Positions 1 through 64,000 of a stretch of 64,000 bases of DNA are shown in pieces (the first letter of the stretch is position 1; every line of letters begins with the position of its first letter). A program made the position numbers and the translations under genes. The stretch comes from Quercus robur (lineage: Eukaryota; Streptophyta; Magnoliopsida; Fagales; Fagaceae). The notes below the pieces were generated by a model, which was given only the letters and a program-made list of their open reading frames with translations, was not told the DNA's origin and searched no databases. The stretch spans positions 46,587,777 to 46,651,776 of the forward strand of contig NC_065543.1 in NCBI RefSeq assembly GCF_932294415.1, written 5' to 3'.

Positions 1-2340
1 CAAAACAAAGAAAGAAGAAGGCAAGAAACACAAAACAAAAAAGAAAACACAAAAGAAGTAACAAATATTCATAATAAAATTAAGGAATGACAAATTTAGG
101 ATGTTTGGGCCTCATTCAAAGCCGATTTCGGCCTGTTTCGACCATTTCGATCCGTTTTGGCCGTTTCGGTCGTCGGCCGATACAACCCGATTCGACCGAT
201 ACGGCTTGATTCTGGCCGAATCTGCCCGGTTTGGCACGAATCGAAGCAAGTCAACGCGAATCCATGAAAAAAAAAAAAAAGCTTAGATGTGGCACCGACG
301 CTCAGGCAACCGTGCCGGACGCCGCACCCCGCGTCGGACTCCGGTGTGGCACCTTCCCAGCCGTGTCCGTGCTTCATAGCCAAGATAACTCTAGTGAAAT
401 GGTCTCAAGTTTGTATGCCAGTGCAAAATGGTGAGTTAGGTATCAGTCATTAGAGAAGATTTAATTCTACTTTATTAAGCAAATGGCTATGGAGATATGG
501 AACGAAGAGAGATGCCCTGATGCAGGACCATTAAGAAATTCAACACTATACATTAGAAAAGGATGAATGTTGATGGCTGTTTTGGGCTGAAACAGGAGAT
601 AAACAGAAAATAACCTAAATAAAACACTAGACAATCATACCTAGGTCTTCCTAGCATCACACCTAGGGTTCCTTGGCATCACACCTCGAAGAAGTTTGCA
701 TCACACAAACCATAAAAGAAAGCATAGCTCTTAAATTCTGAAAACATTCATTAATAATCACTTCAATAGTAAGAAACCCAAATCACAGTTAGGAAGTCAA
801 GAAACCCTAGGTGTGATGCTTAGGAAGTCTAGGTGTGATTCCTAGAATTTATCTATTTTCTTTAATTTTACTATTCACGGTTACTGTTCACATCATTTTT
901 TACAGCAACCAAAATCTTGAATTTCACCTTTGATTTCATTCCTAAAACCCTATTAATCCTTGTCTCTTTGGAAACCCTATAATCCCCATTATTTTAAACA
1001 TTGTAAGTTCATATTTTCATGAATATCTAAATATTCGTATAAACTTGTTCTCTTCTCTCTATAATCTACATGAATAATGGCACAAATCAACTAGTTCTAT
1101 ATATCAAGCGCGTCAAGATCATCGCATTAACAATTTCATTTTGTATTCTGTGAAAATGGAAGGCATATACCATTCTTCCACACATGGGCTAGAGAACAAT
1201 AAATAAAATCATCACAAACAGTTGCATCATTTGCCACTGGTACAACAATAGAGCACATGATTTCATTTAATGAAATCCTAAAGATGTTAGTTAAAATAGC
1301 ACACCTCAGGATGTCAACTCTATTGCATTTTAAGGAACTTACACAGCAAATTGTAGTAAGATAATATTAGCCAAAACCAAATAGAAGTCCCTCATCTGCC
1401 AATGAGCACCTCCTCCCCTTGCGAGTGTAAGTTGAAGGATGAGATTGTAAGTTAAAGACCCAACAAGTGCATGTGTAATTACAAATTAAAAAGTAAATCA
1501 AAGTCCCTCATCTCAAATTTAAACAGAATGAAATGGAATGATCCCACCATTATATAGCAATACCTTTCTCCTTGCACTGCCTACTCCACATCAACCAGTT
1601 TCCTTAGTTTCAAGTGATGTCTCTAATCCCATTCCTACCTCAAATCATGATTAGTATGATAATTTAAATACTCCTACTGCCCTTCATAATGGAGTTAATT
1701 CTTGCACACAATATCCCATATCAAATTACATTTCTTATCAAAATCTTTTACCTATATATCATTCCTTTGTGTCTCAATTATCTTCTATTTCTATTCATGA
1801 CAACGAACATTATGCAGGACAAAACCAAAAAGAATGGACCAACAAATTGAAGAATTTGCAACCTCAATCCATGCTTAAAAATCCAAACTAAAAGAAAGCT
1901 AAGAAATCCAAACTATTCTAAGTCTGAACTTAAAACAGTCAATGCATAAACCATGAAGCCATTCACTTACTTTTCTGACCAAGGAATATTCATAATTGGG
2001 AGAAACCCAACATCAGAATCAGTACAGATTAAGAACATCATACAATGAAGAAATAATGAAAAGTCCCTTGTACACTCCAAAGCCAAAGCAAATCAAACAA
2101 AAGCGAAAACAAAAAACAAAAAAAAATAAACAACAAAGCAAAGCAAAGTGAAGCTCTGCTTATGTGACACCAGCCATTAATTAGCAATGCAAATGAGCTA
2201 TAAGGAATTTGAATTCTAGTTCCACTAGAGAAGATTATGCCATGGTTCTTGGGTATTGAGGTTTGGGGTTTCGACTTCGATATAGCGCGGTGTGGTGGTT
2301 TGGGGTTTCGACTTCGATTACATAATAATTAATTAAAACG
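1..2340. other. Intergenic stretch, no gene recognised
   Basis: No ORF here resembles a protein I know. Positions about 101-400 are markedly GC-rich compared with the AT-rich surroundings and contain many short ggccga/ttcgacc words in both orientations, typical of a degraded repeat; the short ORFs there are low-complexity products. Positions 636-843 hold an imperfect inverted repeat. The phrase ggtttggggtttcgacttc occurs twice near 2259 and 2297. The rest is plain AT-rich sequence. Confidence 0.6.
636..843. repeat. Inverted repeat with about 130 bp loop
   Basis: The left arm (about 636-671), containing cttcctagcatcacacctag, pairs with the right arm (about 801-843), containing ctaggtgtgatgcttaggaa. 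Within each arm the word atcacacctag is itself repeated. No duplication of the flanking target was identified, so the class of element is unknown. Confidence 0.6.
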
Positions 2341-2751
2341 AGGCTAGACAATTTATAAGGACTGAGATCGGGTCAGTTTCACTGCCACCCGTAACCCGAC
2401 TCGATAATAATCGGGTTTGTCAGGGATAACCTGACCCAACTCGAAAAGTACGGGTATATGTCAGGTCGGTTGATTGGTATCAGGTTGGGTCCTTTTTTCT
2501 TTTTTCTTTTTTTCTTTTTTCAAATTTTTCAAATTGTGTGACCGTGAAAGGATCTCCATTTTTTTATGATAATAAATATTAATTTTTTTTTTCTTTATCA
2601 AGTTAATGCATGTCTGTCTAGACAATATTTTTTTGGAAATTATTTTACTAATTAAGTGATTGACATTAATGTGAAAAACTAAATTCAATAATTTATTTAT
2701 TGTCGAATAGGTTTAATGGTCGTGATTTCTTGATTAGGCAACAAACTTTTA

Positions 2752-3852
2752 TGAAAGTTCAAATATGTGTATAAAACACCCTTGAACGTTTAGACCCCAA
2801 TAACAGAAATATCAATTCAAGCTTAATGTCAAACAATAAATGTGCGAAACATGAACATAAGCTAATAATTGAATCGATAAACAATCTAAACCATAAATAA
2901 TCACAATCACAGTAGTAATTAAATGGTAAAGATAAAAGGGAAGAGAGATGCAAACACAAGGACAACACTCGATGTGTTATCGAAGAGGAAACTGAAGCCC
3001 TCGGCGTAAAACCTCTCCGCCGCCCTCCAAGCGTTCAATAATCCACTAGAAAATGTAGTTGGAATACATGAACAGCAATAGACCCTCCAAGCCTAATCTA
3101 CCTAATGTACTTAAGCCCTCCAAACTTCTTACTCCAACGAGGTTGCACCAAACCTTTTTCTTTTCTAGCTTACCGGATTCCGCTATAGTCCATAGCATCA
3201 ACCAATATGAATTGGTCCCTTCCTAACTGCTTCCCAAAGCACCAAATAAACCTTCTCACAGATATGGGTATGGTGAGAAAAGGATTTGGCCAAGAACCTC
3301 TCAAGGATGTATCAATGGAGAGGAAGAGAGTAGAGGAATTTGAAGAGTCTCTTAGGTGAAGATTGTGGATGAATTAATCTTGTTTTTCTCTAGGGTTTCT
3401 CTCTCAAAATTCTCTCTAGAAGCTCTCATTCTTTCGTGGGTATAAGGGGTATTTATACTGGGGTGAGAATGGAATGTGAAACGTCAGATTTTTCAAAACA
3501 GGGTTGGCTCGCGGCTTGGTCTCGCGACTTGACTGAGTCGTGAGATCCAGCTGCGAGATAACAGAACTGCCAGTTGTCCTATTTTGTCCTGTAGTGCTCC
3601 AGCTAGCATGACGCTTCAACTTCTGGCATGCTTGGCACGTGTGCTGCTTCTAGCGGCTTGCAGCCGCAAGTCACCCGCAAGATCCAGCCGTGAGACTCTG
3701 TTTTCTTGCACACTCTTAAGCATTCAACACTCTATCTCACTCACTACCCTTACAACAAACCCACCTAAATACAGGGTTACTAATTGCTGAAATACAAGCA
3801 AATTTGATACGGAATAAAGCCAACAAGATGGTTGATTAAATTCAACCTTACA
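2752..3852 (-). mobile_element. Solo LTR (1101 bp, TSD tttta)
   Basis: The element starts TG and ends CA and is flanked by identical 5-bp duplications, tttta at 2747-2751 and 3853-3857, as expected for LTR-retrotransposon integration. The related segment at 5435-5741 has the same flanks without the insertion. On the minus strand there is a good TATA motif (agtataaatacc, around 3448-3460) followed by a pyrimidine-rich leader, so the LTR probably reads on the minus strand. No primer-binding site, polypurine tract or second LTR lies next to it, hence solo. The small ORFs inside are not believable proteins. Confidence 0.85.
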
Positions 3853-4037
3853 TTTTATAACATCTTAACCCACTCCTCATTGAATGACAAAGTAAAATTT
3901 ACCATTTTTATTTACATCAGCACTAGAGCTTAGTTTGGACATTTACTTTCCAATAATATATAAGATCATTGTTATAATTAGGACTGAAAAAAAAATAAAC
4001 AACAATTTGACATTCACTATAGAAAATATTTACTGTT

Positions 4038-4039
<2 letters not shown>

Positions 4040-4090
<51 letters not shown>
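4040..4090. repeat. Poly(T) tract of about 50 bases
   Basis: An uninterrupted T run inside copy A of the duplicated segment, followed by (GTT)n. Copy B has only a short T run at the matching place (about 5708-5714), so the tract expanded after the duplication. Confidence 0.9.
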
Positions 4091-4091
<1 letters not shown>

Positions 4092-4133
4092 TTGTTGTTG
4101 TTGTAAAGTTCAATTATTTGATCGTCATTTTTT

Positions 4134-5122
4134 ATCATTGTTCTTGGATTGACAATGGAGGTTCAACACCAAACCATTTTCCAAATCATTAGAGATTTTC
4201 ATATGTACCTTAGCTGGCAAAATTCCTCCTTCACACTTAGTTACCAGCAAGAGAAGTAGCAATGATGCTAATCTAATGAAAGAACTCAAGATGTTTTGCT
4301 GATTGAGATTTGTGTTGGTGGGAGATAAATGTTTTAGATTGGTCTTTGTCTTTTCGAGGTCTTATTTATAGGGAAATTTCTTCATGGTAGCTAGCAAGTG
4401 ACATTTCTATGCTATGATTTAGGAACATAGCATTAATTTAAGAGTAATGTTTTAAATTCATTTAGGAAAATATGGGATGTGTTAGAAATAAAGTCTGATT
4501 GGAATGTGTAAACATTGGGCAATGAAAAGGTTATTTGGGATGTGTAAAATATATAGGGGAGATGTATATTCATAAGTGTCCATAGGGGAGATGTGTATCT
4601 ATAAGTATACTCATTATTACAACCTTATCCCATAAACTCTACAAGCATTCTAAGGTCCTATATATATGTGGGATTTCTTTACTGTTATTGTACACATCTA
4701 AGAAAGATCAAAAGAATTGTGGATGACTACTTGAATACAAGAGTTTATCAATATATATTTCTTGTTCTTCTTACTTTGTTTTATATATTTCTATCATTTC
4801 ACAACAGGATGCTATTTTGGTTGATTTCCCTATATTTTATATATATTAACCACTACTAGCCTTTGTTTAGGAATAACGTTTCAAATTCATTTAAGCAAAC
4901 TTTGGTTGATTTCCCTATTTTATTGATTTCCCTATTATGGAGTTTTACTTTACTTTCAACATTTATCAAATTTGGATTGATTAGGGGGAAAAAAATCAGA
5001 TATGAACAAAAAGGTAAAAAATGCAGATTTCTTGGGATGTGTTTTGTTTCCTTCCATTGATTTTGTTTGAAACATATTTTGATGATAGAATTTTCTTTTT
5101 TTCAATCAGTAATTATACAATA
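4134..5122. other. AT-rich intergenic stretch
   Basis: No gene or bounded element seen. The phrase ggttgatttccctat occurs twice (about 4818 and 4901) and ataggggagatgt twice (about 4552 and 4582), suggesting local short duplications. Confidence 0.6.
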
Positions 5123-5128
5123 ATTTAT

Positions 5129-5434
5129 GAATAATGTTAGAGATATAAACTATTTTACAAAAAAAATTACTACTAATGTGGTGAGTAATTATTAATAAAT
5201 GAAAAGTGATATTAATTGTAGGCCTAGATAAAAACCAATAAAAGGTTGGTCACATCAATATTTTGTAAAAATGTTGTACAATAGTTTGTGACTGTAGTAT
5301 TACTCTAAATAATCACTTAGGCAACCTCTTATTGGTTTTAATTTAGGTCCACCATTAATATCACATTTTCAATTACCAATAATTACTCACCACATTAGCA
5401 ATTTGTAAAATAGTTGGTATCTCTAACATTATTC
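5129..5434. mobile_element. MITE (306 bp) with long terminal inverted repeats
   Basis: The ends are perfect inverted repeats for the first 17 bases (gaataatgttagagata) and the pairing continues imperfectly towards the centre, for example gtgagtaattattaat against attaccaataattactcac. Both sides are flanked by atttat (5123-5128, 5435-5440). The related copy at 2690-2705 has a single atttat and no insertion, which gives an empty site. There is no coding capacity. The superfamily is unclear. Confidence 0.8.
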
Positions 5435-5741
5435 ATTTATTTATTGTCATATAGGCTTAATGGTCGTGATTTATTGATTAGGCAACAAACTTTTACAATT
5501 TTTTTCCCATGTGTACATCTTGACCTGATTCTCATTGAATGAGAAAATAAATTTTACTATTTTTGTTTACATCAGCACTAGGGCTTAGTTTGGAAAAATA
5601 CTTTCCAATAATAAATAAGATCCTTGGTAAAATTAGGACCGAAATAAAAACTTTTTTAAACAACAATTTGACTTTTACTATGGAAAATTTTATTGTTAGA
5701 GTTATTCCTTTTTTGTAAAGTCCAATAATTTTATCATCATT
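5435..5741. repeat. Copy B of the duplicated segment
   Basis: Matches 2690-2751 plus 3858-4133 in order. It lacks the solo LTR found in copy A and has a MITE at its left edge that copy A lacks. Confidence 0.75.
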
Positions 5742-6361
5742 CTAACCTTCATTTGGATGGAAAGTATTTTTACTATTAGTATCATTTAGGAAATTATTCT
5801 ACAATAAACCAAATTATGCTAAAAATTATATTTGGAAATATTGCAAGAAAAGACCATTACTATTTAAATAAAAGCAATATAAAAAAAAATGGAATTAAAA
5901 GTTATGGAAAAGTTTTTTTTTTTTTTAATTTAAGATCGATCAGGTCAAGTTGGACCTAAGACAGACCCGAACCCGAGGCAGACCCAAGTATTGGACTTGA
6001 ACCCGACCCCAACATTCATTCAACCTACCCAAGACCCTTAGGGTAGGGACGGGTCAGGTTGCCAAGTCTATGCTTAGCCCTATTTATAAGGTCAGGTCGT
6101 GAATTGGGTTTGGCCGGTTTGGTTTGGTCTCTTTTTCTTCAAATTTTTTATTTTTTCTTTCCGATCTATTTAGAGTGTATTTGGCATGAGCTTATAAGCT
6201 CATCTTTTAACTTTTAGTTTTTTTTTAGCTTTTATGTACAGTTTTTTAAAACCTCACTTTTTCCCTCATTTTCTCATATTTAAAAAAAAAAAATTAAGTT
6301 ACAAGCATACTTTAGCACAGTTTCAAATAAATAAGCAGTTCCCAAACGAACCCTTATTCTA
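5742..6361. other. Intergenic stretch with acccgaaccc-type words
   Basis: No gene. Positions about 5930-6070 contain clustered gacccga/cgggtc words in both orientations, like those at 2360-2475, suggesting remnants of one dispersed repeat family. No bounded element could be defined. Confidence 0.5.
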
Positions 6362-6628
6362 CTTCATCAATTCGGTCTAGTTCAGTCTACTTCAGTCCAC
6401 TTCGTTCAATTTTGGTCCAATTTGGTCCATTTCAGTTCAATTAGGTTCGTCCGGTCTACTTCGGTAAATTTAGTCCAATTCGGTCAATTTCAGTCCATTT
6501 GTTCTACTTCTGTCCAATTTGGCACATTCTGTCAATTCAATCCACTTAGGTCTATTCGATCCATTCAGTCTAGTTTGGTCTATTCTATCTATTTGGTCCA
6601 TTTCATATCACTTCGGTCCAATTCGGTG
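6362..6628. repeat. Degenerate TTCGGTCCA short-period array
   Basis: About 265 bp of irregular 10-11 bp units built on ttcggtccaat/ttcagtctact. Units vary at most positions but keep the GGTCC/AGTCC core. It is the reverse-complement counterpart of the arrays at 8115-8495 and 8715-8850. Confidence 0.8.
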
Positions 6629-6775
6629 TACCTACTTAAGAATTGAAAAATACAAGTTTGGGTTGAGAATAATATTAATTGTAATTATATGATATGTTTT
6701 GGTTATCATAATAATCTCCTTAAGAGAATGAGAATTTGAATAATAACTTTGAAACTTAAAAATTTTAATTGTACC

Positions 6776-7356
6776 TGTACGGCACTGAGGTACCCAGACC
6801 CAATTAGGCCCTGGGTTCAGGCCCAATAGCATGGCCCCATTTTTCAAATCTTTGCTTTAAACTACCTTCGTAAACTACGAGTTTCAATCTCATCCCTTAA
6901 CCGGTGCTCAGCATAAATTTCCTGAACAACTAAGAAAGTCTTTAATCCAGACATACCATAGGGTGCTCGGCAGTTCCCAGGAAACATCACTACCGGGCAT
7001 ATTAGCTTGAGTTAGAACCAAGTTCCAAAGCCATAATCTCAGCATTCCAATCTCACCTAAACACCCACTTACAACAGATAATATTGGACCTTTGATTGCA
7101 CTAACAATGGTAGTAATCATGACCTCCCCACTAACTTAGAGCTATGAATAGAAGTTGGGGAAGAAAAGGGGGTTCAGAAAAAAGGGGGGAGGGGGGGGGG
7201 GGGAAACAAGGGTGAAGTAAGAGAGAAAGTGAGAGTGTTACTTTGAGTCTCTGTGCCGAGAACGACCCAAAGTAGAAAATCCTAAAACCTACTTCATAAA
7301 TAAGTTGTGAGCCCAAGTGAAGTTAAGCCCAACAATTTCATTTTCAGGTACGCACA
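6776..7356. mobile_element. Solo LTR (581 bp, TSD gtacc)
   Basis: Begins TGTACGG and ends GCACA with identical 5-bp flanks gtacc at 6771-6775 and 7357-7361. The interior contains ggcccaat/gggcttaac words common in plant LTRs and a G-rich run (7184-7203). No second LTR, primer-binding site or gag/pol coding is adjacent. The related sequence flanking it on either side (about 6671-6770 and 7585-7672) is a separate direct repeat. Confidence 0.75.
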
Positions 7357-7686
7357 GTACCAAAAGAAATTAGGAAAGTTTAATGCATAATAAAAATAGT
7401 TAGAAGAATATAACCATTTCATAAAAGAATAATATCGATCAAAAACATCAAAAATGTTAAAATTATATATTTGTAAAAGTAAGGCGATGGAAATTATTTT
7501 TTGAAATTGTTTAATTTTTAGGGAGAACAAATTATCTACAATAAAATTTAGAGAATAAATTATACATATTCAGTATAAGTTTATTATGAGTTTTGATTAT
7601 AATAATAATCTTTTTTAAGAGAATGAAGAATTTAAATAATTTATTTTTAAAAAAATTAAACATACACATATATTTTATTTATTTTG

Positions 7687-7845
7687 CTTGAAAGTATAAT
7701 CAACCTCATGCAATTCATTTAAAAGTACCCAAAAAAATAGAAGAGTCTTTAAGCACATGCATGAGCGTGTGCTTAGTGGCTAGTGTGTGTGTCTATATAT
7801 TACTTGAAGGTATAATCAACCTCATGCAATTCATTTTAAAGTAAC
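7687..7845. repeat. Direct repeat, 43 bp x2, 116 bp apart
   Basis: Positions 7687-7729 and 7803-7845 share tataatcaacctcatgcaat with few differences. Between them lies gtgtgtgtgtct and ordinary AT-rich sequence. Confidence 0.75.
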
Positions 7846-8020
7846 GACGTTAAAAGAAATGAGTAACTACCCTAAGAATTAGATTTGTTTATTCATAGCC
7901 TTAAAGTTTAGAAAGACTTTCACTTAAATTTAACCGAACTGAAGGAGACTAGAATGCAACAAAAATGTAGCAACAATAAATTTTGTGTTAAAGATTTTAG
8001 ATATTATGAGTTTGAGATCT

Positions 8021-8046
8021 ATATATATATATATATATATATATAT
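8021..8046. repeat. (TA)n microsatellite
   Basis: A run of alternating T and A of about 26 bases. Confidence 0.9.
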
Positions 8047-8114
8047 TTAATAAATTTGGATTAAGAATAGGTACTCTCAACCCAAACATTTCTTTTTCTT
8101 ATATGTTAGTGCAT

Positions 8115-8495
8115 AAAAATGGACCGAAGTGGACACAAATAGACGAAATGGAGCAAATGGACAGAATAGGACCGAATGAGAACAAGGTGGACCGTATAAG
8201 ACCAAAATGGACCAAATAAGAACGAATGGACAGATTAGGACTAAAGTGGACATATGGACCGAAAAAGACCAATGCCAACTAAATTTGACTGAAGTGGATA
8301 GAGTGGACCAAATATGATCAATTTTGACAGAATAGAACAAAAGTGGACTAGATGGACTTAATATGATCAATGTGGACCAAATAGGACTAAAGTGAATAAA
8401 ATATGAAGGTACCCAATAGGACCAACGTAGACCAAATAGAACCAAAGTAGACCGAAGAGGACAAAATGGATAGAATGGGACCGAATAGGACTTTT
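8115..8495. repeat. Degenerate GGACCRAA short-period array (with a second block at 8715-8850)
   Basis: About 380 bp of irregular 10-12 bp units built on ggaccgaatag/tggaccaaata. Because the period is not a multiple of three yet stops are rare, it yields a spurious 151-aa minus-strand ORF rich in S, F, L and W. A second block of the same type lies at about 8715-8850. It faces the opposite-strand array at 6362-6628. Confidence 0.8.
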
Positions 8496-8879
8496 GAATG
8501 TTTATCATTTTTATTGCAATTTTATGGCTCATATTTCTAATTTATAATTTCTATTTTGTTTGTATTTTTCATCTCAAAACTAAAGAGTTTAGCCCAAATA
8601 CAATAAAATTTCATACTTTTCAACCCAAAAATTAAGAAAAAAATTTTTGTGTGCTAGACTTGAAAAGGCAACTTATAAAAAAGAATCAATTTAAGGCTCA
8701 ATTCGTCTTAAATGGATGAAAGGAGACCGAAATTGACCGAGTAGACCAAATTGGACTGAATGGGACGAAAGTGGACTGAAGCAGACCTAATTGGACTGAA
8801 TAAGACTGAAGTAGACCAAGACTGAAGTAGACCTAATTTGACCGAATAGCAATTGTTAAATTTTTAGGGAGAACAAATT

Positions 8880-10552
8880 ATGTTCAACAAATTTTTGCAT
8901 TTTAACCTCTAGTTTATTACATTCTTTTTTCTTATATAATAATGGTAAGATCACTTTTTATATAATAAGTTCATAATAATAAAATTGTGGGTTTGAATTA
9001 ACTCAACTGCTAAAGTTGTATCTTGTTGTATTTAAACTCCAAATGACCATAAAATTGTTTTATTATAAATTAAGACCGTTAACTAATAAACAAAAATCTC
9101 ATGTCCCATATTTAGTATTCCATTTTATACTCTATAATCACAATTACCTAAGTTTTTTATATTTTAAACTTTAGTAATTTTATAAATAAAAATAATAATA
9201 ATATGTAGCAAGAAATAATTGGTGGAGCATAACGTAAAATACATATTAAAAAAGGGCAAAATATTTTTACTTCTTAATTATGGTAATTTTAGAAAACACC
9301 CGATTTGAAAGGAATATGATTAACCGTGAACAACATATCTTCATTTGTTGTTATGACCACAAGAGACAGAGACAGCCTTAGTCTTAACAAAAAACCGTTT
9401 TTCAAACAGTTTTTGACTCCAACGGTATTCAACTGACTATTGGATCAGCAATCATCCTCGGCATGAAAACATAAACAACCATTTTTCATTGATGAAAAAG
9501 CTAACCCATTCCTTTTTCTACTATTTTGTCAGTTAAGATAGTAAAAGAGAATCACAGAACTTAACAATTATTAGCCCAAAACAATGAACTCTGGTTTTGA
9601 CATAGTTGTTGCATACGAAAATGTGATATTAGAAGACAGTCAACACATAAAAAATGAAGGCACAAACTGAACTTTTGCTAAATAAAGATATTGTAAATAC
9701 ACTGAGGTGGAAACATTGTTAGAAAAAAAAAATTTCAAGAAAAAATTACACATATTTATCCCATATTCTTGAGTTATTTGTTCTTTTTTATAAGGAGAGC
9801 AAAGATTAAAATCCCCATCTCCCATTATTTTAACTATAAAATAAAGTATGAAAAATTGATTTGCAATGTTCACACCACCCTCAAAATCAATAATTAGTTT
9901 TCATCAAAAAAAAAAAATCAATAATTAGTTCATATTAAAAGGCAACTATCTAGCCAAAACTATCGGAGCTTTTGTATTGTACACCATAAACTACGAAAAT
10001 TCTACAATCAACTTCATGATTTGAGTTTAATTATCGAGACAACAACAACAACCAAACTTTATCATAAATTTAGTCCTTAATTTTGATAATTTAAACATTA
10101 ATTTGGATGGCAAATAAACATTATAAATTAGTCTTGAATTGATTTTTTTTTTATTGCAAAATTTTGTGATTTAGGATATATATTACAAATTATCTATAAT
10201 GTGGGGAGAATAATTGCCTGTAACTAAAAAAAAAAAACATATATGATCCTTCTTTCCTTCAATGGAAAAAGAAAATGCCAAAACATCCTCTACATGACTA
10301 AACCCTCTCATTATTTGTACACATCCCCGATTATATGTGCAATAAACTTCCCTCATGTCATAATTTCCATTGGCTTGGGAATCCACCTCCGTCTTCATCA
10401 TAAATACAAACTTCAAGGAGAGATTCACCACACATACAGTTGCATTGGAACCTTTCTTTTGGCCAAGATAGCCAATCTCATTTGCCTACATTTCTTGAAC
10501 TTACATCTGACATTAACCCCTTGAATCTTTAAAGAATTTAAGGTCAATGTAT
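8880..10552. other. Intergenic stretch downstream of the CRK gene
   Basis: No gene recognised. AT-rich with one micro-insertion (9885-9930). The CRK 3' untranslated region should lie immediately below 10553 because that gene is read from right to left. Confidence 0.6.
9885..9930 (+). mobile_element. Poly(A) micro-insertion with 15-bp TSD
   Basis: The 15-mer aatcaataattagtt at 9885-9899 is repeated at 9916-9930; between them lies ttcatc followed by an A run. Confidence 0.75.
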
Positions 10553-13500
10553 TTACCTTATCTCAGATGCTTCACATTTTGATGGACTGGATTCAGCACT
10601 GTCCACAGTTGTGGACTCAGCAGCAGTATGAAAAGAAGACACTTCAGTTCTCAGTTGCTCATTAAAGGAATGATCACTGGAATAATAGGACCGTTCAGTT
10701 GTTGTTTGAAAGTTTGAGGTTGAAGTTCTTGCAGCTGAATATTGGTTAGTTTCATCAGAACTTAGGATACTAGCATTTAAGAATGGAGCCTGTGTTGGTG
10801 AGGGAATGATATATTCTTCATCGTTTAACATCCGAACCACTTCAGACATGGATGGTCTTAGTGTAAGAGAAGTTTGCGTGCAAAGAAGCCCAATTTGAAG
10901 CACATTCGATGCCTCTCTTACAGAATATCCACCATCAAAGGAAGGATCAACACATTCAAGAATTTTGTTTGCCTTGTAATTTTTCCAAACCTGATGGCAA
11001 CACGATGAAAACCATGTCATGTGCTGAGACCTATACATATGGTAAAATAATTCTAAAGAAAATAACAAGGGTTGCATAGGTAGGTTTTAAGAATTCAAAT
11101 GAAGTGAATTTTTTAATTTCCACAAATATTAGAAAAGAACATATAAATGTGCCCTATTTAGAATGTTGCTATAGAATATAGATTAGGAATGCAAAAGGAA
11201 TATGAATCTTACAGATTGCAAAACCGAGCTCGATCTTTGTGTGAAAATACTGTTCTTCCTACCGCATACAACCTCAAGAACCAGCACTCCAAAAGCATAA
11301 ACATCTGCCTTCTCGGTTAGCTGTCCTCGAACAAGATATTCAGGAGCCATATATCCCCTGCAACAAATGGTCATTGTTAACTCTTTAAGAAACGGAAAGA
11401 ATCATTCACAATTTCAGTGACTTTTGAAAACTATATGGTGGCTAACTATTTGTCAAGTTGGAACAAATTCTATACTCTTAACTTGTATGTAAACAATGAT
11501 GTAGACCAAATATTAGATGAGACTAATGGAGATAGTTTGTGCTTACAGTGTTCCTGCTATTCCTGTACTAATATGAGACTGATCTGGACCAACACATTTA
11601 GCAAGTCCAAAATCAGCAATCTTTGGAGTAAGATTCTCATCAAGGAGAATGTTACTGCTTTTTATGTCTCTGTGGATTATTTTCACTCCACAACCTCCAT
11701 GAAGATATGCAAGGCCTTCTGCTGTTCCAATTATGATATCAAACCGCTGCTGCCAATTTAGAATGAGGAAAGTGTCCTTAACTGCAAAAATAAGAGTTTG
11801 ATTAATAATTAGAGAAATAAAATTGGAGTGGATAGACATCCAACACTATCCTACATGCTCTCCAGCTAAATTGTATCTTAAGTTAAATGAAACACAACCA
11901 AATTGAGACAAAGTTTGTTAAGATGCCAAAATCTGAGTCATGGTCATCCACCATTTCAAATTCCGAAGGACGTGTGGCTTTGTTGGCAGGTTGTACATAT
12001 TGCAGTTTTCAAGATACCTCATGCTATTGAAGTTATAAGTAAAGTTAAGATGCATTACTCACCGAAAAGGATTTGATCAAGGCTTCTGTTAGGTACATAT
12101 TCATAAACTAGAAGGCTTTCGGGGCCCTCAATGCTGCAACCCAAAAGCTTAACAACGTTCTTATGCTGAATACCACTGATCAAGTTCACCTCATTGAAGA
12201 ACTCATCCACCCATTGCCGCGTATTGAACATCAATCTTTTAACTGCGACAATTCTCCCATCAGGGAGAGTCCCCTTAAACACAGAACCAGCTCCACCTTG
12301 GCCTAATTTCCTTGAGGAGTCAAAACCATTTGTGGCCTTCTCAAGTATTTCATACTTGAAATTCAAACTAGACTCTCTCACGGGAACTGAAACCCCATTG
12401 AGATTGTTTTGTGCTGCAGAGAAGCAAAAGAAGGTCAAACTAAAACATGGAAAAAAATGAACATTGAGAGGCTATTAAGATTTAAGACATGCCAGTTTCT
12501 TACAACTTATTTTTCAGCTTTTCGAAAATAGGGTGTTCGAAAAAGTAGTACCTAAAAAAAAGTGAAGCTTAAGAAAGTGCGGCTTGATAAATGTATGATT
12601 TTTGACAGAAATGTACCTTTTTTCTTCTGTGATATTCTCTTATAGCCTAAAAGAGCACCAAAAAGAGCAAACATAGATAAGGCAATAGCTGATAAAATGC
12701 TTGCTATGATGATCCCGATTTTAGATGACCCTGAAAATACATGAAATGAGGAAAATAAATTAGTAAGGTTACTAGCAACCCCACCCGTAGCAGAGATGAA
12801 ATGCCATAACATAAATTAAGAAAGGAATGTATTAAACTAAATATCCATCACATAATTACAATTGCAGGACCTCGAGCAAACAAAACAGGAAAGAAGGGGC
12901 GTAATATAGGTTCATCAGAATTAGAAAATAAAACTCAAGAGAGTTCCATTGAGCACATAATGTGAATTTATAGAACAAAGTAAATCAAAAAAGACAAAGA
13001 ATATAATTCACTATAAGCCATTGAAGAGCTCTATTTTCTCAGGGTCCAACATCAAATATATACCATCATACCCAACACTCAAATTCAAAAACTTAAGGAA
13101 ATAATGCCGAACTAAATAACAAGTACAAGTACTTAAACTAACCCCCCACCCCCCCCCCCCCCCCCCCCCAACAAAAAAAAAAAAGGACAAAATAAACAAT
13201 TAAACAGCCTCAAAGAACGTTCATACAAAATAGTATCCAATTAAAACAAAATAAAAAACACATTTGCTTTGTGAGAGTAACTTGTTCTTACCAGTTTCAT
13301 CCTCTTCCCCAGCGCTATCAGCAAAGAATTTCTCTGTAGAATACCTCAAATAACAACCGCTATTCATAACCCTGCCATCTGTGGCCGGAGCACATTTTCT
13401 CAATTTATTCCGTGCATCTAACAAGCATTCTTTGCAACTTTTAGTATCCACTGTCATCCAACACTGCGCCATTGCATAAACAGCCTCCAGACCTCCTCTT

Positions 13501-14036
13501 TCCCCTGACAATGCAAAACCTTTGTTCAACACTGCCAAGTCAGTCACATTTTCAATAACTTTAAACACTTTTTCTTGAAACTCCTTTCCAATGTACACAT
13601 CTTTGCTAACATTTGTGGGCAGGCTACACTTCACGTAGTCATGCTTTTCATTGAGGGACTCTTTGAAGAAGTTATAGGTATCGTAACGAAAGAAACAACC
13701 ATCAAGATAAATGCGAGCCGAGTTTGAAGGAAGGCATTTAGGAAGCCTTGTCCTGGACTCAGAGTAGCAGGATAAGCAATCCTTGCGTGAGAGGAAACCA
13801 TAGCATTGAGCATATGTGAAGATCTCAGGCTTTGTCGAAAGCACAGCATTGGCTCCCCAATGCTCATCATTAATTTTTCTAGATACTTCTTCCATTGAAG
13901 ATATGAAATTAGGAATGAAGTTTGGGCTGGATTCCAGCTTTATGGAACCACAAAATTCGCCGACTAAAGAGGCTTGAGGGTCAGAGAGGGAGACATCGAA
14001 GAAGAAGAGGAAGATGAAGAAAATGAGGAACACCAT
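10553..14036 (-). CDS. Cysteine-rich receptor-like protein kinase (CRK2/CRK3/CRK42 group)
   Basis: Exons on the minus strand are 14036-13292, 12730-12617, 12413-12063, 11781-11547, 11357-11213 and 10990-10553. All introns are GT-AG with consistent phases and join to 675 aa, normal for the family. The start at 14036 was chosen because a hydrophobic signal peptide (residues 1-20) follows it at once; an upstream in-frame ATG at 14144 would add a charged leader. Two DUF26/Gnk2 domains (about 25-125 and 135-240) each carry the C-X8-C-X2-C motif. One membrane span lies at about 254-276. The kinase domain (about 320-600) has the glycine loop [11 protein letters not shown], Lys345, HRD with Asp442, DFG with Asp460, and GTLGYMAPEY, so it is an active RD-type kinase by motif. 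The family sits in the plasma membrane and signals in stress, immunity and redox responses; the ligand is unknown. From memory the kinase is closest to Arabidopsis CRK42. A C run lies in intron 1. Confidence 0.93.
13142..13169. repeat. Poly(C) tract in CRK intron 1
   Basis: A near-uninterrupted C run (G run in the CRK sense strand), directly followed by an A run, inside the 561-bp intron between the ectodomain exon and the transmembrane exon. Confidence 0.9.
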
Positions 14037-14343
14037 TTGGTGCTCTGTTTGATGCTCTGTTTCTTCTGTTTCATATGTTTTAGTATTGGTAAGAAACAGA
14101 GCAAATGGATGTTTATCTCCTTCTTTTTCCCTCTCTCTTTTCATGTGAGAATTGGGAGAGGGAGAGAAGTTGAACCCAACAAGGGAATGGTGTGGTTTGT
14201 GTAAATTGCTTTCTGTTTCTTCTTCTTACTTTTTTGGGAAGCATGATTTTTGTTTCAATGTTTTGGGGTTCCACAAAGAGAGAGAGAGAGAGAGAGAGAA
14301 AAGAATGTATGAACTGGATTTTGTTTGTGTTTTTACTTTATTT

Positions 14344-14396
14344 AGGCTACCGTTACATGTTTCTCAAAAAAATAAAAAGGAGGCTACCATTATATG
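14344..14396 (+). mobile_element. Poly(A) micro-insertion with 16-bp TSD
   Basis: aggctaccgttacatg at 14344-14359 and aggctaccattatatg at 14381-14396 (two differences) flank tttctc plus an A-rich tail. Confidence 0.65.
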
Positions 14397-14734
14397 AAGG
14401 AAGATTATAAGGTTCATGTTGGACACTCATAAAATCTTCAGTGAGATTAGATAAAGGTGCAGAATGTTTGACACCTGACAAGCTTGGATTATATATATAA
14501 ATTAGGGCCACCAAAATGGTTAAGGTCGTAAATAGCCCACCTATTTATGAATAATTTAGATTCGGTTCAAAATAAGTTTGATTATGTTTAGTAATTTAGT
14601 CAAACTTAAGCATAATAATATATTTGTGGACTATTATATTATCATGATTTTGGAGCTCGATTTATGTGTGTGTGTATATATACACACATATGTGCGTGTA
14701 TATGTGTAAAATACACTTATAGAAAGTCAAGAAT

Positions 14735-14792
14735 AAATTGACTAACTAGTTTCTCAAACAAAAAAAAAAAAAACAAAAAAAATTGACTAACT
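14735..14792 (+). mobile_element. Poly(A) micro-insertion with 13-bp TSD
   Basis: aaattgactaact at 14735-14747 and 14780-14792 flanks agtttctc followed by an A-rich tail. Confidence 0.75.
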
Positions 14793-15255
14793 TTGTAAAT
14801 AAGCTTAAAATATCAAATTATTATTTTTTATTGTTGATAATATGCATAGTTAATTTCATAGTAAAAATCATTTCTATTCATACAAAATAAGTGAATATTA
14901 TTTTTATAATTGACTCAAATAATATAATTTCAACTACAATTTTATTATTAATCATTAGCACAGATTTGTGAATGGATAATAAATTACTCATTATATTTAT
15001 TTTGAATAAATAATGAGTTAATCAAGTAACTTGTAAATAAAATCAAGCTTGTTATGATAAAAATTAAATTAAATTAACTTTTTTTTCTAAAAAAAAAAAA
15101 AACACCAAACCAAACCAAACCAAGGCTGAACATATAATCTTCCTTTGTGATGAGTTCGAGCTTTGCTGCTATTCAAAAATTAGAAGAATCAATCCTTAAA
15201 ATTTTAATACCCAATTTAGTTTGGCTCTAAAAATAAGACTTGTTTAACAAGTTAA

Positions 15256-15310
15256 AGATCTATAAAACTTTCTCTCAAAAAAAAAAAAAAAAAAGATCTA
15301 TAAAACTTTC
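15256..15310 (+). mobile_element. Poly(A) micro-insertion with 17-bp TSD
   Basis: agatctataaaactttc at 15256-15272 and 15294-15310 flanks tctc plus an uninterrupted A run. Confidence 0.8.
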
Positions 15311-16146
15311 CATATAGACATTTTTCTTTCATTTAATTGATTTCTAGTTAGGAGTCTCCTTAAATGCAAAAGTCTTGTATGTGCTGGGTGCATGAGATAC
15401 CTTCTCTACTTAAACACATCAATACTAGTAGTGGTAACTATGCTGAGAAGGCAAAACCGTACCTCCTAATAGTTGTAGTAAGTTGGTGGATCAAGAGGAT
15501 TGTAATTGCAATAAGGAATATAACTATAACTTAGATTGTGATAGATCAAATAAATGTACCAAAATAATAACTTGCCTAAAAATGAATTTATGTGTTCAAC
15601 CAAGATCAACCAGTGAGACTGGACGAGCAGGTCCTGATGATTAAGTAAATAAAACTTTGGAAAGAAAAGCAAAATGCACGGTAATAGCATGTCTCTTATA
15701 CAAACTTTTGTGTGTGGGGTGATGGGGTATTTATAGGACAAAATAGATGGTAGGCCTATTAGAAAATCATCCTTTCAAGTAGGCTGAGGGATGCATGACA
15801 AGGGTGCAGCCCCCAAAATTGCAAATAGATAGAACAAATTCAATTAATCGCATATCATTTGAATGATAGTTGGTGAGACACAATATATGCTGATATGAGC
15901 AACAATGGTACATTTGAGGGCGCTCCTTTCTTAGAGGGTTCACTGTCGCATCCATTTGCCAATAGAGAAATACCAATAAAAATTAGAGATTTAGAGTTTG
16001 ACAAATTGTTTAGGATGGGTTAAGGAGAATAATCAATAATGTCTTCGAGTAACACCTAGGAGATGGAATGCCTCATGTTGTTGCATAAGTCATAACAAGG
16101 AATGTCCAAACATGTTATTTTGTGTGCAAAATTCTGGCAAAATGAG

Positions 16147-16177
<31 letters not shown>

Positions 16178-16283
16178 CCAAAAAATAAGATTTGAGAGAG
16201 ATAAACACAAAATATGGTCATAAATTCATGTATCTTATCAAGAGACTTATGGTTCAACTAGTGTTTGGTGTTTTCAATTGAGA

Positions 16284-16423
16284 ATTAGGGGTGTGCATAG
16301 GTTGGGTTAGGTGGGGTTGAGGAGTTTTTTCAATCCAACCCACCATGGTCGAGTTGAAAAAAGCTCAATCTAACCCAACCCATCACAAGGGTCCAACCCA
16401 ACCCATGTCAATCAAGTTTAGAC

Positions 16424-16463
<40 letters not shown>

Positions 16464-16841
16464 AGCATTGGAAATTTAGAATAACAAATTTATAAGATTA
16501 CCAACATAGATAACAATAAATTTACTAATCAAACCTGAGCATAGCACCAAACAAACACAAATTATTTGATTTATACATCTGCTGGTAGTTCATCAAACCA
16601 AAAGAGTAAATAATAAAATTATATAAAATATATATATTAAATATAAGTGAGTCGAGTTGAGGCGGATATGTAAATCTGTTAACCCACACCCAACTCAACC
16701 CACTATAAAAAATAAAAATAAATAATTTTAAAAAAATGGCAACGCAACCTAACCCATTAACCCTTAAAAACCAACCTAATCTAGTGGGTTCGGTTAGATT
16801 TGGTCAGTTTTGACAAACCGATGGATTGGCTGCATACCCCT
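16284..16841. mobile_element. hAT-like non-autonomous element (558 bp, 8-bp TSD)
   Basis: Flanked by identical aattgaga at 16276-16283 and 16842-16849. The left end attaggggtgtgcat and the right end tgcatacccct are inverted repeats (aggggtRtgca). Subterminal gggttgggtt/aacccaaccc words sit at both ends in opposite orientation, and a run of about 35 A lies near 16426-16460. There is no transposase coding. An 8-bp duplication with aggggtg termini fits the hAT superfamily. Confidence 0.8.
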
Positions 16842-16849
16842 AATTGAGA

Positions 16850-17618
16850 TATTCAGAATTTTGATTCTTTTATTTCATAATTTCAGGGAATTTTATGAAT
16901 TGGAATCCATTATGATATTTAGCATGCTACCTAACAATTATATTATAAAAATAGTTTTACATGATATATCATTAATGTGAATTATCTTAGCTTGAATACA
17001 AGAGTTAGCATATAACTTTGGTAGATCAATAAATAAAAAAATGCCTTACTATAAATACGCATGCTTGACATAATCAAATGGAAGCTACCCAAGCCGCCTC
17101 ATAATAAGTCATAAAAGGATGTCAAAAAAAAAAAAAAAAAAGTCATAAAAGGAGTATAGAGAATGTCGTAAGAAATACCAACTATGATGAGAAATGTACA
17201 GCACTGGTGTTACACCACTCAAGCATTATGAGTTAATATGTGGAACTTTAAAACTCATTTTTCTTTCTTCTTTTCTTTCTTTCTTTCTTTTTCTTTTTTG
17301 ATAATTCGATAATTATAATGAAAAATAAAGGATCTGAAGTCTAGATATGAATTTTAAGAAGAGAGAGGTATATAAATCTAAGCAAACAAACATAAATTCC
17401 TAGTCTACTTACTTACTTTTCATATTCTTTTTTTGTTTCACTTTTTTTATGTTGGAGAAAGCTTTTCTTTTTTGGCACAATGACCTAATAATCCTATTAT
17501 ATATATTAGAAGTTATAGATGAACTCCACATAAACTTAGCTTTATCAAATTTGAAATTAAAGCTAACTTGGAAGCTTCTCTAAGTGTATTTTGAAGCCAA
17601 AATTGGATTCATCTTATT
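16850..17618. other. Intergenic stretch
   Basis: No gene. Contains one micro-insertion (17107-17153) and a (TTTC)n-type stretch near 17264-17299. Confidence 0.6.
17107..17153 (+). mobile_element. Poly(A) micro-insertion with 13-bp TSD
   Basis: agtcataaaagga at 17107-17119 and 17141-17153 flanks tgtc plus an A run. Confidence 0.75.
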
Positions 17619-17623
17619 GTAAG

Positions 17624-18324
17624 TGTAGGGTCGGGGAGCTTACGATCCGGCCCACGCTTTATCCGAGCTCAGGGCCCGTGCCGAGGAGGTAGTGTGCCGA
17701 GGACGAATGATCAAAGGCCGAGGGGTTAAGGGAAACAGCTGAGGACGACTCTATCCTCGGCACTCCAAGACTTTGATGAGAAGCACAACGTCTTAGTGAA
17801 GGTCATTCCCAAATAGTCCCCTGAAGGGGATGTGAGTGGAATAGGGCCCACATGGAGGTACGGTACAAAATAGGTTCAAGAAAAATACGTCCCCTCCGCA
17901 TTAAATGCACCAGCCAACGTCCTGATCATGTTAATGAGAAAAGACGCTTGGACGGTGTAACTTCGATCCTCGCAACTAACAGAAAGTAAGAGGGGACAGC
18001 TGATGGGACAAGTACAGAAGTGAGCACCTGCCTGACCAACAAGTGGAGGGCCAGGATCAACCAAGAAGGACTATATAATGTAAAAGTTAGTGTGCAAAAA
18101 GGGGGCTGGGAAAAATGGCCAAAAACCAGAGCCTCCCAGCCCGCCTCTAGGAGAAAGACTCCAGGGGCGAAGATGACTTAATCATGTACGGATATCACGA
18201 AAAACCCACCGCCTGGTGACCAAGGCCTAGCCTTTCAAACCCATGCTCTACAAATGATATTGTTTGGGCCTTTTTACGAGCGAGCCCAACACTGTTGTGG
18301 TTCGTTACGAATCATGTCCTTACA
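17624..18324 (+). mobile_element. Solo LTR (701 bp, TSD gtaag), GC-rich
   Basis: Begins TGTAGGGTC and ends CCTTACA with identical flanks gtaag at 17619-17623 and 18325-18329. The interior is much richer in GC than its surroundings, with repeated gccgagg/cctcggc words and ctgatgggacaagtac, which also occurs in the LTRs of the element at 42426-45966. The two are therefore probably related families. A TATA-like actatataatg lies near 18071, suggesting plus orientation. No internal region or partner LTR is adjacent. Confidence 0.85.
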
Positions 18325-18329
18325 GTAAG

Positions 18330-21304
18330 TATTGATAACTACTTTTGTAAATTCGTTTATATATATATATATATATATATGTTTTTTTTTTTTTTAATTT
18401 AACTGTGAGTTGATTTAGACATGTTTAAGGGGGAAAAAAAAAGAGGAAAAAGGGGGTGGGTCGACCAAAATTCATCCTCCCAAATGGAGAGCAAAAGTAA
18501 GGAAGAAAAGGTTTACTACATGAAATTTACTATTTTACCCCTTTTATCCACAATATTTTCTATCCTTATTTGATGTGATAAGAGCATGGCAATAAATTCA
18601 TTCAAATCATTTTTATTTTTTCATTTTTCCATCCCCTCTATCACATGCGAGGAAAACTAAAACATTTTATATCATTTCATGCCTATTGCCTCCCAAGATT
18701 ACATTAAGGTGGAATTTCATCGTTACTAATACACACTTTGCTTGAGTCAGATAAACTAGCTTATCCCTATCACCAAAGCCTTAGCCTAATAAACCAAGGC
18801 TCCATTTTTATTTCTCTTCTTGTATAATGTTCTCTTTTAAGTGCAATTAATGACCAAGCAGAGTGTTGGTCTATCTCTACTGTATGGTGATTGTTATAGT
18901 GGCTAGTGCACACAACCTTACTTGGCAGGGAGAAAGAGGGCCATTAATTTTTGAACCCTTAGCATGATACATTGGACTGAACTCTCAAACTGAATACATA
19001 TAAAAAACCATTATATCTTCTACTCGAGAATATCCCATGAACGACACAAACAGCAAAGCGAAAAAATGGAGCTCAGGTCAGGCAGCTCAATGTTACACAT
19101 TTTCTGGACGTGAGAGAGAGAGAGAGAGTAGGCTAGGGTTTTTCCTATGTGGGTGGCTGGCTAGTGGAGCTAGGCCACTCTTTTTCTCAACAACCTTTTC
19201 TATCTATAATGAGATGCTTGCTTCAATAGCCTCTTGCAGTAAGCCTAGTGATAGGTTTTTCTAATGGGCTACCTACATGGATGTATATTGGGTCCAATGC
19301 TAACACCCTAGGCAGGCAATCGAAAGCATATCTTTCATTTGCTTCCACACACTTGTTCAACACATAAGGGTAAATGCTTTATATGACCAACGTGTTTAAC
19401 TTGCAAGGCGCAGACACTACAACTAAACTCCAATGAAACCAACATAGTGTAACCCCTAACAAAACAACAAAGACCCATATGATCGCATCATATTTAGTTT
19501 CCTTTGATCCCTCATGAGCTTAACCAACTTAGAGCTAAGCTCGATAACCCAACTTCACAGTAATGTCCTCATAGTCATGTCCAAACTCCCTACGTTGACA
19601 TGAATGCCAAAGAATAATCACAAAGCCATGATGTGTTACTAATATCGTCTTCCCTTCACCTTAGTGCCATTCAAATTTGACCCGACAGTTAACCAAACTA
19701 TGTCCATTCGGGTCTAATCACTCATGGTCTCATGGCCATAGACAACAAGCTAAATCAATAACCATTGTTCGTCTATCTAGTGTCATAACAACTACGTGGT
19801 ATGATCACATGCTATAATGGGCTTTTGAGCAAAAACTCTTTCATCCTCGCAAATAATTGTTCAAAACGGTATGGACCATTTACGAGGACTAAAATAAGAA
19901 AAGTGGACGAAGATACAGCTCCTACTTTGTAACCCCACCCAAAAAGGACTCAACGAGGTAAAGCAATCTTTTAGTCTAGATGATAATCTTAGGCAACGAC
20001 AATGAGTTATGAAAAAGTAACCATTATGCCCTACTCTTTTGCGCCACAACAACATTCAATCACATAATTCTCCATAGAATCAACTCCCATTATTTTTTAC
20101 AATTATTAAAAAAATAGTGCATGAAAAGTAGTTGATTATGATGGGGTTTTACGTTTTCAAAAATTATAACAATTTATTACTTATAAATAGCAAAATTGAC
20201 CAACCAACGTAATTAGCGGAGCTAGGGGTATGCCCCATGCACCATTAGGCAAGAGTGGGCTTCATCCATGCATGCACTCTTCATTCTCTTTTTCATTGGC
20301 TGGGGTTTCCAATTGAAACCCTAGCCGAGATCTCCTACTTCCATTCTTCATATCTCGCTGCTTCCACTTCCATTTTGCTTGTTTTTTGTACTAACATACA
20401 TCATATTACACATACTATATATGATGATATAGAATCACTCAAAACATAATGATTTGAAAGATATATTCAGAGTGCAAAATCGATAATTCAAATATGTAAA
20501 CCAAGCATAAAAAGTTTGATCTCTTTTTACACTCATCCAAATTAACCACATGTTGATTGCTCCTATGGAACCCTATGGTAGAGGAGAGGCAATTATCAGT
20601 GTCACTGAAAACCAATGGAGGAAAAAGATATTTGCATGGCAATTTTTTTTTTCTTTTGCTGAATAGATATTTGCATGGTATTGCATCAAACTAAATTGGA
20701 TTTTAAATATTTCCTTGCTATTTATCCAACACGCAATGAGGAACCGTGCACATCCTTTTGCTTACCAATATGAGTGCATACTATACATCATTCGGAGACC
20801 AAATGGTCCAAATCCCAAGACTACTGTTTGATGGAACCTTAGAACATGGAGAGCACTTAAACCTTAAGGCCCAACGCCAACACTGCCTAACGCACAACAC
20901 TGGCTAAATAACTCAACCACCCAGCCCAATACACAACCTTTCCTAGCTAAACAAGATCTTATTATTAAGGTGTCTCATCATTTGACCCAAAGTACACAAG
21001 ATTGTGCTTATCATGGTAATGTAAAGTCAAAATTCAATGTGGAGTGTAGCGGTCACTACGTACGTTGGACATTATATACAAGCCATTTGGGATGGCGTGA
21101 AATGCAAGTCCCATTTGAATAGTAAGAAACAATCAAGATCTCTTTTGTCTAGCTAACTAGTTAGAGTAACACAAGCCTATATAGCAACCAAAACTAAGAT
21201 TAGTAACAAAAATATATACAAGAGAGCTAAGTGGTTAAGCAATTCATTATGCATTAGAAAAGGGTCGTGTCCGAGTTCCTCATACAAAATAATAGGATCC
21301 CACC
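18330..21304. other. Intergenic stretch between CRK and KNOX genes
   Basis: No gene recognised. (AT)n at 18359-18380 and (GA)n near 19110-19128. The sequence from about 19265 to 20060 is less AT-rich than its surroundings and codes nothing I recognise. One micro-insertion lies at 20626-20678. The KNOX 3' untranslated region should occupy the right end, just below 21305. Confidence 0.55.
20626..20678 (-). mobile_element. Poly(A) micro-insertion (minus orientation) with 14-bp TSD
   Basis: agatatttgcatgg at 20626-20639 and 20665-20678 flanks a T-rich insert; read on the minus strand it is attcagc followed by an A-rich tail. Confidence 0.7.
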
Positions 21305-24300
21305 TTAGTCATTCATGAAAATTGGTCCATAGAGACTATCCATAACAGCAAATTGCATGTTCTCTGATGGTTTCCAGTGACGCTTCCTTTGATTTATAAA
21401 CCAGTTATTTATTTGTTTCTGATCTAGCCCCGTTAAATCAGCAAGGGAAACCTTGTCTGCTTCCTGAATGATGAAAAACAGTGTAGTTAAAATATTGTCA
21501 AGGACATTGGAATCATTGTACTACCATAAACCCAAGCACCTCCTTTTTTTTTTGGCTCAAACTAACCCTAGCACTTGAAGTACATTCGAAGTTCTAAGCA
21601 TAAAACACTTTGCAACTGTTTCATCAGGATAAAGAAAATATGACTATTGCTTCCAAGAAGTGCTTACCGTTGGGTATGGCCATTTGTAATGAACATTCCA
21701 CCACTCGAGCAGGATCTGCCTTGCTTCTTTGGGTAGCTTGCCCTTCTTCTTCTTTTTCGAAAATTCATGCTTCAGGCTACTGATATAACCGCTATATTTC
21801 CGCAAGAGTTTGTCCTTCAGTTCACGATCCTCATTTGAACGCTGGCACTCCAGCGCCTCAATCTCTCCACCACTGACATCTTCATCAGATGATCCATCTA
21901 CTTCATCTGGTAAGATACAAAAACCCACAAGTGAAATTTTGTTTGCAACTTGTCCTTGCTCTACAGAAATGTGCTTAACATCAAAACAAAATCATGGAGA
22001 AACCATCAAAAGCGTGGAAAGAATCTTGAAATAAAAATGCCGTGCATATATATTGCAGATAACTTTATAAAAAAGAATCACACAAAGTACAAATCGATAG
22101 GCATGTTAAATAAACATATGTCAACATTTAGTGTTACTGCTATTACTCAACACACTCATGACTCACTTTTTCTACAAGAACAGCAATATTAACACTCATT
22201 GAGACAAAATCACGTTTATCAAATGAAGGAGGAATCCCTTCATCAAAATTCTAAAGAACATAACCATTAAATTTTGAAGTTGAAAGAGGTGAATCTCTAA
22301 ATCTAAATATACCTTAAAAATTCTCTATTGGACGGTGTATACCTAGATGAATGGATTTTGCCAAAAACTCACAACCATACTTCCACAGGCAAAGGAAATT
22401 GAATACAGAAAATGTTACTGTCAAATATAAAGTAACAAACATTATGAATTAAAATTGGTTAATCAAACCAAAGAAAACATTATTGGATAGATAAGTTATA
22501 TTTTTTTGATAAATAAAAGGATAGATAAGTTATATTCATATCATAATGGCTTTCAAGACATTAATCATCCTTGAATTTAATAATAGTTAACAAATAAGAA
22601 CATAAACAAATTAGAGGATGCCAGTATTTCCCTATTTAGGTCATCATGAACTTAGAACTTTTGGCACGTGAATAAAAATCAAACTAAACCAAAGCGTGAT
22701 TCACGAGTACACATGTTTATTTCATATAAAAAAAAAAACAAACCATCTAGAAAACAATCTAGACCTAAATATCCAATGGGCATAGCAAAAGATATACACA
22801 TATGTCAACAAAATCCACATAATGGTGAAAAACATGCACTCATTAGGTTAGATCATCACCATGCATGGGCAAAAGGTGATAGACCCATGTACTTGTAGTG
22901 CAGACAAACTCGTCAAGAAAGGAAAAATAATTTGAAACCTAACTATAATCCAAGTACTTCAACCGTAGAGTTAGTCTAGGGTTAACTCCTCTATATAACC
23001 AACTTAAGATTAATTGTAACATACCGTTCATATAACAAAGATGTAACCACTTAATTTTATCCCCAAAAAAAGACATAAGACTGTCAGGCAAACTATAAAG
23101 TATAAACTACATCAAGCCCTACGTTTTGCTTCCAATTTGTCTTTCTACATTAATTTTATTTTCCTTCTTTCTTATTTAACATTTTAATGAAATAATACAA
23201 AGCAAAGTTTCAACTTTCAACCACAACTTTTTCCCAAAAAGAAAACTTTAAACCCCAACAGAAATTAACAAAGTAATGTTTCTAGTTCACAAAAATCAGA
23301 AAGGGGGGGGGGGGGGAGGGGGGGGGGCCTGATGGAGAGAGAAATGGGTCACTAACACCACAGCAAAAGGTCACCCAAGCTAATAATGGAGTCAACCTTA
23401 CCACCATTGTAATGGAGCATGACTCCATGTTTTCGCGGATGTGATGTAACACTATAGCCAATGCTACAAGCAGATGGGACCAGACGGGACCTAATTAGTA
23501 CTTTTTATTTTTTGTGTACACAGATAATGAGAGAAAACAAGTGCACGAGAGAGAGAAAGAAAGATGACTGAACAGTGAACAGAGACAAAGAAAAGATTCG
23601 TAGGTTCGTTGTGTCGTATCGCAGTCGGTGTGTGAATTGGGAAGTGGTGCCTTTGCCAAGGTACGGCCGTCATATCCAAAATTATTTAAGAAAAATATAT
23701 AATATATATATAAAAAAAATTCCCATATTATAAGCTTGCTTTTCAATTTCTGATGGGACTACCCTTCAAAAACAAAAATCTTATGTAGGCTTTTGTTTTC
23801 TACTTTTGTCCATTAACATTGGAAAAAGGAAAAGGGTTTTGGCCTATTTTAGTGAATAAATAAATGGGTTTGAACCTTTTTCTTACTAGCTGAAGTTATC
23901 CCCAGAAAAAGAAGATTGAAAACCCAGATATCACAAAAATGACACACACAGACAGACATTTATCAAGATTTATATATATAAATGCTAAAACTACTACAGA
24001 TTTTAGTACATAACACTTACAAAATAAGTGAATGGTGAATTTCAGAGTCATAATAAATGTCAGAATTATTTTTTTATGTTCGTAAACACATTAGTTTGTA
24101 AAATTTATAGTCTCTTAGCTGTTAAAAGAGTTTGTCACTTTTTCATTTTATCATATAAAATTTCTAAAATAGTTTAATATCGTATGCCCTAGGAGTATAT
24201 GTTAATAAAACCCTAGTCTAGTTTCTTTCTAACTTTTTTTTTTTTTTTTGAGAAACTATTTCTTTCTAACTTAAATCAGAAGCTCAGACTTATCAAAAAA

Positions 24301-27300
24301 AAAAAAAAAAAAAATCAGAAGCTCAGAAAAATGAAGAGACAGAGATTCATATATAAGTTATAAATAACCGAAACTGCACCATGAAAGAGTGTGACTTAAC
24401 TTTTAAGGCTTATTTATTGATACAGAGTAGGACTAGTCACTGGCCAACAAAGTAAAAATTCCTAGGGAATAGTAGTAATACAGCGATGGAGTGAGACTAA
24501 GATTTTGAAAGCGCAGGTTGGAGCAGTGTGATTTCATCATATCAAAAGCTGACACCACCGGGAACCACGGGGGAGTCCATGTTTGGTCTCGGACAACTTT
24601 TTTGTACAACACATGTTGTCCACTTTACCCTTCCATTATCCACCTTATACCCAATAAGTACACAAACTCCGAAAAATAAAAGAATATAAGCTCAGCAAAT
24701 TCAATGTGGTTTTGGTTCTAAAAGCCTCGTGTTTGGTACCAACAATTTTTAGTTTTTAAACAATTTTACACATATTTTTTCACTCACACATATTTTTAAA
24801 AAATACAAACAACATTACCAAACGGACTATTTTTGCAATTTTATATTGTACTTTCAATGAATAAACAACTAAACAAAAAAACTAATCCAAACACACTTGA
24901 TTAGGACATGATGAGGCAGCAAATGTTTATATTTTTTTTTTATTAAGCTTATACATTTTCTTCATTTGTTTATGTACAGTTTTTTAAAGCTTCATTTCCC
25001 CCCCCCCCCCCCCCCCTAATGAACTACTCAACTTATTACTAAAATAAGAAAAGATAAGTCAATAAATATATTAAAATAAGCAATAGTCTATAGAAGAGTA
25101 AAGGGAAATGCAAGGAGAGTAATAATAAAAAATATATATAACTTGTTGATCAAAAGAATACTTCTAGCCAGCCAACTGATTTTCAGGTTTTTTTTTTAAC
25201 TAAATTGCTTTGATTAACAGGGACAAAATCTACAAGTGCAAACAGTACTGTCAAAGAACAATTGCACCTACACAATTTATCTAGTAATTTAGTTGTGCAT
25301 GCAGCAGGAGGAATGAATAAGAAAGGAAAATAAAGGTTCATTTCCTTACGTATTTTAAATCATACTCTAAGATTTCATTCATGTTTCACCGCTTGTTTGA
25401 ATGTTTGTGTTCTACTTCAATTGAGGACACATCATTTATGTCAACAAACAACAACCCAGTTATTAGTTAGACTTTCAACATATGAAGCCCCTCTAAGTTC
25501 TTCCATTTCTGCACCAAACTAAAATTTTGAGATTCCAAACATATATAACTGGCCAAATACAATGTGCTAGTATGTGTGCGCTTGTACGTTTTCTTTTGGC
25601 ATTTGATAGACCAGATGTACTGAACAGAACACATGAAATTATCAATATCTGGGGTTTCTATAACAAATTGTCCACAACTGTCAAAAAACTTGCAAGTAAT
25701 TTTATATGCCACAAACTAAAGCAACGATATACCTTCCCAAAAACTAGTCTATAGCAAGATAAAGATAACACATGAAACTTTCCGATGTACAACCTCGTGC
25801 ATGCAGTCTACTGCTTTATTCTCAAAGTTAAAATATGAACAAACTACAGATTGTCAAGCTCAAATTTTAATAGTTCAGTGAGTAACTTTTAGGACCACAA
25901 ATATTAAAGCACATTCTAAGGCCTGTAAGCTCTTTTAAAGGTTTGAATCTTCTAAAAAAAATGAGAGAAGAGAGAGAGAGAGTTTGCAACTTGCTTTGTT
26001 TTATAATAAATTCACTTGGTGCAAAGCCAGTAGTCATTAACCACATAGAAATATGAATAACCCTCATTAGCATCATTATTATTTATTTTCCATAAGAACA
26101 AACCAAAATTATTTCGTTAGATGATACACAGGTAACAATAACCCTAATTAGCATAATCTTCAGCATGCAAATCCATATTCATCTATATTCAATTAACAGA
26201 ACAATTTTTAGGTGATACACAAGTGGTAAGAAAACTCATTAAATTGTGTTTAGTACCAAGCAATACAACAGGAGGAACTTAACCTTGATTCTACTTTGGG
26301 ATTATGACGCATCGAGTGCTAAGCTAAAAATTTCTCTTAGCAAGCCAAATCAAACCATGATTTTTTTCTCACTTTTTGCATACTACTTACTTTGCAATAG
26401 ATAATAGGACAAAATAACATCCTAAGAATGCAAAATGAAGTATTTTATAACCCAATAGGCATATTACAAAAAATGACCACCAAACTTGACAAACATTTGG
26501 CATCTTTCACATATCTCTAAACAATTTTATATATTTACTACAATACTAGGTAAGTTATAAAAAAAATAAAAAAGTACAAAAACTAACATCCATAATTTAA
26601 AAAGTAGCCTCCACTCTCTAGAACTAAAAGCATTAAGTCTCAAATTTCAAGTTTTCAACTGAAGTTTTCAACAATCTCCCTTTCAAAATAGAAAATCAAA
26701 CTATCTGCAAGAAATGCACCCTTATTTTGATGTGAAGTCTTGTTTAAATAATTTTTATGAGTCCATGATTATAAATTGTTTCAACAACAAAATAGCTTTT
26801 TTCCTCCCCACTACGTAAAGAGCCAAAAGCAATGTGCTTCCTATTATAAGGAGTGGGTGGTTATTGCAATTATATGAATAAGGGTTTAATTCAAGTGATT
26901 GGTATATATAATATAATAATCAAAGGTTTATGATTTCATTTAAACAAAACATGAGTAAATTTAGGCCTTTCTCCCACGCATTCATATAACCTAAATGATC
27001 AAAATTTTAGGCTGGCCCCTCATTGCCATTGCCATTGAACACTTCAGTTAGTACAAAATCATTTTTTCACAATACAAGAAAATAATTACTAGTTAGTTGC
27101 GCTTAGTCACATACAAGAGTAAACAAACATGTAGAGAAAAAGAATAAATAAATAAATTAGAGGGGTAACGAGTATAGATAAGTAGCAGAAAAATACAGAT
27201 TATTAGATAGAAGAACACAATTAACAACTACAGCTAATATAAGTCTAAGAACTTTAAAAATAAAAATAAAAATTCTTGCAAGTTTGGAGAAATCTGACTA

Positions 27301-27802
27301 TGATATCTAACATAAAGGTCTGAAATTATCTATGGCTTAATAACTCAAGAACTAAACAAACTGCCCAAGGAGATTGCTTTCAGATAAATAAATGACATAT
27401 TCTGCATGAAATATAGGCGTGGATCTACAAACAAATCATGTGGTATAAAAATCTAGTTATAAGTTATAACCAAACAATCAGAGCATCACAAATCTACTAT
27501 GTCAACACCTTCTACCATGTGAAATACTTTTAAATAGTTTAGGAATTGGACGTGCCCTGTGAAATGATGACACATATTGACTAAGATATTATGGTACCTC
27601 GCATGAGAGAATAATTATCACAAGCCCAAAATTAGAAGAGTTATAAATAAGCGGATGACAATACTACTAATACAGGAAGCACAGGCCTTCAATATAGACA
27701 GCAAATCAGTGTAATACAGCCAATGATTTCCAACCCAAATGTAATTCATTCATGGGAGATTGAATCGTGTGGCATATGTCACAAAGGATTAGATATTTAT
27801 GT

Positions 27803-27833
<31 letters not shown>

Positions 27834-30800
27834 GGGGGGGGTTTAAATTACACCACAATCACTTCAGGTGTATCAAAATGACATTTCCCCCAAATAGTTG
27901 TATAAATGACACTCTTTTCCCTAGAGGTTTTTCTAAATATAACATTAAAGTCCATGCTTGCTCAAATTGTGATTTCCCTAACATAATATTTATTTTTAAA
28001 TAGATTTTTACCTGAACTATGGACAAAATGACACTCCCTTGAGGGTTGTGGATGAATGACCATTGAATACATACAAACCTCAAGGAAGAGTGACATTTAG
28101 TAAAACCTTAAGAGAGGTTGCTATACTTTACCCAAAAATATATTATTTAAAGAGGGGCATTGGCAATCACAAGTCATTCCACTCATAGACACTAGAGGCA
28201 TGAAATGAAAGAAACCTTGTTTATCCTCTAAGAACCGGTATGGTCACCATGACTCAGGTTGGAAACAACAACATCAATGTGGAGATGCAACAGATGGTTA
28301 AAGGGCTTCAAGTAAATGTGCACTTCCTAAATAACCAACAGCATGTAATTGATGTGACATGTCAATCCCATCTCTGCGTATAAGCACACATTGGGGTTGT
28401 GTAACACACAATTACACAAAGCCACTAAAATGCAATCTAAAGCAATCTGCCTAATCCAAAACATCTGCAATTAATTCCTTCAAAACTTAAACTTTATAAA
28501 TTTTTACGCATGTCTGAACCAGCTTATTAATTAGTAACCGTCCACAAAGATGGCTCTTCCTCCTAAACAAAATCCATAACCTCCATGACACCCAACTAGT
28601 AATAAAATATTGGATGAAAAAGAAGCTTTCCCTCATCCTGATGCTAAAAATAGCTTGAGCTGAGTTGGGACCATACTATGCGTGCAATCTCATAGCCTTG
28701 ACCGCATAAAACAATTACTAAAGTGATCATTTTGGTGACAAAGTCCATCTGTCCCAAGTACAAAAGCCTATGGTTTTAACCATTATACAATTATACACAG
28801 CCATAAAAGTAGGATATCAACAGTGATCAAGCAAATTATAAAAAATAAAAAATAATAAAATAAAAAAAAATAAAAACATGATAGGTCTTAAAGGAAGATG
28901 ATATCAGTACTCCAACACGAGCAAATGTAATATTTTGGAAACCTTACTTGCTGTACTTCACTCTGCCACAATATCTTGTTCCAAATGCAATATTATATTA
29001 GGAATCTATTTGTGCTAATGATGCACATGATTAAGAAGAAAGGGGTTTCCTTTCAGTTCAAGTTTTATTTTATACAATTGGAACTACCTGCAACCATTCA
29101 AAAATGAATCCTTTTAGTGGTCATGAAAAACATTTTTCTCTATCTCTACCCTTTTGGATGGCAGAATAGGCGCGGTCCTTAGATCTTCGTCAATGTTTAG
29201 TTATTTATTCTGACCCATGGTATTAATTCAACTCATGCCTCATTGAAACTTAAACACTGGTTCCAAAACCAGACATCGTTATTATTAAGACCATTGTCTG
29301 TGTCTAGCTAGAAACGTGAACAATAACAAATCAATTAAAAGCAAAGCAACACATTTGCACCCACATTCAAAAAGGAGCAGCATCATTGCAATCACCAGAA
29401 GCACGTCTCCTAGATTTAGAGTAAGTAAAGCTACTTTCTCAACCTTGTCCTAAAACTCTTATAAGAATTGATAGAAATCTTTACAAGAGCCAGTTCAAGA
29501 ATAATAAAGCTACAAATTCTAATGTCTTTTGTGAACTGAGAATGTGAAAGGTTAGATGCCACAAGGCCCACGACACATGATGCAACAAGTCTCCAGTATT
29601 GTCAATATTGTATTTTCATTAATTAAGATTTAGAAATCTAACACCCACCTAAGCGTATTTCATTTCCAGCTTTATTAAAATACAGCTAACCAACCATGCC
29701 TAGTATACTGATGAGACATTACAAATATCTATGACAACCAAGAGGATGCCCCCAATAAAATTTAGCAATAATATATATGGCATACTGAGATTTTCAAATG
29801 GTTTTATAAATTAATATCTAGTTGCAAATAAGCTTAACATATGTGCAAGATACAAAGATTTATGGTCTCCACAAACTTGTGACACATAAATTGTTATCCC
29901 CAATGCAATAAACTTCAGGCTGCATGCTAATTAGGAGGTGGTTGCAGTCTATTGTTACGATATTAAATAAGTGATCAAATTCACCAATTCCAAACAACTT
30001 ATACTTCTGTTACAATTGGTAATTTATCATGAACAGAGAAGGTCCTAATTTCGAACCCTATCTCCACTCTACCTCCCATTTAAAAAGTAAACAATTAAAG
30101 TCATAATATTTTAACAACTTAAACCTTTGGGACTATGGTTAATTTATCACCTATGACATAAAAAATTTAACTGAGAATTTAATTTTCAAAACAAAGTCCT
30201 ATCAACAATACAACAACTACAATGTTCCCAAAAGCTCTACTAGTCCTTACTCATTCCAACCAAGTGACACGCCCCCTTTTAATGTGAAGTAAGGTATCTA
30301 GCCAACTTTCCTGGTTCGGAAATTTTAAAAAAAAAAATCTAAAAGTTACTGAACTCAGAAAAAGTCAAAGTCTAGCTGCCTAGCTAGTCATCCTATGTAG
30401 GAGATTTTTGTTGGAGTCATTTACTTAACAAAGAGAAAAGAACATAACTTTCATCAAGGGCAATTCTATACTTAAAATTAATATGAGAGAGAGAGAGGCA
30501 ACAAAAATCTTTAAAAGAAAAGGTACAAAACTTAATACTGATAACTATTATAAGCAGTTTTTAGTCCCAGAGAAATAACCAAAATAAGGAAACAAGAAAG
30601 AAGCAACAAAGAACTGGAAGAAAAGAGATAAGAAAGAAAAAATAGTATACAAAAGAAGAAAAGTTTCTATAGTACTATTACAAAGCCCTACACTGCACAA
30701 GCTATTTTCAAGATAATTATTGGTTATTAATTGGTAGAAGAAGTGGAAACATCTAAAATGGAGAAAGCAAAAGAGAAAAAGTTTTCAATCATCCTAACCC

Positions 30801-32645
30801 TTAATATGTAAAACATTCCTCCATGTTCAATTCTTACATACAGAAGAAAATACAGGTACCTTTATGAGAAAAAGGGTCTCAATCTCATCCATTTCTAGGG
30901 TTTTGATTGTTGGTTTGTGCTATAGGTGTGTACCACTGCTATACCTACATCTGAAATCTGAAAGCTTTTTTTGCTCAGCACCTACTTGTTCAGAACCAAT
31001 TGGGGAATTTGGGCTACGAAAGCTACCTAACTAGTGTCTGTATTTGTACTGTTCGTCATGTGAGTTTTTCCTATGCTAATATGCGATAGGTTTTGTGCTA
31101 ACGTGCGCCTTATCTACCTTCTTTCTTGACCTGCATATCCCTAAGTGTGCATAAAATTTAATAAATCTCTCTGGGTATTTAACTATTTATAACACAGAAA
31201 AAGAAAAGTTAAAAATAAAATACCCACACAGCACAAAATTCGACAAAGTAGATAAAAAAATAATTTCATATATAAAACAAGCAGAGAGAGAGAGAAAGAG
31301 AGAGACCAGAAACACAGGTTCTGGAAGCACCATTATTGCAGAGAGTGTTGAGTTGGGTTTCAATGTTGTTCAGGAACGAAGTGGCTTCATCGAAAGGCCT
31401 TTTGAGATCCGATTTGTACTTGGACAATATATCACAGTAAGTTTCCTTCAAAAAGAAAAGAGAATAAAATCAAATTTGACCAACAAAAAATAAAAAGAAA
31501 ACCCATCTCACACACACAGATATCAAGCTAAAATAGGAAAGCTTTATCTAGTTTTCTTTAGGGCTAGGCTCTATAAATTGCAAAAGATAACTGTATATGT
31601 GAGAGAGAGAAAGAACCATGAATTGGTCAAGCTCAGGATCAGAACCAAAGCGAGTAGAAACAGCAACTGTTCTCTTACAAAGGTCACTTTCTCTTTGAAT
31701 TTCATCCAAAAAGTCAGCTATCTCCGGTGGTGCTCCGACCTGTACAAAAAGAAAGCCCCCCAATACAATCAAATTTCAAAGAATATTGCACAGTACTATA
31801 TCTCTCTCCGTACGTTTCTTATTTTTACACAGTTCTCATATTTAGACTAAATAAAGATTAGCAAAGCCATTAAAAGCGCTTCTTCTACTTCTCTTTCCTT
31901 ATTTTTTTTTTTTCCACATAATACGGCGGGAAATTCCGTAAGAACAAGCACAGAAGTTTCAGCATAAATATGTACACACTGTGCATATACATGTTACTAC
32001 TATTTAAGGCTTTTTTCTCAGATCTGAATGACGGGAATCCAAAGAATCTGAGTTAAACTCTCCGTTTGGTTGATGAGAAAAGCCAAAGGTCAAGAAAAAT
32101 CATTGGCCACACACAAAAAGCTTCATTACTACTACTACTACAGACTACAGTAGTACCACTACTAATACTATTATAGTAAAACTCTTTCTCTTCCATCATG
32201 GGGTTCTAATAAAAACAACTTTTTCGTACTTTTCTTTCTTTTTTTCTCAGCAACCAAACGGAGAGTCTTTCTTTAAAGAAAAGCATTGAATTTTGATGAC
32301 CTTTTGGCAATCGATGTAAGCTTGGAGGAGTTTAGGGTAGAGAGGATGGGAAGAGATTTTGGCTCTGATTGCACCAGAAGCCTCTTCATCCGAGCTAGTT
32401 CTTCCTCCTCCTCCTCCTCTTTGAATCTCAGCCACCATTGAAGCAGCATCAGATACAGCAGAAGATGATGAGCCGGACAACAAACGGTCCGGCCCAAAAA
32501 CTTGGACCCGCTCAGCTAAACCGGCAACCGGAGTCTGAAAGGACTGGTAATTGTTAGTATAATTGTTGTTCACTAAATAATTATCCATTGAACCTTGCAC
32601 CGAGTAGTCGGTGGTGTTGGAATGGAGGCCGTACAGTTCATCCAT
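21305..32645 (-). CDS. KNAT6-like: Class I KNOX homeodomain transcription factor, KNAT2/KNAT6 type
   Basis: Exons on the minus strand are 32645-32301, 31739-31617, 31445-31307, 21906-21668 and 21463-21305, all GT-AG, giving 334 aa; KNAT6 proteins are about this long. The start MDELYGLHS is the typical KNAT2/6 N-terminus. KNOX1 spans about residues 87-130, KNOX2 about 143-200, ELK 231-252, and the 63-residue TALE homeodomain about 253-315 with the PYP loop insertion and helix-3 [11 protein letters not shown]. The C-terminus [16 protein letters not shown] is also clade-typical. Class I KNOX proteins act in the nucleus with BELL partners to keep meristem cells undetermined and shape organ boundaries. 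Intron 3 is about 9.4 kb, against 204-561 bp for the others. The exon 3 donor is weak, with an in-frame alternative 9 nt upstream (exon end 31316), which would give 331 aa. KNAT2 and KNAT6 are close paralogues and cannot be separated here. Confidence 0.95.
22485..22536 (-). mobile_element. Poly(A) micro-insertion (minus orientation) with 18-bp TSD
   Basis: ggatagataagttatatt at 22485-22502 and 22519-22536 flanks an insert that on the minus strand reads ttttatttatc plus a short A run. Located in KNOX intron 3. Confidence 0.75.
23303..23327. repeat. Poly(G) tract with one A
   Basis: G run interrupted once (A at 23317), inside KNOX intron 3. Confidence 0.9.
24222..24272 (-). mobile_element. Poly(A) micro-insertion (minus orientation) with 14-bp TSD
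   Basis: tttctttctaactt at 24222-24235 and 24259-24272 flanks an insert that on the minus strand reads tagtttctc plus an A run. It abuts the next micro-insertion. Confidence 0.75.
24273..24327 (+). mobile_element. Poly(A) micro-insertion with 16-bp TSD
   Basis: aaatcagaagctcaga at 24273-24288 and 24312-24327 flanks cttatc plus an A run. It begins exactly where the previous one ends. Confidence 0.75.
24998..25016. repeat. Poly(C) tract
   Basis: Uninterrupted C run in KNOX intron 3 (a G run in the KNOX sense strand). Confidence 0.9.
27801..27841. repeat. (GT)8 followed by poly(G) tract
   Basis: Alternating GT at 27801-27816, then about 25 G to 27841, inside KNOX intron 3. Confidence 0.9.
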
Positions 32646-33208
32646 AATACAGAGTGAGTCTGAGAAAGAGAAAGAGAGAGCAAAATCTCAGAGTAAGTAG
32701 TAAAGGAGTTGCAGAGAGAAGAGACTGAGTGAGTATGAGTGTTAGAGAGTTGGGGAAGTGTAAAAATTTTAGCGTACAAACAAGGAGAAGCTGGAGCAGC
32801 TAGCCTCAGACCTCAGTTGCTTGCTTCCTTCTTTACAGTTCTCTGTCTATGTGGACTGATTGGGTCCCCCCTCCACGCTCTTTTTGGGGGCGTGGGTTTA
32901 GAGTCAAAGTGGGTTCATATAGATTGTCAACAAAAAATAAAAAAATAATAATAATTTTAATAAAAAAATTTCTTGTGGAGAGGAGTGAGAAGGAAAGTAA
33001 TAGTTCACCAAACACTATATATCATAAGGTGTGATAGTGGAATCCAAACAACTGAAAATGCATTTTTATTATATGTTATACTACCCAAAATTATGGCACT
33101 GGGCATTGGCTAAGGACATTAGTTTGAAGATCTTATGGTTGATGGGGACTTTAGAGAGCTCATCAAAGATTCTGCTACTTGTACCCTTACTTTGTCTACC
33201 ATCGGTGT
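32646..33208. promoter_or_regulatory. KNOX 5' leader and proximal upstream region
   Basis: Immediately upstream of the KNOX ATG on the minus strand the sequence is CT-rich (ctctctttctctttctcag), as is common in plant 5' leaders. No TATA position could be fixed with confidence. The available upstream sequence is cut by a hAT-like element starting at 33217, only about 570 bp from the ATG. Confidence 0.5.
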
Positions 33209-33216
33209 GTTGGATG

Positions 33217-33811
33217 CATTGTTATTAAACCTAACCTGGCCCAGCCAATCAGACCTATAACTCGATAACCCAGCGCAAAGAACGGTCCGGGTCATCAATT
33301 GATCACGGGGTGTGCATAAGACTTGGTCAAAACCAATAAAATCCGATAGGTTCTAAGCAAACCATGTGACCCATCTAGGTTTTATTAACCTAGTTGGATT
33401 TGTGAATTATGTAAAATTATATTAATATATCAATCTTATTAATTTCTTTATTGTTTAATATGTGATAATATTGTAGTTTAAATAAGAGAAAACCTAAATA
33501 AATAAATACACTTGTTCAATTTCACAAAGCTAGTTAGCACGTAGGTATGAATATATCAATATATGCTATATAACTTATTGCTTAAACCTTTTTTTCTCTT
33601 CTTTTTTCTATGTTTTTTGGGCTTTATTTGTTTATTGCTTTAAGTTTGAATATTTAAAAAAAAAATTATCTTCTATTGTTTATATATATCTAATTTTTAA
33701 AATCTTTTTATTTGACTCTGCAGTTCGACCTTTGATCCATTGGTTGAACAAGTGACCCAGTAACCCGGCTCATAAACTAGGTCAACGACTGGTCCAGGTT
33801 TAATTGCTATG
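33217..33811. mobile_element. hAT-like non-autonomous element (595 bp, 8-bp TSD)
   Basis: Flanked by identical gttggatg at 33209-33216 and 33812-33819. The left end cattgttattaaacct and the right end (reverse complement catagcaattaaacct) are inverted repeats. Pairing continues into subterminal cctggcccag/ctggaccag and ataacccag/gttactgggtc words. No transposase coding. It lies upstream of the KNOX gene. Confidence 0.85.
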
Positions 33812-34487
33812 GTTGGATGTTATTTTTCACAACATAGGTAGTCATTGTAACAAGGCCTCTCACTTGTTGTCAAGCATGTTAGGTAGATTGCCCATAATGC
33901 ATAGGTTGGCAAATCATGAACAAACTTGAGCTTACAAGACTATTTGATGCCCAAAACTTATGCCTAGAACAATTTGAAAAGAGTTTCTAACTTCTCGACA
34001 CTTAGCTTAACACAACAATTGAGCAAGAATTGTCAGTTTATAATTCAATCAAAGATTGATTGAAGGTCATTGAGTCATCCAAAATCTAGTATTTTGTGCC
34101 CTACTTGCTAGAGTATATAAAAACTTGTAAGGGATGACCAAATAGAGTTTTTGGAGAGTTGCTAATTATTTGCCTAGGGTTTCTATAGCTGAGTTCTCTC
34201 ACAATATCAACCCAAAAAAAAAAAAAACTATCAAGATCTATGATTAAGGTGAAGTCATTGCACACAAATCACAAAGATTAATATTGTGAGAATCTTCAAG
34301 AAGGTTCTTGAAGTACGGATGTTGTGTTAGTGTGATCAAAGTTCACAGTAGAAGAGTCAAAGGATTTGAGCTATTTGTGGTCGCGTTTGTAAGTAGTACT
34401 TGGTGTAGCCATAGAATTAAGGCTAACTATGATGTAAAACTTCAATTATATATAGTGAATCTATTTCCTTAAGCGTTGGTGGTAAAT

Positions 34488-34505
34488 CCCCCCCCCCCCC
34501 CCCCC
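34488..34505. repeat. Poly(C) tract
   Basis: Uninterrupted C run in intergenic DNA. Confidence 0.9.
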
Positions 34506-36089
34506 AAGAGTTTTGCTTGTTTAGAGTTTTTTCTTTGTAAACACATCATTTTGTTCCTTACTTTATGCTATATATTTATATTTGCAATATTGGTCTGTAT
34601 TGAAATTAACCATACTAATCCTTCAACAAAGGCATAAACCTTCAACAAAAAACCTTGTAATTCAATAGCATAATCCTATCTCTTTTATTAGGAGAATGTT
34701 TTCATATCCCACAATTGTTTTAAGTTTTTAACTATCAAGTCATGATTTTCTTTTTAAAAAAGTTCTCTCACTTGTCTATCTCTCGAGAGGCTTTATTTGT
34801 GTGATTAGATGAGTGTCCTAATTTCCTCCTAACTTTTTCTTTTCTTTTCTTTTTTGAAGTGGTTGGAAAGTACTGCTATTTACTATGTAGCCCATGCTGG
34901 TCGGGAGGTACTACTTGGACTAACTATTAGTCTATTATAAATGGTGAAACATGCAGTTCTTTTCTTTTTGTAGAAAAATATTGTACATAACTTAACAATA
35001 ATGCTATCCCTCTTTTTTCTTTTTTTAATAAAAAGTTTATTATGTTGTTTCGTTTTTTTTTTTTTTTTTTTTTTTTTTCTAAAAAGAAGAGGGAAAGAAA
35101 GATAAGATATTTCTCATGTTCAAGGCCTTGGCCTCTGGTACTCAACTTCCTTTTCCTCTTTTCTTATCATTTCGCCGGACACAAGGATGTGGTTGAGATG
35201 CTAACCACATTTTGGTGCAAAACCTATATAGATGGAGAGAAAAGACTAGAGACAGAGAGAGAGAGATGAAGCAAAGCAAGAGCAAGTTGAGTCATATCTC
35301 TTTTGTGTATTATTTCTGTCCAAACTTTTTTAAGGAATTCAAAGCTGTTCATGCACATGAAAAACGATAAATATTTTACCACAAATTAAAGCGTGTGATC
35401 CCCACTCGCACTCAGAGGAAGATTGAGTGTATATGTCTGTCCCTGTTTGTTTATTTCGAGAATACTCAGAAAGCAGCAATGAATGAATAAAAATTTTTAA
35501 GAAAGAAAGAAAGTCGCCCACTACATACGCTATGTGACTAGAGAGAAGTGAGTGACTCGTGAGCCGTGAATGAAGTGAAAATACTGATACGGATCATCAC
35601 TTCCTTCATGGTGACGATAATGCTTGGATTCTGGTAGGTATGGACTGCCATGCAGTCATTCTCTCCAACCCTAGCTAGGGACCTATGCCTTTCAGTACTA
35701 TTAATTACTATTACTCACTTCTAAACCCCATTTTCTTTCTGTTACACATTGGCTCCCATTTTCCTTCATCATTATTATAGCTGCATATTAAATGGAAAAG
35801 ATACCTCCTTTTTTTAAGTGTCAAGTACCTGTGATTGAGATTGATACGATTTTTATTAGCTTATTTGGACGAGTGGTTGTACACCTAAACTATTCCACTT
35901 TTTTTTTTTTTTTTCAACAATTCCGACCTTGCATAATGTAAGTGATTGGCTAAAGCTTACGCATATTGACATCATTTTTTTTTCCTTTATCACTTGTATT
36001 CAATTATATTATGGTTTGTAACCACCGAGGGTTGTGGTTTAATGGTCTTAGATAATTTACAAGATGCACTAAGTATGAGGTATAAGGTT

Positions 36090-36137
36090 AAAGTCTGAAT
36101 ATGAACATTTCCAAAAAAAAAAAGTCTGAATATGAAC
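36090..36137 (+). mobile_element. Poly(A) micro-insertion with 17-bp TSD
   Basis: aaagtctgaatatgaac at 36090-36106 and 36121-36137 flanks atttcc plus a short A run. Confidence 0.8.
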
Positions 36138-36821
36138 TTATTTGAATTATCTTTCTCAATAGTTCAAGGTTCATTAGTAGTTCTTAGGGGACTGGAAAGT
36201 TATAGCTTACCGTGATTCTTCTGCACCTCAGCATGGTTTGGAATCCAACAAATAGAGTGGTCCAGGTAGGATCGTTACGTTGGTCGGCCCCTACCCATTT
36301 TTCTTTTATGGTACTAGATTTTCTTTTTGTATTTTGACTGAAATTCAAAGAAAATATATTATAATATAAAAATATATTATTCATATGTATCCGGTTTATG
36401 TGGCTAAGTTTTTACCTTTTATGCATCATTTTTTAAAATCTTACGTTTTTTTTTTTATAAAAAATATGTGTATGTTTTAGAATATTTTCAGCAAAAGGTT
36501 AATGCCAAACATACACTAAAAATAAATAAATAAAGACTTTTTATATATTAAAAAAATCAAAAGGAACATTGATGTATTTATAGTAAATCATCGTTTACAA
36601 CGGGAAGAGGAAGAGAAGGAAAATTCTGTAGCCAAACTCTAGGTTCCTTCTTCTCCTTTGTTTGGGAAGCAAGGGTTTTTGCCACTTTGTTACACGGTTT
36701 TAAAAAAAATGAATAAAAGGAAATAGCTTGATATGAAGAGGTTGAAGCGCAGCAAATGGTTTCTAATAAAGATCATTGTTTTCTAATAGCCTTCTCGGTG
36801 TGGACTCGAGTATTTTTTTTT

Positions 36822-37150
36822 GGTAAAATACTATTTTGATTTCTAAATTTTAACAAAAGTTTTTTTTTGTCCCTAAACTTTAAAAAGTTAATTTTTATCC
36901 CTAAACTTTGTAAATAGTTTTTTCAAAAGTTTAGAGACAACAATAGGGATGAAAAAATTACTTTTTTTAATAGTTCAGGGATAAAAACAAACTTTTAGTA
37001 AAGTTTAAGGACATAAATAAAATATGGTTAATAGTTTAGAGATGAAATATGAATTTTTCAATAGTTTAAGGACGAAAAATGATCTTTTTAAAGTTTAGGA
37101 ATGAAAAACAAACTTTTAGTAAAGTTTAGAAACTAAAATAATATTTTACC
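36822..37150. mobile_element. Inverted-repeat MITE (329 bp)
   Basis: The left end ggtaaaatactattttgatt pairs with the right end aactaaaataatattttacc. Inside, several copies of aaacttttagtaaagttta and of tttagggacaaaaa-like words occur in both orientations, as in MITEs with the agtccctaaa motif. A clear TSD was not found, so the class (possibly MULE-derived) is unsure. Confidence 0.65.
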
Positions 37151-38508
37151 TAATTTATTTTTGTTGAATATGTGGACTGGTATTGAGTACTAAAGCAATT
37201 AGCCAAATGATTGTGTATTTTACTATTAGGTCTTGTTGAGTACTCTGCATCGGCCATCATCTTTGTCGTATCATCCCTTGGTTGGACTTGCTCACTACTA
37301 GCTGCCATGACTATGCACTAGCTATCTCAAATCACAATACCTAATCCTATGGTCCTGGTAACCTTGAAGTCAGCTAGAGCCAAGTTCAATTTAAAAAGGG
37401 GGGGAGGGGGTGGCGGGACGAGTTGGGGGCAGGTAGCCATCAATACTCAACCAGGTCTGTTGTGCCGATTCGCATCGACTCATTGAAAATGCAATATCCC
37501 CATAGTTAAGCTAACTGGATTCTACAAAAATGCTATATGATTTATAATACGTTTAAAACAATCCTAATGAACAAAATAATTTTTAAATAGTTATTTAGTA
37601 AAAAGGGTCAAGCCTTGTTTCTAAAAAAAATTATGGGTATCTTTTGCAAATACATTTTCCATCGAAATATTTTCCTTTATTTCTTGACTCGTACTAGCAT
37701 GGTGTTACTTATTTTACATGTGGAAATGTTACGCTCTGTTTGTTTTGATGTAAAATGTTTTATGAAAAACTTGTTTAGTATTTTATTGGGTTTGTTTCAT
37801 TGTAAAATCTAGTCAAATTTGAAAATGTTTTCCATTGACTATAAACTCTTTTGTAAAATGATATAAAGCCTTTTACCTTAAAAAACGTGGTTAATTTTTT
37901 TTTTACAAAGAACACACAATGACTCTCTCCCCTCCCCCCCCCCATATGGTCGTAGGGCTATTAGAGCCGTTGGTATGGCAATCGATGCTGGCAGTTTAAT
38001 AGTGACTAGATTGCTAGTTTTAGTGATTTTTACTTGAAATTTTTTACACACCATACCAAATATCTAAAAATATCTTACTAAAAATATTTTCAAATGTGCA
38101 TTTTATAGCTAAACAAGCTGCGCCTAAGAAACAAAGTGTGCATGTCATGTACTAAAGAATGAATTTTATTTTTCATACACCGACAGTTAAAGTGTGTTAT
38201 CCACTTATCTTTGCATCTTTTACAAGTCTTAGTCTTTAAAGAACGACTTAAAAAGTTTGCAAATTTAACTTTTTACATAACAAAAGTATAATAGTATACA
38301 TATTTAATCATTCGTCAAGTTTAAAGATTATAAAATAACCCACTTTGATGATTATTTTATTTTTTTTGCTTTCACTTTATTTAAATAGTTTTCAATTGAA
38401 TATATTTGCGTCAAAACTTGTATTTTGAAAAAGAAACACTACTTATAATATGAAATTCAACTTTATTTTACTCTTATACCATATTTACAACATGTAACAC
38501 ACTAAATT

Positions 38509-38586
38509 ACAAGACTCCTGATAAATTAATCTGAATTATGATCTTTTACAAGACTCTTGATAAATTAATTTGAATTGTGATCTTAT
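38509..38586. repeat. Tandem duplication, 39 bp x2
   Basis: acaagactcctgataaatta at 38509 recurs at 38548 (acaagactcttgataaatta), with the following gaatta/gtgatctt also repeated. Confidence 0.8.
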
Positions 38587-38795
38587 ATATAAAAAGATTA
38601 ATGGACCCACTAAGTGGTGCAATATTTTTGCCACATTAATTGTTTATTGCTAAGAAGTAAAGCATAACTTTTGGACTGAATGCAGTCAATCGATATCATA
38701 TATGATACAAAGATATTATACCATGACGCACTTTCGTCAAAGAAAAAGCTATATAATAAACTTAAAATGATGGTAAAGAAAAAGGTTAAACTAAT

Positions 38796-38849
38796 TAGAC
38801 GGCCGAACTTTCCTCAAAAAAAAAAAAAAAAAAAAAATAGACGGCCGAA
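38796..38849 (+). mobile_element. Poly(A) micro-insertion with 12-bp TSD
   Basis: tagacggccgaa at 38796-38807 and 38838-38849 flanks ctttcctc plus an A run of about 22 bases. Confidence 0.8.
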
Positions 38850-39516
38850 TGAGAGTTGAGAAACGTGACTAAAATCTAAATTAATACCCTCTTCCTAAGA
38901 CTAAAATTAGATTCCCCCACAAATTAACAAAGAGGCTAGAGGAAATGGGGCATGAATTGTGATCATATTATTATAATAAAGTCTTAAGTATGCCAAATCT
39001 TTTTCATTAGCAATTGCAAAGAACATCACTACATTTTGTCTCTTGATTCGCACCAAATGTTTTTTCAAAAAGTTAATGGGTATTCAATTCAATTCAATCC
39101 CTAGGGGCTCTTCTTAACAACTTTAATCATCTTAATTATATGCCACAAGCAACAAATTAATGGCAATTAATGTTCTTTGAAATAAAGTTTCTGGAATTTC
39201 TTTTTCAATAGCCTATATCCTCTGATATTGCCCACCCATGAGTGACCTTACGTTTTCCACACAGACTGAGATAACCAAGGACCAATGCTTGACCCACTAT
39301 GGGCTGTACCATTGTACTAAAGTTTATGGAAGTACCTAAATTCGGTACAAATCAAGAGTCAAATAGAAATTATAATTCTTCTTACTTTTAGAAAAAGAAA
39401 AATATTATCAGCATATATATAAAATAGGGAAATGTTAACGGATGTCCTAATTATAAACATAACAATTTTTATGAATATTTCATCAAAAAGATATCATTGA
39501 TTTTTTTTTTTTTTTT

Positions 39517-39920
39517 AGACAAAGTTTGGTTATAAATTTAGTTGTAGCTTAAGACTATAACTCCACTTTTTTTTTTTTTTTAATATGAATTTTAACAAAT
39601 CCACCATTGGATTACATTTTTTTTTTTTTTTTTATATTCTCCATGTTTGCAAAATTTTCAAAAGATCAAAGATCAATAGTCATGTTATCAATCAAATATT
39701 TAAATTTCAAGTTTATATAGTATGAAATTATGCAGAAAAAAAAGGTTTATGAATCGAATAGTAAATAACATCTTATTAACATAGAATTTGATATGTGTGT
39801 TGATAATATAAAGAATATATAATTTAAGTTAGATTTTCAAAATATGTAGCCATGTTAATTTTTTTAGTGGGATTTGTAGCCTTAAACTATAACTAAATTT
39901 ATAGCCAAACTTGGTTTCAT
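39517..39920. mobile_element. Inverted-repeat element (about 400 bp)
   Basis: The left arm containing gtttggttataaatttagtt pairs with the right arm containing aactaaatttatagccaaac. Pairing extends to ccact/agtgg further in. Flanking T and A runs hide the exact ends and any TSD. Confidence 0.6.
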
Positions 39921-42425
39921 TTTTTTGAAAAATAATTGATATCAATGATAAATTCAAATGAGAACCAACAAAAATATTTCAACTTAATTGTTGTGAAAAT
40001 TATTGTGTATCATCTTTTTTTCCCCCTCATTTCCTTATTGGGAGATATGGGTACCAAACTTAGCAACTAGAATTTGTCATTCCAGCCCTTTTCTAAGGTT
40101 AATTCAATGTCATTGGCCACTGACTATGGTTATATTTGTATAATATACAAAGTCATTAAAAGATTAAATTTGAAAGGTCAAAATTCTCGAAAAATACTCT
40201 AAAATAATTTTGAAAGAGTCAACTTCCAGATAGATGCGTTTTTGTAACTTATATTTTTTTGCTAAGATGTGTTATTGTTACTTTTAGAAACATAATAGAA
40301 ACCATCACAACATCTGAAAGAATTTATTTGGACTATCAGTTAACTAAGTTGCTAAATTCATCCATATATTACAAGTTTTTTTTAGTTATTATAAATAATT
40401 TGATAGTTGGGAAGAGAGAATTTAAACCTTAAAGGTCTCCGGTGAAAACATTAGAGAGTGCTTTTTTTTTTTTTTGGTTAAATATTGAGAGGTGCTAATT
40501 GAGTAACAAATATTAACTATAAATATTAAATACCAAATTCTAGAAATAATAATTAAGCATGAAACATACAATACGAAGATTTATAACAAATTAGAAAACC
40601 AATTAAAAAAAATTAAAAAAAAAAAAAAAAAAAAAACTTATCTGATAGAATAAACACTTTGGGGATCCGATCACATTAAAAATTCAATATATAGGAAAAG
40701 TTATAATTAGTTAGAACTTACAAAACCTTTGTAACCTAAACTTTTTATATAAATTTTTTACACATCCGGCTTGCCTTTCTATCGCACTAGTCTCAAAATC
40801 CTTGGAATCATTCTATATAGATTTCCTCCACAAACAAACCTCCTCCGCATGAAGAATAATCTTTGGCACTGAACTCGTTGGAAAGAATTTCTGTGGTTTC
40901 AAACTAATCTTGCAAATGCTTTCTAGGGGATCATAAAATGAGTGGGCAAAATCTAATCATTTTTTAGTTTAGCTTAAGGGTAAGAAAGAACTAAGATTTT
41001 ATTTGTATTTCTATAGTATGAATCATGAAAGTCTTTCTCAATTCAAAAAGTCATGCATTAAGTGGTATATTTGTGACCAAAGTTAGGTAAACTACTCATG
41101 AAGCTTGGATTTTAAATCCTGACGATTTCACTTGGCCAAACTTCTAGCGAACTAATCATGAAGCTTTTGTTTGGATTATTATTTCGTCGAAGTGAGTTTG
41201 AATTTCATTTGAGCAAATATTTCCTGATCTTGAATTTTTTTCAATAGCTTTGTATAGAGTTTTATTTATTTATTTTTATTTTATTTTATACAAGATATAA
41301 ATTTTATTTTGATATAATCTAAATGTATAACTAATTTTGTGTTACTTGTTCTATCTAAAATTTTAAAATTTTTGTGACAAAAATGAATGACGCATTAACA
41401 CTTGACGCAGAAGCCAAGAAGATCACAATAATTACACTTGAACCTCTTAAAGTCAAAACTAAGAGAAAATTTGATTCCAAATCAGACTTCAATTGGAGTC
41501 TAATTTGATGCCAAGTGTCCAATTTAACTTTTTAATTTTGGTGAAGCTATTTACAACATTACAAGAATTGAGGAGTGCAATTAAAAAGGCATTAAATAAT
41601 GTAAATAGTGTGCAATTGTAATTGTTCTTAATTTTTTCCATGCATATGCATGAACCACAAGCTAGTTTATTACTGTTTTTGACTCTTAGTTTGTGGTTGG
41701 AATTAGCTAACATTAATCTAACCTCCTAATGCAGTCACAAAACATCACATTACAGACTCAAGAAATACATATAAGCCCGAGAAACCACAGACAAAAGCTA
41801 TTCTAGCTTGTAAGTTCCCAGTTGGGGCCTAGTCTAGGCTTTAATTGAGATTGTTTAATAAACCATTCCATAACACACTAGGAAACTAGTACAATTAAAT
41901 CAAATGGGTTGGGCTAAGCATATTTACATTAACAATCATTCCAGGCCCAATAAATCAAATATGCCTAACAACGACAATCAATAATAGAACAAATTAATGG
42001 TCCCAATAATATAATACATATCTCCAAGCCTTAAAGGCTTTGAGTGTTTTGTCCCAGGGTGGGGAGGTGGAGTTATTTAATTAATTAAGTAAATATTTCT
42101 GACCAATCTCCAGAAAAAAAAAAAAAAAAAGAAGAAGATAATTTTAAACAAATAATACAATTAAAAAATAAGCCAAACATAAAGTCCTAGAGATAATTTT
42201 AAACTCCCACAATAGAAAATAAATAACAAAAACCAAGCATATAAAATAAATTTCAAATCCCTACAAAATATTGTATGGCTATGAGTATAAATACCATGTA
42301 GTGCAGTTCTCAACAAATGAAAGATCATTAAAACATTTGGACTTTGGAAATACTTTAAAAAATCTTATACCCTACCAAAAAATTCTTAATGATTCCAAAC
42401 TGGCTAATCCTTTTGATATGAGTAT

Positions 42426-43052
42426 TGTGGGGGTAAACGACTAATAGGTCCATGTCGATGTCTACACTGGGCCAGGGGTCCAGTCCAAGGAAAAACCTCT
42501 CCTCAGCCATGGGAGAATCCTCCTCGGCATGGATATAGCCGAGGGTAAAAGAGGTAACATACCACCGGTAGCGACACTCCATATTGTTCCACAGGGCAGG
42601 AAAAGCACTAAAGCAGAAAAGGACAATGGAGAAAACAAAAGCGTCTAAGGGAAAGACTGCCATTATTGCATTCAGTGCCTTGTGCCTAACACGGCCATAC
42701 TTCTCTGTCCTTAGAACCACTCCTAACAACTAGAGGGAGGGGCTGATGAGACAAGTACCTACCCTAGGAACCCCATTCAGGAGAAAGAAAACGACTATAA
42801 AAAGGGAGTAAAGAGAAACAGAAAAGGAGGAGACCCCCCCCCAACACACTAGAGGCACCAGAAAAAGCTCCTCAGATCGTGCCGAGGACCAATTCTCTTT
42901 GGTAAACTCAGCCCATGAGGAACACCGTGATGGTCGTTGCCCATACACTAAAGTCCAGCTCTTTGGCCCACTCTCTACAAATTCATTGTATCGGGTTCAT
43001 TGGTCTAAGGTTCCATGCATCTTGGGCTTGGCCTGAAAAATATGACCCTACA
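42426..43052 (+). repeat. 5' LTR (627 bp)
   Basis: Starts TGTGGGGGTAAACG and ends GACCCTACA. A TATA-like gactataaaaaggg lies near 42793, followed by a C run and the R/U5 region. It shares ctgatgRgacaagtacc with the solo LTR at 17624-18324. Confidence 0.93.
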
Positions 43053-43409
43053 ATTGGCGCCGTCTGTGGGAAGAACTTGTGCGTTAGCAAGTGCAACGGC
43101 TAATCACGATGGGATCAAGCTCCTGCCAGTAGGAGTCCATCAGGAAGACCGTTGTGGTGGTGGTACAAGTTACATGAAAGTCTCACCATTATTTCCTAAA
43201 ACACACTGTAGTTGTCGTAACTCAGCTTCCACTCAGGCCCACACTTCGAAGCATTGATTATGTGGGAAGGGTTGTTAAGCGAAACGTGGTCTTAGGGGCT
43301 TCTGACGTCAGACGTGTGCCCCGGGCACTTGACAAGGGGCTAATTCTCACGGGCCTAGTAGTCCAGTCCGTTGAATCCCCTACAGAGAGAGAAGTTGATG
43401 GCCAAACCA

Positions 43410-43763
43410 AAGGCCCAAGTGCTAGATAAAATCAAGGTCTTGCATGGTCCTCGGACTCAAGCTTATGGGGAAACTAGACGCTCTAACAGCCTAAGTGCTA
43501 AACAGAACCAAGGTCTTGCATGGTCCTCAGACTCAAGCCTACGGGGAAACTAGACACTCTAAGAGCCCAAGTGCTAAACAGAACCAAGGTCTTGCATGGT
43601 CCTTGGACTCAAGCCTATGGGGAAACTAGACACTCTAAGAGCCTAAGTGCTAGACAGAACCAAGGTCTTGCATGGTCCTCAGACTCAAGCCTATGGGGAA
43701 ACTAGACACTCTAAGAGCCTAAGTGCTAAACAGAACCAAGATCTTGCATGGTCCTCAGACTAT
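43410..43763 (+). repeat. 76-bp minisatellite, about 4.6 units
   Basis: The phrase aaggtcttgcatggtcct (aagatcttgcatggtcct in the last unit) starts at 43434, 43510, 43586, 43662 and 43738, an exact 76-bp period. Each unit also carries actcaagcctatggggaaac. It keeps an open frame for two units only because 76 is not a multiple of three. Not a CRISPR: there are no unique spacers. Confidence 0.92.
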
Positions 43764-44214
43764 ACACCTAAAACAAGTTAAAGCTACGAATATCATCGGA
43801 AACGTGGAAAAGAACCCTAATACCCAGCAACCCCCTCGGACAGTTTATTTTGGATTACACATCCTCAGGCGGTCACCCCGTTCGCAATACAGAACGTGTG
43901 GCTATTATCTCGGTTAGTCTTGTATAGTTAACCTATTTAAAGTCGGCATTTTTGTGCTCGTCGATTTCGATAAGTTCAAAGTAATAACTCTTTACCGATG
44001 AGGGCATCGGTTCTAAGTACGGTTTGAAAGAAAAGACACCAGCACATCCATTCACAAAATAATTATTGCAGAAGAGAAAGGATACATAAAATGCGATAAA
44101 ATCATCTTTTATTAGATAAAGAGATAGTACAATATACATAAAAGGGCTTAGACAAGCCTGTAATCATAAGCTAACTAAAAAAAAAAAGGGAATACACGGG
44201 GATGATAGATCCTT

Positions 44215-44600
44215 CAATTTTGCTCTAACAACGACTAGGCAAGTCTGGATGGCACTAGTGACAGAAGAGAAGAAGAAGTAGAGGCATTTGGTCTACAACC
44301 TTGCTCTAGCAGCGACTAGGCAAGTCTAGATGGCACTGGTGACGGAAGAGAAGAAGAAGCAGAGGCATCTGATCCACAACCTTGCTCTAGCAGCGACTAG
44401 GCAAGTCTGGATGGCACCAGTGACGGAAGAGAAGAAGAAGTAGAGGCAACTGGTTCACAACCTTGCTCTAGCAGCGACTAGGCAAGCCTGGTAGCACCAA
44501 TGATGGAAGAGAGGAAGAAGCGGGGATGCCCAATCCCCATATCTGCTCTAGCAGCAACCGAGCAAGTATCGTTCTAGCAGCAATCGAGCAGGCACGGATG
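44215..44600 (+). repeat. 81-bp minisatellite, about 4 units plus decayed ones
   Basis: gctctaRcaRcgactaggca starts at 44222, 44303, 44384 and 44465 (exact 81-bp period); a shortened unit follows at 44544. Each unit contains gaagagaagaagaag. The period is a multiple of three but no long ORF runs through it. Confidence 0.9.
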
Positions 44601-45333
44601 GTAGCGGTGATGGGAAATCCAGGCCCTCACGTGCATGACATACGGCACCGAATGGAGGTCCTAGTGCTATCGCACCAAAAATCTAATGCGACCTCCACCC
44701 ACTTCGAATTTTGGCTGAAGGAAGAAGAGGCTCCTTTCTTGCCTTGTCTAGGTGAAAAAATGTCTTGAGCCTTTGTCTCCCTTGTCCTGACCGGGCCATT
44801 CTGAATCTCGGAGATACCCAAGGCTTTTAAAGAGGTTTTTGTTCCTTCACCCTCACCCTAACCATGACCATTTCACTCCCTAAATCTCAGTCATTCTCAT
44901 AGTAGGGACTTTGGGAACATTTGGGGAGTTAGAAACTTGAAAAACTCAAGGGTCTGCAAATAAAGGGGGACTATCTCCCATTGCGCGTCTTATATAGGGG
45001 ACAAATATGGAGGTAATCAATTCGCCCCAAATCTCCAAGAAGGAATTACAAAGGAGATCAATCTCGCTCGAATTCCAGAGTAATCTTTAACCGTTGGATT
45101 TATGTCACCTTGTGAAAGGGCCTTAATTAAAGCGCATCTCATGTACTGAAACGACAGGGATGTGGCTTGGATAGACTAAAAGAATGTCTCACAGCCAGGA
45201 ATGCGCCTCGGGCAAATGAAGAGACTCTGGCATTAATGGAAGGCAAGACTTGGGAAACCGTGACAGAGACTCGATGTCACCAAAACCCTCCTCTCCGTCC
45301 GAGGAACCGGATAGCAGGATTTTGAGGGGCTAT

Positions 45334-45966
45334 TGTGGGGGGTAAAAGACTAATAGGCCCATGTCGATGTCTACACTAGGCCAGGGGCCCAGCCTAAGGA
45401 AAAACCCCTCCTCGGCCATGGGAGAATACTCCTCGGCATGGATATAGCCGAGGGTAAAAGAGGCAACATACCACCAGTAGCGACACTCCATATCGTTCCA
45501 CAGGGCAGGAAAAACACTAAAGCAGAAAAGGACAACGGAGAAAACGGAAGCGTCTAAGGGAAAGGCTGCTATTATTGCATTCAGTGCCTTGTGCCTGACA
45601 CGGCTATACTTCTCTGTCCTTACAACCACGCCCAACAACTGGAGAGAGGGGCTGATGGGACAAGTACCTACCCTAGGGACCCCATTCAGGAGGAAGAAAA
45701 CAACTATAAAATGGAGTAAAGAGAAACAGAAAAGGAGGAGACCCCCCCCCCCCCCCAACACACTTGAGGCACCAGAAAAAGTTCATTGGATCGTGCCGAG
45801 AACCAATTCTCTCTGGTAAACTTGGCCCTTGAGGAACACCGTGATGGTCGTTGTCCATACACTAAAACCCAGCTCTTTGACCCACTCTCTACAAATTCAT
45901 TGTATCGGGCTCACTGGTTTAAGGTTCCATGCATCTTGGGCTTGGCCTGAAAAACGTGACCCTACA
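45334..45966 (+). repeat. 3' LTR (633 bp)
   Basis: Aligns end to end with the 5' LTR, with scattered substitutions and a longer C run (about 15 at 45742-45756 against about 10). The divergence shows the insertion is not brand-new. Confidence 0.93.
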
Positions 45967-45971
45967 AGTAT

Positions 45972-46978
45972 AATTCTAATTTAAAAGGATGATAAAAAAA
46001 AAAAACTTTGACCTGCTATAAAAGAGTCTATCAAAATAAAACATACTTAATATTATCCAATTACAAAAGAGATATGAGTACATATTTTCATGAACAAAAT
46101 ATTGTTAAAGGCTTAATGCTAAAACAAATTATTTAGTTGATTATATTACTTTTATAAAAAAATTGGTACAAACAGTAAAATTTTGGTTGAAAAGATTCCA
46201 CGTGCCCAATACATGTTCTATTAAAAAAAAAAAAAACTAGTTATTGTTAAAAAAAAAAAAAAAATCCTTTGTCATTTATCTAAGGAAAAGTTAATAGATG
46301 CTCAAAAGATATTGAATAAAAAATATTTTAAAAAAATTTTAGGGAAAAATTTTTTTTGACACATTTTATATTCTCATAAAAAAAAAGTATAAAATTTTCT
46401 AAAATGGTCAATTAACAAATGTCTGTTTACATGGCTTTTATCCTATGCCAAACTAGTGTGGAACAGGCCAAACATGTCATTGGGCCAAATTTTTTTCAAA
46501 AAGGTCAGAACAAATAACAGTGATTGGATTGGGCTATCAAAAAAGGGCCCAAAGTAGAGGTAAGAAAAAAAAGCCCATAAACTGCTATTTGAGGAAAAAA
46601 AAAAAAAAAAAAAAACACAAACACAAACTTTTCATTTTGACACTCACACAACCTGGGACTAACTTCCAATTTCCAACTAACATAACGGTAACATCTCCAA
46701 CTTTCGGTTCCTTCTTAGTTTGAGACTTTGAATTTCCTTAGCATAAGCTCTCTGCAAACTTTGATTATGTATTGTACTCGTTTAAATTTAGGTTTATTCC
46801 TCCTAAAATTAAAGCAACCCGGTTGTTGACTCCATGAATTTTGCCCATAAGGTGTTCGACAAAATGCCCATATATGCTAAATTTATTTATTTTTGGGTTA
46901 TAATTGTTAAGTTACTTTACAAGGAAATTTGGGTTTCTTTTATTATTGTTATTATTATTTTGTGTCAATGATTTAGGC
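45972..46978. other. Intergenic stretch and DPH7 upstream region
   Basis: AT-rich with several A runs. The DPH7 promoter must lie here; no firm TATA was fixed. The T-rich run ending tgatttag at 46976, directly before the ATG, looks like a splice acceptor, so a 5'-leader intron is possible. Confidence 0.5.
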
Positions 46979-48363
46979 ATGGATGTGGCACATTGCTATC
47001 TAGATGGCAATGCTGATGCTGTGGAGTTTTGTCCGCACGATTCTTACCAACATGTTCTGGCAGCTTCAACGTACACGTTACAAGAGGGGGATTGTCCCAG
47101 TCGATCTGGGAGCATATCGCTGTTCAACGTCGATGCTAACATGGGTCGCTTTGATTTGTTTCATCGCGTGGACACAGTGGGCATATTTGATATAAAGTGG
47201 AGTCCAGTTGGGGGTAGTAATGTGGGTTCTTTGCTTGCTCAAGCGGATGCCGATGGTTTTCTGAGAACTTACAGTCTTGAGGATAGTTCAGATGGAGCAG
47301 AAGGTATGGTTTCTATTTCTGTAGCATATAAATAATTTAGCAGTCAGTTTGTTACTTTGTTTGTCAGAAAGTGTGGAGAAAAGGAGTACATAATTTTAAA
47401 GAAGTATGGAGAAAAGAGAAAGGAGAATGTTAAAAAATAGTAAATAAATGTGTAAAGATGTATTAGAATAGAAGCTATTAAGATTATCTCTTTCTTTTCG
47501 CTTGTACTTTCCAAGAACAAAGTGGAGGTTATTAAATGCTGTAGCTTTTGTTTCAACTGAAAATATTGTATTGGCAATGCTACAGCTTTTGGCTATTATA
47601 TCTGTTTCCGTTATATATGGTTTTGTTCTTAACTGCTGATGCAGGGAGTTTCTTGAAAGAGATAAATGGAGTAAAAATCAGTTCGTCCATGTGCCTTTGT
47701 CTTGACTGGAACCCCTCAGCCACATCAATCACAGTGGGTCTTTCTGATGGTTCTGTCTCAATTGTTTCTGTGTTGGGGTCACAAATTGAAATACAACAAC
47801 AATGGAAAGGGCATGATTTTGAGCTTTGGGCAACTTCTTTTGATATTCACCAACCCCAACTGGTATACAGTGGTTCGGATGACTGCAAATTCAGTTGTTG
47901 GGATCTACGAGATAGTCCTTCTAAGTTAGCATTTCAGAATATCAAGGCTCATAAGATGGGTGTTTGCTGCATAGTGAAGAGCCCTAATGATCCTAATACC
48001 GTACTTACTGGTTGTTATGACGAGCACTTGAGGGTATGGGATGTAAGATCAATCTCAAAACCTGTAAATGAAACTTCAATTTGTTTAGGGGGAGGTGTCT
48101 GGAGAATCAAGCCCCATCCTATTTTACCGGGTATTGTCTTGGCAGCTTGCATGCACAATGGGTTTGCAGTTGTTAAGATTGAAGGGGATAACACTGAAGT
48201 GATTGAAACATATAGTAAGCATGACTCACTTGCATATGGAGCAGATTGGCAGAAATGTGAATCAAACCAGGAAGGCAAAAATAAGAGTTCTGTGGTGGCT
48301 ACTTGCTCGTTTTATGATCGGCTTCTTCGAATATGGATGCCACAAAGTGATATCACATCATGA
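46979..48363 (+). CDS. DPH7: Diphthine methylesterase DPH7 (WD40 repeat protein)
   Basis: Exons are 46979-47303 and 47645-48363, joined by a GT-AG intron in phase 1, giving 347 aa. The start MDVAHCYLDGNADAVEFCP was chosen because homologues begin this way; an in-frame ATG at 46904 would add an unlikely leucine-rich leader across a probable acceptor. WD40 blades are visible: DIKWSPVGGS (about residues 70-80), CLDWNPSATSITVGLSDGS, YSGSDDCKFSCWDLR, LTGCYDEHLRVWDVR and a last blade ATCSFYDRLLRIW, which is typical of DPH7/WDR85. The enzyme acts in the cytosol in diphthamide synthesis on eEF2: it removes the methyl group from methylated diphthine so that DPH6 can add the final amide. The length is close to that of other DPH7 proteins. 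It is likely a constitutive housekeeping gene. No frameshift or missing blade is seen. Confidence 0.92.
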
Positions 48364-49452
48364 TTTAGTGCATCTACAGGCATCTCTCTAATTGCAGTCA
48401 GAAGGATCCAAGTTCGATGTTTTCACCCTTGAGAAATCTTTTTTGATACTTCATTAGGTATGTGTGAGCATGATACGTAACCTCTCTTCCTCCATGGTAA
48501 CATGATTCAAGAAGATTTTTGGGTTCCAGCTATGTTTATTTTATAAAGTATAACTTTTATCTATATAAGTCCTTTTACTCCCATCCCTATAAGAAAGGAT
48601 CCTTTTCAATTTTCTATTGGAGGACATAAGATCTACATTTGTTTTTTCCCCAACAATGGACCTTAAGGAGGGGAGAGAGAGAGAGATGGGACATAATTTT
48701 AATGAAGACATGAATTTTTTAATGTGTTCCTATTTGATAACTGAAATCCTTTATCACCTCTAAGGTTATTGTGAGTTGGCTTGCCCATTAATTTTGGTGA
48801 ACAAAGGGTGATCTTCAAAATGAATTCAAGAAAACTTATATCTCATCGCAGAGGGAGCTAGAAAAGAATGTAGACAAATGTGCTTAAATTTTCTACTTGC
48901 AGTTGTGTCTACTTGGTGTTAGGGAACACACATATGCTATCAGCTCAGGAAAATGTATGCCAATGTGCTTAGGGAACACACGCATGCCTCTCCCTCCAAA
49001 ACCCCACACATAAAACCAAAGGTCATTTACTGCCTGGTCTTGGCCCTTGTGTGGCCTTTGCCTCACATGGCCTAGGAAGCGTCAGATTCTGACCCAGTTG
49101 GTCTTAGGTTTGACCTTAGCTTGAGCCTAGTGGAACCTCTTAAATAGGTTGTTCGTAGCTTACTTGTAAAATGGGTATCTTCTGACATGAAACTGAGGTC
49201 ATTAAGAACTCAAACCTGCTGAATATTCAATGAGCTTGTGGACCATCTTTCAGTCTGCTTGCTCAAGTCTGGCAATTTATAGTTTTATACTGAGCTTCAG
49301 ACCCAATTAAAAAGAAAAAGAAAAAGAAAAGATCTTTGGTTTTGTTCAAACCAATGAGCAATGCTTTACAATCTTTTCCACAACGGTTGACGTGGCAATG
49401 TGTGATTGCAGCAATCACCTTTTCACAATGACACACCTTATATTAAAACCAC
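48364..49452. other. DPH7 3' region and intergenic stretch
   Basis: The first few hundred bases should be the DPH7 3' untranslated region. The phrase ttagggaacacac occurs twice (about 48919 and 48969). Nothing else is recognised. Confidence 0.55.
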
Positions 49453-49455
49453 TTA

Positions 49456-49823
49456 GAGCATTCGCATTGTGGAGTCATGAATTTTGCTTCCACAAATTTC
49501 TATAAAAATTCATAAAAAATTACTTTATCTATCTTACTATTCATTTTACAAAACAAACATTCAATATAAACAATAAATAAGATAATATATTTACTACAAT
49601 AAAATAATATATTCACTATAAAGTAGTGTGAGTACAAGAATAAAATAATATATTTAATATAAAACAGTGTAAACACACAATTTAATAATACTTCTTTTGG
49701 CTGTGCACTAGATATGTGGAGCCAAATTATTTGGCTTTGACTCCACCAATGTAGTTATAAATTTGTATTTGGTGGTGCTAAAAATAGCAATATAGTTTTT
49801 TAGCACTACCTGTACTAATGCAC
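49456..49823. mobile_element. MITE (368 bp), PIF/Harbinger-like
   Basis: The left end gagcattcgcattg pairs with the right end (reverse complement gtgcattagtacag). Both are flanked by tta (49453-49455, 49824-49826), the 3-bp target duplication of PIF/Harbinger elements. Inside, ggagccaaattatttggct forms a small palindrome. No coding. Confidence 0.65.
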
Positions 49824-50890
49824 TTACACAGGCCACCTTAACAATTGTGGATTTTTTTTTTTTATACTATATACTTATTTATACATACATATATTTTTTT
49901 AATATCATACCTACACTGCCCAAACAATTCCGACTCGATAGTGTTATTCTGCAATTACTGAGGCTAGCTTACTACATTTGTTGTAAGTTTGTAATTGTTA
50001 TTAGTACGCTTTATGCTTTTATATTCTGTCTTGTCTTCTTGTCTATGGGTTCTTTTATTCGTTTAACTGTTTCTAGAAAGTAAATTGTGACAAATGTAAG
50101 AGTGTGAGTGGGCAGGGAAAGGATAGTGTATTTGAGGTTGAGCTTCAAAGACCCTTTTATCTTACAAGTTACAACTACAACCGCATTTGTCACCATATGA
50201 AGGAGATAGATCTTCATTTTCAATCGTTTTCTGTCTATGCACTTTTTTCCTGCTTATGTGGGGGCCTCAATTGCTAGAGACACTAGCACTGTCTATGTTC
50301 TTTTGAATTCTTTCTGGCTTTACATTTACTATTGAAATTGATGGTCCCCCAATTTGTACCCAGCACATCATTCATTGTTGGCGGGATGCAATATAATTTA
50401 CATAGGAAAGAAGAATGGGAACGAATTTGCTGAATCAGTTTCTTATCTTTTGGAACCAAAACAACGGAATAATCAGAATTAACTAGTTATTTTGTTCTCA
50501 ATTTTTTTTGTTGAGATTGGAAAGGACATTGTTTTACTCTCTTTACATTGAATGAGACGATGCCTCGTGTTTCTAAGTACAATGCCTTGTGTTTCTAAGT
50601 ACTAGAGCATCCTTATAGGCCAACTCCTAGATGAGAAAGTCTTCCGATAGCTCTCTTAAGATTTTCGAAGTATAATGAGCTCGAGACGCCTAACTATATA
50701 TTTGGAACGAAGTGAGATCTTTAATTCGATTATTGTACTAATTTATATTTATATATATCTAAAAGCTGAAGTATAGTATTTATTGTTGCTATGTTCCAGT
50801 TGAGCCACATTAGCGTCTATGTCATTATTATTATTTTTTTCCAATTTTCCTATAATTGTTTTAAGCATTTATTTTTTTTAATATTTACAC

Positions 50891-50980
50891 TTCTCCAACA
50901 TTTCTCCCTTTCTTACCTTTTTATATCCCCACTACTTCTCCAACATTTCTCCCTCCCTTACCTTTTCATCTCCCCACTAC
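50891..50980. repeat. Tandem duplication, 45 bp x2
   Basis: ttctccaacatttctccct starts at 50891 and 50936. A diverged third copy (ctttctccctcccttacc) lies near 51570. Confidence 0.8.
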
Positions 50981-53609
50981 TCTCTATATTAATATCATTC
51001 TTCCTCTTTCCCTTCATCTTCCTCTATTTTTGTCTCTTCTTATCCATACCCTTTTACTATAAATTTGTCACTATCTCTTCCATTCTATGTACAGTTGTCC
51101 CTCATAATAAAAATGTTGTTCCTCTCTCTCTCTCTCTCAAATTTTTGGTGGATTTTTATTTTTATTTTTCTTGCATCTCTACTTTAGATTAATAATTTTT
51201 TATGTTCTTTAAAACTCTACTTTGGGTTAATGCAATTTAGTTTTGTTTTTTAAATTGTTGTTGTTGTTGTTGTTTTTTTTTTTTTTTTTTTTTTTGATTG
51301 TTAAGTATTATCCTATTGTGTTATAAAGAATTAAATATAGCATATAAAAATATAATATTATTCTATCATATAACATGATTTGGATAATTTAGTATTTATT
51401 CTATTACATAGCATATTTTTTAGAGTGCTAAATTTAGATGTTAAGCTATGAAACTTGACTAATTTTTGTTTATTTTATAATCCTTTGTGGTGGATAAAGT
51501 ACTAGAAGTACTCTATAATGCCATTTATTTAGAGAAAGACTTAAAAGTTAGAAAAATTTTAGAGGGTGGGGAATCCTTTCTCCCTCCCTTACCTTTTCAT
51601 ATCCCCACGACCCTCTACATTAATATTATTCTTCATCTTTATTTTTTTATCTCCTCACCACCATCTTTCCCTTAATAATCGGATGAGTGTCAAATTTTAG
51701 CTTTTACAATATTATTTTAATTATTATTATTACTTTAAAACAATGCATATATAGAAATTTTTGCTAATAATTGTTTATTTGATAGTAATATGTTTTGAGT
51801 GGATGAAATTACAATTTTTGCAAAGAAAATAATCTTAATAGATTATCCACAACAAATTGCTTTCCTAATTGGTCCAAATAATCATAGTTAAGTTCATTAA
51901 TTTTTTTAGTTATGTTTTTTATTGTTTTGGATTGTAGGCAGGAAAAAATAAGGTTTGAGAAAATTTATTTAAAACAAAAAAAATAATTTTCAAATTTTAT
52001 ATTCTTTTTAATGATTTATAAAAATGTTATAAATAACTTTTATTAAAAAATGAATATTTTCGTTAACTTGCCTTTTGAATTTCTAAGAAAGATTGTATTG
52101 TTTTCATTTTGGTACAAAAAAAATTTATATTTATGATTTATGATTGTTCCTTTATTACATTTATGATTGTTCCTATAATAAATAAAAATATAATTACAAA
52201 ATACATTACTCTTTATTAAATTAGTTTAAATTGTTAAAAAAGTTTTTTTAATAAAACCGCCATAAAAATAATTATCACGTCCAACGTGTGGGTTCGCGGC
52301 TGGTTACAATATAAAAGATTAGCATCTATTTCATCAGAGAAAATTGCTTGCAAAAGTGAATTACTTTTTAAAATAAAATGTTACGAGAATAAAAAATATC
52401 ATACAGAATTAGTCCACTTGCCAAAATTTCAAACACAATTAACAAATTAACCATGTCCACAAATTAGAGACTGAAGATATGGCTAATGATCAATAATCAA
52501 TGGTTAGGGAAACACATTTTAATGTGTGGACAAGGAAGGATACCTTTTCTGAGGGCAACATTTTTTATTAGCTGGACAACCGGAATCATTGGATCGAATC
52601 TACAAACACAAACCTCTAAACAATTGAAAAAACATTTACAGAACATATATGAAGGGAAAACATGTTTCTACTGTCATTGGAAGCTGTCCATGCACGTGGA
52701 ACTGTTTCTTTACCAATGAGATTATAGGTCGGTTAATCGGTGAGGGTCCAAACTTGGGACTTTATTATTAATTTTCTGGGCCAGAAAGTGCAAAATAAAG
52801 AAAACAAAAACAAAAACAAAGAAGTTTCATATATGCTCTTTATGTTATAACTTTCACAATTCTTACTCAATGGTCTCATTTAATTCGTTTAACTAGAGAA
52901 TGATATGATGCTAAAAGCACAAGGGTGGAAGAAGTAATGGAACTGTGGACCATTAACTTGTCCTTGTCTTCATAATTCTTTGCATTAAAAACAGAATGGA
53001 AGATGCCAAAATTTTCTTTTACTCCCAAGTACCAGTAATCTAATGCAGTTATCACAAACCCATCACACATTAAAACATTCTGAGTGCTTTTAAATATTTA
53101 ACACAAGCAATATAAAATTATTACTTTTTCCTGGGGCTCAGTAAATTTGCAGTCTTGCCCACCATTTAACAGGCCAAATTCTGTGGAAATTATATAAACT
53201 TGATCAAATTTTACAATCCCAAGAAATGTAATTGAACCAAGTGATTTGTTTTATATTTTAGTTTTATTTTTAAACATGCTATGCGAGTTAATCCACTAAA
53301 TGACATAAAGGTTGGTTTTAAACTGTGTTGGTGGGAATATTAATTAAGCTTGATGCTGCTTTGAGCCCCCTCTAGTAATTGTTTACAGCCAAAAAAAAAA
53401 AACCAGTAATGCTTCTTTCCTGTCTTTACATGTCTGTCTTAATTTTATAGTACTAAACAAATTCTTGTCCTTGGTTTCTCTCTCTCACTCACTGTTTTTT
53501 TAGCTTGAGTCTCTCTCTCACTCACTCACTGGGCATTCTCATCATTACTCTCAAATACTATAAATGCTAAATTTTTACATCAAAAGATCAAAAAGTATAC
53601 TCCATCAAA

Positions 53610-53725
53610 ACTCTTAAATCCTATTCATATTGCAATCTAGCTACAGTGGGCTCTTAAATCCTATTAATATTGCAATCTAGCTACAGTGGGCTGCTAGAGA
53701 TAGCAACCCACTGTAGCAAGATTGT
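53610..53725. repeat. 41-bp direct duplication plus ctacagtggg hairpin
   Basis: ctcttaaatcctatt..caatctagctacagtggg occurs twice in tandem (about 53610 and 53651). It is followed by cccactgtagcaagattg, the reverse complement of its end, so a strong hairpin can form. Confidence 0.75.
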
Positions 53726-53892
53726 AAAAAAAAAAATTATTTGTTTAATAAAGGGAGAGACAGGAGAGAAAGAGAGATAGGAAAAATAAAAAATGAATAA
53801 AAAATAATAAAGAAAGAATATTTAGATGGAGTGTTAAAAAAATAGAAGTTTTCATAGAAGGGATATTGTAAAATGATCTGTTATATATTATA

Positions 53893-55175
53893 GGCAGAAA
53901 GCAAATTTTAGTCCCTACATTTTTAGGTTATTTTCATTTTAGTCCTTACATTTTATTTTTACCGCTTTTAGTCCCTATCCTAAAAAAACTTTCTCGTTTT
54001 GGTCCCTATCGTTATATCAGAAACAGAAAAAACTGACGTGGCAAATGACAGAAATAAATAATACTAAATTAATGTCCACGTGTCTTAAATTAATAATAAA
54101 AAATATTTTTTGGCATTAAAAAAATGTCCTATCAGCATCTAAATTAAAAAAAATTAATTTATTAATTTTAACTAAATAAAAAAAATTAAAAACAGAATTA
54201 AAAACTAAAAATCATATGAATTGAGATCTAATTGTATCTTGAAAAAAAGAAGAACAAGAACACAAACCCAGAATTATTATTATTATTATTTTATTTTTTT
54301 AAAAAAACTTCTCCATCTGATCACCTCCTCTTTCTCTACAAACCTTTTCCTCCATCTTCGCAACAACGTCGTCCTAGTTCCTCACAAACCCGTATTCGTA
54401 ACAGTCGTTGTCATCGTAGACCGTCTTTGCCTTCGAAATAGCGTCGAGTATTTCCTGCAACGCCACAATCCGACGGCTCACCTTCCTCCTCGCCTCCCTC
54501 ACCGTCGGATTAACTCCAGGCACTGAGTCTAGCTTCAGTAGCAAACCCATCAGTGCCTCGTTCATCCTCAGCTTCTCCCGCTTGTTGTTGGGGATTGCGT
54601 CCATCGTTTCCTGCCGTTGGATTAAGCGTTGGAGGTGATCGGCTTCGAAGCTGACGGCTGAGATCTTTTTGTACAGGGTGCGGATCGCGTGGGCCCAATA
54701 TGCGGACTGGATCTTAGTGGCGGAGTTGGATTGGGATCGTAATTGGGCTGTTTTGGGAGAGAATTGGATTGTAAATCAAAGATTTACTATTTTTTTTTTA
54801 ATAATTTCTAGTTCTGTGTCTTTGTTGTTCTTGTTCAAGACACACTTAGATCTCAATTCATATAATTTTTAATTTTTAATTCTGCTTTTAATTTTTTTAT
54901 TTAGTTAAAATTAATAAATTAACTTTTTTAATTTAGATGTTGATGTAATATTTTTTAATGCTAAAAAATATTTTTTACTATTAATTTAGGCCACATGGAT
55001 ATTAATTTAGTATTATTTATTTATGTTGTTTGCTACGTTAGCTTTCTTCATATAATTTCATGTAACGACAATGATCAAAATGAGAAACGTTTTTCAAGAT
55101 AAGGACTAAAAACAATAAAAATAAAATATAAGAACCAAAATAATAATAGCTAGGAATTAAAATATACTTTCCACC
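53893..55175. mobile_element. Pack-MULE-like element (1283 bp) with captured BAG gene fragment
   Basis: Long terminal inverted repeats of about 340 bp: the left arm begins ggcagaaagcaaattttagt, and the right arm read inward begins ggtggaaagtatattttaat. The flanks are tatattata (53884-53892) and tgtattata (55176-55184), a 9-bp duplication with one difference, as expected for Mutator-like elements. Both arms contain paired agtcccta/aggactaa words. The centre (about 54250-54830) is far less AT-rich and carries an antisense piece of a BAG-domain gene. No MURA transposase is present. Confidence 0.85.
54374..54780 (-). pseudogene. BAG-domain co-chaperone gene fragment (BAG5-like, IQ plus BAG)
   Basis: An open minus-strand frame runs from an in-frame stop near 54780 to a stop at 54374, about 130 codons. 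It contains an IQ-like start ATKIQSAYWAHAIRTLYKK, then a BAG domain with KLRMNEALMGLLLKLDSV and REARRKVSRRIVALQEILDA. This order (IQ then BAG) is that of plant BAG5-type regulators, which bind Hsp70 and calmodulin. The normal N-terminus and start codon are missing: the first ATG (54604) lies inside the BAG region. The arginine-glycine pair expected in the IQ motif is replaced (YWAHA). The fragment sits between MULE-type terminal repeats and is best read as a captured piece, not a working gene. Whether it is transcribed cannot be told from sequence. Confidence 0.85.
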
Positions 55176-55184
55176 TGTATTATA

Positions 55185-55511
55185 AAATTAGTTTTTAGAA
55201 TGGTTGATGGGAATGATCTTACACTGAAAGCTTTTAACTTGCACTGTTGGTCTCACGTTCACTATCCTTAACTGAACCTTCATCGACCACTAAACAGTCC
55301 AAACCAATCTTCTTAAGTCACTCTCGTACTCGTGCTATTCACTCTATAATCTCTGTTCTCTTCCACTAATCTCATTTTCAACACTGTTTCCATACAATGT
55401 CCTTCTCTCACTGTTCAAAGCTGCTTTCACAAACCCCAAAAATGTGCTTCTTTTGGTTATAAATTTTTGGCATTTACATGCATCATACTTTCAATTGGGG
55501 TTTACTCTGAA
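55185..55511. promoter_or_regulatory. Upstream region and 5' leader of the membrane-protein gene
   Basis: About 330 bp separate the Pack-MULE-like element from the ATG at 55512. The sequence is rich in ctctc/cactc words, as in plant leaders (ctctgttctcttccactaat near 55350). No TATA position can be fixed. The MULE lies within what is probably the promoter. Confidence 0.45.
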
Positions 55512-58500
55512 ATGGGCTTGCTCAAGCTTCCATTGTTGGTTTTACTTTGTTGGGTGTTCTCTCTTTTGAGTTTGATAGCACTCTGTGATGACTCAGAGCT
55601 CACCGTGAAGTTCTTGAAGGCTCCCCATACATTCTCTCATCTCAGCTCAGCCACATTCGTCTTTGAAGTTCTTGAGGGTGGGAATGGCGCTTGCACCAAT
55701 TGTAATATCACTTGCAAGGTTCGTTAAGCTCTAGTAATACTTTGTTTTACTTAGCTTTTGTTTTGGGTGCTCTGCTCTGCTCTCTCTCTCTCTCTCTCTC
55801 TCGTTTATAAGTTTCATGATTCTTAATTTAACTGGAGGTGGTTTATTTCAGAGAGTAATTAGCACGTCTTTCCACTCTGTAAGGATGTAATGAGCTTGAA
55901 TTTTCTTTTAGAGTTTAGGCTAATCAAGAAAACTATTTCGAATTCAGTTTATTCATATATATTTTTTGTAATTTTCTATAGGTGATATGGTTATTATAAT
56001 GAACAGTTACATGTCATATACTTGCTATTTGGTCATATTCTTCCTGCTGCCAAGCTAAATGAATAGGATTGTTTTTGCTTTGTGTGTGTGTGTGTGTTTT
56101 GCTTCCCAACTCAATGGTAAGTGGGAAGTGAAGAAGCTGCATAATGGTTTGATTTGTTGGGATAACTTTGGATTTTCTCTTGATGTCTATTTGGCTTGTT
56201 CTACAAAATAAAAGGTTAATAAACTTCTTGGTGCAGCTGGATGATGGCTTTGCTTCGGACTGTGAAGGCAGGATGGTTTTGTATGCAGGCTTGCCGGATG
56301 GAAATCATACATTTGAGGTTTGCACCAACGGGTCTGGAGGAGTTGGCTGTGCTAACTATAACTGGACTGTTGGTTAAGAACCTTCCTTTTATCCTTTTTT
56401 TATTTTTTATTATATTTTCTTCAATTACCACTCAACTTAAAATAAGACCTTGCTTGAAAGTCCTCGACAGTTATGTCTATGAGGAAATGTTTTGCCTCCC
56501 TATGTACCGACTAATTGAATGTGACAAAATCGATTCCCATGAGCTTATATTGTATTTTTTTGGTACCCAATTTATAATTTATACATTTTTCTGAAACTGG
56601 CTCTACAGAACCCATCTACTCAATTTTTCAATTTTATATGAAATGCATAACTTTTTCCTTACTATTCTTATTTTTAAAGACTTAAACAGACCCTGTTTAC
56701 ACTGAAGGTTAGTTTGACACTTCATCAAGCCTGCTGAAACTAACCGAGTCTATGATGTTAACATTGCAGATTAGATTTTCTGGCAATCATGCTGACTTAT
56801 ATCTTTCCTGTACATTTAGCTGATTCATATTATACCTTAATTTTGCAGATACAGTCCCGCCTACAGCATATATCACAGCCTCAACACCTTTCACAAATGC
56901 TCTAAATGTTTCTATAAATATATCTTTCAGTGAACCCTGTACTGGTGGAGGAGGTTTTGTATGTTCATCTGTGAATGCCTGCAACGTGAGTAGGTGGCTA
57001 ACAAACATATGAAAAGGCCTCTAAATTGATTTTATGTTCTCTCTTTGGTTCTTGCATTATTATAGTGTTTCAGCATTGCGGTTTTTGGTTGACTTGTTCT
57101 CAACCTTTCTATTAATGAAGTATGGTTTAGTTGATTAGAGAAAGATAAAATGGAGTTCCCTCTAGTGTAATGGAGTCCCCTCTAGTGTAATGAGTCCACA
57201 CAGCACAAGCAATAATGGTGGATTATATCCCTTGCCAAGGATTTGTTATCAGATCTTTTCCATAGCACAAGCAATAATGGTGGATTATATCCCTTGCCAA
57301 GGATTTATTATCAGATCTTTTCCATAAGGATATTTTATAATAACATTGCTTGAAATGTGTTGTGCACACTTATCAATACATGATATAATCTTCTTTATCT
57401 TGTATATTTTTGAATCACTGTAAAATGTCTTGAAATTCCTCTCATGGAACTGTCCACCTTGTTAATTGAGTAGATGCATAAAAATTGAGTTCCATAATCT
57501 AGGTTCTTTTACAAGTAATTTTGTCTAGACTGAATCATAAACCAAATTCTAACATGTTCATCATTTGTGGAAAACTCTTTATAGCTTTTGGTCTATGGTG
57601 CCGGCCAAGTTATACCATCCTCACTCAACATTCTACAGCCAAACCTCCAATATTCCATCCTTGTGGGTTTATCATCTGCTTCTCATTATGGGCGAGCAAT
57701 TTTGGTAATGGATAAGAATTTTTGTACTGACAGTGCTGGGAACAAATTTACAAGAAATGCGAATTCTACTTTCTTTGTGCATTTTGGTGAGTCTAGTTTC
57801 TATTTCCATAGGATCAATAGACTATATGTGTCATTATTTTCAAGAAGTTATAAGTGATATGTCCTTTCATTGCTATTCTTGTTTTTATCTAATTGATGCC
57901 TTGCGCTTTACTTACTGGAAATTTGTATCATATTAAAATGAATAATCTAGACCATTGATACAACTTAGTTTACCTAATTTAATTGTTGTTGTCAACATGT
58001 TCTTTACCTGCTGTTTTCATTAATTCCACAGATAGACGAAGTGTGTTTGTCAACTTGAGGATTCATGTTCCTGAAAGGCTACTTCAACTTAATGGTGAAA
58101 CTAGACTGGTGCAAGCAACTAATAACTACAATAAACTAAAGGTGTATTTGTACTTTTCAGAGCCTGTTCTCAACTCATCTGCAGAAATTCTAAATTCTCT
58201 CCAAATGAGTCAGGGCAGACTTCTTCCTGTCAGTGGAAATGATCTTGGGAATCGCAGATTTGGCTTTATGGTCAGATGATTCTCACAATCTTTTTTTGTT
58301 ATTTTTTCATCCATGAGACTAGAAGTTGGTTCATAAGTTAGGAGCCTGTTTAGTTGTCCTACAAATTTGGAATGGCTCATTTCTATTTTGTATAATATGT
58401 AATGCACAACTTCATCTTGAATGGGGACACTTAGAAACATTGGAGCCATTGATTGAAATGGGCAAGTTAATCATTTTTAAAAATTAGTAAAATGCCCTAA

Positions 58501-61500
58501 TTTCAAACATTTTATTTTGATGGTTGCATATTTTGAACTCCCCCCTAATATAAAATACAAAATGAAGCCATCAAATTCCACGGGCTGATTGAACAGGCCC
58601 TTAATGGTCTTGAATTTCATGTTTTGATATTTATTTATATCTCTAGGATATATTTTTCTCATACCTATTCTTGCTTACTCATTTTCACTCTCTCCTTTCA
58701 GGTTGCAAATCTATCTGGCATGGCTATAGTCACACTAAGCATTAATTCAAACTCTATAATAAGTAGACAAGGGACTCCAGTTTCCCAAGTTGCACCAGTT
58801 ACTTTCCTGTATGGTACGATCTACACTAGTTTACAAGTGTTACAAAGAGAAAATAAATCATCTGTTTGTAGAAATCAAAATTCAGTTTTAATATTCTTTT
58901 ACTCAGCTTGTTGAATATAGAAACTTTTGAGATTGAAATTTTTTTCCACGATTCTATGCAATCAGGAAAGCTTTACATTTGGATTTCTATTTTTAAGATG
59001 TTTCCTCCTGATAGATATAAATGTGACCTTCAGATTCTTTGAGGCCTGCTGTAAGGTTGAGTACACCATCCCATCTGAGGACAAGAGAACATAGCATCCC
59101 TATGTTAATAAAATTCATGAAGCCTGTATTTGGTTTCAACTCTTCTAATATATCAATCACAGGAGGGCATTTACAGAGGCAAGTCATTTCTGGTTACCTT
59201 TGTGTTTGTATATATGTATATTAACCTGTACATGATACGTCACATAAATAATGCACTTGCACACAAATGAGAAACCATAATGGTGACCTCTATACAATAT
59301 TTGGGTTCTTGATGGAAATAATAATTCAATTAGTATGGCATATATACTCTCAACATTTTGTCATTTTTGTTCCCCTCCAATGATAATCATTATCATTTTC
59401 AGCTTTCGTGACATAAGTAAAAGCACATATTCTATAGAGATAAAAGCAGACCATGATATTGTATCTGTCTATGTTCCCGAGAATGTAACTGGGGATGTTG
59501 CTGGAAACAAAAATCTACCCTCCAATGTTCTACAAGTAAGGCACTGTAAGGATTCTTACTCTTTTCTCTTGTCGTCAGCTCAATTGTTGTCCAACATCTA
59601 AGCCCTAGGTTAGCCCTTTTATTTTCTTATTTATTTACTGATGTAAGGTTAAAAAACATATACAGATTCTGTGCCCAAAATATCTTCTGTGATTTCTAAG
59701 CTTGCAACCGCTTCATTTGTGGTGACATCTATTGCTTCCGGGTTGCTTATGGTTTCAATTGCAAGCCTTCACTCCATTGGGGAATTTTCAAGACCATTTT
59801 CTTCTTCTTCTGATCCGGCAAGGAATCTTTTTGTATGATATCTAATTCATTTGAACTATTATCTCATTAATTGATTATTTAGTTATACCATGATAATCTT
59901 TTACATGGGGGGCTTTTACACTGAGTTAGAAAAATAAATTGACATTAATGCTGAGGTTGGATGTTATAAAAAGGGTAGAGATAAATCTAACAAACTCTTT
60001 GGGGTTGAAACAAATTTCTTTAAATGACATTATTGACAAACAATCATGACCCCAAAAAAAGTTCTGATAGCATGTCGATGTGCACCTTTAACTTTCTTGG
60101 GACACCTTGAATAAGAACACTAAGCACATTATTGGCGATCTCTTCATTCTAAAGTTTGTTTATGGTCTTATTCTTTGCAAAGCATTTCATTTATGGTAAA
60201 ACATGATCTTTCTGATGTACATATCATATATGCTTATTTTTTCTTGGTGGTTGATCCACTATTTTGTAAGGTTGAACCAGAAGTTAATCAAAATGTACCA
60301 AGCAGGTTATCTCACTATGATTATATTATATGTAGCCTCTTGAAAATCGAGTAAAGTAATTAGAAATACTGAGGAACAAATTAACCCTTTTCCTCCTGTA
60401 GAAAAATAATACACTCCAAGAAAAACTTTCCTTGATTTTTATACAACAGATTTAATATATAACTGAACTCTCTAAATATTTTGGTTGGTTTTGACCATGT
60501 TGTCTGACTTCTTGAATCATAGGACCAACTGAATCCAGTGGAGCCTGTTGGTTCCAAAGATGGAAAACTCGGATTGACCTTTTCAGAGTGGGATTTTGTG
60601 GGCAGGGGTGTTATTCTATTATTGGCATAAAAAGAGAGAGGAGGAGGAGGAGGAGGAGGAGGAGGGGGGGGGGGGGGGGGGGGGGGTGGGGGGGCAATAG
60701 ACCCTCAAGAACTGCATCATTCTTGTAGAACTTGTCAAAATCATATTCTTGTAGAAATATATGGTTTTTGGCATGTAGATGATTGTAACCTACTGCCATT
60801 TTAAGTATCTGATATATAGCTTATCAAACCTTATGAACTGCATCATTCTTGTAGAACTAACTTGCATTTTTCCTCTTCTCTTTCATACAGAGAATTGCAT
60901 GCCATATTCAGGTTTTTGCATTATCTAGATGGTTGGCAGTGACACTGCCAGTGGAGTATCATGAATTTGCAAGGGGTTTGCAGTGGAGCATTCCCTACTT
61001 CAATCTTCCATGGGAAACTCGGAACACCCAGCCGGTCTTGATGGGCTCAAGTCCCCCTTCCAACTCACATCCCTACATATCTAAAATTCATGATTCAGAA
61101 AATTTTCCAGGTGTGCAGCTGAAACAAGAGAATTTGAGTAGGGCTGCTTCTGTATATGGGTTGCCACTGACTCCAATGGAATATAGATCATACTTTCAGG
61201 TCTGAAACCTCTACTTTTCCTGGTTTCTTCAATTATCTAATGAATAAATTTTGTGATAGAATGCTTTGTACACCTGCAGAACCAAAATATTAGACCAGAA
61301 GCTGAATATATTTTGGATCCGCATATTTTAAATGGGTAAGTTATGAGGACTCTTATTTTCTATTATTACATGCACTTGCATATGGATTTTAGAGACACAA
61401 AACAAGTGGAGAAATTATTCCATATGGAGTTTTTTTTTTTTTTTTTTTTTGGGCAAAAAATATACAATATAAAGCAGAAAAACTATGAAAGAAACAAAGG

Positions 61501-64000
61501 AATATTTCGACAATATATATATATATATATTTTAAATGTTGAATGGAAGATAAAGAATTTTGGGAATGTACGATTTGGTATACTTGTTATTTAGACGTAG
61601 AATTTTTTTGTAGGTGCTGTGAAAAATTAAAGCTGTTGATGCTTTGAATTGTTGCAAATTATATTTCAAACCGAAAGGACATTCTTGATACTTCATACCC
61701 TATTATTCATTTCCATTTAAATTGGTGAATTCATCATTTGGATTTGAGGTGCCATAGACATACTCATTTATTTATTAGTGTAATATCTTACTAGATTTTG
61801 TCTCATGTAGGTGGAGGGATTTTAGTAGAAGCATGTTCTGCTTAGCCATAATTGGTGGCAGTTTCATACTGCTGCATGCTTTACTCCTTGTCATCCTAAA
61901 ATTCAGGAAGAAAAATCCTGAAAAGCAGAGGGGTTATGGAGTACTCACATTCCCAAGATTTGAAATATTCCTTATAATTCTTGCACTACCTTGTATTTGC
62001 GAGGCCTCTGCTGCTCTAATTAGAGGTAACTTGACAGTTTGTTTCCTTCCCCACAAATGAATCTTTATCTATTTGTTTATGGTGCAAAATCTGAGTTTTG
62101 AAAGGTAATAATCAGTGGCGACTCCAGGAATATTTTTCAGGGTGTTTCTGGGTGGGCTTGCTCTATTACAATTTTTTTTTTTAGATTCTCTATTACAATT
62201 TTTTCTTTTTTAGATTTTAGTTCAATTTTTTTTTTTTTTTTTTTTTTAGCTTTTTCTTTTTGCTTGAAAGCAATGTTATGAATACTGTTTTGGACACTGT
62301 TTCGATTTGTTTAGTGGAACAGAATATTTCAGTACTGATCTATTTCGATGTACCATTTTAGGGTATTTCGGGGTTTCTAAAAAAAAAAAAAATATATATA
62401 TATATATATTTATATTTATATTTTCTTATACAACATAAAATTATTGATCCAAATAAATAAACCTCAAATAAAACAAATCGTTTAGTTTTTCTTTTTTGAC
62501 ACTCAGATCATTTAGTTATTACATAACAATTACTGTTTTATAATATTAAAACATAAATATGTAATTAAATAATAAAAAACAACAACCAAAAATAGTACAA
62601 TAAGAAGAAGAAGAAAAAGAAGAAGAAGAAGTAGGGGCGACCTTTGCGATGGTTGGATTTGTTTTTTAGGCATTTGACGCAGGTAATGACATGCTGTGCT
62701 GACGAGTTTGTCCGTTTAGGGATTTTTCTTTTTTTCTTCTAAAAACTGGTACCGGCCGAAATGTAACAAATAATCCACCAAAATTTAATTTTGAGAAATG
62801 ATATGTCCATGGCATTTTCACAACATTTTTACAACAAATCCTAAGTGGTAAGTTGTTATTGGTTATTATTGTTGTCATAAAAAAGTAATCTTAGTGCTAG
62901 GTTCAAATTTGAACTAATAACAACTAACCACCTATAATTTGTTATGAAAATATTGTAAAAATGTTGTGGACAAAGCATCTCTCTTTAATTTTATTGGCAT
63001 AAAAAAATTTTGAGGGTGTTCCTATTTTTTTGAGGGTGTTCTTTTTTTTTTTTTATTTTTTTTTTAAGGGTAGATAAATAAAAAATATTTAATTATTACA
63101 TATAATTTTTTTCTTTTTTTCAGGTCAGGGTGGTCCTGGGACCACCCTGACCTCTATGTGGCGCCGCCACTGGTAATAATGCTGCTTGTATTGTATTTTC
63201 ATTGCAAACCCAATATTAATGTCTTTCAAATTTCTACTTATATTGAATTCTTTAATCAAACAATTGTCTACTTCTCATTATGAAACGCATAGAATGAGCT
63301 GGGTTTTTATTTATTTATTTATATATATCTATCAAGTCATTTTTTCTATTCTACTTTCCAAATATGTGATGTAATTGTGACCATGTTCCTTTCTTGTTCA
63401 TATAAGTCTCATGGAATTAATCATTATCATATTGGTTGGCACCAGAACTGGTCTACTGTCCCGTCTCCTCACATATTTTAGAATTTTCATTCAGTTGATG
63501 TTTCACACTGGTTGTACATTAACTCAAATCACTTCTGTGCATGACAACCATCATATCATAGTTATCTGACTGCATCATATCAGAGTTACACCAATGTGTA
63601 TTGAGAACTAAGATTCACATTTTTTGCACATTTACATGCTATTTTTCATTGGTTTTAAATTTTAACGCTAAGAACTTCAAGTACAGATCTACATGGTTTA
63701 ATCTTATCTTACTTTGTGGATTAAGGAGGATCGGCATCAGAGATTATAGTTGGCATTCTGCTTCTGGGTGCTGTGTCATTTCTACTGCTGGTATTGCTCT
63801 TGTTCCTCTCTATAGGTATTACATTTGCAAAGCTACTTCAATACAAGGAAGTTCATCAAGTAGGTCGGAGATTTCACTGGTATCAAGAAATAGTCCGAGT
63901 AACACTGGGTCCTGGTAAGAGAGGCCAGTGGACGTGGAAAAATCAACAGAACTCTAATTACCTAACCATGTTAGGGCCTCTATTTGAAGATTTAAGAGGC
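55512..64000 (+). CDS. Uncharacterised plant multi-pass membrane protein with large ectodomain (partial, 3' end outside)
   Basis: Thirteen exons with consistent phases: 55512-55718, 56237-56372, 56849-56985, 57585-57786, 58032-58270, 58702-58813, 59034-59178, 59403-59545, 59666-59832, 60891-61199, 61280-61335, 61811-62025 and 63726 to the edge; at least 781 aa. Exon 7 ends with a GC donor (AG|GCAAGT); the others are GT-AG. The start at 55512 opens a signal peptide (MGLLKLPLLVLLCWVF). Residues about 25-470 are a cysteine- and N-glycosylation-rich outer region, probably Ig-like (DTVPPTAYI, INISFSEPC, VYLYFSEPV). Membrane spans follow in exon 9 (VVTSIASGLLMVSIASL), exon 12 (CLAIIGGSFILLHALLLVIL and EIFLIILALPCICEASAAL) and exon 13 (IIVGILLLGAVSFLLLVLLL). 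The conserved C-terminal part, including GPGKRGQWTWKN, marks a plant-wide family that I remember only as uncharacterised. The layout recalls TRP/Pkd2-like proteins, which is inference. ATG 55467 is a possible alternative start. Confidence 0.85.
57202..57325. repeat. Tandem duplication, 62 bp x2, in intron 3 of the membrane-protein gene
   Basis: agcacaagcaataatggtgg begins at 57202 and 57264. The units differ at about one position (gatttgtta / gatttatta). Just upstream, ccctctagtgtaatg is also doubled. Confidence 0.9.
60637..60694. repeat. (GGA)n followed by poly(G) tract in intron 9
   Basis: GGA repeats, then about 30 G with a single T (60687) in the sense strand of the membrane-protein gene. 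Shortly after, gaactgcatcattcttgtag is duplicated (about 60710 and 60836). Confidence 0.9.
62477..62517 (-). mobile_element. Poly(A) micro-insertion (minus orientation) with 11-bp TSD
   Basis: atcgtttagtt at 62477-62487 and atcatttagtt at 62507-62517 (one difference) flanks an insert that on the minus strand reads ctgagtgtc plus an A-rich run. Nested in the hAT element. Confidence 0.55.
62793..62983. mobile_element. MULE-type MITE (191 bp, 9-bp TSD) nested in the hAT element
   Basis: Identical tttaatttt at 62784-62792 and 62984-62992. The ends gagaaatgatatgtcc and (reverse complement of the right) gagagatgctttgtcc pair, and pairing continues through cacaacatttttacaa and aagttgttatt/aataacaact. 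The 9-bp duplication suggests Mutator-like mobilisation. Confidence 0.85.

Follow-up and report, generated by a model that had tools for sequence, protein, structure and literature searches.

Poly(A) micro-insertions in a Quercus robur window

The window is a 64,000-nucleotide stretch of the Quercus robur genome (NC_065543.1, positions 46,587,777 to 46,651,776). It contains twelve sites with a common layout, in which a direct duplication encloses a few bases, called pre-tail bases below, followed by a run of A (Table 1). These sites had been listed in an earlier note made from the sequence alone. All twelve were found where that note had placed them, and each occurs a single time in the window. 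The direct repeat was found at every site, with mismatches at 14344 (two of 16 bases) and 62477 (one of 11). Several duplications are longer than first listed when shared leading A bases are counted (9883, 15254 and 17106). The inserts at 24222 and 24273 are indeed adjacent, the target boundary being common to both.

Table 1. Poly(A) micro-insertions of the window. Positions are those of the window; pre-tail bases are given in insert orientation.
Feature	Positions	Strand	Duplication	Pre-tail bases	Tail
Micro-insert	9883..9930	+	17 bp, exact, AAAATCAATAATTAGTT	TTCATC	A-run
Micro-insert	14344..14396	+	16 bp, 2 mismatches	TTTCTC (G before it ambiguous)	interrupted A-run
Micro-insert	14735..14792	+	13 bp, AAATTGACTAACT	AGTTTCTC	A-run
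Micro-insert	15254..15310	+	19 bp, AAAGATCTATAAAACTTTC	TCTC (or CTTTCTCTC with overlap)	A-run
Micro-insert	17106..17153	+	14 bp, AAGTCATAAAAGGA	TGTC	A-run
Micro-insert	20626..20678	-	14 bp	ATTCAGC	A-run, then three extra bases TTG
Micro-insert	22485..22536	-	18 bp, AATATAACTTATCTATCC	TTTTATTTATC	A7
Micro-insert	24222..24272	-	14 bp, AAGTTAGAAAGAAA	TAGTTTCTC	A16
Micro-insert	24273..24327	+	16 bp, AAATCAGAAGCTCAGA	CTTATC (ACTTATC with shared A)	A20
Micro-insert	36090..36137	+	17 bp, AAAGTCTGAATATGAAC	ATTTCC	A-run
Micro-insert	38796..38849	+	12 bp, TAGACGGCCGAA	CTTTCCTC	A22
Probable older micro-insert	62477..62517	-	11 bp, 1 mismatch	CTGAGTGTC	interrupted A-run

Like SINEs, the inserts are short, poly(A)-ended and flanked by duplications. 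However, as the earlier note had remarked, they are too short to be SINE copies, since a few pre-tail bases and an A-run leave no promoter or body. A search of Rfam returned no matches. At another locus of the genome, L012, a 96-base copy was found that we take to be tRNA-like and of the SINE kind.

The layout is genome-wide and directional

The layout was searched for automatically in the window and in 200 kb of random sequence from the same genome (786 Mb). A loose scan (A-run of at least 7, repeat of at least 10 with at most one mismatch per 10) recovered 11 of the 12 listed sites, 62477 being missed because its tail is interrupted. It gave 45 matches among the 566 A-runs of window and random sequence together, as compared to 0-4 in each of 20 trials with swapped flanks. 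The mirrored layout was counted 18 times under the same settings; many of these cases, inspected by eye, are low-complexity or also read forward.

With a strict scan, the window gave 8 matches as compared to 0.13 expected. Seven of them are listed sites; the remaining one, near 62159, is a tandem repeat. Among the 419 A-runs of the random 200 kb, 21 matched, whereas swapped flanks gave an expected mean of 0.44 (maximum 3 in 100 trials). Only the mirrored layout was read in 3 cases there and in 2 in the window, showing that the poly(A) tail lies at the 3' end of the insert with one polarity. The pattern therefore extends beyond the window and is genome-wide and directional. A shuffled-type control, proposed in the earlier note and performed here by swapping flanks, yields it far less often than the genome does. 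A chance origin of the pattern is excluded.

The target was characterised on a pooled catalogue of 36 duplications with pre-tails of at most 13 bases, which includes 6 sites picked by their end, 6 sites of loci L002-L006 fetched by similarity to the 24222 stretch, and one tandem repeat. Further TA/GTTTCTC inserts were seen among these fetched loci, in L002, L005 and L006. The duplications are 10-24 bp long, with 30 of the 36 at 13-19 bp. The suggestion that they start with A or AA, as for a LINE-type endonuclease, is borne out: 26 of the 36 have at least two leading A, and the preceding base, from which A is excluded by construction, is T (22), C (10) or G (4). TT precedes nine of them.

Length of the pre-tail

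In the strict scan of the random sample, 12 of 21 inserts retained 4-9 pre-tail bases and 6 of the 21 matches retained 16-30. In addition, 60 places were chosen by their pre-tail end alone, for which the null gives a duplication at 3.7% per place. A duplication was within reach at 28 of these places. The pre-tail was 4-8 bases long in 21 of the 28, the commonest length being 7 (9 of the 21), and the 5' edge of the insert was similar across three different ends. None of 27 matches with an exact duplication had 0-3 pre-tail bases. The loose scan gave 8 such cases among 45 matches, two with no pre-tail base and six with 1-3; by eye, most of them are of low complexity or contain a mismatch, and one of the two zero-base cases lies in a low-complexity repeat. 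A poly(A)-only retroposon, which the earlier note had envisaged, therefore finds no support. What is retained tends towards a length of about 7 bases, a preference absent from that note. Among titles and abstract openings, mostly outside subscription journals, no report of such a short length class was found.

Pre-tail ends and resident LINEs

LINE loci were collected through their zf-RVT domain (PF13966); the best 150 of 11,839 first-look candidates were scored, all above the cut-off. Nine of the 12 zf-RVT LINE loci fetched terminate in TTACTTATC-An, the ends including ACTTATC, and at L043 LINE coding homology reaches to 75 bases before a TTACTTATC-type tail. The LINE in L019, where we take the conserved motifs to be those of a reverse transcriptase, terminates in CTTTCTCTC-A23. 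Since the duplication at 15256 ends in TTTC, the end of that insert can be read as CTTTCTCTC; in this overlap reading, its nine last pre-tail bases are those of the LINE in L019. The ACTTATC pre-tail at 24273..24327 is likewise the end of resident LINEs.

Such ends are frequent in the genome and strongly oriented. ACTTATC-A10 occurs 1952 times as compared to 87 when read backwards, TTACTTATC-A10 1279 times versus 8, TTTCTC-A12 7068 versus 440 and GATTCTC-A10 1790 versus 32. Of 15 random-locus inserts whose pre-tail does not exceed 13 bases, 4 carry one of three counted ends and 11 none; 4 of the 15 end in T rather than C. A longer GTTTCTC copy in L007 had no LINE coding match, nor had L027, and a tRNA scan of L007 gave no lead. 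No tie to a LINE frame was found for the GATTCTC end. Thus, the idea that pre-tail bases are the 3' ends of resident elements holds for ACTTATC and CTTTCTCTC, both LINE ends, and is conjectural for GTTTCTC, GATTCTC and most others.

Two readings of these counts were dropped. AATGAA upstream of ACTTATC (114 of 1952) had been taken as proof that 94% of the places are truncated, but 40 places read include many longer copies with AATAAA, AATATA or AATAATA instead. Similarly, the idea that GATTCTC lacks longer copies was abandoned, AATAAA lying 4-24 bases upstream in 197 of the 1790 places.

Empty sites

At L012 (minus, 7277), a local duplicate of the locus has one copy of the target and no insert. 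This gives one empty site, from a duplicated locus within the genome. A second duplicated locus, L049 compared with L050, has the A-run in both copies and is not empty, and searches with window flanks gave no paralogue spanning an insert among the best 40 of 1323 and the best 40 of 204 candidates.

Probable target-primed retroposition cut short

The earlier note had considered the sites as footprints of retroposition whose 5' truncation reached nearly to the tail. Directionality, target preference and LINE 3' ends argue for this view, as do the genome-wide enrichment of three ends and the empty site. Judging from these sequence features, the sites are probably insertions made by target-primed reverse transcription with the L1-type LINE machinery of the genome, and cut short just past the tail. 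An endonuclease would nick at T/AA, and a polyadenylated RNA (that of a LINE, perhaps others) would prime on the nick through its A-tail. The reverse transcriptase, presumably of the L1-type LINE rather than another, would copy the tail and only about 4-9 further bases, most often 7. Cleavage of the second strand at a distance of some 10-20 bases, followed by joining of the ends, would create the duplication. We infer that there is a favoured point, immediately beyond the tail, at which copying is aborted. A hairpin can be folded in several ACTTATC LINEs, but not all eight sequences fold better than their shuffles. A stop at the base of this LINE 3' hairpin was rejected: in the four LINEs measured, the hairpin is about 35-65 bases upstream of the tail, much farther away than the stop.

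Micro-inserts share with 5'-truncated plant L1-clade LINE copies the target duplication, the poly(A) tail, the T/AA target and, at some sites, the same 3' end as resident LINEs. They differ in keeping only about 4-9 element bases, as a length class, whereas truncated LINE copies measure 100 to 1,000 bp according to a review (PMC3747384). Dicot processed pseudogenes, for which an L1-like target sequence, poly(A) tail and duplication are described (PMC4838847), have the same hallmarks, but micro-inserts lack a gene body. Truncation at the 5' side is also seen in R1 and R2 insertions of Drosophila, at junctions with microhomology or non-templated bases; these insertions differ in being site-specific in 28S genes, and the part of that study available to us describes no 7-base class (PMC2718515).

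Slippage during replication, or a tandem duplication next to an A-run, would be a very improbable source of the repeats, even if a few matches elsewhere are tandem or of low complexity (for instance at window 62159 and 53477). We rejected it in view of the polarity (21 forward versus 3 mirror-only), the swapped-flank control and the empty site, and ends matching LINEs also speak against it. A rather unlikely alternative, though far better placed, is that many inserts are truncated copies of ordinary cellular mRNAs that were mobilised in trans, their pyrimidine-rich, mostly C-ended pre-tails being plant mRNA cleavage sites. It would accommodate the 11 of 15 random-sample pre-tails without any counted end and the AATAAA upstream of GATTCTC ends, as in polyadenylated RNAs, and dicots do have L1-like retrocopies (PMC4838847). 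Yet three ends are each repeated more than 1000 times, so that a few prolific sources would be needed; moreover, ACTTATC and CTTTCTCTC are LINE ends, and an mRNA origin by itself leaves the length class unexplained.

The length class could instead reside in the template rather than in the enzyme, a 5'-decayed RNA stub of about 7 bases plus poly(A) being retroposed whole after a protein on the tail, or the reverse transcriptase, had shielded it. A protein footprint would indeed give a similar 5' edge for three different ends, and the lack of 0-3-base inserts among the 27 exact duplications fits too. We nevertheless regard such a template as unlikely, slightly more so than the mRNA origin: RNAs of this kind are hypothetical, and of the sampled ACTTATC places, 22 had no duplication called and 18 of these resemble longer LINE copies by eye, so that normal templates are used too.

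Returning to copying cut short by the enzyme, we propose only tentatively, at somewhat less than even chances, that plant L1 copying has a distinct halting point early on, about 7 bases beyond the tail, so that micro-retroposons are the most numerous LINE product here. Scaled from 15 sites in 200 kb, the genome would hold about 59,000 of them, with a rough range of 33,000-97,000.

If this proposal is true, micro-retroposons would escape repeat annotation, record endonuclease strikes and seed A/T microsatellites, the last being a plausible role. Should the length class prove genome-wide, it would offer a natural readout of the frequency of nicking, priming and giving up, and genome sequence would give access to the step from initiation to elongation of target-primed reverse transcription. 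Surveys of LINE product length would miss the class, because remnants of 7 bases escape masking. It would also provide numerous fine-scale insertion markers and account in part for how plant A/T microsatellites arose. Micro-insertions may be the commonest product of LINE elements in this genome.

Poly(A) micro-inserts in the window and in random sequence

The twelve stretches that the earlier note had proposed as retroposition footprints 5′-truncated nearly to the tail, or else as a poly(A)-only retroposon class, all lie where it placed them, each in one copy in the window, and 11 were recovered by an automatic A-run/direct-repeat scan. A loose scan (A-run of at least 7, then a direct repeat of the upstream stretch) of the window together with 200 kb of randomly sampled sequence gave 45 matches among 566 A-runs, as compared to 0–4 per trial (20 trials) when right flanks were exchanged among A-runs. 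The mirrored count was 18; by eye, many of these were of low complexity or also legible forward. A stricter scan was then applied separately to the random 200 kb, a sample outside the earlier note. It gave 21 matches out of 419 A-runs, against a swapped-flank mean of 0.44 and maximum of 3 (100 trials), and three A-runs had the mirrored layout only. In the window, it gave 8 matches versus a control mean of 0.13; seven were sites of the earlier note and one was a tandem repeat. Because the random sample exceeds both the swapped-flank and the mirror controls, the micro-insert pattern is genome-wide, directional and not due to chance.

The source genome comprises 786 Mb in 42 contigs, and reading frames inside the window resemble plant genes. 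Inserts with 4–13 pre-tail bases (those retained between the first duplication copy and the A-run) numbered 15 per 200 kb of random sequence. This scales to about 59,000 per genome (Poisson range for n = 15, about 33,000–97,000), a rough figure since the sample consists of 20 pieces drawn from parts of five contigs.

Insert anatomy and target

With an exact duplication of at least 11 bases, a partner was found within 690 bases for 27 of 541 A-runs. The pre-tail was 4–11 bases long in 19 of these 27 inserts (swapped control, at most 0.2 per bin) and 0–3 bases long in none. Pre-tail lengths in the 21 stricter-scan matches of the random 200 kb were 4, 5, 6, 6, 7, 7, 7, 8, 8, 8, 9, 9, 11, 11, 13, 16, 23, 24, 26, 26 and 30. 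Pre-tails of 0–3 bases in 8 of the 45 loose-scan matches were, by eye, mostly low-complexity or mismatch-bearing.

We pooled 36 inserts with pre-tails of at most 13 bases, including 6 end-picked sites, 6 sites in loci L002–L006 found by similarity to the insert at 24222, and one tandem repeat. Their duplications measure 10–24 bp. The observation that duplications mostly start with A or AA held, 26 of the 36 opening with at least two A; the preceding base was T 22 times, C 10 times and G 4 times. Duplication starts and preceding base are those of the target expected for an L1-type endonuclease. The two sites described as exactly adjacent indeed abut at one CTT/AAAT boundary, as if one target had been nicked once per strand.

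Features of the window and of fetched loci
Feature	Location	Observation
Duplication plus insert	15254	together read CTTTCTCTC-An
Adjacent inserts	24222-24327	different end types, opposite strands
Dispersed repeat, ~100 bp	24117-24215	stops ~7 bp before the 24222 insert; 40 other matches among those listed, 73-87% identity, same genome
Dispersed repeat	16283-16846	holds a 35-base A-run
Minisatellite, 76-base unit	43413-43761
Minisatellite, 81-base unit	44220-44520
zf-RVT loci with TTACTTATC-An end	L031-L038, L040
Longer insert	L012, plus strand	96-base insert before a 16-base tail, 16-bp target duplication; presumably a tRNA-like SINE copy
Possible 32-base insert	L072	ACTTATC end, unrelated body; imperfect flanking repeats by eye only

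Source of the ends

In L019, a LINE that carries reverse-transcriptase motifs has the 3′ end ACCTTTCTCTC-A23; read together, the duplication and insert at 15254 show the same nine last bases. The LINE-linked zf-RVT domain gave 11,839 first-look candidates, 150 of which were scored; 9 of 12 fetched loci terminate in TTACTTATC followed by 8–16 A. At another locus (L043), LINE coding homology reaches to 75 bases before the ACTTATC tail. Over the whole genome, forward patterns far outnumber reversed ones: 1952 versus 87 for ACTTATC-A10, 1279 versus 8 for TTACTTATC-A10, 7068 versus 440 for TTTCTC-A12 and 1790 versus 32 for GATTCTC-A10, an end chosen from a single random-sample insert. By this excess, the ACTTATC, TTTCTC and GATTCTC ends reproduce the 3′ ends of repeated RNAs. 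No LINE frame was linked to GATTCTC or GTTTCTC. Loci L007 and L027 share about 127 aligned bases of an element that terminates in TTTGTTTCTC-An and has no LINE coding match; it may be non-autonomous and supply GTTTCTC ends. Two further loci (L089, L090) contain its last bases alone.

Length of the retained ends

We read 40 ACTTATC places, consecutive along contig C1 save for ten passed over in dense clusters, together with 10 TTTCTC and 10 GATTCTC places. With a gapped comparison, a duplication was found at 28 of the 60 (18, 4 and 6, respectively), 3.7% per place being expected; an ungapped, stricter comparison called 14 of the 40 ACTTATC places (null, about 1%). Inserts retaining 4–8 bases made up 14/18, 4/4 and 3/6 of the gapped calls, one TTTCTC call (L088) being a CT-rich repeat that may be spurious. 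Exactly 7 bases were retained in 9 of these 21 inserts, and the remaining seven of the 28 retain 9, 11, 11, 15, 18, 20 and 22. Among ACTTATC places without a called duplication, 18 of 22 resemble longer LINE copies by eye. Selection by a 6- or 7-base end conceals shorter stops; the random sample therefore matters, and its lengths likewise peak at 6–9.

Empty sites

One insert in L012 has the pre-tail GTTCCT and a 21-base tail between 17-bp duplications. A local duplicate of this locus carries a single target copy, differing at two bases, and lacks both pre-tail and A-run; it is an empty site, the one case found. Another duplicated locus (L049 and L050) has an A-run in both copies and does not qualify as an empty site. 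Flank searches of 14100–17400 and 22350–24600 listed repeats nearby and, among 40 candidates scored each, no match spanning an insert.

Proposed mechanism and relation to known truncation

The sites are most simply explained by target-primed reverse transcription carried out by resident L1-type LINEs, in which synthesis would be primed at the target and copying would end a few bases beyond the tail. Duplications, target, tail, one empty site and, at some of the sites, LINE-matching ends are observed; abortive copying we infer. The same short sequences would also arise from a trimmed template. Cellular mRNAs may also supply part of the ends, because 11 of the 15 random-sample inserts have none of the three counted ends; the element ending TTTGTTTCTC lacks a LINE coding match.

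Several ACTTATC LINEs, including L032, L036, L041 and L043, show a 3′ hairpin about 35–65 bases before the tail, with a varying stem sequence and a pyrimidine-rich loop (covariation by eye only). As sole cause of the stop it is ruled out, since it sits too far upstream.

That LINE copies can be strongly truncated at the 5′ end is known. One review puts truncated copies at 100–1,000 bp (PMC3747384), whereas the micro-inserts peak at 6–9 bases. Microhomology at truncated junctions is described for human L1 (PMC2912911) and Drosophila R2/R1 (PMC2718515). A literature search, with most subscription journals outside its coverage, found no report of a 7-base retained class.
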